DNA of 64,000 nt. Source: Bryum argenteum (lineage: Eukaryota > Streptophyta > Bryopsida > Bryales > Bryaceae). Shown piece after piece: positions 1-64,000 of this stretch. Below the pieces are notes generated by a model. It was not told where the DNA came from and did not search any database. It saw only the letters and a list, made by a program, of their open reading frames with translations. The stretch covers positions 26,440,364 to 26,504,363 of the forward strand of contig CM073322.1 in NCBI GenBank assembly GCA_037043015.1. Direction: 5' to 3'. The stretch's first letter is position 1; each line of letters opens with the position of its first letter. Position numbers and translations under genes: made by a program.

Positions 1-390
1 TTTCCTCTGCTATCCAACTATGCATATCCATCACAAAAAGAATTGGAGGCAGATAGAATAAGACGGCCTTTGGTGGATCCATCTTTAATGAGTGTTTATG
101 GATCAAAAGTAGCTAAATTTAGTTTAGCTACTGATGTGTATGTTACATCAAGGATAGCATCTTGGATTATAGGGCCTTTTGATGAAGACAGTGAGATTTC
201 GTCCACAGATTATAAGATATACACTCATGGCCTATGGTTGCTCAGTAGTGAACCTGCAAACGAATGTTATAATACCCTTTTACAAAGAGTAAAGGGATTC
301 CAACGGTCAATACCCATTTTGAGGAATGATCCAATAGAGACCATGTTTGAGACCATTGATGTATATTTTATTAATCTAAATATATAAATT
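1..390 (+). CDS. Unidentified open frame, cut by the window start
   Basis: An open frame runs from the first base to a stop at about 387; the first Met is at 43, but the frame is already open before it, so this may be the 3' part of a longer exon. The product (at least 114 aa) has mixed composition, with no signal peptide, membrane segment or motif that I recognise. No paralogue of it was noticed elsewhere in the window. It could be the end of a real gene or a transposon-borne frame. Confidence 0.3.
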
Positions 391-589
391 CGATATGTAT
401 TTTTTAATATTTTTTGTATAAACTTATTTGAAGTTTATGAATGTTTTATAGCTTTAGGCAATCCAAGTTGAACGTGCTCAACGGCACGGGTCCCACTAGT
501 TCTGCTATAAAAATGATCGCCACATTATCCATAGCATTAGCCCCTCCGATGTTCAAGGGGTCAAACAACGACTTTTTTTTATATGTTAT

Positions 590-1120
590 TTTTTGTTGAC
601 TAAGCCCTAAATTATCTCGATATGATTATGATAATGAGATGACTTCCATAACCTCTATAGATGTTTTGAAGATAGTACAAGATTTGAGTGCAAAGAATCT
701 AGTTATGTACTATATATTTTCTTTGTTAGATTTGGGGCAGTTTCCACCATTGCAATGCTATTAGTTGAGTCAAGTATTTAATTTTTAGATGACTTTTTGG
801 GTACGAGGTTGTTCTTGAGATTAACGTGAACAAATTTCTAATTGGAGATTTTCTTCATTATAGTAGCTTTGTTGGTAGATGTTTTCCTTTATTGTGAAAA
901 CTATGAAACTTTGTGATCTCTTTTAAATACATACACTATACAATCTCGCACTTTATGAGGCCTCATGCCTCAACTTTTAGTTCAATTGAGATACAATAAA
1001 CAATATATAGTATACTTTTGTAGAGTTGAGCTTTGAATTACTCACCCTCATTTTCATCTCTGACACGTTTTTCAATATGCGCCCTTTTGTCTAAAATAGG
1101 TTGGGATGTATAGGGGTTAA
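590..1120 (+). repeat. Diverged copy of piggyBac-like subfamily C, right end with TTAA
   Basis: This segment resembles 40395-41086 throughout and ends in taggggttaa, with TTAA at 1117-1120. That is the right-hand terminus seen at the TTAA-flanked elements of this window. No matching left end was found, so the copy is truncated or its left end has decayed. Confidence 0.5.
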
Positions 1121-2590
1121 AATGCAACCTAGTTGTAGTAAAATCACTTCCAGATTACCAGGTTAGACATGTTTTTATATTAGAAAGCGGGCAAGGTGCT
1201 CATTTTAAACTTAGGCATTTTTTGATACACCACTTGAAAAATTCATACATAATTCAACTTCCAACTTTTTTTTCTTTATTTATTCTCTCTCTTCCTCTAT
1301 ATATATATATATGTTCCTATATTATTCAGCTTTCTACTAATTATCTCCCCTATATACAACTATGAGTACTTAAATTTTGGTTTTTGGGACTCTCACCATA
1401 AAACTCTCTTTGTTTTCTACTTGAAATTGTAATTGTAATCATTTTAAAATTAATACCTAAAACTCCTTGTGTTTTCTTGGAGCTTGAAACCTCGGAAATG
1501 TGATTTTCTGTTACAAGTCATAGGCAATATATGACTAGCATCAAGAGAATGAAAATGAGCAAATAGCTGCATTCCACCATGTATATATATTGTATGAATA
1601 CAAATAGTTAACCACGGGTTAATTAAAATTTATGCTATTAAGACGAGGACCCAGAAAAGTAGATACAAGTAGGTCCTAAACAGTGAATGGATAATACTTA
1701 ACAATTTCTACCCCTATGCACTCCAGGAAGTGTGAGCCGAATCTTTCGACTTCCAACCATAAGATCTCATAATTAATCCCATTTTTAGTAAAAATTTAGA
1801 CTTAAAGCCCTTGATTTGATAATGGACATATTCCCAAAAATTCTATTCAATTTTTTTCAAAAAATAGATTCAATGATTTGCATAAGGTAGAGGCACTTAT
1901 AAGAAAATTTTAGCATATGATATTAAGGTATATATTTTTTTTAGAATTTTTCATGTGTGCAAACATAAGGTTCTTGTTGAATGCAAAAAGTTTCGTGATT
2001 TTATTTGCATTTTTCAAATAGTTATAATTATTTAAAGTGAAAAGTTGCTTGGAACCTAAACTCGATCACATGCTCGAATATACAAATGAGGTACATCTGT
2101 TCTTTCAAAATCTAGGAATCGGGCTTGATCGGTTATGGGTTCCTGGTCGGGAATGGGTCCCTTTACCTTAAAAGTGCAGCTGTGTCTCCTGCTTTGGCAC
2201 AGATGTATTATTCTGGTATGATAAATTTTTTAAAAATAAAATAAAATAAAACAAGGATTTTCCAGCCCAGAATCCCAACAAATTTATTTGTTTTTATTGC
2301 AGTCACCCTGGGGTAGGAAAAAAAAAAAAAAAAAAAAGGTGAATGGCTGGATGAGGGCTGGATTGGAGTATGATAAGCTGCCATGGATTTCTGAGCCTTT
2401 TCAAAATGCCACATGCAAGTATGACAGCTTCCCTTCAGACTCTCACATGCACCTGCCCAGAGTGTCTCCCCAAGTGGCCCATCCAAAACCAATATTAATA
2501 TTAATATTGGGGCCCTATGCCACATGGACGACATGGTGCTCATTTTGCTCTACCCAAAGTCATTAAATAATAAAACAACCAATCACTCCA
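1121..2590. other. Gene-free AT-rich stretch
   Basis: No convincing coding frame. It contains a run of 20 A at 2318-2337. The short block at 2130-2172 ends in ctttacctta, resembling the ends of the inverted-repeat element at 31694-32288. Confidence 0.5.
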
Positions 2591-3756
2591 GGACGTGCCC
2601 TTCCCCCTTTTTTTAAATATTTTCATTCATTTGCATTGTAATGAAGAAAAGGTTATTATAGTGTAATTACTTTGACATTTTTAAACACTTTTCATCTCAG
2701 AGTGGGGGTAGGTGGCATTGCATGAAGTTTGGGGAACTGGAGGAAGGAACTTTCAACCCTTCACATTTTTTATGAACAAATATGTTGATTTTTGCTTATT
2801 GATCAGTTTTTGATGAAAGCACCTATTGGGAGAAAAATGAATTTAAGCAAGAAAGTGGAGTTAATTGGAAGATCTTGGAGTTGCCTATGTGGAATCTCAT
2901 TTCTAAGCATTAAAATAATTTTATAGAAGGAGGTTGTGATGAAGAAAGTTGCCCAATATTAAATAATTATTATTCTTTAGACAACCAGTATGTTCCACAA
3001 TACTTAAAAGTTGTAGAGATTTGATACTGTAATAGTTTCTTCCAAATTTGGCACGTGGTTATCTATGGTATGTATCAATATGTGTATTCATACATTTTGA
3101 TAAATATGAAGGGTAAGGTAGTAATGTACAATAAGTTTGTGTTAACCTTTGAGGAACTTGTGCTTCACAATTTGTATATACTCCAATAAAATGTAGTGTA
3201 CCATTTAAAAATACACAAAGGCGTCATTTTCATTACTTTATATGTTGCTAAGTTGTATATAAAAGGAATACGTGATTTACTTTCTTTGGATGCAGTTGTC
3301 AAAAAGTTGCATAGCACAAAAGTGAAAAAGATTATGACAGTTCTCTAACGGAAATGGTGTAATTGAATGAAAGCATCAATTCCCAAATTCTAATTGTTCC
3401 TCAATATACAAGAAGACTCACTACAAGAAATCCATGGTATATATGTCCCTAAAATATGTTGTATTGATCGAAATGAAGAGTTTTTGATTTCAAAAGTCAT
3501 AACAACAAGTCATAATCGCCATTTTGAATTGAAAATGACTTTCTTCAGACCCATTGTTTCACTTACACGTCTAATCTTTATAATATGAAAAACAAGAATA
3601 AGTCAAGCATAATTACACAAGATAAAAATAATTATGGAGACATAGCAAGGTACCCAATGGGTAAAGCCCAATCCATAATGCACATGTGCATGCTCACATG
3701 GAACCCCTCCTTCCTCTATAATATCACACTTATGTAATATTGATGAAAGTTAACAT

Positions 3757-4880
3757 GGATTGGCTTTTAATCATGGAATAGAAATTTCAATTTCAGGTGA
3801 CAGGATCTCTCGTGTCTCATCACTCGTCCTCATGTTCCAGCCCTCGTCACCATCTCCCATCCCCATTTCCCCGGAATCCCCTAATTCCCTGTCTCTGAAA
3901 TTGAAATTTGACTTTGCAGTTTGTTACAAACATACATTGTAGTATAGACAACACTTTGTAAAAACACTTTGTCAAAAACATTGATTCCAACCCAAAAACC
4001 TAGAATGGATTGACTATTAATCATGAAATATACATTTCAATTTCAGGTGACAAGATCTCTCGTGTCCCATCACTCGTCCTCATGTCCCAGCTCTTATCAC
4101 CATCTCCCATCCCCATTTCCCGAGAATCCCCTGATTCCCCTGTCTCTGAAATTGAATTCTGACTTTGCAGTTTGTTACAAACACACCTTGTAGTATACAC
4201 AACACTTTGTAATATCACTTTGTCAAAAACATTGATTTCAACCCTAAAACCTAGATTGGATTGACTTTTAAGTATAGAACATGAATTTCAATTTTAGGTG
4301 ACAAAATCTCTCGTGTCTCATCACTCGTCCTCATGTCACAGCCCTTGTCACCATCTCCTATCTCCATTTCTCGGGAATCCCTAATCCCCTCGCTCTAAAA
4401 TTGAAATTTAACTTTACAATTTTTTACAAACATACCTTGTAGTATTCACAACACTTTGTCAAAAACATTGATTTCAATCCAAAAACCTAGACTGAATTGA
4501 CTTTTAATCATAGAATATAAGTTTTTATTTTAGGTGACAGGATCTCTAGTGTCCCAACACTCGTCCTCATGTCCAAGCTCCTCTCGTCCTCATGTACGTC
4601 CAAGCCCCTCTCGTCTTCCATCACTCGTCCCCACATCCAAGCCCCTCTCGTCTCCCATCACTCGTCCTCACGTCCAAGCCCCTCTCGTCTCCTATCACTC
4701 GTCCTCATGGTCCAAGCCCCTCTTGTCTCCTATCACTCGTCCTCACGTCTAAGCCCCTCTCGTCTCCCATCACTCGTCCTCACGTACAAGCCCCTCTCGT
4801 CTTCCATCAGTCGTCCTCACAACCCAGCCCCTATCGCCATCTCCCATCTCGATTTTCCAGAAATCCCCTGATTCCCTGTC
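3757..4880 (+). repeat. Satellite of about 250 bp with internal 37-bp minisatellite (unit A)
   Basis: Four tandem units begin near 3757, 4008, 4258 and 4493, each opening with a gattgacttttaatcat-like block followed by a C-rich stretch. In the last unit the C-rich part is expanded into copies of a minisatellite of about 37 bp (about 4555-4830, core tcactcgtcctcacgtccaa). Overlapping open frames here are repeat translations rich in Ser, Pro and Arg, not genes. Confidence 0.8.
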
Positions 4881-5236
4881 TCTGAATTTGAAATCTGACT
4901 TTGCAGTTTATTACACACATTTACCTTCTAGTACAAAGAACACTCAAGTAAAAAGTTTTGTCACAAACATTGATTTTGACCCAAAAACCTGGCCTGCCCG
5001 AAGTAGCAAGAGACCAATTCAATTTACAAGAATAGTTAGTAGTCAAACCCAAAAGTCCTTTTCACATTTTCACATGAAATTACATCATGTCAACACTTAA
5101 AATTTGATATACCTACCTTATACTTGGAACGCCCCATACTACAAACTCCACCCATTGTTTTTGAACACACATGACCCCATTATAATATACACATCATTAC
5201 AATGAAAATGACCATAGTCGAAAGCTCATACAAAGA

Positions 5237-5742
5237 GGAAAATAGAATATTCAAGGAACAAAATCTTTAAAGAAAAAACATTGTTTTATCAATTGTTGGA
5301 ATATTGAAGTCTCAACAACAGGAAGTCCAAACGACCCCCTTCCTACAATGTCCAAAACATCTCTTTTTCCTTCAAAAGTCTTGAACTCATACATTCCCCC
5401 AGTGTGAACAGGACTCTAAAGATTGATTCCAATCCTCATCATGGTCATGCAGGGTGTAGGCCGCTCTTCGTCTAGTCAGCGCCTACGGAGTAATGAGGGG
5501 GGCCTATATAGAAATCTAACCTGGGTGTAGATGCTAGGAGAGTAATAATAATAATGATAGGGTCATAATACAACCTTATCCAGGGCTGGGGAATAGGTTC
5601 GGTGTGGGGATCTCTGTAAAGGTGGTGCTATTAAGGAGTAGTAGTACTACTGTAGGGATTTGGGGGAGGGGAGCATGATTTTCTTGGATGTCCCAAAAGT
5701 GGTTGTTTGGCAAAAGACAATGAATAGCCTCTATGGTAGAGT
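5237..5742. repeat. Highly conserved tract shared by the two units (unit A side)
   Basis: Identity to unit B (17088-17490, then 18131-18220) is about 96-97% by eye. The flanks on either side are about 85% identical. The tract is not an open frame. Confidence 0.6.
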
Positions 5743-6540
5743 GTCCTAAAAGCACCAACTTAAGAGATCTGACCTATTTTTAGTACTAGTAAATTCAAAA
5801 TAAAATTATGACCACATTCCAAATAGTTTCTTGGGAGGATTTCAAAAATTTGCAACATGTAATTCGCATTTGTGAATTTTATACAAAATTCCAAAGTGCT
5901 AAGTAAGATTTGACCCAAATGCGTTATATATACAAATGAGGTACATATGTATTTTCACAATCTACAAATGAGGTAGAGATCGCTTTTGGGTACAAAGCGC
6001 TTTTTGGACTGCCTACCTTAGTGCATAGCTTGGGTTAGCTGGGGAAATATTATCATCCTTACTGGCTAATATCCTATGATTCCCTTGTCCAACCGGTTTT
6101 TTTTAAAAGTTCAAACTATTCTGGCAATCGTCTCATTTTATATTGAGAATAGAAAATTTCTTGGAATTTTCATTGGTGTTTTCAAGAGTCAAGCGGTTGA
6201 TGGGTCATTTCCATTGGCGGATATTGAACTAGATGTTGGTTTTTCCTCATCATTGCTCCAAGTGTTTTCGTGTAATCTCACATGTCTTGAATATGTGTCT
6301 AAGTATGCTTGAAGTTATAAGGGTCCGTTTACACTACGTTGGAGAAGGCCACCAGTCGATCAAGAATTTTATTCTTAACCAATCAAGAATTCTATTCTTA
6401 ATCCATTCAGGAGCCTCAATTTCAACATGTCACATTTGATATTTTCTCCGTAATTTCTTGACCGTAGTGTAGACAAGCCTTAAGTGCTTGATATTTATCT
6501 ATCGCCCATACAAACATTTTATCCATAAGATTTTTAAAAT

Positions 6541-6543
<3 letters not shown>

Positions 6544-6614
<71 letters not shown>
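6544..6614. repeat. (AT)n microsatellite
   Basis: About 71 bp of uninterrupted alternating AT/TA, in unit A only. Confidence 0.95.
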
Positions 6615-6620
<6 letters not shown>

Positions 6621-6751
6621 TTTATAGTTTTTATGAAGCTAAAGTGACTTGCTGCCACTAGGCTTTGGTAAATTGAGAATTTTTTTGGTGAGAGTATTAG
6701 ACTCCACCATCTCAATACATAGAAGAAGAACAAAAACTCCAACATATTTAG

Positions 6752-7030
6752 AGGCAGGCGTGAATAGAGTGTTTGTTTGACCTATCCTTGGATGTATGCC
6801 CGGAGGTCATCACACCAATGGCGGGACGACTTACCCCTCTCGGGGTGAACACTATATTAGTTCCTACTTAGCCACTAGTACCTTAGAGATACCCAATATG
6901 GTATCCCCCTAAAGGACTCTAAGGTACCCAAACAACAAGGTCTAAGAACCCCCACCACATTTGGGTGGACTTTGGTGGTAAGCAAGACGCTGGCATGGGG
7001 AAGAGAACCCTCAAACTCCTCATTGGGGGC
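6752..7030 (+). repeat. Dispersed repeat DR1
   Basis: Begins near ggcaggcgtgaatagagtg and includes a block reading gatacccaatatggtatccc. Related copies: 8044-8290, 19981-20235, 38872-39005, 45415-45560, 45780-45935 (inverted), and a fragment near 42245. Class unknown; a SINE or small non-autonomous element is possible. No coding capacity. Confidence 0.65.
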
Positions 7031-7038
7031 CATGAGCC

Positions 7039-7407
7039 TTAACCCTTAAACGTCTAAGGTGACCCGAGGGGTCCATTTCCAACAGAATCTTCTCTGTAGC
7101 TCTCAATGTACTCAACTTTTCACTTATATTTTGATGTCAAACTGGTCACCTTCTTCTGATGCATTCAAAAAGTGAAATTTTAGAATTCAAATCACAATTT
7201 GTATGAGTGATTTTGTGCCTTGAAAGGATTGTGGTAGGTAGGTTGGGGTTGTACAATACTTGTAGGAGGTTGCAAGCTCATCAATGATTGGATCATTCAT
7301 GATGCCCAAGTTCAAAAAGTGCACTATTCATGATGCCCGAGTCCAAAAGATGCTGTGATCCAATACTCGGCTGCCCAAATCCGTATAGCAAGACGTTTAA
7401 GGGTTAA
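7039..7407. mobile_element. piggyBac-like non-autonomous element (subfamily D), 369 bp with TTAA
   Basis: Flanked by TTAA at 7039-7042 and 7404-7407. The left end reads TTAACCCTTAAACGTCT and the right end is its exact reverse complement, giving 13 bp of inverted repeat inside the TTAA. It lies inside the larger 710-bp insertion of unit A. No transposase coding. Confidence 0.8.
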
Positions 7408-8043
7408 CCACCAAGCCAAGTGGTGCCTTCCTCAATACATACTTACAAGTCCAGCTTTACAAAATCATGACAAACTTTAGAATGGCTTTTACAAATGTCC
7501 TACATTTTAATGTGTTCAACATTCTATTACTCTCTTTCGATGCACACAAATTACTCCCATGACTAACTTCACAATAAAAAGTCTCCAATGCTAATTTTTA
7601 CCTTTTCACATTCGAGAATGCGTATGCATGAAATGTTTATTATAAACCATTATTGAAATAACTTAGGAGGGTACCTTTTTAAAATGGGGGACCCATAGAA
7701 TCTGCCAAGAATTGATGGGAATGGGATACTCGATTACAATGTTTTTGTTTATGATTTCAAAGAATTGCATGCTGTGTCACCATTGTGGCTTTTACATGAA
7801 GCTGCCCACTTGTCCGAGCCCAAGACTCCAAGCTCCTAATTGGGATGAACCCCCTCATGCAAGGAGATGTCATGGCATATATTAAAAGGAGAGTGATATC
7901 CAGGTGGTGAGAGACACAAGCTCAAGGGATGCATGTGGCATTTGGATGACTAAAGTGATTGTGTAACAAACTCTTGCAAATACCAAAAATCTTCCCTATT
8001 TATGGAGATTGATTGGTATTCATAGTTACTATGTTTGGTAAAT

Positions 8044-8290
8044 AGATAGAAACTCCCGTCCCGATGTGAATGAAGTGACCGTTTGTAATGCTAATAACCC
8101 GATGCCCATTAGACAAGGGGAAATTGAGACAATACTACTTCCCCCTCTCGAGGGTAGACACTATGACTACAATGATTTTTAGCTAGTTACTACTGCCTTG
8201 AAGATACTTGACATAGTATCCCCCAAAAGGACTTTGAGGTATCCATATAAGAAGGTTCAAAGACTACCCACCATAGTTGAGTGGACAAAA
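8044..8290 (+). repeat. DR1 copy, unit A
   Basis: Collinear counterpart of 19981-20235; resembles 38872-39005 and 45415-45560 (shared gtgaatgaagtg and acaatactacttcccc blocks). Non-coding. Confidence 0.65.
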
Positions 8291-8527
8291 TGAAATCAAA
8301 AACAAATTTTGATCATTACAATACACTTGCCATCCCATTAGATCATTACCCATGTGTCATGTGCTAATTCGATGGAAATTAGATTGAAATTGAATAAGAA
8401 GTATTTGGGAATTTTTATTTCTTAGACAATTGGAATTGGCACAAAAATTGAAGTGTTGCCTTGAAAATATAAAACATTGTTGATTATTTGACAACGTGTG
8501 GAATTGGCCTATCACGTATAGTATTTG

Positions 8528-9446
8528 TTCATCCCTAAAGATCCACAACAACCAAATCGGCTTTTTGTTGTTTGGGCAGCGTAGATGAAGTGGTTAGAAG
8601 TAAAATTTTTGCCTAAGACTTTTACTGTGTGCTCTTTACAGAATAAAGTGTATATGGTGAAATTTGCAGAGCCAATTTCTAGTTTCAAGTCCGGAAATTT
8701 TAGGTTTTCAAGTCCAAATCGAGTGCTTTAATTTTAGGTTTTTGTAGATTCTTATTCTTTTGGAATATGTTCACAACCAAATCACTACTCAAGTTCCAAA
8801 GTGACCCAAGTGGATAGTTTACCAATTTCAGAAAGGCACCGTCCAAAAACTTCAGAAATAATTTTCTCAATTTGTAATAATTTTACAAAAAAATTCTAAA
8901 AAAATTCTTCGAAATTCGGGATTAAGAAAATTTTCCCAATTTTTTTTCTCTCAAAATTCAAAAACTCATAAAGGCACCTACACACCATTCAATTTTGTCT
9001 TAGCCCAAATATGTCAAATTTGATGCATGTTTTCCTATATCGTTGTTTCTAGGCCTTCTTTTAGAAAATTTTCATGAAGGTCAAAAAAATGGAATGAATC
9101 TCTGAAACTTAGCATGAGTGTACCCAACTTGATTAACTACATGAAAAAAAATACAAAAAAAATGTTTGGGGTAACATGTTTTCCTTTGCACCATGGTGGC
9201 AATGTCTCACAAACAAGGCCCAAAAGAATCTTTGCATTAACTCTGAATGTTATGATCTCACAAATGTCGCAAATCCAACGGTTGAAATTTTACGTGGTAG
9301 TACTCACAGTGAATAACTTTGAGATCTTAGTTGAAAGTAAATAAAATAAAATAAAATAAATGACCAAACCTTAATTCCAACAAGGTGGTAGAATATTGCA
9401 TTTATGGTTTTGAAAGTCCAAAAACGCTTGGATTTTTAGGAGTTAA
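8528..9446. mobile_element. piggyBac-like non-autonomous element (subfamily L), unit A
   Basis: The right end is tttttaggagttaa with TTAA at 9443-9446; the left end is ttcatccctaaagatcca, a decayed TTAACCCCTAAAGATCCA. The unit-B counterpart (20521-21370) keeps better ends, so the insertion predates the duplication. Related single copies or ends lie at 25593, 43236, 54924 and 59620. Confidence 0.7.
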
Positions 9447-9993
9447 CATGAAATTTGATAAGTAAGCATCAATATGACACTTTTTAAGAGTATAAAATGC
9501 ACTTCTATATAAGCATGCTTTCCTTGCCACACAACGCTCCAGTGTCATTGAACAATTTATCGTAAATTTTATGGTCATATGATGAAAGATTATGATGAAT
9601 TTGTTTAACAAATACAGTTATAGATGTATTGAAATCTTTGTATACACACTCCTATGTGCAAAACTTCTTACTTTAAAGTGTATGTACTAAACTATAAGCA
9701 CATGTGCGATCTATGTTCTTCTAAACATATAACTTCTCAAAAACTTCGGCAACTCAAAATCAAACTAAAATTCTCTCAAATCAATTTATTGGTATGTGTA
9801 AACTAGCATGAAATGGGCTTACCCTTTAAAAAGTTAGAATAGTAATGAAACCAAATGTTGAAAAACTCAACCCATGAACCATCTCTATTACGGCGTCCGA
9901 CGATGTCCTTCATTAGTTGATACATTTCAAAAATAGAGGCAAAACACATGGAAATGATTTGAAAGTTTCCAACTTTACATGCACACATCAACC

Positions 9994-10829
9994 TTAACTC
10001 CTAATGTTGAAAAGAGCCCCAAGCCGGACGTTTGAGGTTTGATCAGCCTCATATTTATTATACGTAGCTAGCATGAAGTTGGAACCTCTCGCAAGTTGTA
10101 GATTTTTTACATACCTTTTCGAATAGTCATTTCATGCTTCTAAATTCCTCATACTCTAGAAGATATTCACGGTCGAAGTTTGAAATCACTATTTAAAATC
10201 TGCCCAAACTGCGGTATATGCTCATCTATTCTCAAAATCTGCACACAATCAGTTAACTAGTAGAAACTGTAAAAATTCACCAAAAATTGAGATTGCACTT
10301 TTTATCAAGTTTTGTTTTTTGTACATATATGGTTTTAAGGCATTATCTCATCGTTCGGATCTTCAATCCGTTTATTTGTCACATGCCATTTTTACCATCA
10401 AAGGCCGGCATTTGTATATGAATTTCAACATACCTTCATGTGAAAATTCAAGCATTTCTTTAGGTTTTACAGGTCGCATGAAGGTAAATATCGCATTGTC
10501 ATGTTCCTAACTTACTTAGGAACAAAAATGTGAAGGGCCTCAATTCAAATTTACTCTTCAGATCGATTTTTTGGGTTCACAAAAAACATCAACCCATTTT
10601 GCAACAAGGGAAAAGAACTTTTTTTCAACTTTGAATGTTACGATCTCACAATCGGTGAGGAACTTGGAGCTAAGATTTGTTACACATGTACTTGGACTAG
10701 TTACGTACATGATCTTACAATTATATACTTGAGATAACGTCAAAAGTTGAAAAATTTTCATCTTGCAGTGAGAGAGGGTGGTTTTGAGACCTTTTTGCAG
10801 TGTGGGGGCCTTTCGACTTTAGGGGTTAA
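9994..10829. mobile_element. piggyBac-like non-autonomous element (subfamily S), 836 bp, absent from unit B
   Basis: TTAA at 9994-9997 and 10826-10829; ends TTAACTCCTAA on the left and ctttaggggttaa on the right. Unit B has an empty site with one TTAA-like tetramer (TAAA, 22164-22167) between matching flanks. A second full copy is at 46431-47215 and a decayed inverted one at about 39583-40390. No transposase coding. Confidence 0.85.
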
Positions 10830-11367
10830 CTCGTAGATCAGAGAGGCCCAAAGCCGGTTGATATGCTTAAAAAAAAATGCTTTTTTTTTACAAAAACTTA
10901 AACTTAGAGTGAATGCATCTCAAGATCCGTACGGTGAAATTTGATAATTTTCTTGGTGGGTAGACTAAATAGACAGTTTTAAACAAGATCCTAAAGTTTA
11001 GATTAATTAGACAATCTCAAAACCAAATTGTGAAAAGAATTGTTCAAAAGATTTCGTTCACAAATTTCAGATATGACCATCCGAAGCTGCACTGTAGAGC
11101 TTCTTCTGCAGCGGTTAACTTTGCAGGAAGTGGTAACTCTTGAGAGAATGCACTCACAATAACAACTGCATATGATGATGGTATTTCCCAATATAGAAAG
11201 AATGCACAATAGAGGAATCCAAAATCTTTAAATTTCCTCAGAAAGCCTGACATCCATTGCTACCTTTTCAATGTAGAACATGATGATTGTCACCACCACC
11301 GCCTGGTCATTGATTAGTATAATTATGATCGAAGCTTGATTGCATTGCAACTGCTCGATTTTGCTAC

Positions 11368-11385
11368 TTTAGGGTTTAGGGTTTA
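11368..11385. promoter_or_regulatory. Telo-box / short interstitial plant telomere motif (unit A)
   Basis: Reads tttagggtttagggttta, just over two copies of the plant telomere unit. Retained in unit B near 22921-22938. AAACCCTAA boxes are common near plant transcription starts; here no confident gene is attached. Confidence 0.45.
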
Positions 11386-11399
11386 AAGTGCGAGACATG

Positions 11400-12410
11400 A
11401 ATCCTCCGAAGAGCCGACAAAACTTGTTTACCAGCTTCAATTGCTCCTGCTTGATCAGCCTCCGCAGAAAGACATGTTACAGTCCCAGGCTCACCATGAT
11501 TTCCGAATCGTGGGCTGCGAGGGCACATTTCCAATCACTGAAAATTGCTTTGCTTGCAAGGAAACTTTGAATATGCATGAAGAAAATCCAGTGAAGAGAT
11601 GGCTTGTGCTGAAAAAAAGTTCAAAAACGGTGATATATCATAAAATAAGATTGAAACCATTCCGATGCGAATGGCTCAAAGCGAAACCTGAAATTTGAGA
11701 TTGTCGTCATCACAGTGCTCATAAAAATACCACAAATCAACTTGCTTCTGAGAATCAACGTGTATTCTAGTTCTACACCGACACCAAATGTCCTGAACTT
11801 AAGAATAGCTTAGCACTTCATGATTGGAATGAAATAAGGTATGTAGAAGGAAATTATTTTTAGAGAAATTCAACATTTAATTTGTGATTGGAAGGAGTTC
11901 ATGTTGTTCTTTGAAATGATCTCAGAACAGTATTGGACCAGTCTACTTCACCGCCTTCTTAAAATCTCTCACAAGCCATCACTCATGTGCATGGCTCCTC
12001 ATTCTTTAAGGCGGTTCCATGCTGATCATTTGAGATACCAGTGATCCAAGATCAAGAGACTGTAACAATTCCATACGAGATTCACCTGCATGTCGAGAGA
12101 TGTAGCAGTTCTGATTACTGTTTCTTGCTTTATTGTACCCAACCCACTTGATTGCACAAGTTGGAAAAATTCCAACAAAACGGACGAAGGAATCATCAGA
12201 AACGGATGAAAGTCGCCGCAATTTCAGGGACACTGTTCCTTCGTCTCCACCGACGTGCAGTCTGGTGCACAGGCTGAGCGCCATGGCCAAAGCCAGGGCT
12301 CTTGTACTCCGATCTTACATGCCCGGCTTGCTGATTCTGAGAGTAGCGTCGCCTCGCTGTTGCTGGAAGGGGAGCTTGCGCGTGATCAGCGGCCATTGAT
12401 CAAGTAAGTA
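11400..12410 (-). pseudogene. Unidentified coding-like remnant, unit A
   Basis: A GC-richer island, conserved in unit B (22960-23960), with short open frames on the minus strand. One starts at 12396 in a CAATGG context (MAADHAQAPLPATARRR...). Another, at 12006-12290, contains CAIKWVGYNKARNSNQN. Both have recognisable counterparts in unit B, but substitutions are not obviously biased to synonymous sites and frames shift between blocks. The plus strand also has an open frame over 12133-12399, so orientation is uncertain. I recognise no family. It may be the remains of the gene the duplication carried. Confidence 0.3.
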
Positions 12411-13340
12411 AGTGTGGGGGGTGGATTTGAGTTTCAAGCTTTTTCTTGCTGAGTTGACATTAAGTTTGTGTCTGTACCGACAGTCCTGTAAGTTAGAGTT
12501 CCTTTAGTCTGTTGCTCGCTGCTTCAAGATCGGAAGAGGGGTGAAGAGTGGTCGAGCGCTGCTTTCACCTTCTCTGGAGCTACTCAGAGTTGGCTTGTCT
12601 GAGATTGATCTCATCGTGATGTGCAGCGTTTAATTGGGATCAACTGCTGTAATTATCTGATCACTGTCTAAGTGTGGAGGAGGCGGCTGAGGGGAGCTTG
12701 CACCACTTCCTCATGTGGGAGGAAATCCAGCGCTAGTCCCAGAAGAAGAGAATCTCAGATACTGATCGGGCATCGCTCTTTACTGGGGTCACGGATAAGA
12801 GCTAGTGTGGAATGTTAAGTGGGGTGGCCACGATGTTTACCGATCTGTGGGCATAGGCTAGGGGCTGTGTCGGCAGCGGATGTTTGACAAAGCTTTCTGT
12901 ATCCTACTCTCAAATTCACATGAGGACTGTTGGTGGTAGATGCCGGAGTACAGAAAGGGTCCATGTACTCCAGATCTGTATGTGAAAACGTCCACACAAC
13001 CAACCAGTTTTGGCTGTACTAGAATGTGTATGAGCCTGAACATGTCATTTACCTTTATACATAAATAACGCTAAAACAATCGGAACATTCTTGGTTGATT
13101 ACACATGTGCTTTGCATGCACTCGGACAACTTATGCATTATGGCTGTTTTGGATCCCAATTCTGAATGTTGTGGGCATGTAAAGTTTCGTGACTTTATCA
13201 TCTCTGTGGGTGTGGTATGGTTCTGTGTAATCCGAATTGTTGAACATGAAAACCTGCACAGATCGCTTTGTATCTTAGCATGTAAGGTAGGGCCCTGATT
13301 ATGTGGAATACCTTGCGGAGTTCCACATGATTGCTGCTCA
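12411..13340. other. End of unit A, no gene recognised
   Basis: Moderately GC-rich sequence collinear with 23960-24965 in unit B. Short, frame-broken coding-like bits (around 12680-12740, and 24240-24300 in B) cannot be assembled into a recognisable product. The last 250 bp read like 3'-untranslated or intergenic DNA. Confidence 0.4.
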
Positions 13341-13661
13341 CTAAATCCAATCCGGGTGCGCCAGTGAGGTGGGGCCCCAGTTTTTTGTTTTTCCGTTTTT
13401 GACCCCTCAAGGTCATTTTTTTAATTTTTTAATTTTTTCTAAAATTTGGGGTCTACACCCCCATTTTACCACGAGGGTCCTCTCCCTGGAATTTTGAGGA
13501 ATTGTACACAAAAATAAATACGAGACACCCTTTTATTAGCCTCCTCTTTGTTTGAAGATTCCAAGGGAGAACATGGATTGAATTTAGTGTGCCTTTCCTT
13601 TTTTTTAATATATTCATTGAATTGCATTCTGTTCAGTGTAATGAAGAAAAGGTTTATGTAC

Positions 13662-13790
13662 TAGGTAACGCAAAAGGAGCCACCGGTTATGGAAAATAAC
13701 CAATGGGGCATCCTTCCGAGCCGCGGGAGTGGCGAGGGAGGTGCCCCACTGGATATTTTCCATAACCAGTGGCTTTTTTTGGGTTACCTA
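13662..13790. mobile_element. Foldback element, 129 bp, in unit B
   Basis: Arms at 13662-13712 and 13741-13790 are imperfect inverted repeats (about 41 of 49 positions by eye) opening with TAGGTAAC and sharing a GGTTATGGAAAATA block, around a GC-rich loop. It lies within a unit-B-specific insertion that reaches about 14205, where unit A is continuous near 2650-2660. Confidence 0.65.
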
Positions 13791-15279
13791 GCATAATTGC
13801 AGTTCAAAACTTTTTTTAAAAAACTAATTTATTCCTCCCTGTATATTAAAAAAACAAGTTCAAAAATCCATAAAAAATTCATTCTCTCTCCTAAAAAAAT
13901 TTTAAAAAATTGCTTAAACTTGGGAATATTTAACTCAATCTTCATCCTCCCAAAAAAAAATTTGAAAAAAATTCATTTATCCCAAGGTTACTGATTGCCC
14001 GTAGGAGAAAAACAGGGTATAAAAACCCCTCCCCCCTACCTTCTTTCAAAACAACAAATGAAGACCGTTGATCTTGGAGATCGACGGAGCGAAATGTGAA
14101 AGACCATAACGCCAGCGAAGGCGACATTATGGGAAATAACCAGAGTTCCCTTGGCCAATGAGGAGGTGCCACCTCTATAGTTTTTGCCAGAACTGCGGTT
14201 ATGGTGTAATTACCTTGACATTTTTGACACTTTTCATCGCATAGTGGGGGTAGGTGGCATTGCATGAAGTGGAGGAAGGAATTTGGAGTAACCTTTTAAC
14301 CCTTCACACTTTTGATGAACAAATGTTGATTTGTAGTATTTATAAGTTTTTTTTGCTAGAAGCACTTATTGGGATGAATATGAATTTAAGCAAGAAATTG
14401 AAATCAACCGGAAGATCTTGAAGTTGCCTATGTGAAATCTCATTTTTAAGCATTAAATAGTCTTATTTAAGTAGGCTATGATGAAGAAAGTTGTCCGATA
14501 GAGAAAAACTATTACTCTTTAGACTATCGGTATGTTTCACAATACTTAGAAGTTTGCAGAGATTTGATATTGTCATAGTTTTTTTCAAATTTGGCCTGCA
14601 ATTATCTATAGTTTGTATCAATATGTAATCATATATTTTGACAAATGTGAAGGGTAAGGTAGTAATGTACACCATGGTTGACTAATTTTGTGTTAACATT
14701 TGAGGCACTTGTACTTCACAAAATGAATATGTAGTAACATTTGAGGCACCATTTGAAAAATACACGAATGCGTCATTTTCATTACAATATATATGTTGCT
14801 TAGTTGTATATAAAAGGAATTATCATCAAATACGATTGTCAAAAAGTTGCATAACACAAAAGTGAAAAAGATTGTAACAATACTCAAATAGAAATGATGA
14901 AATTGAATGAAAGCAACAATTCCCAAATTTTGATTGTTCTTTACTATACAACAAGACTCACTACAAGAAATTCATGGTATATATGTGTCTTAGATATGTT
15001 GTTTCTGATTGAAATAAAGAGTTCTTGACTTCAAAAGTCGTAACAATAAGTCATAATTACCATGGCTTCCATAATGACTTTCTTTCGACCCATTGTTTTA
15101 ATTAAACGTTTTATCTTTACAATATCAAAATCAAGAATAAGGCAGGCATAATCATTGAAATCGGAAGTAAGGTACTCCTCGTCCCGATGGGTGTAGTGCT
15201 CTATATAATCCACAAGCGCATGTTCACATGGAATCTCTCCTTCCTTGTAATATCACACCTATGTAATAATGATAAAAGT

Positions 15280-16740
15280 TAAGATGGAATAACTTTTAAT
15301 TATAGAATATACATTTTAATTTCACGTGATATGATGATCTCGTGGCCCATCACTCGTCCTCATGTTCGAGGGGACCCCATCACTCGTCCTCAAGTTCAAG
15401 CCCCTGTCACCATCTTCCATCCCCATCTATCGGAAATCCCCTTGTTCCCTGTCTTCTGTCCCTTCTAGTGTTCCAGCCTCTGTCACCATCTCCCATCCCT
15501 AGTTCTCGGGAATCCCCTTATTCCATCACTCATCGTCATGTTCGAACCCGAGCCCTATCACCATCTCTCATCCCCATCTATCCAAAATCCACTTGTTCCC
15601 TGTCTTCAGTCCCTTCCTATGTTCCAGCCCCTCTCATCCCCATCGCCCATTTTCCATTTCCCTTTTGCCATCCCCATTTCCCCTGAAATCCCCTTATTCT
15701 CTATCTCTAAAATTGAAATCTGACTTTGCAGTCTGGTGTCCCATCACTCGTCCTCATGTCCCAAGATCTCTCGTGTCCCATCACTCAACCTCATGTCCCA
15801 ACCCCTCCGCTGTCACTATCTTCCATTCCCATTTCCCTGGAATCCCCTGATTCCCTGTCTCTAAATCTGAAATCTATCTTTGCACTTTGTTACACACATA
15901 AGTTGTAGTACAAACAACACACATGTAAAAATCTTTGCCACAATCATTGATTTTAAGCCAAAAACCTAGCCTGCCCGAAGTAGCAAGAGACCAATTTAAT
16001 TTACAAAGATAGTAAGAGGTTGAAGCCAAAAGTCCTTTTCACATTTTCATATAAACTACACCATGTCAATACTTGAAATTTGATATGCCTACCTTATACT
16101 TGGAACGTCCCTTATTACAAACTCCACCCATTGTTTTTATTCATAAATGGCCCGAAATTACATACTCCATTCCTATGAAAATGACCTTAGTCCAAAGCTC
16201 ATACAAAGAAAATAGAATATTCAGGGACAAAATTTAAAAACACATAGTTTATCAATGGTTGGAATATTGAATTTCCAACAATAGGAAGCCCAAACGCCCC
16301 TTTACAATGTCCAAAACATCCCTTTTTCTTCAAAAGTCTCGAACTCATATGTTCCCCTAGTATGAACACCATCTCTTATCTCCATTTCCCGAGAATCCCC
16401 GGATCCCCTGTCTTTGAAATTTGACTTTGCAGTTTTTTACAAACATACTTTGTAGTATATACAACACTTTGTAAAAACACTTTCTCACAACCCAAAATAT
16501 TTATATTGGATTGACTTTCAATCATGGAATATAAATTTCAATTTCAGGTGGGAGGAACTCTCGTGTCCTATCACTCGTCCTCGTGTCACAACCCCTCCCT
16601 TGTCCTATCACTCGTCGTCACGGCCCAGCCCCTCCCGTGTACCATCACTAGTCCTAACGTCCCAACCCCTATCACCATCTCCCATCTCCATTTCCCGAGA
16701 ATCCCTTGATTCCTTGTCTCTAAAATTAAATTTTGACTTT
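15280..16740 (+). repeat. Satellite of about 250 bp, unit B block
   Basis: Counterpart of 3757-4880: C-rich segments built on ccatcactcgtcctcatgt alternate with the same spacer. It is rearranged relative to unit A, and the flanking block seen at 4980-5400 in A is present twice in B (15960-16380 and 16820-17250). Overlapping frames are repeat translations. Confidence 0.75.
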
Positions 16741-17492
16741 ACAATTTGTTGCAGAGATACCTTGTAGTACACCCTAAACTCAGTACAAATCTTTGTCAAA
16801 AACAATGACTTTAACCCAAAAACCTATATTACGCTGCTCAAAATAGCAAGAAACCAATCTAATTTGCAAGTATAATTAGAGGTCAAACCCAAAAGTCTTT
16901 TTCACATTTTCATATGAATTACATCAAGTCAATAGCCAAAATTTGATATACCTACCTTATACTTGGAAGGTCCCACATTACAAACTCCACCCATTGTTTT
17001 CATTCATACATGTCCCCGTTGTAATATATGCTGCAATCTTGTGAGTCGAAAGCTCATACAAATGAAAATGAATTGACAGAGATAAGGAAATAGAATATTC
17101 AAGGAACAAAATCTTTAAAGAAAAAACATTGTTTTATCAATTGTTGGAATATTGGAGTCTCAACAACAGGAAGTCCAAACGCCCCCCTTCCTACAATGTC
17201 CATAACATCCCTTTTTCCTTCAAAAGTCTTGAACTCATACATTCCCCCAGTGTGAACAGGACTCTAAAGATTGATTCCAATCCTCATCATGTTCATGCAG
17301 GGTGTAGGCCGCTCTTCGTCTAGTCAGCGCCTACGGAGTAATGAGGGGGGGGGGCCTATATAGAAATCTACCCTAGGTGTAGATGCTAGGAGAGTAATAA
17401 TAATAATGATAGGGTCATAATACAACCTTATCCAGGGCTGGGGAATAGGTTCGGTGTGGGGATCTCTGTAAAGGTGGTGCTATTAAGGAGTA

Positions 17493-17881
17493 GGGTGGAG
17501 GTACCTAAAACCACCACCTCCCCCATAACTGACAGGTAGACCTCTCTTGGGGCCACCACAATTGAGACCCAAAACCACCAATTTTGTTATTCAAATTGAC
17601 CAATCATTGCAAAGAAACAAGCTGGTGGATTTGGGTACCATCATGAGTTAAAATTAGTACCACATGGTGTGAACATGGGAAAACCTATAGATCATGTTTG
17701 GATCACGAAGTACTTTTGCCTTTAAAAATGTGTATCTATTTCAATATTGGGAAGAAAATTCCGAATTTTTTTGCATTGTGTTAGAAAACAACTTTCGCAC
17801 ATGGGAAAAATATACCCCAAAAATAACCCTGCCAAAAAAAGCTCAGAATCCTTAAGTTGGTGGTTTTAGGTACCTCAACCC
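17493..17881. mobile_element. 389-bp MITE with TA target duplication
   Basis: Terminal inverted repeats: left GGGTGGAGGTACCTAAAACC, right its near-perfect inverse ending ttttaggtacctcaaccc. TA flanks it at 17491-17492 and 17882-17883; unit A has the empty site with a single TA at 5639-5640. The TA duplication suggests Tc1/mariner-type mobilisation, though the ends are not the usual Stowaway CTCCCTC. No coding. Confidence 0.8.
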
Positions 17882-17883
17882 TA

Positions 17884-18130
17884 GTAGTTGTGTTGTTTAC
17901 ACTACTCGCTAGCAGTTTTGGCAGGCAGCCACCAGCTGCAATACTGTTCCTACATCCTGCTGACCTGCTGTCCAATGAGATTCAATCCTTGCGAAAAAAT
18001 GGTGGAAAAATGGTCTTGCCTGCTGGTTGAAGATGGTTGTTCCGGCCTGCTGGGCGCGAAATCTGCTTGCTTAACTCAAACCAAATTTGGAGCTGCCCTG
18101 CAGGCGCAGCAGGGAGTGTAAACGTAGCAA
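17884..18130. mobile_element. Second unit-B insertion of about 247 bp with imperfect inverted ends
   Basis: Directly follows the previous element and is also absent from unit A. The two ends share GTTTACACT in inverted orientation (left near 17894-17902, right near 18115-18123) and then related GC-rich blocks. Target duplication is unclear, perhaps 3-4 bp. No coding frame is recognised. Confidence 0.5.
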
Positions 18131-18840
18131 GTACTATAGGGATTTGGGGAAGGGAGCATGATTTTCTTGGATGTCCCAAAAGTGGTTGTTTGGCAAAAGA
18201 AAATGAATAGGCTCTATGGCATAGCTATGGTTAGCTGGGGAAATAATATCATCCATACCGGTTGATATCCTATAATTCCTTTGTCCGGTGAAACTATCCC
18301 GGTAATTGTCTCATTTTTTATTGAGACTAAAAACATTCTTGTAATTTTGATTGGTTATTAGCTGGTGTTTTCAAGAATCAACTAGCTAATGGGTCATTTC
18401 GATTGGCTGATAATGAACTAGCCATAACATTTGATACTTTCTCCTTAATTTCTTGACCGTAGTGTAAACGAACTCTACGTGCTTGATATTTCCGATCATT
18501 GCTCCAAGTGTTTTTCCTCGAATTTCAAATCTTGAATATGTGCCAACGGTTTGCACTATGCTTGATCGATATGTGCTTGACGTTATAAGGGTTGGTTTCC
18601 ACCAGATCGTCAAGAATTCCACTCTTAATCCATCCAAGAGCCTCAAGTTCAACCAATCATATTTGATATTTTCTCCTTAAATTCTTGACCGTAGTGAAAA
18701 CCAACCCTAAGTGCTTAATATTTATCTATCGCGTGTACTGATATTTTATCCATAAATTTTATAATATCATATGTGAATAATTGATTTATTTATAATTTTG
18801 TAAGTTTTTCTAGACAGATGAGTATGAATGCGAAAGATTC

Positions 18841-19073
18841 TTAACCCTTAAAAGTCCCTTGGGGATAGTATGTACGCTGTCGTATAATTAGGATTTGCTA
18901 CCAACAAGAAACTCTAAACTGGAATTGTAATAGCTCACTAGAACAACATTAATTCAAATGTCAACTTCTTCTTTGAACTCAAACGCATTAAAGGTGTGCA
19001 TTCACTCCAAATACAACCAAAATACACCGTATTCTACTGGTCGCTACGGCACGCTCAGACGTTTAGGGGTTAA
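18841..19073. mobile_element. piggyBac-like non-autonomous element (subfamily D), 233 bp
   Basis: TTAA at 18841-18844 and 19070-19073; left end TTAACCCTTAAAAGTC, right end gacgtttaggggttaa. Ends resemble 7039-7407, but the flanks differ, so it is a separate insertion in unit B. Confidence 0.75.
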
Positions 19074-19651
19074 TTACAAGTACAAAACATTCTTGGAAAC
19101 ATTTCCAGTTTCCATGAAGCTAAAATGAGATTTCTATTTGGTGAGAGTATTAGTAAACACCTTGGACACTTTTTCTACTGCGTGCTCTTGTCTATGAAGT
19201 ATACTCCTTGATACAATAATGGTCCTCTATGGTGAACTTTGCACGAGATATATGATAACTTTAGATGTACTCACAACGAACATTTCAGACTCCACCATCT
19301 CAATACACACTTACAAGTCCAACTTTAGAAAATCATGACAAACTTTAGATAGGGTTTTACAAACTTCCTACATTCCAACATTCAACTTAATCTATCCCCA
19401 TGCACACAAATTACTGCCATGACTAACTTCAATACTAACAAATCTCCAATGCTGAATTTTGAACAATAATTCAGCAGGACACCTTTTCACATTCGAGAAT
19501 GCCTATTGATGAACCATTGCCATCAACCATTATAGAAAAGGAGGTGACCTTTTTAAAATGGGGGACCCATAGAATCTGCCAAGAATTGATGGGAATGGGA
19601 TACTCGATTACAATGTTTCTTTTAATGATAAATAAATAAATAATAAAAAAA

Positions 19652-19653
<2 letters not shown>

Positions 19654-19688
<35 letters not shown>
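19654..19688. repeat. Poly-T run of 35
   Basis: Uninterrupted T run beside an A/T-rich patch. It replaces a short sequence present at the matching place in unit A (about 7745-7770). Confidence 0.95.
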
Positions 19689-19689
<1 letters not shown>

Positions 19690-19980
19690 ACAAAAAACCA
19701 TGACATGCTGTGTCACCATTGTGGCTTTTACATGAGGTGCCCCACTTGTCCAAGCCCAAGACTCCAAGCTCCTAATTGGGATGAACCCCCTCATGCAAGG
19801 AGATGTCATGGCATATATTAAAAGAGTAGTGATATCCAGGTGGTGAGAGAGGAAGCCCAAGGGAATGCATGTGGCATTTGGATGATCAAAGTGATTGTGT
19901 AACAAACTCTTGCAAATACCAAAAATCTTCCCTATTTATGGAAAATGATTGGTATTCATAGTTACTATGTTTGGTAAATA

Positions 19981-20235
19981 GATAGAAACTCCCGTCCCGA
20001 TGTGAATGAAGTGACCTTTGTAATGCTAATAACCCGATGCCCATTAGACAAGGGGAAATTGGGACAATACTACTTTCCTCTTTCGAGGGTGGACACTGTA
20101 ACTACGTTAGTTTCTAGCTAGTTACTAGTGCCTTGGAGATACTTGACATAGTATCCCCGAAAGGGCTTCCAGGTACTTGTACAAGAAGGTCCAAAGACCC
20201 CACTATAGTTGGGTGGACTTTGGTGTTGATACAGT
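19981..20235 (+). repeat. DR1 copy, unit B
   Basis: Collinear counterpart of 8044-8290. Non-coding. Confidence 0.65.
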
Positions 20236-20520
20236 CCTGTACTTGGATGTGTACTACGTGTGGTATTTGTTCTCGAATAAAGCTTAAGACTTTAAACAGA
20301 ATTTGATCAAAATATCACACTTGATCCCAATAGCTCATTACCCATATGTTATATGCGAATTTGATGGAAATTAGATTGAAATTGAATAAGAAAAATTTGG
20401 GAATTTTTAATTTTAGATGACTAGGATTGGCACAAAATTGAAGTGTCACCTTGGTGACATTAAAATTGTTAATTAATTTGAGAACAATGTGTCGAACTTG
20501 CCTATTACATATAGTATTTG

Positions 20521-21370
20521 TTGACCCCTAAAGATCCACAACAACCAAATCGGCTTTTTGTTGTTTGGGCAGCGTAGATGAGGTGGTTAAAAGTAATATT
20601 TTTGCCTAAGACTTTTGTTGGGTGCTCTTTACAAAATAAAGTGTATGTGGTGAAGTTTGCAGAGCAAGATTCTAGTTTCAAGTTTGGAAATTCTAGGTTT
20701 CAAGTCCAAGACGGGCAATTTAATTTAGATTTTCTTTTTTCTTTTTTCTTTTTTTGAAATATATTCATATTCAAATCACTACTCAAGTTCAAAAGTGTCC
20801 CAAGTCAGAAAGTTTACCAATTTCACAAGGGCAGCCTCCAAGAATTTAAAAAAAAAGCATCACAATTTTTAATAATTTTACAATTATCGCTTCCAAAATT
20901 TGTCAAAATTCAAAAGTTTGAATTTTTAAAACATTTTTAGTTTAATTTTTTTCTTTTTTCTCAAAATTCACAAACTCATAAAGCCACCTATTCACCATTC
21001 AATTTTTTCTTAAAATGTACATATCTAATGTGATGCATGTTTTTCTATATTGTTGTTTTTAGACCTTCTTTTAGATATTTAATTTCCATGAAGGTTAAAG
21101 GAATGAGTCTCTAAACCTTTGCACCATGGAGACAATGTCTCACAAGCAATGTCCGAAAGAACTTTTGTACCAACTTTCAATGTTACGGTCTTACAAAAGT
21201 TGCAAATCTAACGGTTGAAATTTTACATGGTGGTACTCACAGTAAATGACTTTGAGATGTTACAATTGAAAGTACAAAAAGAATTAAAAAATTTGACCAT
21301 ACCTTAAGGTGGTAGAAATTTGCAATCTTTGGTTTGGAAGTCTAAAAGTGCTTGGATTTTTAGGGGTTAA
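20521..21370. mobile_element. piggyBac-like non-autonomous element (subfamily L), unit B, 850 bp
   Basis: Left end TTGACCCCTAAAGATCCA (TTAA decayed to TTGA at 20521-20524), right end tttttaggggttaa with TTAA at 21367-21370. Counterpart of 8528-9446. Confidence 0.75.
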
Positions 21371-22424
21371 CATGCAATTTGGTAAGTAAGTATCAATATG
21401 ACATTTTTAAAGAGTAGAAAACGTTTTTATATAGAGGCATACTCTTCCTTGCCACACAACTCTCCACAATGATTGAACAATTAATCATACAAATTTCATT
21501 GTCATACACTGAAGAATTATGTTCAAGTTGTTTAACAAATATAGTCATAGTTGTATTAAAATCTTTTCATATACCCTTCTATGTGCAAAACTTTCTATAT
21601 TATAGTGTATGTACCAAACTATAAGCACATGTGCAATCCAAGTAAGGTAGAGTGCTATTAGAAAGAGCAAGATCAATTTGACAAGATTCTTCACCCAAAT
21701 GTGATAGTTTTCCCAACCCAATTTTTCATGTACTTACATCCAAACATGCTAGGGTACGTGTCATTCTAGAACACGAGTTTGGAAACACTAACAAATCAAA
21801 CTTCAAATATTATAAAAGAATATTGTAGAGATTTCAATTCAACACTTCAATATCCCTAACAAGTCCAAGATTTAAAATACCAACATTGTCTTCTAAACAT
21901 ATAACTTCTCAAAAACTTCGGCAACTCAAAATCAAACTATAATTCTCTCAAATCAATTTATTGGTATGTGTAAATTAGCATGAAATGGGCTTACCTTTAG
22001 AAAGTCAGAATAGTAACGAAGCCAAATTTTGAAAGATTGAACCCATGAAACATCTCTATTATGACATCCAAAGATGTCCTTCATTAGTTGATACATTTCA
22101 AAATGAGAGGCAAAACACATGGAATGATCTACAAGTTTCCAACTGTGTAAGCACACAACAACCTAAACCCCTAAAGAAGAGAGACCCGAAGCGGGTTGAT
22201 TTGCTTAGGAAAAAAAAAAAAATGTTGTTTTTACAAATAGTGAAACTTAGACTCAATGCATCTCAAGGATTCGTTGAGTGAAATTTGGTAATTCTTTTTG
22301 GTGGGTATACTAATCAGACAGTCCTAACCAAGATCCTATGGTTGAATTTCTCAAAACCAAATTCTGAAAAAACTCGTTCCAAAGAATTCATTCACGGATT
22401 TCAGATATGGCCGACTGAACTGTA

Positions 22425-22650
22425 GGGGCAATGGTTCGATGGTTCGTGGCAGCTACCAAGGAGGCACCTTAGAATCCGTGGGGACCTCCCAAGGCCATTT
22501 TTGATAATTTTGAATTCAAATTTGAGGTTTGTGATCCCAAGTTACCCTTGGAAACCTACTCCTTGGCATTTAATGTCTGTACATCAAAAAAATTAGGGAG
22601 CTCATTACCCCTCCTCCATCCTCCTTGGTAGCTGCTACGAACGCTTACCC
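22425..22650. mobile_element. 226-bp MITE with 8-bp target duplication
   Basis: The octamer gaactgta flanks it at 22417-22424 and 22651-22658; unit A has one copy of the site (gcactgta, 11089-11096). Terminal inverted repeats share GCAGCTACCAAGGAGG after imperfect outer ends GGGGCAATGGTTCG and GGGTAAGCGTTCG. An 8-bp duplication suggests a hAT-type source, although the outermost bases are not the common CAGGG. Confidence 0.85.
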
Positions 22651-22959
22651 GAACTGTAGAGCTTCTCCAAGGGTTAACTTTGAAGGGAGTGATTACTCTT
22701 GAGTAAATGCACTTACAACTCCAAATGATGATGGTTTTCCCCAATATAGAAAGAATGCACAATACAGGAATCCAAAATCTTTAAATTTCCTCAGAAAGCC
22801 TGACATCCATTGCTACCTTTTCAACATAGAACATGATGATTGTAACCACCACCGCCTGGTCATTGATTAGTATAATTATGATCGAAGCTTGATTGCATTG
22901 CAACTGCTCGATTTTGCTACTTTAGGGTTTAGGGTTTAAAGTGCGAGACATGAATCCTC

Positions 22960-23960
22960 CGAAGAGCCGACAAAACTCAGGCTTCGACCATAATTATTTG
23001 TTCACCAGCTTCAATTGCTCCTGCTTGATCAACCTCCGCAGAGGACATGTCACAGGATCACCATGATTTCCGAATCGTGGTCTGCGGGGCACATTTCCAA
23101 TCACTGAAAATTGCTTTGCTTGCAAGGAAACTCTGAAAATTCATGAAGAAAATCTTGTGCTGATAACGGTGATATATCATAATTTTTAGGAGCTGAAGGA
23201 ACCATTCCGATACGAATGGCTCAAAGCAATACTTGAAAGTTGAGATTGTCATCATTATAGTGCTCATAAAAATACCACAAACCAACTTGCTTCTGAGAAT
23301 CAACGTATATTCTAGTTCTACACCGACACCATATGTCCTGAACTTAAGAATAGCTCAGCACTTCATGATTGGAATGAAATAAGGAATGTAGAAGGAGATT
23401 TTATTTTTTTAGAGAAATTCATCATTTAATTTGTGATTGGAAGGAATTCATGTTTTTCTTGAATGATTGTAGAAGATTATTGGACCAGTCTACTTCATCG
23501 CCTTCTTATGATATTACACAAGCCATCACTCATGTGCATGTCTCCTCATTCTCTAAGGCAGTTCCGTGCTGATCATTTGAGATACCAGTGACTCAAGATC
23601 AAGAGACTGTAACAATTCCATACGAGATTCACCTGCATGTCGAGAGATGTAGCAGTTCTGATTACTGTTTCTTGATTTACTGTACCCAACCCACTTGATT
23701 GCACAAGTTGGAAGAATTCCAACAAAACGGACGAAGGAAGCATCAGAAACGGATGAAAGTCGCCGAAATTTCAGGGACACTGTTCCTTCGTCTCCGACGG
23801 TCGTGCAGTTGGGTGCGCAGGCTGAGCGCCATAGCCAAAGCCAGTGGTCTTGTACTCCGACCTTACACGCCCGGCTTGCTGTTTCTGAGAGTAGCGTCGC
23901 CTCGCTGTTGCTGGAAGGGGAGCTTGCGAATGATCAACGGCCATTGATCAAGTAAGTAAG
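22960..23960 (-). pseudogene. Unidentified coding-like remnant, unit B
   Basis: Duplicate of 11400-12410. The minus-strand frame at 23553-23780 (CAIKWVGYSKSRNSNQN) and the start corresponding to MAADHAQ (here MAVDHSQ) are retained. A 20-bp insertion near 22978-23000 and several small indels disturb the frames. No recognisable family. Confidence 0.3.
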
Positions 23961-24965
23961 TTTGGGGGTGGATTTGAGTTTCAAGCTTTTTCTTGCTGAG
24001 TTAGGGTTTTGATTTGTGTCTTTACCGACAGTCCTAAAAGTTTGAGTTCCTTAGACTTTCCCGCTGCTTCAAGGTCGTAAGAGGGGTGAAGAGTGGTCGA
24101 GCGCTCCTTTCACCTTCTCTGGAGCATGGGCTAGGGTGTGCGATGTAGCTACTCAGAGTCGACTTGCCTGAGATTAATCTCATCGTGATGTGCAGCGTTT
24201 GGGACCAATTGCTGACGGCGTTTATCTGATCACTGTCTAAGTGTGGAGGAGGCGGCGGAGGGGAGCTTGCACCACTTCCTCACGTGGGAGGACATCCAGC
24301 GCTAGTCTCAGAAGAAGAAAATCTCAGGTACTGATCGGGCATCGCTCTACTGGGGTCACGGATGAGAGCTCGTTTAAAATGTTATGTGGGGTGACCACGA
24401 TGTGGATCCAGTCTTTGCCAATCTGTGGTCGTAGGTGCTGTGTCGGCAGCGGATGTTTGACAAAGCTTTCTGTATCCTGCTTTCACACGAGGACTGTTCG
24501 TGGTAGGTGCCGGAGTACAGAAAGGGTCCATGAACTCCAGATTTGTATGTGAAAACGTCCACATAACCAACCAGTTTTGGCTGTACTAGAGTGTGTATGA
24601 GCCTGAACATGTCATTTACCTTTACACATAAATAACACAATAGTAATCGGAACATTCTTGGTTGATTTACAAATGTGCTTCGCATGCACTTGGACAAGTT
24701 ATGCATTTGATGGCTGTTTTCGATCCTAATGCTGAATGAGGACGGTTGGTGGTAAGGCGCTTTTGGTGGACTTGTTGGAATGAAGAGGTTGTTGAAGTGT
24801 CTTGTTTCTGGGCATGTAAAGTTTCATGATTTTATCATCTCTGTGGTTGTCGTATGGTTCTGTGTATTTCGACTTGTCGAACATGAAAACCTGCACAGAT
24901 CACTCTGTGTTTAAGTATGTAGGGCTATGATTATGTGGAATCTGGAATAGTTCCATATGATTGAG

Positions 24966-25592
24966 CCATAAAGCTCTTTGTGTGTTTTTGGGAGCTTCAA
25001 ACCTCAAAACTGCGATCCTTACTCTCGGGGGTTTAAATTGGTTTTTTATTTTGATTTTATTTTTTATTTTTTATTTATTTTTTATCTTTCTCCTTTTTCT
25101 CTTTTTTGAACTTCCAACCAGAAGAAGAACTTGTACCTAAGACTATTTTTTAACAGTTTTCCGAAGATTGAGTGTTGGATGTTTAGTGTTTGAGAGATCA
25201 TAACATGCGAAGTTTGTCTCCGAAGTTTTTTTGGGCATTGTGAAGATTGTTTTGAAAATTTTGGAGGCTCTCTTGTAAAGTTGGTAAACTTTTTGACTTG
25301 GGGTCACTTTGGAACTTAAGTAGTGATTTGGTTTTGAACATATTTTCAAAAAAATACTAAAAAAAAAGACTAAATTGAGAGCTGCTAGAATTGCCCTACT
25401 TGGGCTTGAAAACAAAAATTCGTGTCAAAAAACTTTAAAGTTGGAGTTTGACTTCGCAACTTTCTGCACACACACCTTGTAGTAAAGGAAACTCTTGCAC
25501 CAATTTATAGCCCATAATATCAAAGTTAGACCCTTCATCTAGGCTGCCCGAAACAACAAAAACCCATTTTGGCTCTCAAGGAACTTTAGGGG
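24966..25592 (-). repeat. Degenerate subfamily-L piggyBac-like copy
   Basis: From about 25390 to the TTAA at 25593-25596 the minus strand matches the left part of the L elements (TTAACCCCTAAAGTTCC, then a block like gggcagcctagatgaag). The other end is not clear; 25030-25040 contains a decayed candidate. Confidence 0.55.
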
Positions 25593-25949
25593 TTAAAGCA
25601 TAGATCATGTAGCTGAACTGGTTCACACCTCGTGATTAAGATGCTCCAAGTCCCTTTTCATACGCAGTGCGTTCGTTGCTCCGCAATCTATATTTTCCTG
25701 TCAAAGAGTGCGATCTTAGGGTTTCTTGGTGAAGATTGAGCAGCTTGCTTTGTCCAACATGTCATTTGGTCCAAGCCTTAGCAAGCTGGAATTTCACATT
25801 TGCTTTGGGTTGTTGTGAAAGCGACCGGCATTGTAGAATACACGAGAAGTGTGCTCGTCGTATGTTTTGACAAGATTTTAGTTTCATTGTATGTTCGCAA
25901 GCGGCTGTGATGTTGGGTTGCAAGTTCTGAAAGTTCAAGATTCCACAGA

Positions 25950-27958
25950 ATGGGGGATTATGCGCGTTCGCATGATTACACGGGTGACGAAGTAGTGAAG
26001 TGCGTCATCAATGAGGGCGACTGGAGCAATCACCGTGGCGATGCTGAAGTCGATTATGAGGGAGAGCACAACTACGAAGACGAAGACGAAGACAGAGCTC
26101 GTATTGAGGGAGAGGGCAACGACGAGGACTCCGGCTTGAACGTTGAATTCTCGTACACTTACGATTCGAGCCAACAAGTGGGTGGTGCCGCAGCCGTCTA
26201 CTCTTATGATTCAGGTCAACCAGTAGCATCTGAGCACCCCCGCCATAGACGACGACACTCGACCTCTGCAGTTCCCAAGCTTGTCAAAGAACCCGGGAGC
26301 CTTCAGAGCAGTAGCGAGGAGGACGAAGTGAAGGTTAAATTCAAAACAAAGAAGAAGAGTCACTTCCATCATCTCGCAGAGCCTCCTCAAGATGATACAT
26401 ACTCCGACCCCGGCTGCGGTGAAAGCCATTGTGGTTATCGTGAAGCCGGGAGGAGCCAGAGCATCAACGCGGTAACCAGCTGGTTGCACGATGCTCACCT
26501 AGGAGAGCACTCGGAGTCAATTGCTCCAAGAAGACGAGCCCCAGGGCGTCGTCATCCTCCACCGGCCACTCATGCTTCTCAACATTATTCAGGTCTAGGC
26601 GATGATGAAACAGAGCACTATCGCCTGGCTGCTCATTCTTCTCTTTATTATGCAGGTCCACACGATAAGGAAGCACCATACTATGACACGTCGACCTATG
26701 ATTCCTCTGGATATGAACGTGGTTACTTTGGGAACTCTGAACACCAAGATGGTCACAACAGGGATCAGGCGTTCGATGTCTACGGTTCATCTGTGAACGG
26801 GGGTATATACCAACCTGAAGCAAGGCCATTGGAGAAGTGTTTGAACTTCTTAAAAATTGGAGCCAGAGCGGCGGCTAGTGTGTCCATGGCGGCTGCTACG
26901 AATGTTGGAGCTGTTTCGAGGACGGCAGCGATTGCTGTGGGTAAGAAAACAATTGAAGTGAAGAATCATATGGCCCCTGTGTTTGCACCCATTATCGACG
27001 CCGTGGTCGAAGAGAGCAAGTTTCACTTGATGGGCCCTGACCCAATCACAGCCACAAGTAGAGGTCGCTCCGCACCAAGTAAGTCCCATCTCCATCCTTG
27101 CTTTTGGTGTGTCGCAATCACAAACTGGATTCGACCACTTCCAATTACTTCGAGCTATCATACGCAAATCACGGACTTGACGAAGTTACTAAATTTCTTA
27201 ATTGAGAGACACTTAGCATATCGACCGATGATTACATTATCTCACCTTCGAACTTGAACTCACACTACATAGTTAAGACACTTGTTGAAACAATGTCTTT
27301 TGCATTACTGTTTTATCAAACCATGAGCGTTCGAAACGGGTGGTTTCAACATAATTATAACGTTGCTTCAACCCCACTAAGTTTAAGGCATACATGAAAA
27401 GTTATATTGAAACTAGTCTTCCAACCACGGTTCTGCAATCATGTTGAATTGAATCCATTCATCGAAGTCGTGTGATTTTGCATACAATCTCAAGGATACG
27501 CAATACTTGTTGCATTCCAATCAAACCTCATTAGTGAAAATGCTTAATTTGTGTACTTTCATGTGGTTTTAGACAGAAGGGGCCGCGGAACCGGCCGAGG
27601 TCGGGGAAGAGCTGCACCACTAGGGCCCAGCCCAATGCACCCCGGGCCTGGAAGAGCTGGCATGCGGCCGACAATGAGATCACCTGGTATGGGCCCTGGA
27701 AGGCCCGAATTGAGACCACCTGGCATGGTCCCTGGAAGGCCCGAAATGAGACCACCCAGCATGGGCCCTAGAAGGCCCGAAATGAGACCACCCGACATGG
27801 TCCCTGGAAGGCCCGGCGTGGCCATGGCTCAGAGGCCCAACATAATGGCACCGCCCATTGCACGAGGTCAAAGTCAGGGAATGGCAATCCGGCGGCCAGT
27901 GGGAGCAGCTCGAGGTCGAGCGCGGCCTGTACTTGCTGCAGCATCCACGGATTACTGA
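25950..27958 (+). CDS. Acidic / RGR-rich protein with C-terminal 12-aa repeats, two exons, 504 aa
   Basis: Exons 25950-27078 and 27573-27958 join in frame across a 494-bp intron (donor gtaagtcc, acceptor ggttttag). The stop is at 27956-27958. Without splicing the frame would end at 27257 (435 aa). Residues about 30-62 are very acidic (Glu, Asp). A Lys-rich patch lies near 125-140. Residues about 295-355 form an Ala/Val-rich, probably helical segment (GARAAASVSMAAATNVGAVS). The second exon opens with RGRGTGRGRGR and then has about four tandem 12-residue units of the type GMVPGRPEMRPP (near 415-455), mirrored by 36-bp DNA repeats. I see no enzymatic motif, signal peptide or definite membrane span. 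RGR/RGG stretches often bind RNA, but here that is inference. I do not recognise the family; it may be lineage-specific. Confidence 0.75.
27100..27572 (+). other. Intron of the 504-aa protein gene
   Basis: The full intron is 27079-27572, phase 1, with GT-AG borders and a T-rich 3' end. It is far more AT-rich than both exons. Confidence 0.7.
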
Positions 27959-29040
27959 TCGTTTCCTACCACCACCCTTTGATTGCACAAATTTGTTCGT
28001 ATCATTGTCATTCTTTACCTCTTGGAAGCATTGACCAACATGCTGCTTTGCTTCAACGTTTCGTTGCACTTGGGGTCTTATTGTACTCAAGAGATGATTA
28101 GAAAATCATTGATCTTGCAATGATGTTTGATTATGCTCTCGAATTCAGCATTGTACTTCTTTCTTTATTTATAAAAGTTTGTGTATTCTCTTCTTGTATG
28201 ATGATTGTACGATATTCCATTATTCTAATTGTATTGTAATGAGTGCAATTTTGGTGACATTGCGATATGCCAATCGTTGTCTTGCTACGTTAAAATCTTT
28301 ATCACTTGTACTGTCACGAGTGCACTTTAAGTGCAACATCATGTTTCTTTGGGACAATAATTTTGGAACATTGTAGCCTCATACACTTTTGATTGAAAAT
28401 GTCAACCATAAATATCCAATCATTTTTGAAAGAATTCTAACTATCATAACTATACAATGTTTTAGAAAACTTGCCTTCCAACTGAAAAAACCCATTAATG
28501 GTCTTTTAACACTCGGGTTTTTTATTCTAGGTACACATTACTCATAAAAAATATTTTAGAATGTTCATTTTGAGGCAGATTATATGTCATGGTTTTTCTT
28601 ATACTTTACAACAAATGCAAGAAAGATATGAATATAATGATTTCAAATGGTCAAATCTTCCACAAAACTTTCTAAAAGTGATATTGTTGTCTACACTCCA
28701 ATGAGCTTGCTAATACAAAATTTATATGGTTATAGAGTATGTCACTGTAGTACTCATATTCTAGATATTTTAGGACTATTTTGAAAACTTTTTACTTTTG
28801 GATAGATATAATAATATGAATGAAGAAAAGTATCAAAAAGTTACCTAAAAAGTTATAAAAAGTAACACTTTTTTAGTTAGGACATGATATATAGAAATTA
28901 GTGTAGAAAAGAGTTACTGTGACTATAATGAATGGATGAAAATCCAGAATGGATGGAAGGGGTGGATGTGAAGGTCACACCCCTTGCACGAGGCGCAACC
29001 CTCTTCCCCCCTCCCCACATAACTACCTCCTACATGTATT
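27959..29040. other. 3' flank of the 504-aa protein gene and AT-rich spacer
   Basis: Contains plausible polyadenylation-type AT-rich sequence around 28160-28230. No gene recognised from there to about 29040. Confidence 0.4.
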
Positions 29041-31036
29041 ATTTTCTCGTGGCAATTATATAAAATTTGCGTTTATTGTTTTCTTCGTCTTCGTCTTCAT
29101 CGTGTTTGTTTCTTAATGAGCTTGCGTGTGCAATTCTTCTGTGTGCATTCTCTGTACCTGCAATTGTCGCATTTTGTGTGTCACCGGGAGGGTGTCACTT
29201 TGCTCTGTGAATTTGTGAATTGCGAGAGCTTGTAGAACCAGCAGCAAAGGTTTGCAAACAGAGCCGCAGTTCGGAACTACCTTGCGAGAGTATCACGAAA
29301 GTGGTTGTGACAAATTCCACGAGCAGCGCTCCAGTAGTGGGGATCAGAACGTTCCTGGAGAACAAAGCATGCACTGAAGAGAGGTGGCCAGATCAGGCGT
29401 GATCGGCGCTCAAGAAGCAAAGCAGCTAGATTCGATCTGGAAAATCAGGGGAACCCAAGTTCAAGAGTGGACTGCTGAGCAGACCGATATCTTCCTATTC
29501 CTTGCAAGCACTTTAACAATTTCTGGCCAAAACTCAAACGTTTATTTCTATATCAGAGGTTCAGGACCGGAAGCTTCAGGAGAAATGCAGCAGTCCCGAA
29601 TCAAGTCTGCAGTGTAAAGCGTCTCAGGATTCTGGACAATAGTAACCATGTGATTAGCTTCCGAGTGCTTCCGAGTTCTGACTACCAAAGTCAAGTGAAT
29701 GGAGCAGGGACAAGCTCGGAGTTGGGTGATTGAGAGTGCAAGTTTTAGATCTAATTGCTGAATTAAGTGTATGTGGTGAGATCTGTGTTGAATTAAGAAG
29801 GATTCAGAATACTTTTTGTAAAGTGTACAAACTTGATTATAAGCTGTTGAGCAAATTTGTACTGTCATTTGGCATCCATATGTATTCATGGGAGATTTGA
29901 GTGTTGAAATGACAGAGATTGGGTCGAAATTGACAGAAATTTGGTTGTTGGATTTTGTTCCGGTGAAATAAGGGTTTCCAGAGAGTGCCAAAACTGGTTT
30001 GCTGAAAGTTGCACGGCTTTAGGGTCTGCTTCCCCATGGCTATAGGTCCGTTGTACATGGCCATAGGCGCTGACGCAGAAAATTCCATAAGTTTTGCTTG
30101 TTTTTGATTGAGTATGAAATGAAATTCGCACGGTCAAATGATTTGCAAATTTTGGGGGTAGAGTAATAAGGCTATTTTGAACAAGATCCTATGGTCGGAA
30201 TTTGCAAATTCAAATTTTAAAATTTTAAAATTAATTTGCAAAACTCTTAATTGGAAAGTATTTGGAGTTGAATTGGGACTAAGTTTTTGATTACTTTAAG
30301 TTAATTTTTGACTTTAAATCTAATAGTTGGGCATTTTTGGGAGTATACGGAAGTATGTAAGACCTATTGACATAAGTTTGGACTAAGAGTAAGTCCTTGG
30401 GCTTGGGTTCGACATTCTTAATTTTCATATTATTGGGTGTTTTGTACAAGTTGTAAGAATAGAAGATTGAGCAGAGTTTGTTGTTGTACGGGGCATTTGC
30501 GTACATATTTGCATGTGTAAAGACCTATTGGCTTGAGCAACTTGAAGAGCTGCACAATGATATGTAGTTTTTAGAAGAATTCCACTGCATTTGGATCTAT
30601 TGACACACTGTTCGCTAGGCATTGCGTACATAGATTCGTATATTTATACTGAGACTGGAGATATTGACCAAATACCTATTTGTACTATTTAAAAGTATTA
30701 CATAGGCATTTTGATTAGGTCATAGTGTGTATTTGGGTCTATTGACTTTATCTGAACTATTGATCAGAACTATTTTGACCTCCCCTAGAATACTAGACTG
30801 AGTCTGCATTGTCTGTAGACTTAGTGCATTGGTAATGGACAGTACCCCAAATTGAGTGATCCCTGGGTTTTTAGAGAGAAAACCGCTAGACGAGCTCCAT
30901 GTGAGTTTATACTATTATATACATATTTACTGCTTAACATGTGACCTTAGATAGAATACGACATACTACTTTTCTCTTCCGTAGGTAAACCACACTATAC
31001 TGTAAGGAATTTAGAATAGTGCAAAATCCTTACCAA
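29040..31036 (+). other. Possible retroelement LTR/leader region
   Basis: This stretch lies directly upstream of a tRNA-Asp-type primer-binding site and has no long open frame. Its last part could be the 5' LTR and the boundary would fall near 31030-31036. The LTR start and a matching 3' LTR could not be identified. Confidence 0.3.
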
Positions 31037-31041
31037 ATTTT

Positions 31042-31059
31042 TGGCGTCGCAGCCGGGGA
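31042..31059 (+). other. Primer-binding site complementary to tRNA-Asp
   Basis: TGGCGTCGCAGCCGGGGA differs at three of 18 positions from the tRNA-Asp-primed site usual in many plant Ty3-type elements. It lies about 450 bp upstream of a gag-type zinc knuckle, in the right order for an LTR element. Confidence 0.6.
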
Positions 31060-31335
31060 AAAGCCTTGGTTGTCGGTGTCTAAGATGTGAGCGGGAGTTT
31101 TTAGAAATTTTGCCTATTAAAATTCTAATTGTGTTTGGATAAAAGAATGAGTGTCATAGAAAATGTAACTCTTTTTCAAGATTTAATCATTTGGAAAGGT
31201 AGACATGTATGACAAGCTATTAAAATTCCTCTAAACAAACACAAAAATTTAATCAAAATTTCTAAGTTCTATTCCAAAACTTTAGAATGAAAATTCAAAA
31301 CTGTGAGAGTTAAATCTAAACTATGTGTCTGCCAA

Positions 31336-31600
31336 CATGGAACCAGAACCCAAAATTTCTATTGAGATCATTAGAGAAATGTTGGAAGACATCTTCACCA
31401 TAGATTACGAGTGTAATTATTGCCAAAATAAAGCGAACAAAGTAAAACCTTGTACTAGCTAAACACTGAAACCAAAATCTAGAAAACCTAGGAGCGATAG
31501 ACAATATGTTTGTTTCTTTTATGGACAATTAGGACATATTAAACAGAATTGTATGAGATATCAGAAATCCTATCGTAGAGTGTGATCTTAGGGTTTCTTG
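31336..31600 (+). pseudogene. Retroelement gag remnant with damaged zinc knuckle
   Basis: A short translation around 31495-31560 reads CFFYGQLGHIKQNC, the CX2CX4HX4C knuckle of retroelement nucleocapsids with the second Cys replaced by Tyr. Stops interrupt the frame upstream, and no protease, reverse transcriptase or integrase follows. With the primer-binding site at 31042 it marks a truncated LTR element. Confidence 0.55.
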
Positions 31601-31649
31601 GTGAAGATTGAGCTGCTTGCTTTGTCCAACCTGTCATTTGGTCCAAGCC
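31576..31649 (+). repeat. Copy of the 5' leader of the 504-aa protein gene
   Basis: About 74 bp matching 25703-25776 with about four differences, beginning agagtgtgatcttagggttt and ending gtcatttggtccaagcc. The source lies about 175 bp upstream of the ATG at 25950. Here it abuts the gag relic. Confidence 0.8.
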
Positions 31650-31693
31650 GAATTCGAATATGTAATAAAGTGAAATTCAATTTTTTTTTGCAG

Positions 31694-32288
31694 GTAAGGT
31701 AGAGGAACCCATAGTCGATAAGTTAAGGCCATTTGCATAGTAGAAGTTGTATTACTCATGGGGAGAAATTTTTCTCGTATAAGGAAATAAGATTTAGGTA
31801 GAATGCACATTTTTCCAATTTTTTTTTTCTCAAAATTGAAATTACTACAAATTAAAAAGGTGAAAAGTTGATCCAGACTAGTTACCAATATGTAGCTTCA
31901 CCCGTAACCGATAACTATGAGACTAGTTCACAAACACAAATTCACTAATTCCCGTGATGGAAACTGATGTAATTGAGCTAACCACATAACTAATAGTTGA
32001 TACCGTCGTTCAGTAGAGGCCGGTCATGCTTAAAGCCGAGCACAAGGCTAACAATAACCAAGGAGTCCGAAGTTGGAAAACCAGCACACCATGGCACCTA
32101 ATTTTGCTGCTTAATTTAGTGCAGCCATTCTAAACCAGGAAGCCACCATGCACAATCACAGAAAGTTGCCATGATTTTCACTCTTTGCCAAAACCAAATG
32201 TCGACAATTGGTCAATCAGACCGTGGCAATTGGGAGGTCTACAACTTGGGCATGGGGACCATATCGACTATGGGTTCCTCTACCTTAC
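31694..32288. mobile_element. 595-bp element with perfect 27-bp terminal inverted repeats
   Basis: 31694-31720 (GTAAGGTAGAGGAACCCATA and seven further bases) is the exact reverse complement of 32262-32288. The interior has no open frame of note. No convincing target duplication. Similar TAAGGTAGAG or CTACCTTA ends occur near 5743, 6010, 21648 and 2165, suggesting a family. Confidence 0.75.
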
Positions 32289-34195
32289 ACCCTTGCACAG
32301 GTTTTGGACCTTTTTTCTGGTGCTCGAGTTATTATTGATCTCAAGCATCTGAAGAAAGAAAGGTTGACGACAAATTCTTTTTTCAACAAGAGGTCAAATT
32401 TTTAGAGATAATAATTACCATTTCTAATTATGGATGAGAATGCTAAAATTGATACAAGTCCATGTAATGCATCAAATTCCAACTTTGTTGTATTTATGAA
32501 CTATGGAAACCAAAAAAATACCATTGTATCTATTTTGGAAAGAGCTCTTCGCCAAGTTGCTTGCAATCCTTTTATGGATGTAAAAGCACTTGTAAAGGGA
32601 CAAAGATGAGATTCAGCAATTACGAATGCACTTATAAGAGTTTGTGTCCATGTTCCTACCTACCTACCTTCTTTTATGTTTTCTGGATTGTGTATAATTT
32701 TTTTTATAAAAACATGGGCATATATAAAAATAATAAACATAAAAATAAAATTAAACATGATACTATTTGAGGAAATGGTATACACGGAATACTTTTTTTT
32801 AAATACCATATAAAAAGCTTCTACGTCGGGACGACGGAGACCTCACGAGTCAATAATAATAGAATTGATGATGTGAAGAGGTGGAAAGAAGCTCTTCACA
32901 ATGCTGCTTTAATATCAGGATTTATCCGCAAGGAACATCTTAAGTAAGATCTTCAAAGGTAGTTTTTGAAACACCTTATGGGTCATATTAAATATGATAT
33001 TGCACAAAAGCACTCTAATCTTGATATAATTGTTTAAAAGCTGGCATACTTTAGGCATCGATAAAAGTGTGATTTTGATATTGTGATTGTGCAGTGATAT
33101 GACTATGTTGGTGGACAAAGTAGTTGCTTATGTGTTGAAAGTTTTGCCTACAAATCCTTTATTACCAATTGCTCAATATTTAAGTGGACCATCAAGTAGA
33201 TTGCGCAACATGTCACATGCAATGAGAGAGCATGTATGAATGACTAGTATTTGTGGCATGGGTGGAATTTGGAAAGAAACTCTTGCAAACGAAATATAAA
33301 ATAAAAAACATGTCCAGTTCAATAATACTTGTTTTGTAAAAAGCTTGGAAGATGTGAAGAGCTCTATAATAAATGAATTGAAATGAGGATGGTTGCTGAT
33401 TTGTTTCACATGACGGTAAAGAAGTTGCCAAACAACCATGAGCAACTATTTGAAATGATTGAAGAGCATAAAGTGTTTCTAGTACTTGATGATATTTGTA
33501 GGATGGAGGAATTTAGGGACTTGATACGTGATCTTGAAAAATTGAGTTCGGGAACTCAGATCATAGTCACTTCTCAAGATAGCTCAGTCTTGTGTAATAT
33601 CATGTCACATCTACCTAAGTCACAAACGAGACTCTACCCATGTTTCGGAGTTGGATAACGCAAAATCCCTTGAACTTTTATATGGTGTGCATTCTAGAAG
33701 ACAAGTTTAAATGATGCGGATAGTTTTTCTAAAAACATGTGGAAGATATTACAAGGGCATCTGGTGGAGTGTCAGTTGCATTACTTAGAAGTTATGGGAG
33801 GAGATTTGAGAAACAAAAAGGATCCAAAATATTGGAGTGAAGCAATTTCTGCATTGAGAAGAAATATAGATGTAATGGAAAACCTTCAAATTAGCTACAA
33901 AGGCCTTCAAAGTGATGATGCAAGGGGAATGTTTTTAGATATAGCTTGTCTTATGCTTGGGCACCCCAAGAATATAGCTTTGGAAGTTTGGGAATCATGT
34001 GGATACAAGGCCCCTAGTTGGTCATTAATTAAATTGGTAAATAAGTGCTTGGTGAAATTTGATGGAAAGAGATTATTGTGTATGTTTGATTTGGTGTGGG
34101 ACGTTGGGGAGAATGATCATTGAGGAAATATCAAGAGCAAAGTTGGAAAAACCAAGTCATATATGGACTTGCAAGGTTGTCACATTGAACATGTT

Positions 34196-34306
34196 ACTAT
34201 TCATCACATTAGACACATTGGACAAGTTCTATTTACCACCCTTAGATTCACCCAATCATAAGGCCAAGATATAAAGTCGTCCAAAGTATCCAATGTGATG
34301 AATAGT
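34196..34306. repeat. Foldback of 111 bp beside the NLR relic
   Basis: Arms 34196-34223 and 34279-34306 are inverted repeats (ACTATTCATCACATT core) with a few mismatches. Likely a small MITE inserted after the NBS part. Confidence 0.55.
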
Positions 34307-34309
34307 ATA

Positions 34310-35280
34310 TTGGGTGATGGTCTGGTTGGGGTACCCAAAAAGGTTGTCTCATGAACAATTGCACTCTATGCTGGTGTGACAAACATATCCATTTTTAAAC
34401 TGTAATACAATAAGACTTCATTAGATGTGGTTTTAGTTGTCTATACTTATAATGTATCAAGAAAAAAAATTAAAAATTAAAAAAAAAAATTGAAGTAATT
34501 TTATTTGATTTTTTAGTTGAAAAAGTAAGTCATGTCCCAATAACCTAAAATCCATAGAATCAAGCAAATGGAATATCAACCATTTTTATTTTAATATGAT
34601 TTTTGAATATGACCTACATCTTCTTGTATAGAATACAAAATAATTTATTTAATAATAAAAAAATTAATTCATTGTGCACTATAATGCCTGCAAATCCCCA
34701 AATTCAACACTTTTTCCCTCATCTATGAATGGATCCAAAAAAAATTAAAAATCTAAAAGAAAATCTATAGGCATATATACTTTGATTTCAGTGAGGTGCA
34801 TGATATTTTATTTTCTATTTTAGGGTCTTTTTACTTGATTAAAATGACTAAATTAGACAAACTTTGGAGGCTTTCAATAAAAATAACCTAATTAGTGTGT
34901 CCAAAAAGTGATACCCCAAGCTTACCATTGCCCTATTTACAATGTGACAACCTTGAATTATGGAGTGCACAAGAAGAAGAAAAGATTTTTTGAATGAGAC
35001 ACGTTTGACTTGCACAAGAGCATATGTTTTTGATAGCTTTGCAAATAAAGTATCAACCTTTCTTCTAAGATACATGTGTATGAGATAACTTCTTGTTGTG
35101 ACTTGTCTATTTGATTGTTGTACATTAGTTAGCCACCCTTTTGAACTAAGTAGTCAAATGAAAAACCCTCCAATTATACTTGATTTTATAAATTGTTAGT
35201 TAACTTCTAAAAGACTACGATCACTTATTCTTTGAAATTCACAAGAGTCCATTTGAATAAAGTTGATTTGGTCTATTGAG
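34310..35280. other. AT-rich gap between the NBS and LRR parts of the relic
   Basis: No coding frame related to the NLR is seen. It may be a former intron or inserted sequence; no element boundary could be placed. Confidence 0.4.
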
Positions 35281-37300
35281 AAAATTTGGAAGAGTTACCA
35301 GAATCATTTGGAGACCTTATGGATGAAGAATTGTCTTAGGCTTCAAAAGCTTTCTATCTTCAATTCCTAAGCTCATCTTACTCTCTGAATTATACTTGGA
35401 GAATAAAAATTAAAGAAATTGCCAGAAGATTTTAGGCAACTTCCAAGTCTGAAACAACTTAGTCTTGAAAGCTGTGAGTATCTGAAAGAGTTACCATAAT
35501 CATTTGGAAGCTTGTACTCCTTGGAGTTCTTGTAGATGAAAAGATTTCTTGGGCTTCAAATGTTTCATCTTCATTTTCCAAGCTAAAATTATTCTTTGAC
35601 TTACACATAGACGACCAAGATTTGAAAAATTGCGTGAAGACTTTGGGCTACTTATAAATCTAAAACGTCTTAATCTTGAAAGTTGCAAGCATACAAGATA
35701 GTACCAAAAACATTAGAAAGTTGGAGAGATTGTGGATGAAAAGTTGTCTTGGGTTGTGGAAGCTTCCATCTTCATCTCCTAAACTCACCTTGTTGTGAGA
35801 GTTATACGTGAAGAATTCAAGATTCACAAAATTACCAGAAGATTTTAAACAACTAACAAGTTTGTAACGGCTTAATCTTGGAAGTTGTAAGTATCTGGAA
35901 GTGTTACGAGAATCAATTGGAAGCTTGAGCAATTTCGAGACCTTGTGGATGAAAAGTAATCTTGGGCTTCAAAAGCTTATTTTCATTTTTCAATCTCACC
36001 GTACTTTCTGAATTATTCTTGGACAATACAATCTTGAGGAAATTTCTTCAATAACAGTTTGAACAAATTTTAAGCCTAAATCAATCGTATCTTGATGATT
36101 GCTTAAATGTGGAATAATTACAAGAATCATTTGGGAGCTTGCACAACTTGGAGATCTTATGGATGAAAGTTGTCTTCGACTTCAAAACCTTCCAACTTCA
36201 TTTTCTATGCTCAACTTGTTTGAGTTATACTTGGGCAATACAAAGTTCAAATATTTGCCTCAAGATTCTTGGCACCTTATAAATCTAAAGGTCTTAATTT
36301 TGTAAGTTGTAAGTATTTGGAAGAACTACCGAATTCATTTGGAAGCTTTTGCAACTTGGAGATCTTGCGGATGAAGAGCTGTGTTGGGCTTTAGAAGTTT
36401 CCATCTTCATTTTCTAAGCTCCACTTGTTATTTGAGTTATACTCGTAGAGTACAAGATTCAAAAAATTGCAAGATGATTTCAGAATACTTCTAAGTTTAA
36501 AACGATTGAACCTTGAAAGTTGCGAGTATGTGGAAGAGTTAGTAATTCGTAATAATGGGAATATTCAAATTATCAAATCGACAGTTCGACACGTAATTCA
36601 TTAGAATGGGAATATTCAAATTATCAAATCGATGACAATTGAGCTTGAGTTGAGTAAAATGTACTCTGTGGGTACATTTAGCTCGACTCAAGCTAAATGA
36701 CCATTTCTCAAAATTAGTGAATGTTACCATTATAACAAATTACGTGTTTTACCAAAATCATTTGGAAGCTGTGTAACTTAGATTCTTGTGGATGAAAGAT
36801 TGTCTTAGGCTTCAGAAGGTTCCATCTTCATTTTCTAAGCTCATCTTACTCTCTAAATTATACTTGAAGAATACAAGATTCAAGAAATTACTAGAAGATT
36901 TTGAGCAACTATCAAGTTTGAAGCCACTTAATCTTGAAAGTTGCAAGTATATAGAAGAGTTACGAGAATCATTTGGAAGCTTCAGCAACTTAGAGACCTT
37001 ATGGATGAAAAGTTGTCCTTGGGCTTAAAAAGCTTCCATCTTAATTTTCCAATCTCACCTTACCGTCTAAATTATATTCGGACAATACAAGATTGAGGAA
37101 ATTTTTCGTAGACTTTCAAAAACTTTTAAGCCTAAAGCGATTGTATCTTGATAGTTGCATAAATCTGGAAGAGTAACCGGAATCATTTGGAAACTTGTGC
37201 AACTTGCAGAGCTTGAGAATGGAAAGTTTTCTTGGGCTTCAGTTGCTTCTATTTGAATTTTCTAAGCTTGACTTGTTGTCAGATTCATTCTTAGATCCCA
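35280..37300 (+). repeat. LRR higher-order repeats of about 208 bp
   Basis: The block gaagagttaccagaatcatt and its variants recur near 35288, 35487, 35695, 35897, 36113, 36319, 36750, 36955 and 37168. Each unit of about 69-71 codons encodes three consecutive LRRs (pattern LPESFGSL..LE, LWMKSCLGLQKLPSSFSKL, LYLENTRFKKLPEDF). The doubled spacing at 36319-36750 is partly due to an insertion. Confidence 0.8.
36542..36743. mobile_element. MITE of about 202 bp inserted in the LRR repeats
   Basis: Ends are inverted: left GTAATTCGTAATAATGG, right ccattataacaaattac. It interrupts an LRR unit after gaagagtta; the coding-like sequence resumes at about 36750. A palindromic centre lies near 36645-36700. 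The target duplication is unclear, possibly TTA. Confidence 0.6.
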
Positions 37301-37399
37301 ACTTGAAGAGGAGACTGCCTAAAACTTTAGCTATGGAGAGTAGCTCTAGAGGCCCAAAGAGTAGAAAGCCTAAACTTTCTCCTAAATATCCAAGTCAAT

Positions 37400-38230
37400 A
37401 GGCGTATTTTTGGGTATACTATGAGTGGATCTTGTAGTAACATATGCTAGAATGAAAAGTTTTATTGATAGAGTTTCTAAATTTTCTCACTACTTGTTCA
37501 AGCATTTGACTACAATCGAGCACTTGGATTTCTCTTAGTCAGCTCCAATTATGCAAGCACTATTACTTTGTACATGGTTAAAATAGCATTCTTTATTTAG
37601 AGTGTTTTTGTAATATAGGAATACCCACTATTCCTCAAAAACTCAGATGTTAGAGATGTACAAGAGTATTAACAAACCTCGCATTAGGCAGAGATACTCA
37701 AAGTTGTATCTCTTATTGCTGAAGTTAACTATCGAAATAGAATTCAAGTACCTCAAAAAAATTGAATGAATGATATATTGGTCCATTTTAAATTTTCATT
37801 GGAATGTGTGCATAATAAGGATTGTTGATTCTATAAACAAGTAGATGTCTTATCATCCTCCCCAAGGTTTTGCTCCCTTTTCCAAACTTCCATGGAGCTT
37901 GCTTGTCTCTGGAGCTGCTTATCTCATTGAGAGTTTGCAATTCAGAAACTTTGCAACAAAGAAGAGGCTTTGCAATAAAGGAAAGGCTTACAAGACACCT
38001 TGACTCCTTGAGCTTCTTCTTTGAAATTATTGAGTTATTGTTGTTTTGAGAGTCTCGAATTGTTACCATTCAAATTGGTTGTGTATCAAAAGCTTTTCCA
38101 GAGTATCTTTAGACTTTCTCCTTTTCACAGAAGCTCCATTATAGTCTCAGTCATCACAATCTCAATCTCATTCTTGATTCCAGGAAAATATCATCACAGT
38201 CTCAATCATCACAATTTCAGTCTCATATGT
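37400..38230. other. No gene recognised
   Basis: AT-rich. Near 38100-38230 there are irregular repeats of cagtctcaatcatcacaat that continue after the TTAA element at 38510-38600. Confidence 0.4.
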
Positions 38231-38233
38231 GAT

Positions 38234-38501
38234 TTAACCCCTAAAGGTCCATGATACAAAATTGTTTAAATTATCAAAAAGAACCTTCTTCTACTTCAGG
38301 TGCAAAGAAACTCAATCTAAGCATTGATTAGAAGATCCAACCATAGGATCTTGAAGTTAACTTGACCCTTTTCTCGAATGTCAAATTTGAACCGTTAATT
38401 TTTCTCCAATTTTGAGATTATAATGGTCAAAGTTGGCTGAATTTTCTCCCTGCGGAAATTCCAAAAAGCGTTTTCCGCTTTCTTGGACCTTTAGGGGTTA
38501 A
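38234..38501. mobile_element. piggyBac-like MITE (subfamily M), 268 bp
   Basis: TTAA at 38234-38237 and 38498-38501. Left end TTAACCCCTAAAGGTCCA; right end tggacctttaggggttaa is its exact reverse complement (14-bp inverted repeat plus TTAA). The interior is the reverse complement of 42539-42805 and 46086-46353. Confidence 0.9.
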
Positions 38502-38871
38502 AACAAAAAAAGGGCATCATCATAGTCTCAGTCTCATTATTGATTTCAAGATAACGCCATCCTTATAGTCTCAGTTTCATTTTTGATTTTAGGAAATAAA
38601 TATTAAAGCTCTCTTGGAAGGAATTGTTTAGCCCCTAAGGGCATCCTCAATGGACACAAAATACACTCCCTCCAAACTAAATTCTATCTTTTGACTGATT
38701 TAAAATTAAAAATTAAAATTACTACCGTTAAAAGCGCATGTAAATTAACGTGAGATATTTCTCAAGAAAAAAAATTGTGAAATTGGAACGTAGGTGAAAT
38801 CCCTCATTGAAATTACCACATTTTCAAAATTTAGAGAGAGTGCACCAAATCTTGCTTAAAAATCATAAGGG

Positions 38872-39005
38872 GCCGGCGTGAATGAAGTGTCCGTTCGTAA
38901 TGCTAATATTCCAATGACCACCAGACAAGGGGGAATTAGAACAATACTACTTCCCCGTCTTGAGGGTGGACACTATAACTACGCTAGTTTCTAGCCTGGT
39001 TACTT
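38872..39005 (+). repeat. DR1 copy
   Basis: Starts ggggccggcgtgaatgaagtg and ends in acgctagtttctagcc; close to 45415-45560. Confidence 0.65.
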
Positions 39006-39582
39006 GGTAAAAGAGACCGATAAGCACGAATTATTGATTGATCAATGTTTCTGAAATAATTTTGGTAAATTGCATAGATAACAGTTTGAGTCTTAGATAC
39101 TCATAGATTGCAAGATCATGACGTTTGTACTCAAATACTATTACAATGTCCAATAACTTTCCAATTGACAAGGTCAATGTATACCTACAATTTTGGTCAA
39201 TCTAATATATAGATTATCTCCTAAAATTTTGTGTTTCAAATTTGCTTAATTCATTAAAATTGCCTCCTTATCACTATAGGCGTTATACACTAAATTATCT
39301 TTTGTGTTCTTGTTCTCAGCCGTTGATTGTTTTCCATTTTGAGACCAACACTCCTCAAGACTTCAACGCGTCGAATGTCAAAAAGCTCATTTGGGGTGAC
39401 AAGCGGAAACTTTAAAAAGCCATAACTTTTTCGCCTAGAGTCCGTTTTGAACAAAATCACTTGAATTTTCTTTTTGGGTTTTCAAACATGAGGCATGTTT
39501 TACCATTGCAAACCAAGTATGTGAAATCAAAATTAGCTCTTCATGAATATTTTCCACGTAAGTATGATCTCTCAATGCATCT

Positions 39583-40390
39583 CAACTCCTAATTTTGTAA
39601 GGCCTCAAAACTCCAAAAAAGCCTCAAAACTTGCAAAAACGCCTCAGAACAACCCTCGTTGGTTGCAAGGTGCAAAGATTTGACTTTTGACGAACTTTTG
39701 AGTCATGAAACCAAAGGATCTAGTACCAAACTTGCAAATGTATTTGTGTACCAAGTCTTAGATACAAAATCCTTGCCAATCGTGAGATCATGATATTCAA
39801 AGTTGAAAAAAAATAAAAAATTCCTTGGTTATAAAATGGGTTTGAAGTGTTTTGTAAGCCAAGAAAACCAATTTTAAGAGTGAATTTGAATTGAGGCTCT
39901 TAAAATCCTTCTTCCTAATTTCTGTCTATACCCTTATTGGACCTATGTCACTTACTGAAATGCTTGATTTTTTACATAGAGGTTTGTTGAAATTCAAATA
40001 CATACGTAGGTCTTTGACATTAAAAAAAGCATGTGAAAATTTCTTGGATTGTAAACCCGAATGGCAAGATTATGCTTTGGTATCTCTTCTACATATTTAA
40101 AAAACAAGACTTGTAAAAAAGTAAAGTCTCAACCTTTTTATGGGTTTTTGAAGCTATTGTGATCTAATTGATTTGATGTTGAGAATAATTGAGCATATAC
40201 AAGAGTTTGGGCGGTTTAGGACAAATTTCGAATAGTGTTTTCAAACTTTGGCCGTGAATATCTCCTAAAGTATGAGGAGTTCTAAAGCTTGAAATGACTT
40301 TTTGGAAAGGTATGGAAAAACTCTACAATTTGCAAAAAGTTTCAACTACATGAAATCTATATTTAGTAACTTAGAGCCTAACCAAATTTG
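39583..40390 (-). mobile_element. Decayed inverted copy of piggyBac-like subfamily S
   Basis: The minus strand follows 46431-47215 (for example the block on growth of gaatatctcc at 40260, and aaagcatgtgaaaatttctt at 40028). Its ends have lost clear TTAACCCC motifs (left candidate tcaactcctaa near 39583). Confidence 0.5.
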
Positions 40391-40394
40391 AATC

Positions 40395-41086
40395 GACCAC
40401 GTAATGGTTTTTGTTGGCAATAGGGTTTAACAACTTTCTAATTGGAATTTTTTTTATTCAAGTAGCTGGTATTGGGTTTGCAATGATGTTTTTACAATGA
40501 AATAAGTAATTAATGGATCATTTTTGAGGAGCTAGATCTCCTTCATCCACTATTAGTTTTCAACTTTATCTTTTGGAATGAATTCCAATTATTATTTAGT
40601 TTTGGTCGTAGAAACTTTGAACCAATCGAAGATGTATTGGGGATAAGGCATGGTTTTAAGTGCAAGAAGCCTAATTTTTACTATTTTCCGTTACAATTTT
40701 TTTTTGGCAATTTTCACCACTACAAGGCTATTATTTGAGCCAAGGTATTCTTTTGATGAATTTTTGGTACAAGAGTATTTTTGAGATGAACATGAACAAC
40801 CTTCTATTTAGTGCTTCTATAATTGCAACTTAAAGTAAAATTTGTTGGTAATATTTTCACCTTACAGTAAAAATGATGGATTTTGTGGCATGTTTTGCGC
40901 ACTGATACATTATAAGCCAACAATTTATTAGGTCTCATGAGTCAATTTTTGATCAACATGACGTGCAACAAGTCTATTACAACTTTGTAAGGTTGAAATC
41001 TAAATAGCATATCCTCATTTTCCTCTTTAAATTTATTTTGAAGATTGGTTTATTGCTAAAAATAACCCAATGTATATAGGGGTTAA
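40395..41086 (+). mobile_element. piggyBac-like subfamily C copy, right end intact
   Basis: Ends tatataggggttaa with TTAA at 41083-41086. Diverged relatives lie at 590-1120, 42290-43230, 44260-44880 (inverted), 53950-54560 and 56690-57810. Its sequence at 40611-40630 also gives the empty site for the element at 42539-42805. Confidence 0.55.
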
Positions 41087-41458
41087 ATGCTTTAGTGCCT
41101 TATAAATCATAGTATGTTGATGCAGAACTTTGGAGGGTAGGCACACCTGAAATTAGCATGTCTTACAAAATCAAAAACTTACCATTACATATTTTGTGAG
41201 TCAAGAGTCATATGAAATTTACAAACATTACTTAGATTTGTAAATTATTTGTTGGAAGAAATAAAACACAAACATGGCGAGAGGTGTTTTATAAGCAAAA
41301 TCATAGACCAATGAGATCTAAGTATTCATATGAGGTTACTAGTAGTAAATAGCAAGAAAGTGACATCCGCAGTGACCTGTCCTAAGTGATGCAAGAGAGC
41401 TTATTTAATTGTGCTTCTAAAAACATCAAATATTGTTATAATTTTCACTTCTCTTCAG

Positions 41459-41484
<26 letters not shown>
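41459..41484. repeat. Poly-T run of 26
   Basis: Uninterrupted T run in a gene-free stretch (41090-42290) with no other structure noted. Confidence 0.95.
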
Positions 41485-41489
<5 letters not shown>

Positions 41490-42289
41490 TTTTTAATTTT
41501 ATTTATAACAGGCTATACTAGACTAGCAAATATTTGAGGAAAAGTGACAAGTGTAATATTTAGTTTGATGTTTTAGAACAATTTTACTCTTTTATCACTA
41601 CAGACACCACTTTTTTGCCATTTTCTACTAGTGGGTGGACAAGAAATCCAAATGCCTAACATTGCAATCTCTCCACAACATCGAAGGAGGTCATTTGATT
41701 CTTTTAGTCAATTTTGAACATTTCCATAGGAAATGATTTTTTCTTTTTTTCTTTTTGCAACAAATTGTGCTAATCAATGAAAATTGTAGCTATGAATGAT
41801 CGCCTTCTAAGTTCATTGTGTGTCAAAGAAGAAGTCTTATGATAAATTCCTTATAGCAACCCTTTGTTTCAAACTTTTCCTAATTATTATCAAGTTTTCT
41901 ATCATAAAAAAAAAGTGTCAAGATTTTGTGTAACTGTGGCTATTGCAAGCCCTACAAATATATTTGTAGAGCTCAATCATTTCATTTTATATATTTGTAG
42001 GGCTCAATCATTTCATTTTGAATAAGAGAATGTTAGGTGGTTTTATTTTGCAATGTATCATCAAAAGAGGCTTGGTTATTGATTCTATATAATGTTGTAA
42101 TGCTTGGTTAAAGTCACCCACTCAATTTTTCCTTAAGTGCCTATATTAAAACAATGCCTACTTAAAAAAAATGCTTGGGTTTCTCAATCATAATATTATA
42201 AATTGATTTGAAAAACTTCTTATAGAAGCACAACTCCAAAATTATTTGAGCCCGCGTGAATAGAGTGTTTATTTGCCACTACAAGCTAG

Positions 42290-43230
42290 TTTTGTAAGAT
42301 CAAGGTTATTTTTATGAATTATTAAAACGTATGTAGATATTAAGATGAATTCCAACAACATTTTACTTGAAAGCCATTAAGAATAACTTCAGTAGTGGAT
42401 TTGCAATAAGGTTTTCATTATAGATAAACTAAAAACATACATAGTTTTTGAGTACTTGAACCTCCTTCATCCACCATTGGATTTCAATCACTAATTAAAT
42501 ATACTTCCAATTAGAGTCTAACTTTTGTAGTAGAAACCTTAACCTCTAACATTCCTTAAAACCCGAATCGGGTTTTGGAGGTTCCCGCATGAGGAAAACT
42601 CAGCCAACTTTGACCATTATAATCTCACAAATGAGGAAGAATGAACCGTTCAAATTTGGTATGTGAGAAGAATGTCAAGTTAAATTCGAGATCTTACGGT
42701 TGAATCTTTTAAATAATGCTTAGATTGAGATTTTATGAGCTTAATCTAAAGGAAGGTCAAATTTTGTGACTTAGACCATTTTGCAACAAGGAAATTAGGG
42801 GTTAACTCAATCCAAGGAGTTTTCAAATAAGGCATGAATCATATAGCAAAAGGTTTAGTCTTAGACTTTTGCTCCTCTTGAAATATTTTGGCACTTTTCA
42901 CCATTGCAAGGTTTTTACTACAGCCAAGAATGTTTTTTTTTCAATGATTAACTTTTTTACAATGTAGTATATTTTTCAGATGGACATCTTTCTAATTGGT
43001 GATTTTTCATTGCAATAGGATTATTAGTAACATTTCCACTTTGGAGTAAAAAAGGATGAAATCTTTCAATCTTTTTAAAGAATCTTGTAATTTATGAGAT
43101 CTCATGACCTACAATAAGTTTAATACTAGTTTGCACGGTTGAAATCTAAATAGCTCATGCTCTTCAACTTTTACGGCAGATTTGAAATACATTTTTTTTT
43201 GGAGCTAAATAGAAGCTAGGGCGTAATTAT
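42290..43230 (+). repeat. Diverged subfamily C copy, split by a younger element
   Basis: Both sides of the 42539-42805 insertion align with 40550-41000. The right end has no clear TTAA terminus. Confidence 0.5.
42539..42805. mobile_element. piggyBac-like MITE (subfamily M), 267 bp, with empty site
   Basis: TTAA at 42539-42542 and 42802-42805; left end TTAACCTCTAACATTCC, right end aaattaggggttaa. It splits a subfamily C copy. The related copy at 40395-41086 is uninterrupted at gaaact-TTGA-accaatc (TTGA 40617-40620), matching flanks gaaacc and ctcaatc here. Confidence 0.85.
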
Positions 43231-43235
43231 AGGTT

Positions 43236-44035
43236 TGAACCCCTAACGGTTCTTAAAGCCTAAAATATTTTTTTGCAGTTATGGATAGTATGGATGAAGG
43301 GATTAAAAGTAAGATGTTTAGATGGTAGTATATATATTACAAGGTGTATGTGGTAAAAACTGCAAAGCCAAATTTTAATTTTAAAACCTTCGTGTGGAAA
43401 TTTTAGGTTCCGAGTCCGAAAAGAGCATTTAAAACCTCAAAAAAGATATCCAAAATATTTTTATAACCAAATCACTACTTATGTTCTTAGTGACTCAAGT
43501 CAAAAAGTCTACCAATTTTACAAGGGCAACCTCCCAAAATTACAAAATAATCTTCAAAGTTTTGGTAATTTTCAAACTATTTCTTTGAAAAAAATTCTGA
43601 TTCAAGATTTCGTTTTCTGAAATTTATAAATCCATAAGGGCACTCACTGTTCAATTTTTTAACCAAATACATCTAATGTGATGCATGTTTTACTGTAGCA
43701 TTGTTTATTGACCTTTTTCTACAAAATACTTTGCATGAAGATCATAAAAGTGGAATGAGTCTCTAGAATTTTCCATGAGCGTACCAAAATTGATTACCTA
43801 GGTGGAAAAAAATGAGATTAAAATAATTGGGGTAACAATCTTCAAGTCCCCCTTTGCACCATGGAGAATTTCTCCCTAGCAATGCCGAAAAAAGCTATTC
43901 CAAAAACTTTGAATCTTATGATCTCACAAATTATTGACATCCTATAGTCAAATTTTGGATTATTAAATAAATGATTAGGTACAAGATCTTATGGTTGAAA
44001 GTGTAAAAATTAGTAAAAAGACATTAGGAACGCTT
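43236..44035 (+). mobile_element. Degenerate subfamily L copy
   Basis: Left end near tgaacccctaacgg (43236). Downstream blocks match 8528-9446 and 54924 (gtgtatgtggtaaaaactgc, then gcaccatggagaatttctcc). The right end, near ttaggaacg, is decayed. Confidence 0.55.
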
Positions 44036-44259
44036 TACATAGGTAGTCAAGCCTTGCATGGGGTCGATAGAGAGTAAAAATCCCTTTGTTCACACTCTTG
44101 CAAGTGCGTAGAGGTAGAAAATGATGGTCTTGGACAAGCATCCAAAAACACAAGAGTAGGTAGGAGTTGACCCGTGAACGTCCTAGCTTGTTTGTTAGAT
44201 AAAATAACCATTTTAAACTAAAGTATTGTAGATGACAATGAAGGTATCTATTCAAATTT

Positions 44260-44880
44260 CAACCGTACAATCTTTAGGTAGAATTATTGTAGGTCATGGA
44301 AACCAAAATTTGAGTCATAAGGCTTTAGAATTTGCATGATCATAATATTCTCGTACTCATAGTCTCATATCAGACTACAATATTTCACCATTTTTACATA
44401 AAAGTGAAAGTTCTACCAACCAAGCTAATAAGAGGAGAAATTTCCGTCTAAGAAGTTATCCACCTTCCTCTCAATAACACCCTTGTACCAGAAATATTCA
44501 TTTTTTAATTTTTTTAATGACTTAAATAACGGCCTTGCAATAGTAAAAACTACCACAAATATTACAAATGAAAACTAGTCCAAAACCAGACCTCTTGCGC
44601 TTAAATCTTTGCCTTATCTTGAAAACATCTTCCATGGAGTCAAGGTTCCTACCATCAAAAATAGACTAAGATTGGAATCTATTCCAAAAAACAAAGCTAA
44701 AATCCAACACTCAATAAAGGGGATATAGCTCCTAAAAAATAATCAATCTTGTCATTTTTTTCATTGTAGAAACATTGTTGCAAATCCAAAACCAAAAGTA
44801 TTTAGACCAAAAAGCTAGTATATAGAAAGTTCTTAGATCTCATCTTAAGATCAAGATAATGTGAAAAGAATATATGAAAA
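44260..44880 (-). repeat. Inverted diverged subfamily C copy
   Basis: The minus strand resembles 40550-40850 and 54290-54550. Termini not preserved. Confidence 0.4.
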
Positions 44881-45414
44881 AATATTTCTATTTCCCCATG
44901 ATTGGCTTGCAATGGTCGAACATGCCATTTTCTATGTCTAAAGTGTTAAAAAACCCAAAACCAAGGGCCATGGCTTCTCAAGAATTTACTCATCAAGGAT
45001 TGGGCATGACACAAGTGAAGTTTGGCCAAAGGCTTCTCCTTTCCAATGTGAAACGGACCTTAGGGCAGCTTTATACTAGAGGCAAGAAGCTAAGAGAAAA
45101 AAAAATTGAGCCAATGGGAGGCCTAGGAATCGAGAAGCCAAAGATATGATGCTATTGATATACACATTTGGGTCCAAGAGACAAGAGGAGAAAAAGACGA
45201 CATGGATAATACATTTGTCCTCCGTGGCAACAAAAGTCTATTATGATGAGGGCGTGAGAAAATTATACCTTGGACTAATTGAAGAGAAGGGCCCAAATAT
45301 AAACAAGGGGGGCCATTAGCCAAAAAACTCGCAACCAATCATTCAAAATATTTTAAGAGGATTTCAGAAAAAACTCAAGATGGGAGCTTTTGGATTGCTT
45401 TCAAAGATAGATAG

Positions 45415-45560
45415 ATAGAAACTCCGGTCCTTTCTAAGTGGCCGGCGTGAATGAAGTGTCTGTTCGTAATGCTAATATCCCGATGGCCACCGGACAAGGG
45501 GAAATTAGAACAATACTACTTCCCCCTCTCGAGGGTGAACACTATAACTACGCTAGTTGG
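45415..45560 (+). repeat. DR1 copy
   Basis: Preceded by gatagatagatagaaactcc; shares gccggcgtgaatgaagtgt with 38872. Confidence 0.65.
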
Positions 45561-45649
45561 ACTTCTTTCACTTTATACTACATCCAAAGACTATAGCTTT
45601 TAAGAATTGAACGATGACCCAAGTGAAGATTGGTTAGAGATTTCTTATA

Positions 45650-45741
45650 CTCCCTCTGTCCCATAATGTGAGATCGAGAAATTTTCTTAAATCTACCGGA
45701 AGAGGTGGATCTACCAATCTAACATTATGAAACAGAGGGAG
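45650..45741. mobile_element. Stowaway-like MITE, 92 bp
   Basis: TA flanks at 45648-45649 and 45742-45743. Terminal inverted repeats CTCCCTCTGTCCCATAATGT and, at the right, acattatgaaacagagggag. Size, TA duplication and CTCCCTC ends fit the Stowaway (Tc1/mariner) group. It lies between DR1 copies in opposite orientation. Confidence 0.9.
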
Positions 45742-45779
45742 TATCCAATGTAAAGTCGACCTAGACCTTGTTGTATGAG

Positions 45780-45935
45780 TATATCAGACACCTTTGGGTG
45801 AGACACCTTTGGGTGAGATACCATGTTGGGTATCTAAGGTATTAGAGACTAGGTAGAAACTAGCATAATGACTATTCCAAGAACAGGTAGTATGGTGATA
45901 TGACCTCTCGGGAGGACAAGTTGAATTGACACTCT
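45780..45935 (-). repeat. DR1 copy, inverted
   Basis: The minus strand resembles 6790-6940 (block with the ataccatgttgggtatc palindrome). Confidence 0.55.
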
Positions 45936-46085
45936 ATTTGCAAATGCCTCAATGAAGTTGAAGTTAGTCTTTTTAAAGTGGGCCTTAGGGAAAAGATGAA
46001 ATTCCCCTGCCAGGCATACACTGCTTCGGCTTAGTAAGTATTAGTTCAACAATTATAAATACAGTAGTGGGTTTTAAAAAATTAA

Positions 46086-46353
46086 TTAACCCCTAACTCT
46101 CCTTAAAACCCGAAACGGGTTTTGGAGGTTCCAGCAGGAGAAAAACTCAGCCAACTTTGACCATTATAATCTCACAAATGAAGAAGAATGAACGGTTCAA
46201 ATTTGGTATGTGAGAAGAATGTCAAGTGAACTTTGAGATCTTACGGTTGAATCCTTCAAATAATGCTTAGATTGAGATTTTTTGAGCTTAATCTAAGGGA
46301 AGGTCAAATTTTGTGTGTTAGACCATTTTGCAACAAGGAGATTTAGGGGTTAA
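46086..46353. mobile_element. piggyBac-like MITE (subfamily M), 268 bp
   Basis: TTAA at 46086-46089 and 46350-46353; left end TTAACCCCTAACTCTCC, right end gatttaggggttaa. Close to 42539-42805 along its length. Only 77 bp separate it from the next TTAA element. Confidence 0.9.
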
Positions 46354-46430
46354 AATTGAGTAGGCCTTAGAGTGTTTCTACTAGATTTCAATGACTTGCC
46401 TTGCTAGTTCAATGTGATATGTAAAATGTG

Positions 46431-47215
46431 TTAACCCCTAATCTCGAAAAGAGCCCAAGAAGGGTCGTTTGGGGTCTAGTTAGCCCCTTATTTACTACAT
46501 TTAGCTCGTATGAAATTAAAACCTTTTTGTAGGTTGTTGAGTTATTACATACCTTTCCGACAAGCCATTTCTTGCCTCAAAATTCCTCATTTTTTAGGAG
46601 ATATTCACGTTCAAAGTTTGAAAACACTATATGAAATCTGCCCAAAATAAAGAAGATTGAAGGATCATAAAAAATTCACCAAAAATTGAAACTTCACTTT
46701 TTTTCAAGTTTGTTCTTTTTACTTCAAAATAAGGTTTTAAAGCATGACCTCACCATTTATAAAATTATTCTTCCCATGCCATTTTTATTATCAAAGAGGG
46801 GCCTTTGAAGTTAAATTTCAGCATACCTCCATGTGAAAATTCAAGCATTTCTTTAGGTTTTATAGGTTGCATGAGGGTAAAAGTTGCATAAACATGTTCT
46901 TAACTCACTTAGGAACAATAATTAGAAGATCCACAATTCAAATTTACTCTTAAAATTGGTTATTTTGGGCTCACAAACCCATCTTGCATCAAGTAAAAAA
47001 CAAAACTACTTTTACAACTTTGAATGTTACAATCTCACAATTGGTAAGGAAATTTGAAACTGAGTTTCGGTACAGACATACATGAACAAGTTAGATATAA
47101 AATCTTACTGTTAGAGATTACGTTCGAAGTTGAAAACTTTCATCTTGCATTAAAAAAAAGGGTGGTTTTGAAGAGTTTTGGCAGGTTTTGGGGGCTTTTG
47201 ACTGTAGGGGGTTAA
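46431..47215. mobile_element. piggyBac-like non-autonomous element (subfamily S), 785 bp
   Basis: TTAA at 46431-46434 and 47212-47215; left end TTAACCCCTAATCTCG, right end gactgtagggggttaa. Collinear with 9994-10829. Non-coding. Confidence 0.85.
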
Positions 47216-48013
47216 ATGTAATTTGAAATGAGGCTCTCAGAAATAATTGTAATGCACATTTTCCAATGAAAATAGACTCCAGGGCTAATAAGGGCAGTTG
47301 TGCCAATGAGAGATAATGCAATGATGGGAATTTACCAACAAAGGGGGTAAAACGACACCACTAAATAAATGACCCACGGGAGAGCGTTGCATGAGTGCCA
47401 GTACTGACATCGGCTCTCATCCATCCAACTCATCCGAGCTGTCAGCCATAAAATCATCCAAAAAGGATGAAACTCATCGAAAAAGAACCGTTATGGAGGC
47501 CAAACGGCTAGTTCGGCCGGCGCTTCCTGCTTCGTGATGGCGCAATCACTGACGCATCCGTTGCAGCGACTAATCGTGTCTTGCAGGTTTTCCTGTATTG
47601 ATTGAGTGTTCTTGCAGCCAGCAAGTGATGATCACTGCCCCCTTGTGCAGCTCAGCTTACCTTATCACCCGCTTCCCGTTTCGATTTTCGTGCCGTTCCT
47701 GCTCGAAACGCGAGCCCAGTTTATTTCCTCTTTTTTTTTCCTTTTTCATTTCGCTTTTGTTGCTTCCATCTCGTAACATACAGTAAGTTTTAGTTAAGTA
47801 GGCATTGACAGAGCTTGCAGGTTTGCGCTTTCTGAGCTGGTTGTTGATCAACTCTTGAAGGGCTTTGAAATTTACCGTTGGGTGCGAGCCTTGATAGAGG
47901 CGGTACTACAGTGCTATTCTGAGTGTGCTTGTCTGGTGACGATTCGAGTCGGTAAAGGTATGGTTTTGGAGTGAAGCGCGAGTTAGCTGGGAATGTAGAG
48001 TGAGAGAGAACTG
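47216..48013 (+). promoter_or_regulatory. Upstream region / probable 5' leader of the receptor kinase
   Basis: The sequence becomes GC-richer from about 47390 toward the ATG at 48014, unlike the AT-rich repeats before it. No TATA box could be assigned with confidence. A 5'-UTR intron is possible (ttgcag at 47581-47586). Confidence 0.35.
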
Positions 48014-50409
48014 ATGGAGTTCTGCAGGATGTGGGCAGTGTTCGTTCTTTCGCTGCTTCTGCTGCTTCTGCACATGCAAGTGGTGGTGAGATGTCAAGAT
48101 GAGTCGCCCACACCCTCACCGGCCTCCGACGATGGAGCGGTGCCGGATGAGAATACAATGGCGGCCTCTGCGGCGGAGGTTCTGGCGCTCCTGAGGCTGA
48201 AGCAGACGTTAGTGGATCCTCGCAACGTGCTGGCGAGCTGGAATGATAGTGGGGTCGGGACGTGTGATGGCTCCTGGGTGGGTATCAAGTGCGCGCAGGG
48301 GCGCGTCATTCAAATCGCGCTTCCGGCGAAGCGCCTCGGCGGCACGCTCGCTCCCGAAATTGGGCAGCTCGTGGGACTTCGGAAGCTGAATCTGCATGAT
48401 AACAACATCTCCGGCCCTATCCCCGCGTCGCTCGCTACCATCGCCACGCTCCGGGGCGTGGCGCTCTTCAACAATAGGTTCACGGGGTCGTTACCGACTG
48501 GGTTCGGAAGCTTGCCCCTCCTGCAAGCGTTCGATGTGGGCAACAACGATCTTTCGGGACCTCTGCCCTCGGATCTGGCCGACCCTCCCAATCTTATCAT
48601 TTTGAACTTGAGTGGGAATAATTTGACGGGCACCATTCCTTCGCAGTATGGCGGATACCAAGGTCAGTACCTGGATTTAGGGTTCAACAGTTTGTCGGGG
48701 CCGCTTCCCGGAACGTGGACATCGAGGGAGCTCATGGAGTTGCATGTGAACAATAACAAGCTCACAGGGTCATTGCCTTCGGGGTTGGGGAATGTGACCA
48801 CATTGAAGGTGCTTATCGCCGCGAGCAATGATCTGTCCGGGAGCATTCCTGCGACGTATGCGAATCTGTCTTCGCTCGACACTCTTGACCTCTCGTTGAA
48901 CAACCTCACTGGTCAATTTCCTTCCGGGTTCGCGAGCTTGCCACTCACGAAGCTGAACGTCACATACAATAACCTGTCTGGCCCGGTCCCAGCCTTTCGG
49001 ACGGCGTTCAACATCAGCTCCTTCGTTCCAGGCAATCCGGGCTTGTGTGGGTTCCCCGGATTGCTGGCATGTCCGCTGCCAGCTCCTTCACCGGCGCCAG
49101 AGTCACCAGCGGCGGCAGGGGGATCAACGGGGAAGAAATTGAGCACGCTGAGCATCGTGTTCATCGCGCTCGGTGGCACATTGGGCGCCATCCTTCTCGT
49201 AGCGATCCTGATCACGCTTTGCCGATGCTGTAGAGGCAGAGGGGCTGCAGCTGCCGCGGGGGAGAAGCCGGAGAGGTCACCGGAGCGAGAAGGGGATGTC
49301 GGAGGCAAGCTGGTGCACTTCGAGGGGCCACTGCAGTTCACGGCCGATGATCTGTTGTGCGCCACTGCTGAAGTTCTGGGCAAGAGTACGTATGGCACCG
49401 TGTACAAAGCCACATTAGAGAACGGGAACCACATCGCCGTGAAACGGCTCCGTGAAGGCATCGTCAAGTCTCAGAAGGACTTCACGAAGGAGGTGGATGT
49501 GCTGGGGAAGATTCGGCACCCGAATCTGCTTGCGTTGCGAGCCTACTACTGGGGTCCCAAGGACGAGAAGCTGCTGGTGTATGACTACATGCCCGGTGGA
49601 AGCCTAGCTGCTTTTCTCCATGGTAAGTCACTGAACCAACATCAACCATGCTCACAATCATTCTGTTCCGATTCTGATGCCCCTTCTGGATGATTGCAGC
49701 ACGCGCTCCGGAGACATCTCTAGATTGGGCCACGAGGATGCGAATTGCCGAAGGAGCAGCTCGTGGACTCGTCCACCTGCACCAGAACGAGAGCATCGTG
49801 CACGGCAATTTGACAGCTTCCAACATCCTCTTAGACACTAGATCAGCGGCCATCACCGCCTCCATATCGGACTTCGGCTTGTCTCGTCTCATGACTCCCG
49901 CAGCGAACGCGAACGTGGTCGCCACAGCAGGGTCATTGGGCTACCGCGCTCCTGAGCTTACGAAGCTGAAGAAAGCGACTACCAAGTCCGACGTCTACAG
50001 TTTCGGGATCGTCTTGCTCGAGCTTCTCACTGGTAACTCCAGCTCCTCCCTCGGATCTCTCCCACATCAATTCCCTCCATAGCTTGATTCTAATTCGTCG
50101 TTCTCCCCGTATGCAGGGAAGGCACCTCAAGATGTGAGCACCACAGACGGGGCTCTCGATCTTCCTGATTACGTGGCGGGCATAGTGAAAGAAAATTGGA
50201 CGGCCGAGGTGTTCGATTTAGAGCTCATGAAAGGAGCATCGGCACCGACAGAGGAGGAGCTGATGACGGCACTGCAATTAGCAATGCGGTGTGTGTCTCC
50301 GCAACCATCCGAGCGGCCAGACATGGTCGCCATCATCCGAGCATTAGAGGAGCTGAACCACTCCGAGGAGCGGTTCCATTCTCCTCGGTCGGGCACTTCA
50401 GCCGGCTAA
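48014..50409 (+). CDS. LRR receptor-like pseudokinase, IMK/MRLK-like (LRR-III type), 744 aa
   Basis: Exons 48014-49622, 49700-50032 and 50117-50409 join in frame across GT-AG introns of 77 and 84 bp. Order: signal peptide (1-30, long Leu run), LRR N-terminal cap with LASW motif, about 8-9 LRRs (85-330), Pro/Ala-rich linker, one membrane span (about 379-403), basic juxtamembrane stretch, kinase fold (about 440-735). The glycine-rich loop reads GKSTYGTVY and the ATP-binding Lys is K477 (HIAVKRL). DFG is kept (D594), but the catalytic loop reads HGN (571-573), so the catalytic Asp is Asn. Such kinases are usually catalytically weak or inactive and signal by complex formation. Family members such as Arabidopsis IMK2/IMK3 share this organisation. 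The gene looks intact and GC-rich. Confidence 0.93.
49623..49699 (+). other. Intron 1 of the receptor kinase
   Basis: 77 bp, gtaagtca to gattgcag. It splits the Ala codon between FLH and RAPET. Confidence 0.9.
50033..50116 (+). other. Intron 2 of the receptor kinase
   Basis: 84 bp, gtaactcc to gtatgcag. It splits the Gly codon of ELLTGKAP. Confidence 0.9.
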
Positions 50410-52120
50410 TGCAAGTCCTATGGCGCTGTACCGCTTCTATGCTCGTAGTTTGCGAAGCATCAACATTTTTGTTGTGAGCATGATTGAATTGTTGTCACCT
50501 CGCAACATCAGCATGCCCCAGTCCCTTCTGGACCTCCAGGCCGATCGAGGTGACGATGAAGATGATGCCGAACGGAGGTCCAAATTTTGGTCGACAGGAC
50601 TGGAGCAGATTCATGCGGCTCGATCTTTTGATTCCGGACATACAAGCACCTTGCTGATGCCGACCGCAGTGTACATACCAGTTGATAGCTACTGAAGCGG
50701 AGGAAGAGAGTGATCTTCCTCCCTGATTTGAGTTCAGGAGCTCCATCATGGATTTGATAAAAGAAATTGATGACCATTCTTCAATACAATACCCATTCTA
50801 TCACTTGAAACACTATTTGTGGAATGTTCACAGGGAACGTGACATCGGAGAGAGGAAGCTTTTTCCAATGTCGTAAAGCTTCCTGTACTAACATGAAAGT
50901 AGTGTTCAAAACTCATGTGGCGAAAGTTCTATATCTGTATGCAACACAAGTAGATTACTCAGTTAACTTCGTTTCATCGACGAGGATAGCACTGATTATT
51001 TCCAGTAACGAATGTCGCGCCCTAGCTGTACAATCATGCTTTTGAATATCTATGAATTTGTGCACATGATCATTCTCCATTTTTCCATCATATGATGCTT
51101 TTCTTTCAACTGTCTCACGTTTTCGCAATTAGCAACTCTTGGCACTGGTGCGTTTCGATATGCGCGACGTGCAGATGGTGATAGTGGGCACAGTACCCCG
51201 AAAAGGACCCTATGAGTACGTGATCCAAAAAAAGCATTCCTCGTCTCGATGCATTCATGTAACGAACTTCTTTTTTTTTTTTTTGAACCAATTATTGTCA
51301 TGTAACGAACTTCGAATACAAGCATTCTTCCTTCTGTTGGATTCCTATTGAATCTGTCCAAGTGTCCTTACTCTAACAATGGCAAGTATGTGTGGCCGTT
51401 GAGAATGCAGCTTTTGGGTGTACTACAGTGACTACACATACTTACCAGTACAGTACAGGACTCCAGGTATTATAGATTGTTTATTTGCCCGGCGAGGGAG
51501 TTTCCAGAGATTGTTTCTTTGAAGAATGTTGCTTGAAATGGGAAGTTGCTCCGAGCGGATGTTGCATCAAAGATTCGTCACATGTGGGTGAGTATTTGGG
51601 GAGCTTGCTGTGAGTCGAAGTGGTTCTATTAATCGACCGTAGTGCTGGACATGAGGAGGCACAGCATGTTAGCATACCTGTATTGTACGCACTGTAGTGC
51701 ACGGTATTGGGAAGTCACGGAACGCCGATTGGAGTCAACATCCTTTTTATCCTGTATGAGGATGTTCTTTACCAGAACCTGGAATACTGTACCGCTTTGA
51801 TTGTGAATGTATTATTGCATCAGCCTTAAAGTGATTTACTAACTTACAGTTAGAATCAAATTAGAAATCGACTTGTACGTAAAGTCTCAGTGAAAAATTT
51901 AGTCACTGAAGGGTGTTATGAACGGGGGTTGCCGTTCCCTGGCTTTTGGTGCGGCCATGTCACGCGCGTTCAGAACCCCTTCCCCACGTTCCTGATGCGG
52001 CAAATCCTTCAACGATTTGAAAGCAGGTATGGGGGGATGAGTTCGATGCTCCACATGTGGCTCCGGTGAAGGTTTCGTGTTCCTCGTTCTTTATGCTGCG
52101 ACGCACGAAGCGCCCTACTA
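50410..52120. other. 3' flank of the receptor kinase, no further gene recognised
   Basis: 3'-UTR-like to about 50800. At 51256-51313 a 15-bp direct repeat (catgtaacgaacttc) brackets 28 bp that begin with 14 T. Nothing else identified. Confidence 0.45.
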
Positions 52121-52129
52121 AGTGTCCCT

Positions 52130-53300
52130 GCTTTGAGTGCTACGGCTTGTCTCGTTCGTGACGACGGAGGCAGGGAATGCATCGTGATTTTCTTCAAAGC
52201 TTCCACACATTGGAAGCCATCAAGAAGGTGTATAGCAAGGAAGCGATTTCTATCTACAGCGCGCATCCGCTGGTTGCGTGCCGGAAAATTAACCAAGTAC
52301 ATTCAAGGAAAACCACAGATACCTTCTGCACTGCAGAGCTACACAGACACGATATCTAAAATTGCAATATGGAGGCATGCATGTACGCTTGTTGCGGAAG
52401 CGAGGAAGCGAAGATGAGAAACATCACATCGGAGCTCTAAGCAAAGAAGCGGAGCAATGGTCTCCCTTGACACGGTTCAAAGAGTTACTACTGTATTTCC
52501 CCCTCCCCACGATTAAGACAATACCCACTTTGGAGAAAGATATGCGAAGAATGGACGAAGCCAGCATACTGATACCAACCTCGCGGTTAAGGTGATCGAG
52601 ATTTATGAACGAAGCTTGTCCATTCTTTGATTTTTTTAATGTGGCGGAGTGCTTGTACAGTCAAGGAAACGGGTGCAAAGCTTGCTCAAATAGATGTTGC
52701 CGTTGTTGGAAAGGAGGCCAAGGCTGTAGAGCAAGGAGCCAAATTGTTGTTGACCTGGAGTGATAATGTGGCCTCTTTTCTATCACTCCATTACGCTCTA
52801 TCTACTGCTTGTTGCCTCGATTCTTTGGTGCTGATCATCGGTTTGCACATAACGCAATGGACTCAGAGAATGGTGGATTGTATATGTACGGCGAAATTCA
52901 GGCACAAAGACTGGCAGGGAGGAAGCCCGGGCGTAGCGACCCTACAATGTCCATGAGTTGCAGTAACAAAAGAGCTCGTTGGGATGTGCTCGGGCTTCAA
53001 GGTAATCATCTAGCTTGTGGACAAGTCTTGCCGCACGGGAGTACCTTAATATATGAGATATACTCACACAAGCTTTTATGTCGAATGCTCAAAGCAAGCA
53101 TCATGCCTGCTCGCATTACTTATTCTCACTACTTCCATGTGGCACGTGCTCTATTCTCACACTTTCTTGCTGAGCCACTGTATTTGTTGTCCGTTACACT
53201 GGCTACGAATATGGCCACTATCAAGAGGTGTAGCTCAAAACAAGGTATCACGACGGCAGGAATTTGGTACTAAGCCTTCACGTTTTTATTCTGTTTCATC
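52130..53300 (+). pseudogene. Unidentified coding-like remnant
   Basis: Moderate GC and successive short open frames on the plus strand (52177-52359, 52362-52595, 52627-52956, 52809-53273). Some fragments look protein-like (KEAEQWSPLTRFKELLLYFP; QIDVAVVGKEAKAVEQGAKL). I could not join them into one product or name a family. It may be exons of a decayed gene or chance frames in GC-richer DNA. Confidence 0.25.
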
Positions 53301-53949
53301 GAAGCTATCCTCTGCGGATGCGGGGCTCTAAAAATGTCATGCAGGAACAATAACGCACCATTACTCTCGACAATGGACTGCTACCTCTAGAAGCACATGT
53401 TGTGTGCAAGCTCTTAAAGCCTCAAAAAGCTTGGAGCTAGGAAAATTAATAAAATTGTACTTGGCTTATTAGGTAGATATATCCAAAACAACAACCTACT
53501 CAGAGTGTTAGTTTTATAATAATACTCCCATATGTATTTACAAAGGTTCCGCTTTTAGCTACATTTATGTGATTAGTATTTATCGATGTTACAAACGTAG
53601 TAGGTAAATTTAAACACTAAATGCCACACATCACTTTAGTGTTATAACACAAATCTTTAATACATAGCACTAAATGTGAGGACATAGAACTTTTCTTGGA
53701 AGGGAAAAGATGTATTGGAGTTAGTGCAATTGATGACTTGAAGAATACACAAAGAATACTAATTGTAATGAAGGCCCAAATTGAACACTAATAGTAAGAT
53801 TGTTGAATGAATAACAATAATAATTTAATATTTCAATATATAACAATAATCCTGATATAACAAATTTCAATAACTCTTATGTAATTCCGGTTGTTATATT
53901 TTTTTGAAATTCCAACTTCTTTATGAGCTTTTGGTAGGTTCAAACTCTT

Positions 53950-54560
53950 GCTTTAAGCTTTTGGTGGATATATAACAGTTTTCATACTTTTAATTAATTA
54001 CTCTTACAATTGTGTTATGGATGTGCATGAATCAATTTCCAATAAACTACACTATAAGCCCACTTGAAGGGAATTTTAAAGCAGCTCTTGATTTGTCTAA
54101 AGACATTCATTCGTCATATCAAAAACAACTTTGCACCGTAATGTTCACCATGGCAAACTCGTTGATGATTTGAATGTGAAGTTTGTGATGTGCTTCATTA
54201 GAACTTCATATGTTGCCAATAATAGCAACCTTGATACGGAGCAAATTGTAATTTTAAGTTAACAATAAAATGAGTGCCATATCTTCCTTACCTCTTGGAT
54301 GAACTCAAGGTTTCTACCACAAAACTAAAATCGAGATTGGAATAGGACCCAACAAACAAAGTTGAAATTCAATGCTCGAGGAAAGAGATACAACACTTTT
54401 CTACCTAGTTTTTGTATTAAATTTTACTATCACGGAATTTTGCAAGAAAGTGACATCAAAGGTTTGAGTGCAGAAGATCTAGTCTCGAACTATTTCTTTT
54501 TTGTAAGATTTTGGCATTTCTTCACTATTCTAAGGCAATTATCTTAAGCGTCTAGATGTT
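53950..54560. repeat. Diverged piggyBac-like subfamily C sequence
   Basis: Resembles 44570-44880 (ggtttctaccacaaaactaaaatcg and following). Ends not preserved. 53310-53950 just before it is AT-rich with nothing recognised. Confidence 0.35.
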
Positions 54561-54923
54561 TTGTTTCATCGTATTTATATCCCATGCCCTTTCATCCACC
54601 AATGTGGCGGGGCCCGCCCTCTAGAGGAGTAGAAGCTAGTTTGTGTATACAAAGAGGAAAAGGAGTGTCATACTCATTGAATCTCTAGAATGGGATGAAA
54701 TCAAATTTGGATCAGAATATGAGGTAGCCAATGAGTGATCATTGCTATTCTTTGAAGCGATCAAAGTAGGTTTGGTTGCATTTTTCTTTCGAAGTGAAAA
54801 TGATGGAATTCCATGATTCTTGTATAAGGACTAATACAATGTGACCTTACAATCTGTGAGGCCTTATGACTCCAAGTTAGATCCACATGATTTTTGATTG
54901 GTTCATCCAAAAGATTCTAGTAC

Positions 54924-55715
54924 TTAACCCCTAAAGGCCCAAGCAAGCCAAAATGGCTTTTTGTGATTTTGGATAGCCTAGATGAAGAGATTAAAAGTTA
55001 TATTCTTGCCTAAGATTTGATAAAGTGTTCTTTATACTTCAAATCGTATGTGGTAAAATTTGCAAAGCCAAATTCCACTTTTAGAACTTTCATCTAGAAA
55101 TTTTAGGTTTCAATTTTAAGAAGGGCATTTTATATTTAGACTTTTTTCAAAAATAATTATGAAAATATGTTCACAACCAAATCATTATTCAAGTTCCATA
55201 GTGATTTAAGTCAAAAAGTTTGTCAATTTCACAAGGGCAACCTCCAAATATTACAAAATCAATCTTCACAATTTCTAGCAATTTTAGAATCATCTCTTAC
55301 AAAATTTGTCAAATTTTGAGATTCTCGAATTTTTTCATATTTCTTTTTCTCAAAACTCACAAACTCATAAAGGCTCCTACTCGCCTTTTGGATCTCCAAT
55401 TACCATATATATCTAATAAAATGCATCATTTACTATATCGTTGATTTTAGAACTTTCCCTAGAAAATAAATGCATGAAGGGTCAAAAAGAGGAGTGAGTA
55501 TTTAAGATTTTGTATGAAGGCAGCCTATTTAAATTCCTACATGATAAAGAATATGAGAAAAATGTTTGGAGTAAAAATCATCGTCTCCCTTAGCACCATT
55601 TAGACTAGGTCTATTAGGTAGAGCCCAATTTTATTTTTTGTCAACTTTGAATGTTATGATCCTAATGTTTGGTCAAGATCCAAGAGTTGAAATCATATCC
55701 TTATAGATTCCAACG
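54924..55715 (+). mobile_element. Subfamily L copy with intact left end
   Basis: TTAA at 54924-54927, then CCCCTAAAGGCCCAAG. Downstream blocks match 8528-9446 (gaagagattaaaagt; gtatgtggtaaaatttgc). The right end, near ttttagcccaaa at about 55715, is decayed. Confidence 0.6.
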
Positions 55716-56689
55716 TATTTTTAGCCCAAATACACATTCTCAAAATAGTGTCATGGATAAAAATGAAGGTAGTCAATTGGATCTCAATTGTACAAGTCAA
55801 TTGTAGACTTACTCAGAAAGATTGATGTAACTAATCTATTTTTAGATTAGCATAAGGTGCCTTTGAAGAGGGTTAAGGCTTACTTGTATTCTATGATTGA
55901 AACATTTACATTCGGGTATACTAAAAGCCATATCTAATGTTGGCAACACTAGTTGTGAATAATAGTCAACTTTTAAGAATGAGTAAATGATAAAATTGAC
56001 AATTCGTGTTGGAATTTTAAATAAATATCTAAAATTTTACTAAAAATGTGGAAAATGTACAAGAAGGATTTGTATTGTGTCAGACTTAGAAGAAGATTTT
56101 AGAATTATGGAAAAATGACAAAAGGATTGAAATTGTGGGGAAAATTGCAATTCAAAGTAAGTTTTGATGTGTGCCAAAGGTCAACATCCGTGATATTCTG
56201 ACCAATTCAAGGGTGTCGATTATGGGTGAGCATGAGTGTGCTAAGTATACAGGGCTACATTGAGTGCAACTCTCCAAGCTTGTGAGCCTCTGGAGCGACT
56301 TTGATTCTAGCAACGTGGTCCTTTTCAAAAGGACTGGAGAGATTGTGGACAAAAAGACTCCATTTTCTTGCAATGTTCTCTATTGGTTGATTTAGGTTCA
56401 CTGCTGGGAAGCAATCACGTTGTCAAAAGGCTTATATTTAACAGGACTCTTACAAAAGGATTGGGGTTTTCAAAAAAAGAAACACAGAACTAAAGCTTGA
56501 CTGAGAAAGGTGTCGAGTGGAAGAAAGTCCCCAAACACTTATTGTACACTATGTGATTATTAGTGTTGGAGGTGAGTACACTATTTGTCATCCAACACTA
56601 AATATAATTTTTAATGTAGTGTAAAGGTTGTACTGTACAAAGATGAAAGTTCTCATATGTGCTAGAGATCATAATAGCTATGGCGCACT

Positions 56690-57810
56690 TCACATTCCAA
56701 CTAAATAAGACTGCCGGCGTTACAATGGCAATTTGTTATGAAGGATCGCAACTGTAATCTTTTACTATTTTTAGATTGTAGGTCATGTAGACCAAAATTG
56801 GAAGCATATAGCCTCATAGATTGGAAAATCCTAACATGTTAGTACTAAAAACAAACTTTGAAAGTTTATCATTTTCACTTTCTGAGTCGAAATTCCACCA
56901 ACAAAGCTACTACAATAAAAAAATCTCCAACTAGAAAACTATTCAATTTTATCTCAGAATCAACCCTATACCGAAAAACTTCTCAAAAAGTAATGCTTGG
57001 CTTATAGGATAGCCTTGCAGTGGTCCAAACTGTCCAAAAACTTTATAAAGAGAAATAGTCCAAATCAAACCCTTTACACTCAAATCTATGTTTTTTTTTC
57101 AAAAACAGCTTCAAGTCAATGAGGGGTTCTGCTACTAAAAATGAAGTCTGATTGAAATCCATTTCAGTAAATAATGTTTCAATCCAACGGTGGATGGACA
57201 TACAACTCTGCAAATATCATGTATGTTTCTCTTTATATAAGCCACAGTTAACTAAATCTTAACTTCTTTTCAATTATGGACTCTCAAACATGGGGATCCC
57301 CCATTCATTAACCTAAGGTCTACATACTCAAAGAACATCTAAACAAAACCTAGATTTAAAAGTCTTCTTGCATCTATTGTTGTTGATTTTGGACTTTGGA
57401 TAGTCCAAATTTAGTTCAATGTGTCGTGATAGAAATGTCATTGCAAATCCAATATAAAAGACATCTGGATTAAAAATCTTCCAACTATAAATTTGTTGGA
57501 ATTCTATTAATAAGCTATAGAAGATATTTTTGAAAATATACATTGGATTTCACATAATCACCTCGCCATAGTATCACATGGTTAAATTCTGAAAATCCAA
57601 AAACAAAAGCAACCTTCAGTAATTTCATACCATCAATTTATGCATCAATCAACACGTTTGCAAATTCTACCATATAAGCTAGACGTGATTTTGTTTCCAA
57701 CCAATTTTATTTTTCAAAAACAGACTTTAGATCGAATTATTATTGCTCTTAAAAGTTTCAGCCTTCGTCCAACATGTCAATTTTTGACATAAAGGACATA
57801 TAGGAGTTAA
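56690..57810. repeat. Diverged subfamily C-related sequence with decayed TTAA end
   Basis: 56760-57200 on the minus strand resembles the subfamily C copies. A taggagttaa terminus lies at 57801-57810. Possibly two overlapping fragments. Confidence 0.35.
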
Positions 57811-57890
57811 GCTCAAAACTCGATCTAATCCTAGTAGTAACAATTTACAAGTACATATTTAAAATTTGGAATGCATTGTTTGTTAGAATT

Positions 57891-58112
57891 GTTGGAACAA
57901 TGATAATATATTAATTATATAGTTCAAGGTAACTTGCCATCCAACCATAGAAGGAAATATTGAATAGAATAGTTCAATCAACTGTATCTCCTTTACCCTC
58001 CAAGTTACGTTATATAACATTAAGACATACGTCTTATGGTGTTCCCACTACACACTTGTATGGTGCTTCAGCTACCATAAACTAAAGAGTCTTCGGAAAC
58101 CCAATTCCAACA
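57891..58112 (-). repeat. 3' LTR of the copia remnant
   Basis: On the minus strand it runs TGTTGGAATTGGG to CCAACAATTCTAACA (222 bp, TG...CA). It is preceded by a purine-rich tract (aagtgggaa, about 58113-58121) as expected for plus-strand priming. No 5' partner is present. Confidence 0.7.
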
Positions 58113-59565
58113 TTCCCACTTAGCTAGCACCATCACAAAATGTGTATGACATTCCATTACTCCCATTTGACCCAATCGGGCTTTCTTGGGGTTAGGAACT
58201 TTGTCAATCTCTGATAACTTTCTGGTAACCGATGTTACTAAATGCACTCCCATACTTTTCTTGCAAAAGTCAAATCTGGCCTTTGGGAGGCTCTTTGTGA
58301 ACGTATCTACAATTAACCTCCAACGACATAGGTTTTGCATAACTTATACTTCATTATTGTAATTTCTTCTATATGTACTTGGCTTGGCTCAATGTGAAGA
58401 CCTTCTTGTCTCTAGCCCCTTCAGTCATCTCATTGGTCTCATTAGTAGATAGAATAACATCAAATGGTGAGATTTCTAGAATATCCTCCTCTTGATTTAT
58501 GGTCACATGTTCCATAAAATCCACATCCCTAATCATGAGCATTTGTCTTTCAATTGGATCAAATAGCTAGTTCTCCTTTGATCGATCACTATATCTAATA
58601 AAGATGCATATTTTTTTGGTTTTTACATTTAAATTCTCTCTTTCCATCCATAATTTTAGCAAATCGTTTACAAACAAAAATCCAAATATCGCTATACAAG
58701 GGCTTAGATCCATACCACATCTCATATGGTTTAGATTTTACCGCTTTTGTTGAAATGATGCTCAATAAATAACATGCTCAATAAATAACATGCCGTAGAT
58801 ATAGCCTCTGCCAAGAATCATCATGCTTCTAGCAGCTTTCATCAAAGTTTGATTTTTCCTCTTTGCTACTCCATTTTTTTGAGGTGTATATGGAATAGTA
58901 AACTCCCCTAAATTCCAAAACCTTCCCGAAATCTTTTGAAATCACTAGAGATGTATTCTTCTTCGTTGTCAGTCTGACAAAGTAGGGCTCTCTCACCTTT
59001 TTGTTCGAGTTGTTTTAACCTTGTTTTCCCACGACTTCTTCTTACTCTCCTTTGTAGATGATTCGTACTTACCACCTTTCTTTTCTCCCTCCTTTTTCTT
59101 TTCTTCATTTCAGAAGAATCACCTTCAGCATTCTCTTCAGCATTCTCTTCTTTGAGCTTATGGCCGACTTTCTTACATGAGAAACATTTGCCCTTAAATG
59201 CTTTTGTTTTCTTAAATTTCTCTTTTCTGACCGCCAAAGCTTTAATCGAGTCTTAAGAACTTTCACCATTTTCATCTTTGATTCTTTGCTCTTCTTGTAG
59301 GATCCTTCCAACTAGCATATGCATTGATAAATTTTGTTCGTTTCCATTGATGCTTGTAAAACTTTTCCAAGAATTTGTTAAGCTGCTCAGAAGAGAATTA
59401 GTCTTGTCTCCTTCATCAAGAACACCTACTCCTGCCAAACGATCAATTAAGGACCTAAATGCAGAAATGGATTCTGCCATCTCATCTTCCTCATTTGTTT
59501 TAAAGGACCAAAACTCCCTTTGTAAAATCCTTTTCGTATTTGATCTCCTAAAGCATGTATTAATG
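58113..59565 (-). pseudogene. Ty1/copia polyprotein remnant, internally deleted
   Basis: On the minus strand: gag (59253-59480, frame containing FRSLIDRLAGVGV and NSWKSF); zinc knuckle region (CFSCKKVGH, with the last Cys lost); an integrase fragment (EEEYISSDFKRF region, then a block related to KNG..K/R..RT) around 58908-58960; the integrase C-terminal region at about 58560-58740; and the end of RNase H (VDTFTKSLPKARFDF) at 58068-58340. Reverse transcriptase and most of RNase H are missing. Stops and shifts occur throughout. The 5' end stops short of the TTAA terminus at 59620. Confidence 0.85.
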
Positions 59566-59619
59566 AAATTTAATTCATTCCATGCTTATGAAATTTAATT
59601 CATCCCTTGCTCATGAAAT

Positions 59620-60010
59620 TTAACCCCTAAAGGCCCAAGCGTTTTTGCAACCTCCAATCTCAAAATCTGCGATTTTTGACCACATTGTGGAGTTTGGAGT
59701 ATGGCATAAATTTTTATTGTATTCTGGAACATTCAACCGTAAGATCTTGAACCTAACTTCATCCATGATTACCATGTCAAATCTCAACCGTTGGATCTGC
59801 ACCATTTGTGAGATCATAACGTTCAAAGTTGATGCAGAAATTTTTTTGTGGCTTGCCCGAAAGACATAGTCTACTTGGTGCAAAGGGAGACTTGGTGATT
59901 GTTACCCTAAACATTTTGCTAGTATTTTTTTCCATGTTAGAAATCAAGTTGGCCACACCCATGCAAAATTTTAGACACTCATTCCACTTTTTGGACCTTC
60001 ATACAATTTT
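59620..60010 (+). mobile_element. piggyBac-type left terminus and subterminal region
   Basis: TTAA at 59620-59623 followed by CCCCTAAAGGCCCAAGCG. The next 390 bp match the terminal part of the L elements (reverse of about 9060-9446). It faces the transposase relic, whose stop lies 1.53 kb away. It may be the end of that element or a truncated L copy. Confidence 0.65.
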
Positions 60011-60339
60011 TTTCTAGAAGGAGGCAAAAAGTACTCTAAGTGAACAAATTGGGGTTCTAATACAAATCCACCATCAACTTTTTGAATTTTTCAAAAGTGA
60101 ACGGTGAAAATGTTCCTTTACACAAATCAGAGTCATGGGGAAAAAAATTTGAAAAAAAGTAAAATCTCAATTATTGACAATTTTGGAGAACATAAACACA
60201 CATATGCAAATTAGTAAATGGACGGGCAACAAAGAAGAATGGGAACCCATTCTCAATCTTACGGGCCCATTGCTGGCAATATGGCAGAGCTATGAATAGC
60301 CTACTGCCACCATAAATACTTTGCCTAATATTCTATGTA

Positions 60340-60670
60340 GATAGCTATGACATGTGTCACTTGCAATAAAGGGAGGGCTTTCTTCCCGTTGCTCCCCACC
60401 GTTACTAAGCTCCCTAAGCTCTTTATAAGTTCCCTATAAAAAGATGATCTGACAAAAGGCCCACGCTTGCAACGACAAAGTGGATTTGACTGGCACCTTG
60501 GGGAGCCACATGAGGTGGCAGGAATTTCGTGATCTGGAAAGAGCCGAGCTGGAGGAGCTGGCCCGCCTTGCTGCCGTCCCTGGCCACCACTTGTACCGTG
60601 CAGTAGGCGCACTGATTGAAGCCCCCTTTGCGAAGTCGTTCTCCAGGGCACAAAATAGAATTCTCCTAAC
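60340..60670. other. Unidentified GC-richer coding-like segment
   Basis: Open frames on both strands (plus 60480-60761; minus 60325-60726). The plus-strand fragment RDLERAELEELARLAAVPGH looks helical. No family recognised; this may be transposon-internal DNA. Confidence 0.25.
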
Positions 60671-60799
60671 TGGAGAAAGGACTCCAGGGATTGCCGAACA
60701 CCTACAAAATCACCAAAATTTATCAATTTACAAGAATTCTAATGTAACTAATAAAAAATAAATTATCCATAAGCATAGTATTATTCATAGTATTATTAC

Positions 60800-61080
60800 T
60801 AACTTTTGTATGTGGGGTAAGAAACAAAGCAAAGAATTATTCACAAGCAATATTCAAATTATTGTGGTGTCATTTGTTTGTGGGGTAAGAAATAAAGCAA
60901 AGTATTATTCATAACTCAACTACTATTCATATTTGTTTGTGGGATAAAAAACATAGCAAAGTATTATTCACAAGCAAAGTACTATTCATATTATTATTAC
61001 TAACGTTTGTTTGTGGGGTTCGAAATAAAGCAAAGTATTATTCACAAGGAAAGTACTATTATTCACAAGCAAAGTACTAT
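60800..61080. repeat. Imperfect tandem repeats of 55-75 bp
   Basis: Four units begin near 60807, 60878, 60934 and 61007 with tgtttgtggggtaagaaa-like sequence, followed by aaagcaaagtattattcaca. They sit just downstream of the transposase stop. Confidence 0.75.
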
Positions 61081-61148
61081 ATGCGCAAAATGTGGGGTAA
61101 CAAACTTGAGCTTCCTCTTTGTATGCAAAAAGAAATACTTACATTCAC

Positions 61149-63901
61149 TCACATATGGCGTTGGCGTCGTATGGCAATATCTGTGTGCCACTTCTCAAAG
61201 CAACCTCGATTGAGACACATCCATTTGTCTCCACACTTCCGGCAATAATAATGTGGTTCAAATTTTTGGCAAACCACACACCGACGTCGTAATTTTGTAT
61301 ATGTGGGTACACAAATCAATGGCGTGTTCCTTGCTCGAGGAATATCCGCGGGTGTGAATCTCTCATAGGCCACCCTTGAAGAAGGGCTTCACATAAGCCC
61401 TTCTTGAATTGAAGGTGTGTCATCGGCGTGCGGTTATATCGATAGTGTTTCACACACTCCAAATAATATATATACATGTTGACAATCGAGACATCCAATA
61501 AGAAGAAAAAAATACGGTGCCACCACTTGTGGCTCCGTGCTTGGCATGAATAGGATGCTCGGAGTTGATCGGCAACATCTACACCTCGCATGTGAGTTGT
61601 ATATTCTTTCAAAATCGGGGATGTTAGAATCATTTCACGACTTGCACCATTTCGCCGAGGGACCGTTACTACCTTCTCACATGGGGGTTGAATTGGCAAA
61701 TAATGAGTGGAAATAAGAAGCACGGGCTTCTTATCCTTCCACATAACACATGATATCGTGCGGGTGTCATGCATTTTCCATAAAGTTGTGCCTTGAGGCA
61801 CATTTTTGAAAGAATTGGTGTTTTTCAAATCTAAGGGAAGACCAACCCGGTTTGCCCTTATTGTCCCACATGCATACATTTCCCGTGATAAAAGAGTTGT
61901 GAAAAGTCCAAAACTAGTGAAGTAATTATCCATTGTCACGCAATGGCCTAAGTTCAAAAGGCCATCCACTAACCTCATAACTACATTATGGGCCAATCGA
62001 GCATCGCCAAGAACAATATTAGGTTGTTCTATGGGAAGGGGGGCTACAATATTGTCTTTTCCACAATAGATCTCGAAATTCCATACGAACTTTGAAATCG
62101 AGCATGCCAAACACCAAACCTTCAAGCCCCACTTTTGAGGCTTCTTAGGCATATATTGACGTATCGGTGAATATGTCCCCTTATAGCGAATCATCATTTC
62201 ATCAATGGTCAAATATTTTCCAAGAAACCATGCCTTTTTACATTGATCTCTCATAGCATTGACTAACCATCTTGTTTGACCGATTTTGTCATAACCGGGT
62301 CCCCTCTAGTTTGTCCTTCCATGTTTGTAAGATGGAGACATCTCCTAATGTCTTGAAATCGGGCCCGTGTAAATATATTTGAAATACTTGGGCATCCAAA
62401 GAGGTCATCACGCATCCAATATGTTCTTACATTAGGTTGAACCCTCAACCCCATATATATGGCTAAGGCCATAAATGCTTTGAGGCTCGAAATTGTCATA
62501 TTCTCCCAAGTAGGACCACCTTTGGTATTTCCATGCTCATCTAAAGGAGCATTTGCATACCGATTAGTTTCTTGAACAATAGTGGCCAACATGTGTGGAG
62601 TCCAAAAGAGGCCAAATAAATCCATAAAACTTGGCATACCACGATGATGACGAGAAGGACCCATGGGTTTCCCCAAAAATGATATCGGCATTGGATTATA
62701 CATAATACTTGGGTTTCCCCAAGTCTCATTCCTAAATTGCCACCTAATATCCTCTTGTTGATGGGGTAACCCATCGTTACGATTATCTCCATCACTATCG
62801 AGGCACTTTCAAAATTGGGTAAGTCCTCACTATCATTCCCACCCAAATCATCCCTCACACCATTGCGTGTCATTCTCCTTCTTATTATATGTTCTTCCTC
62901 AACATCATCATCCCACTCCATATTATTATTACCGCCCTCAGTATCATTGCCATAGAATTCTCCAGGCCCAATACCAGTACTTCTCTCCCCAATAAAAATA
63001 TTTGGCTGCAATGTGAATTGACCAATATTTTCTTCTGAAGTCACAACTACTGGTTGCCCTTGTAGCCCAAGCGTATGGCCTGTAAGGGGAAGGCCAGAAG
63101 GCGATGCACCCGCCACAGGAAGGCCCTGGTGCCCGGGTAAGCAGGCGTGCCGGCCGTTGCTGCTGTTCGGCTGGAGATGCCCCGCTGCGCTCGGCGCCGG
63201 ACCCCAGCTGGCAGCCGACGCGCTTGACTCGCCGACGTGGCCCGACCTCGTGGCCGCGGCGCTGTGCCAGCCCGCAGTCCGCCGGCTTGAGTCCCATACT
63301 AGTCGCAACGCCGTTGCATCACCGCAATCTTGGTCGACGCCTAGCTGCAGCGCTGGTCCGTGCATCTCACCACTCCCGCTTGCTTCTTCGGGATCAGGTC
63401 CAGCATTGTAGATCTCACCACCTCTCTTCCGTCCTCTTCGGCCAAAGTTTATTGCTGCAAGCAAGACTTCAGGTGGCCAGAGGATATCCTCAAGACTTGC
63501 AGCTCTCTCCATACCACTATCATCTTCTCCTTCTTCATTACACAATTCTTCTGAGCTTGGGTAATACGCATGCACTGGAGATTGCGAATTCAAGTACTCG
63601 CCGTTGAAGCCAACATCTGTATCAGGGAAGGTCATGAGCTCAACTCCAGGTCCTAGATCTGGCAATTCTTGATGTTGAGGAGGTAATATTGCTTCAGGAC
63701 TAGATGGTGGGCTTGGAGGAACCGTAGTTGGTTCCGGTTGTGTCTGTAGACGTGAACTCCTTCTCATTGGAATATTGTCCCACTCCATCTGTATTCTCCA
63801 AGTTAGACATTACTCATAACTCTCAACTATGAAATTTAGGTACATGTTACACAAGAGATACTCACCTCCTTTGACTTCTTCCATGATCGACGTGGAGGCA
63901 T
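61149..63901 (-). pseudogene. piggyBac-family transposase gene (PGBD / DDE_Tnp_1_7), frame-disrupted
   Basis: Exon 1 at 63866-63901 (MPPRRSWKKSKE) joins in frame across a 77-bp intron (63789-63865) to a long frame from 63788. An acidic, low-complexity N-terminal part includes a GC-rich block (about 63085-63360). The core starts near 62780 (GNPSIMYNPM region), then FTRARFQDIRRCLHLTN and IGQTRWLVNAMRDQ. Catalytic-type Asp are retained in LTIDEMMI, VTMDNYF and RGVDVADQ. The C-terminus is a Cys-rich domain (CVVCQKFEPHYYCRKCGDKW, then C-X4-C...WH). Three single-base-type shifts, near 62805, 62285 and 61370, separate the frames, so it is broken unless these are sequence errors. piggyBac enzymes cut and paste at TTAA. 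Confidence 0.9.
63789..63865 (-). other. Predicted intron of the transposase gene
   Basis: Minus strand gtgagtat to agaatacag, 77 bp. It would give an in-frame basic N-terminus with an in-frame stop upstream of the ATG at 63901. A different frame is open upstream to the window edge, so an alternative 5' structure is possible. Confidence 0.5.
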
Positions 63902-64000
63902 TGCTTGTATCGGGCCAAGTAGATTTGACAATATCAAGAAATTCTTGCTCAAAAGCGTGTTGATCAACCCACCCTAGAATATGTGCGGCTTGCCTGTAGA

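Follow-up and report, generated by a model that had tools for sequence, protein, structure and literature searches.

What are the short, TTAA-flanked repeats that recur across this 64,000-nt stretch of moss DNA (hereafter, the window), and to which transposase do they owe their spread? We assign them, with a probability of roughly 95%, to the piggyBac superfamily of DNA transposons, occurring in this moss both as elements that bear a DDE transposase and as short non-autonomous MITEs. The ends, the target duplication, the homology of the transposase together with its conserved aspartates, the copy numbers and the very low divergence were observed. Under the mechanism that we propose, the transposase would bind the shared ends and cut the element out, the element would insert at TTAA with duplication of this tetranucleotide, and the short MITEs would be moved in trans by the transposases of elements with similar ends; expression of the transposase, its action on these particular ends and transposition at the present day are presumed.

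Short elements in the window

Termini of the TTAACCCCTAA type occur 26 times in the window (at most one mismatch), as compared with a mean of 1.66 (1.7 expected) and a highest count of 5 in 100 shuffles of the sequence. The original prediction listed nine complete elements with TTAA flanks, mutated at some ends, and CCC-type termini, and their ends are as it described, the left ends at 8528 and 20521 being decayed. Three of the nine are MITEs of nearly equal length: one of 268 bp (46086..46353), recognized by its copies in the genome, one of 267 bp that is 92.5% identical to it (42539..42805), and a diverged one of 268 bp (38234..38501; 75.6% identity to 46086-46353) that is inverted with respect to the other two. 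A 369-bp MITE (7039..7407) has TTAACCCTTAAACG ends, and a 233-bp MITE (18841..19073) has TTAACCCTTAAA and TTAACCCCTAAA ends; among the places listed, inverted TTAACCCTTAAA pairs 233-243 bp apart recur on C1. The family of the 836-bp non-autonomous element at 9994..10829 also includes a 785-bp element (46431..47215; 71.8% identity in an end-to-end alignment of 851 columns) and has a relative that was absent from the original list (39617..40386; 69% over 796 aligned columns).

The remaining two elements, each of ~0.9 kb, appear to be duplicates of each other. In the old, non-autonomous element at 8528..9446 the left TTAA has decayed, the end reading TTCATCCC, and in that at 20521..21370 the decayed left end reads TTGACCCC. 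They seem to represent a single old insertion, doubled by a diverged duplication of ~12 kb, and would thus not be independent. Single termini at 54924..54934 (plus strand, TTAACCCCTAA) and 25586..25596 (minus strand) belong to relatives of the ~0.9-kb family, by terminus match and alignment, and the end at 59620, previously taken to be single, proved to have its partner outside the window, at ~65319. The subfamily interiors, described as unrelated, are partly related after all: a subterminal stretch of the 5.7-kb element described below aligns over 103-412 bp with the 267/268-bp trio and with both ~0.9-kb elements, at 72.7-75.9% identity, and the last 394 bp of 8528-9446 are 73% identical to the first 406 bp of the 5.7-kb element.

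Genome-wide copy searches covered three of the nine elements (46086-46353, 7039-7407 and 9994-10829), the best 40 being scored of 2715, 2950 and 3252 candidates, respectively. Among these best-scoring candidates, the query included, 37 of 41 matches to 46086-46353 span positions 1-268, 38 of 45 matches to 7039-7407 span 1-369, and 25 of 40 matches to 9994-10829 span 1-836, most others running from position 33. The full-length copies, other than the query itself, are 96-99% identical to the first element and 96-98% identical to the second, with one at 91%. Homologous copies elsewhere, anticipated in the original prediction, were found in full length for all three elements searched (3/3), and these three are multi-copy MITE families. 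Shared ends suggest a link between the MITEs and the transposases: TTAACCCTTAAACG ends are common to 7039-7407 and the transposase loci L009, L010 and L018, and TTAACCCCTAAA is common to L039 and to one end each of 46086-46353 and 9994-10829. A subterminal palindrome is clear at some ends (42539, 46086, 54924, 38501 and the right end of the L039 element) and absent at others, and we therefore do not put it forward as a conserved feature. Scanning the window for Rfam families and for tRNA genes yielded nothing.

A 5.7-kb element encoding a piggyBac transposase

The terminus at 59620 belongs to a full-length piggyBac element on the minus strand, with TTAA at both ends, which occupies 59620..64000 of the window and is complete from 59620 to ~65319 (5700 bp). 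The window edge truncates it, and the 5’ end of its transposase gene lies further to the right. Two pieces of the gene match the piggyBac transposase family on the minus strand, one holding the N-terminal part of the DDE domain (62263..62808; PF13843, E=1.8e-19, profile positions 3-96) and the other the remainder (61316..62305; PF13843, E=7.6e-52, profile positions 101-347), and the reading frame is broken between them, within the domain. At L039 and L040, the same region is a single open frame of 824 aa with the whole DDE domain; the window element is 99.77% identical to the L039 element over 5707 aligned bp.

The transposase of the 5.7-kb element matches PF13843 with E=1e-75, its DDE domain beginning at residue 389 of 824, and with E values of up to 1 there is no match to any further Pfam family. 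Its PDB matches are 9c0f and 6x67 only, the best-scoring relative being piggyBat (9c0f; residues 389-777, E=3.2e-28); 6x67, titled 'Transposase', we take, with 6x68, to be the piggyBac of Trichoplusia ni. The three catalytic aspartates align with those of 6x67 and are invariant in 12 of 12 aligned lineages (chosen from 31), whereas a fourth aspartate, D353, varies across this alignment. A simple motif search missed the GVD..DQ of L010 and L011. Genome-wide, 775 first-look candidates were obtained, and all of the 116 that were scored lie over the PF13843 cut-off, whereas 0 of 14 control genomes gave such a match. In a non-exhaustive scan of viral contigs, two short patterns from the 12-lineage alignment matched 13 times without revealing a relative, so that a viral vector finds no support here.

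Many of the transposase lineages appear to carry a C-terminal Cys-rich domain beside the piggyBac DDE domain. A motif pattern of our own construction was in frame with the DDE domain at 13 of 32 loci scanned, and the domain is in frame in related families (e.g., L019, L020 and L038). In the window copy it lies in an open frame at 61149..61388 (minus strand; core 61212-61280) that is not the frame of the DDE domain. The Cys-rich piece of L039 gives weak Pfam matches, below the cut-off (zf-HIT, E=0.00077; zf-Tnp_2, E=0.014).

Age and activity of the 5.7-kb family

Exact left ends of the 5.7-kb family number 63; for 62 of these the right end lies 5690-5708 bp away, and 62 are preceded by an exact TTAA, so that one end is without a partner and one without an exact TTAA. 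The base preceding the TTAA is variable in 30 retrieved copies (9 T, 8 C, 7 G and 6 A), the TTAA itself having been included in the search query. These 30 copies show 43 substitutions in 54,122 aligned bp (0.08%), from which it follows that the burst was recent: the ~60 nearly identical full-length copies must have spread very recently, within an estimated ~0.04-0.4 million years of the present if we assume that each site changes at 1e-8 to 1e-9 per year. Since gap openings (160) outnumber the substitutions, indel errors in the assembly are suggested, although it is also possible that most copies are dead.

We give about even odds to the stronger reading that a native moss piggyBac is moving now, with several transposase lineages, two types of terminus that together occur ~23,000 times in exact form, and an autonomous 5.7-kb family grown from a single copy to ~62 within that time, which would make it a naturally active plant piggyBac. 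It is also possible, at odds short of even, that the 5.7-kb family, although these elements are piggyBac, has become inactive, its master-copy burst having just ended or its copies having been moved by the intact transposase of another lineage; this bears on present activity and not on superfamily membership. The frame broken inside the DDE domain of the window copy is consistent with inactivity, as is the state of the Cys-rich domain, which L039 and L040 carry out of the DDE frame and which is discontinuous in six of seven readable copies (among 30 retrieved left-end loci). However, L039 and L040 retain the intact 824-aa frame and the whole DDE domain, the seventh readable copy (L067) has a continuous Cys-rich tail, and the indel excess suggests base-calling errors.

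Target site and terminal classes

The 5.7-kb element of the window lies at a 25-bp tandem repeat (59563..59619, plus strand). Two of its units, at 59563 and 59588, are whole and hold a single TTAA each, and the element interrupts the third, from 59613. Because the element splits this repeat and the intact neighbours are single-TTAA, the target duplication is TTAA. At a further empty site, ~22164, where the duplicate copy of the ~12-kb region lacks 9994-10829, there is one tetranucleotide, TAAA, with a single mismatch to TTAA.

The 5.7-kb family has TTAACCCCTAAA ends, both ends having been read, and starts of the CCY type with short inverted repeats: in the L039 and L040 elements, the same 14 bp, CCCCTAAAGGCCCA, stand at either end. 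Another transposase-bearing family, with TTAACCCTTAAA ends, measures ~5.2 kb, a length obtained from coordinate pairing. Pairing of TTAA ends by 14-bp inverted-repeat similarity found none at the first 30 transposase loci, which are probably too short.

Targets containing TTAA or TA occur outside piggyBac, that of Sola3 being TTAA and that of Stowaway TA, and the repeats might accordingly be sought in Sola3, among the Tourist MITEs of PIF/Harbinger or among the Stowaway elements of Tc1/mariner. We consider this very improbable, and for the transposase-bearing elements it is already contradicted: the TTAACCCCTAAAGG class of termini bounds elements that encode PF13843, the TTAACCCTTAAACG class lies outside the PF13843 match in L009, L010, L013 and L018, and both TTAACCCTTAAACG ends flank the match at C1:23341202-23342323. 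Sola3 membership was rejected on the PF13843 assignment described above. The Tourist target is TAA/TTA in an excerpt of a review (PMC10004981), a 3-bp duplication that differs from the TTAA found here. The piggyBac identity put forward in the original prediction is borne out by TTAA at natural empty sites (with the one mismatch noted), by the CCC-type termini and by PF13843 with its aspartate triad inside such elements.

Termini across the genome

Exact TTAACCCCTAAA occurs 14,192 times genome-wide, an 82-fold excess over its reversed pattern (172), and exact TTAACCCTTAAA occurs 8,992 times (229 for the reversed pattern), in agreement with the major expansion that had been suggested from the window. 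Among 100 places listed, ends form inverted pairs at discrete lengths (264-268, 586, 930-936, 978-982 and 1311-1315 bp), and 14 of the 19 neighbours closer than 2 kb are in the +- orientation. Although CCCTAAA is the plant telomere unit, the excess of ends, their discrete inverted pairing and the full-length copies of 46086-46353, 7039-7407 and 9994-10829 refute the view that the short motif recurs by chance or that the ends are telomere-like CCCTAAA repeats at interstitial positions, to which we assign a negligible probability.

Relation to known elements

Best known in animals and fungi, piggyBac is accompanied in animals by TTAA MITEs that are short and non-coding, and the element of Trichoplusia ni has CCC-type short inverted ends and a C-terminal Cys-rich domain. 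The moss elements have in common with the latter the TTAA target (as given in an excerpt of PMC5505980), the three aligned DDE aspartates and short inverted ends of the CCC type, and differ in the longer N-terminal region (DDE from residue 389 of 824), the 14-bp identical ends CCCCTAAAGGCCCA, the 5.7-kb length and the plant host. From piggyBat (9c0f) they differ in host and sequence, about half of the moss protein aligning.

Reviews already count PiggyBac among the superfamilies of plants, and in one of them (PMC10004981) it is one of seven MITE superfamilies identified in angiosperms, its members being likewise short, non-coding and TTAA-flanked. The original remark that such elements are not usual in flowering plants therefore needs amending, both for this list and for the host, which is a moss; the best scores of the plastid proteins PsaA and PsaB are against moss entries. 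Unlike these angiosperm MITEs and the TTAA MITEs of animals, those described here are tied, within a single genome, to elements that have similar ends and encode a transposase, and they have a moss host and thousands of termini. PpTc1 and PpTc2 of Physcomitrium patens are also DNA transposons in a moss, but of a different superfamily: they are mariner-type and are reported to resemble fungal elements more closely than those of other plants (excerpt of PMC7466625). Among the papers listed, we found no description of native piggyBac elements of a moss; these are a new member of a known superfamily, remarkable for the host, the scale and the recency.

The T. ni transposon is in present use for footprint-free gene delivery in plants (excerpts of PMC5505980 and PMC10794571), a purpose that an active plant copy, if there is one, could also serve. 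Thousands of termini together with a near-identical full-length family provide a natural setting in which to study how plants silence piggyBac. The same genome is a setting for the study of inheritance versus horizontal transfer and of insertion preference; the longest chromosome, C1, shows a depletion of insertions.

A large and partly recent piggyBac expansion in Bryum argenteum

Termini of the piggyBac type are strongly enriched both in the window (C2:26440364-26504363), where TTAACCCCTAA occurred 26 times with at most one mismatch, as compared with 1.66 expected from shuffled sequence, and across the genome (258.8 Mb searched, 25 contigs). Exact TTAACCCCTAAA was found 14,192 times genome-wide versus 172 for the reversed control, and TTAACCCTTAAA 8,992 times versus 229 for its control. 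The piggyBac transposase DDE domain (PF13843) was above the cut-off in all 116 places scored among 775 first-look candidates, with no internal stop in 93 of them, and in none of 14 control genomes. These counts bear out the major expansion proposed in the original prediction: a real, very large and partly very recent piggyBac expansion is present in this moss. Plastid proteins also point very probably to a moss: PsaA from the plastid contig C12 (114,600 bp) scored 1732.6 bits with 8htu and 1712.3 with 6l35, 7ksq, 7kux and 7xqp, followed by 9lut at 1698.1 and the remaining matches listed at no more than 1652.9, and PsaB had the same top entries. Those top entries are from Physcomitrium patens, and several of the lower ones are from flowering plants.

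The nine complete TTAA-flanked elements reported in the window carry the CCCCTAA-like ends described for them, the left end being decayed in two. Among the first 100 exact TTAACCCCTAAA places listed for the genome, 19 had a neighbour less than 2 kb away; five of these pairs were in the opposite order and 14 were inverted (+-), falling into discrete sizes of 264-268, 586, 930-936, 978-982 and 1311-1315 bp.

A second terminal class stands outside the transposase match in four fetched stretches (L009, L010, L013 and L018) and forms the ends of the 369-bp non-autonomous element (MITE) at 7039-7407. On contig C1, ends of this class at 23339974 and 23345172 enclose a transposase match (23341202-23342323) and were taken as a single 5.2-kb element, read in part. 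Three other C1 places (L001, L002 and L008) share an identical outward-facing pair of termini ~1.2 kb apart, with identical flanks, perhaps representing a composite or a larger repeat with nested elements.

A full-length 5.7-kb element and its transposase

Two 7-kb stretches around transposase matches of equal score (L039 and L040) hold elements that are 99.84% identical over 5,710 aligned bp, with TTAACCCCTAAAGGCCCA at both ends of each and different flanks. From 59619 up to its right edge, the window matches L039 at 99.73% identity, and with the next 2 kb included the window element spans 5,700 bp, closes at a TTAA and is 99.77% identical to L039. Position 59620, originally listed as a lone end, is therefore one terminus of a complete element. 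Tandem repeats lie inside this element at 60762-61080, downstream of the transposase.

In L039 and L040 the transposase is a single open frame of 824 aa (PF13843, E=1e-75), and its two PDB matches were piggyBat 9c0f and 6x67, the latter presumably Trichoplusia ni piggyBac. The T. ni catalytic aspartates align with LTIDE, TMDN and GVDVADQ, and all three are invariant in 12 lineages selected from 31 transposases compared, which fall into six groups (single-linkage, 50% identity). The Cys-rich C-terminal tail, scanned with our own motif, was in continuous frame with the DDE domain at 13 of 32 loci and shifted or interrupted in L012, L022, L025, L033, L039 and L040. Within the 5.7-kb family, both parts were readable in 7 of 30 fetched left-end loci, the tail being continuous in one (L067); the window copy has an additional break inside the DDE domain.

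A recent burst with TTAA target duplication

Exact left ends of the 5.7-kb family number 63, of which 62 are preceded by TTAA, and exact right ends 62, every one partnered with a left end 5,690-5,708 bp away, leaving one left end without a partner. The best 40 of 2,449 candidates from a left-end DNA search were scored, and 30 were fetched, including the L040 insertion and the window copy; because all 40 were perfect across 300 bp, this sample is biased to young copies. Across the first 1.8 kb of the fetched copies, a total of 54,122 aligned bp, we counted 43 substitutions as against 160 gap openings. The excess of gaps over substitutions suggests assembly indels.

TTAA target duplication, as originally predicted, was seen in comparisons of filled and empty sites within the window. 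The window copy lies inside a 25-bp tandem repeat, in which two intact units (at 59563 and 59588) have the sequence ATGAAATTTAATTCAT and a third is split by the element, with TTAA on both of its sides. The element at 9994-10829 is absent from the matching place of a ~12-kb tandem duplication (about 3000-13300 and 14540-24960; ~73-94% identity by piece, with one old shared and one newer private insertion), which reads TAAA, one mismatch from the TTAA present twice at the filled site. Judging from coordinates, two burst copies stand tail to tail on contig C2 with one common TTAA (C2:1912919-1912922). Insertion into the edge TTAA of another element, with one TTAA common to both, was observed there, at 489-492 of the fetched stretch L032, and at window position 9994 with 22164.

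Non-autonomous families

Three of the nine window elements were searched genome-wide, and each has many full-length copies. Aligned over 103-412 bp, the 268-bp and ~0.9-kb families are 72.7-75.9% identical to subterminal sequence of the 5.7-kb element, and thus look like old internal-deletion derivatives of its relatives.

PiggyBac elements in plants

The original prediction held piggyBac not to be a usual component of flowering-plant genomes and the expansion to be perhaps undescribed. The second part may stand for mosses: no paper on native piggyBac in moss was among the matches listed, and an earlier description is possible. PiggyBac is nevertheless not unheard of in plants: a review names it among seven superfamilies identified for angiosperm MITEs (PMC10004981). 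Other papers tabulate it among superfamilies reported in all groups, including land plants (PMC4438587), include it among plant superfamilies (PMC10794571), count 1,230 elements for a fern, where they make up 0.00% of the assembled sequence (PMC6890710), and list it for a brown alga (PMC12477816). For Physcomitrium patens, T. ni piggyBac is described as still to be tested (PMC5505980), and the Mariner-type elements reported in a moss belong to a different group of DNA elements (PMC7466625). The kind of element is already known, and what is new is the host, the scale and the recency.

Distribution across contigs and other window features

PiggyBac is depleted on C1, the longest contig seen (44.1 Mb). 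This contig carries one of the 63 burst left ends versus 10.7 expected by length (binomial P ~1e-4) and 5 of the 116 scored transposases, and terminus density in its first 8.4 Mb is ~12 per Mb versus 55 genome-wide. Possible explanations are that C1 is a sex chromosome or that it is heterochromatic; in one moss the largest chromosome is reported as a putative sex chromosome (PMC10619864).

The window also holds arrays of 37-bp and ~250-bp tandem units (3700-5000 and 15700-16800), a possible NLR-type resistance gene fragment followed by a ~210-bp repeat array (33698-37261; WHD_ROQ1 at 23.6 bits, just under the cut-off of 24), and two ordinary plant genes, encoding a leucine-rich-repeat receptor kinase (47999-50082) and an adenosine deaminase domain (52767-53273).
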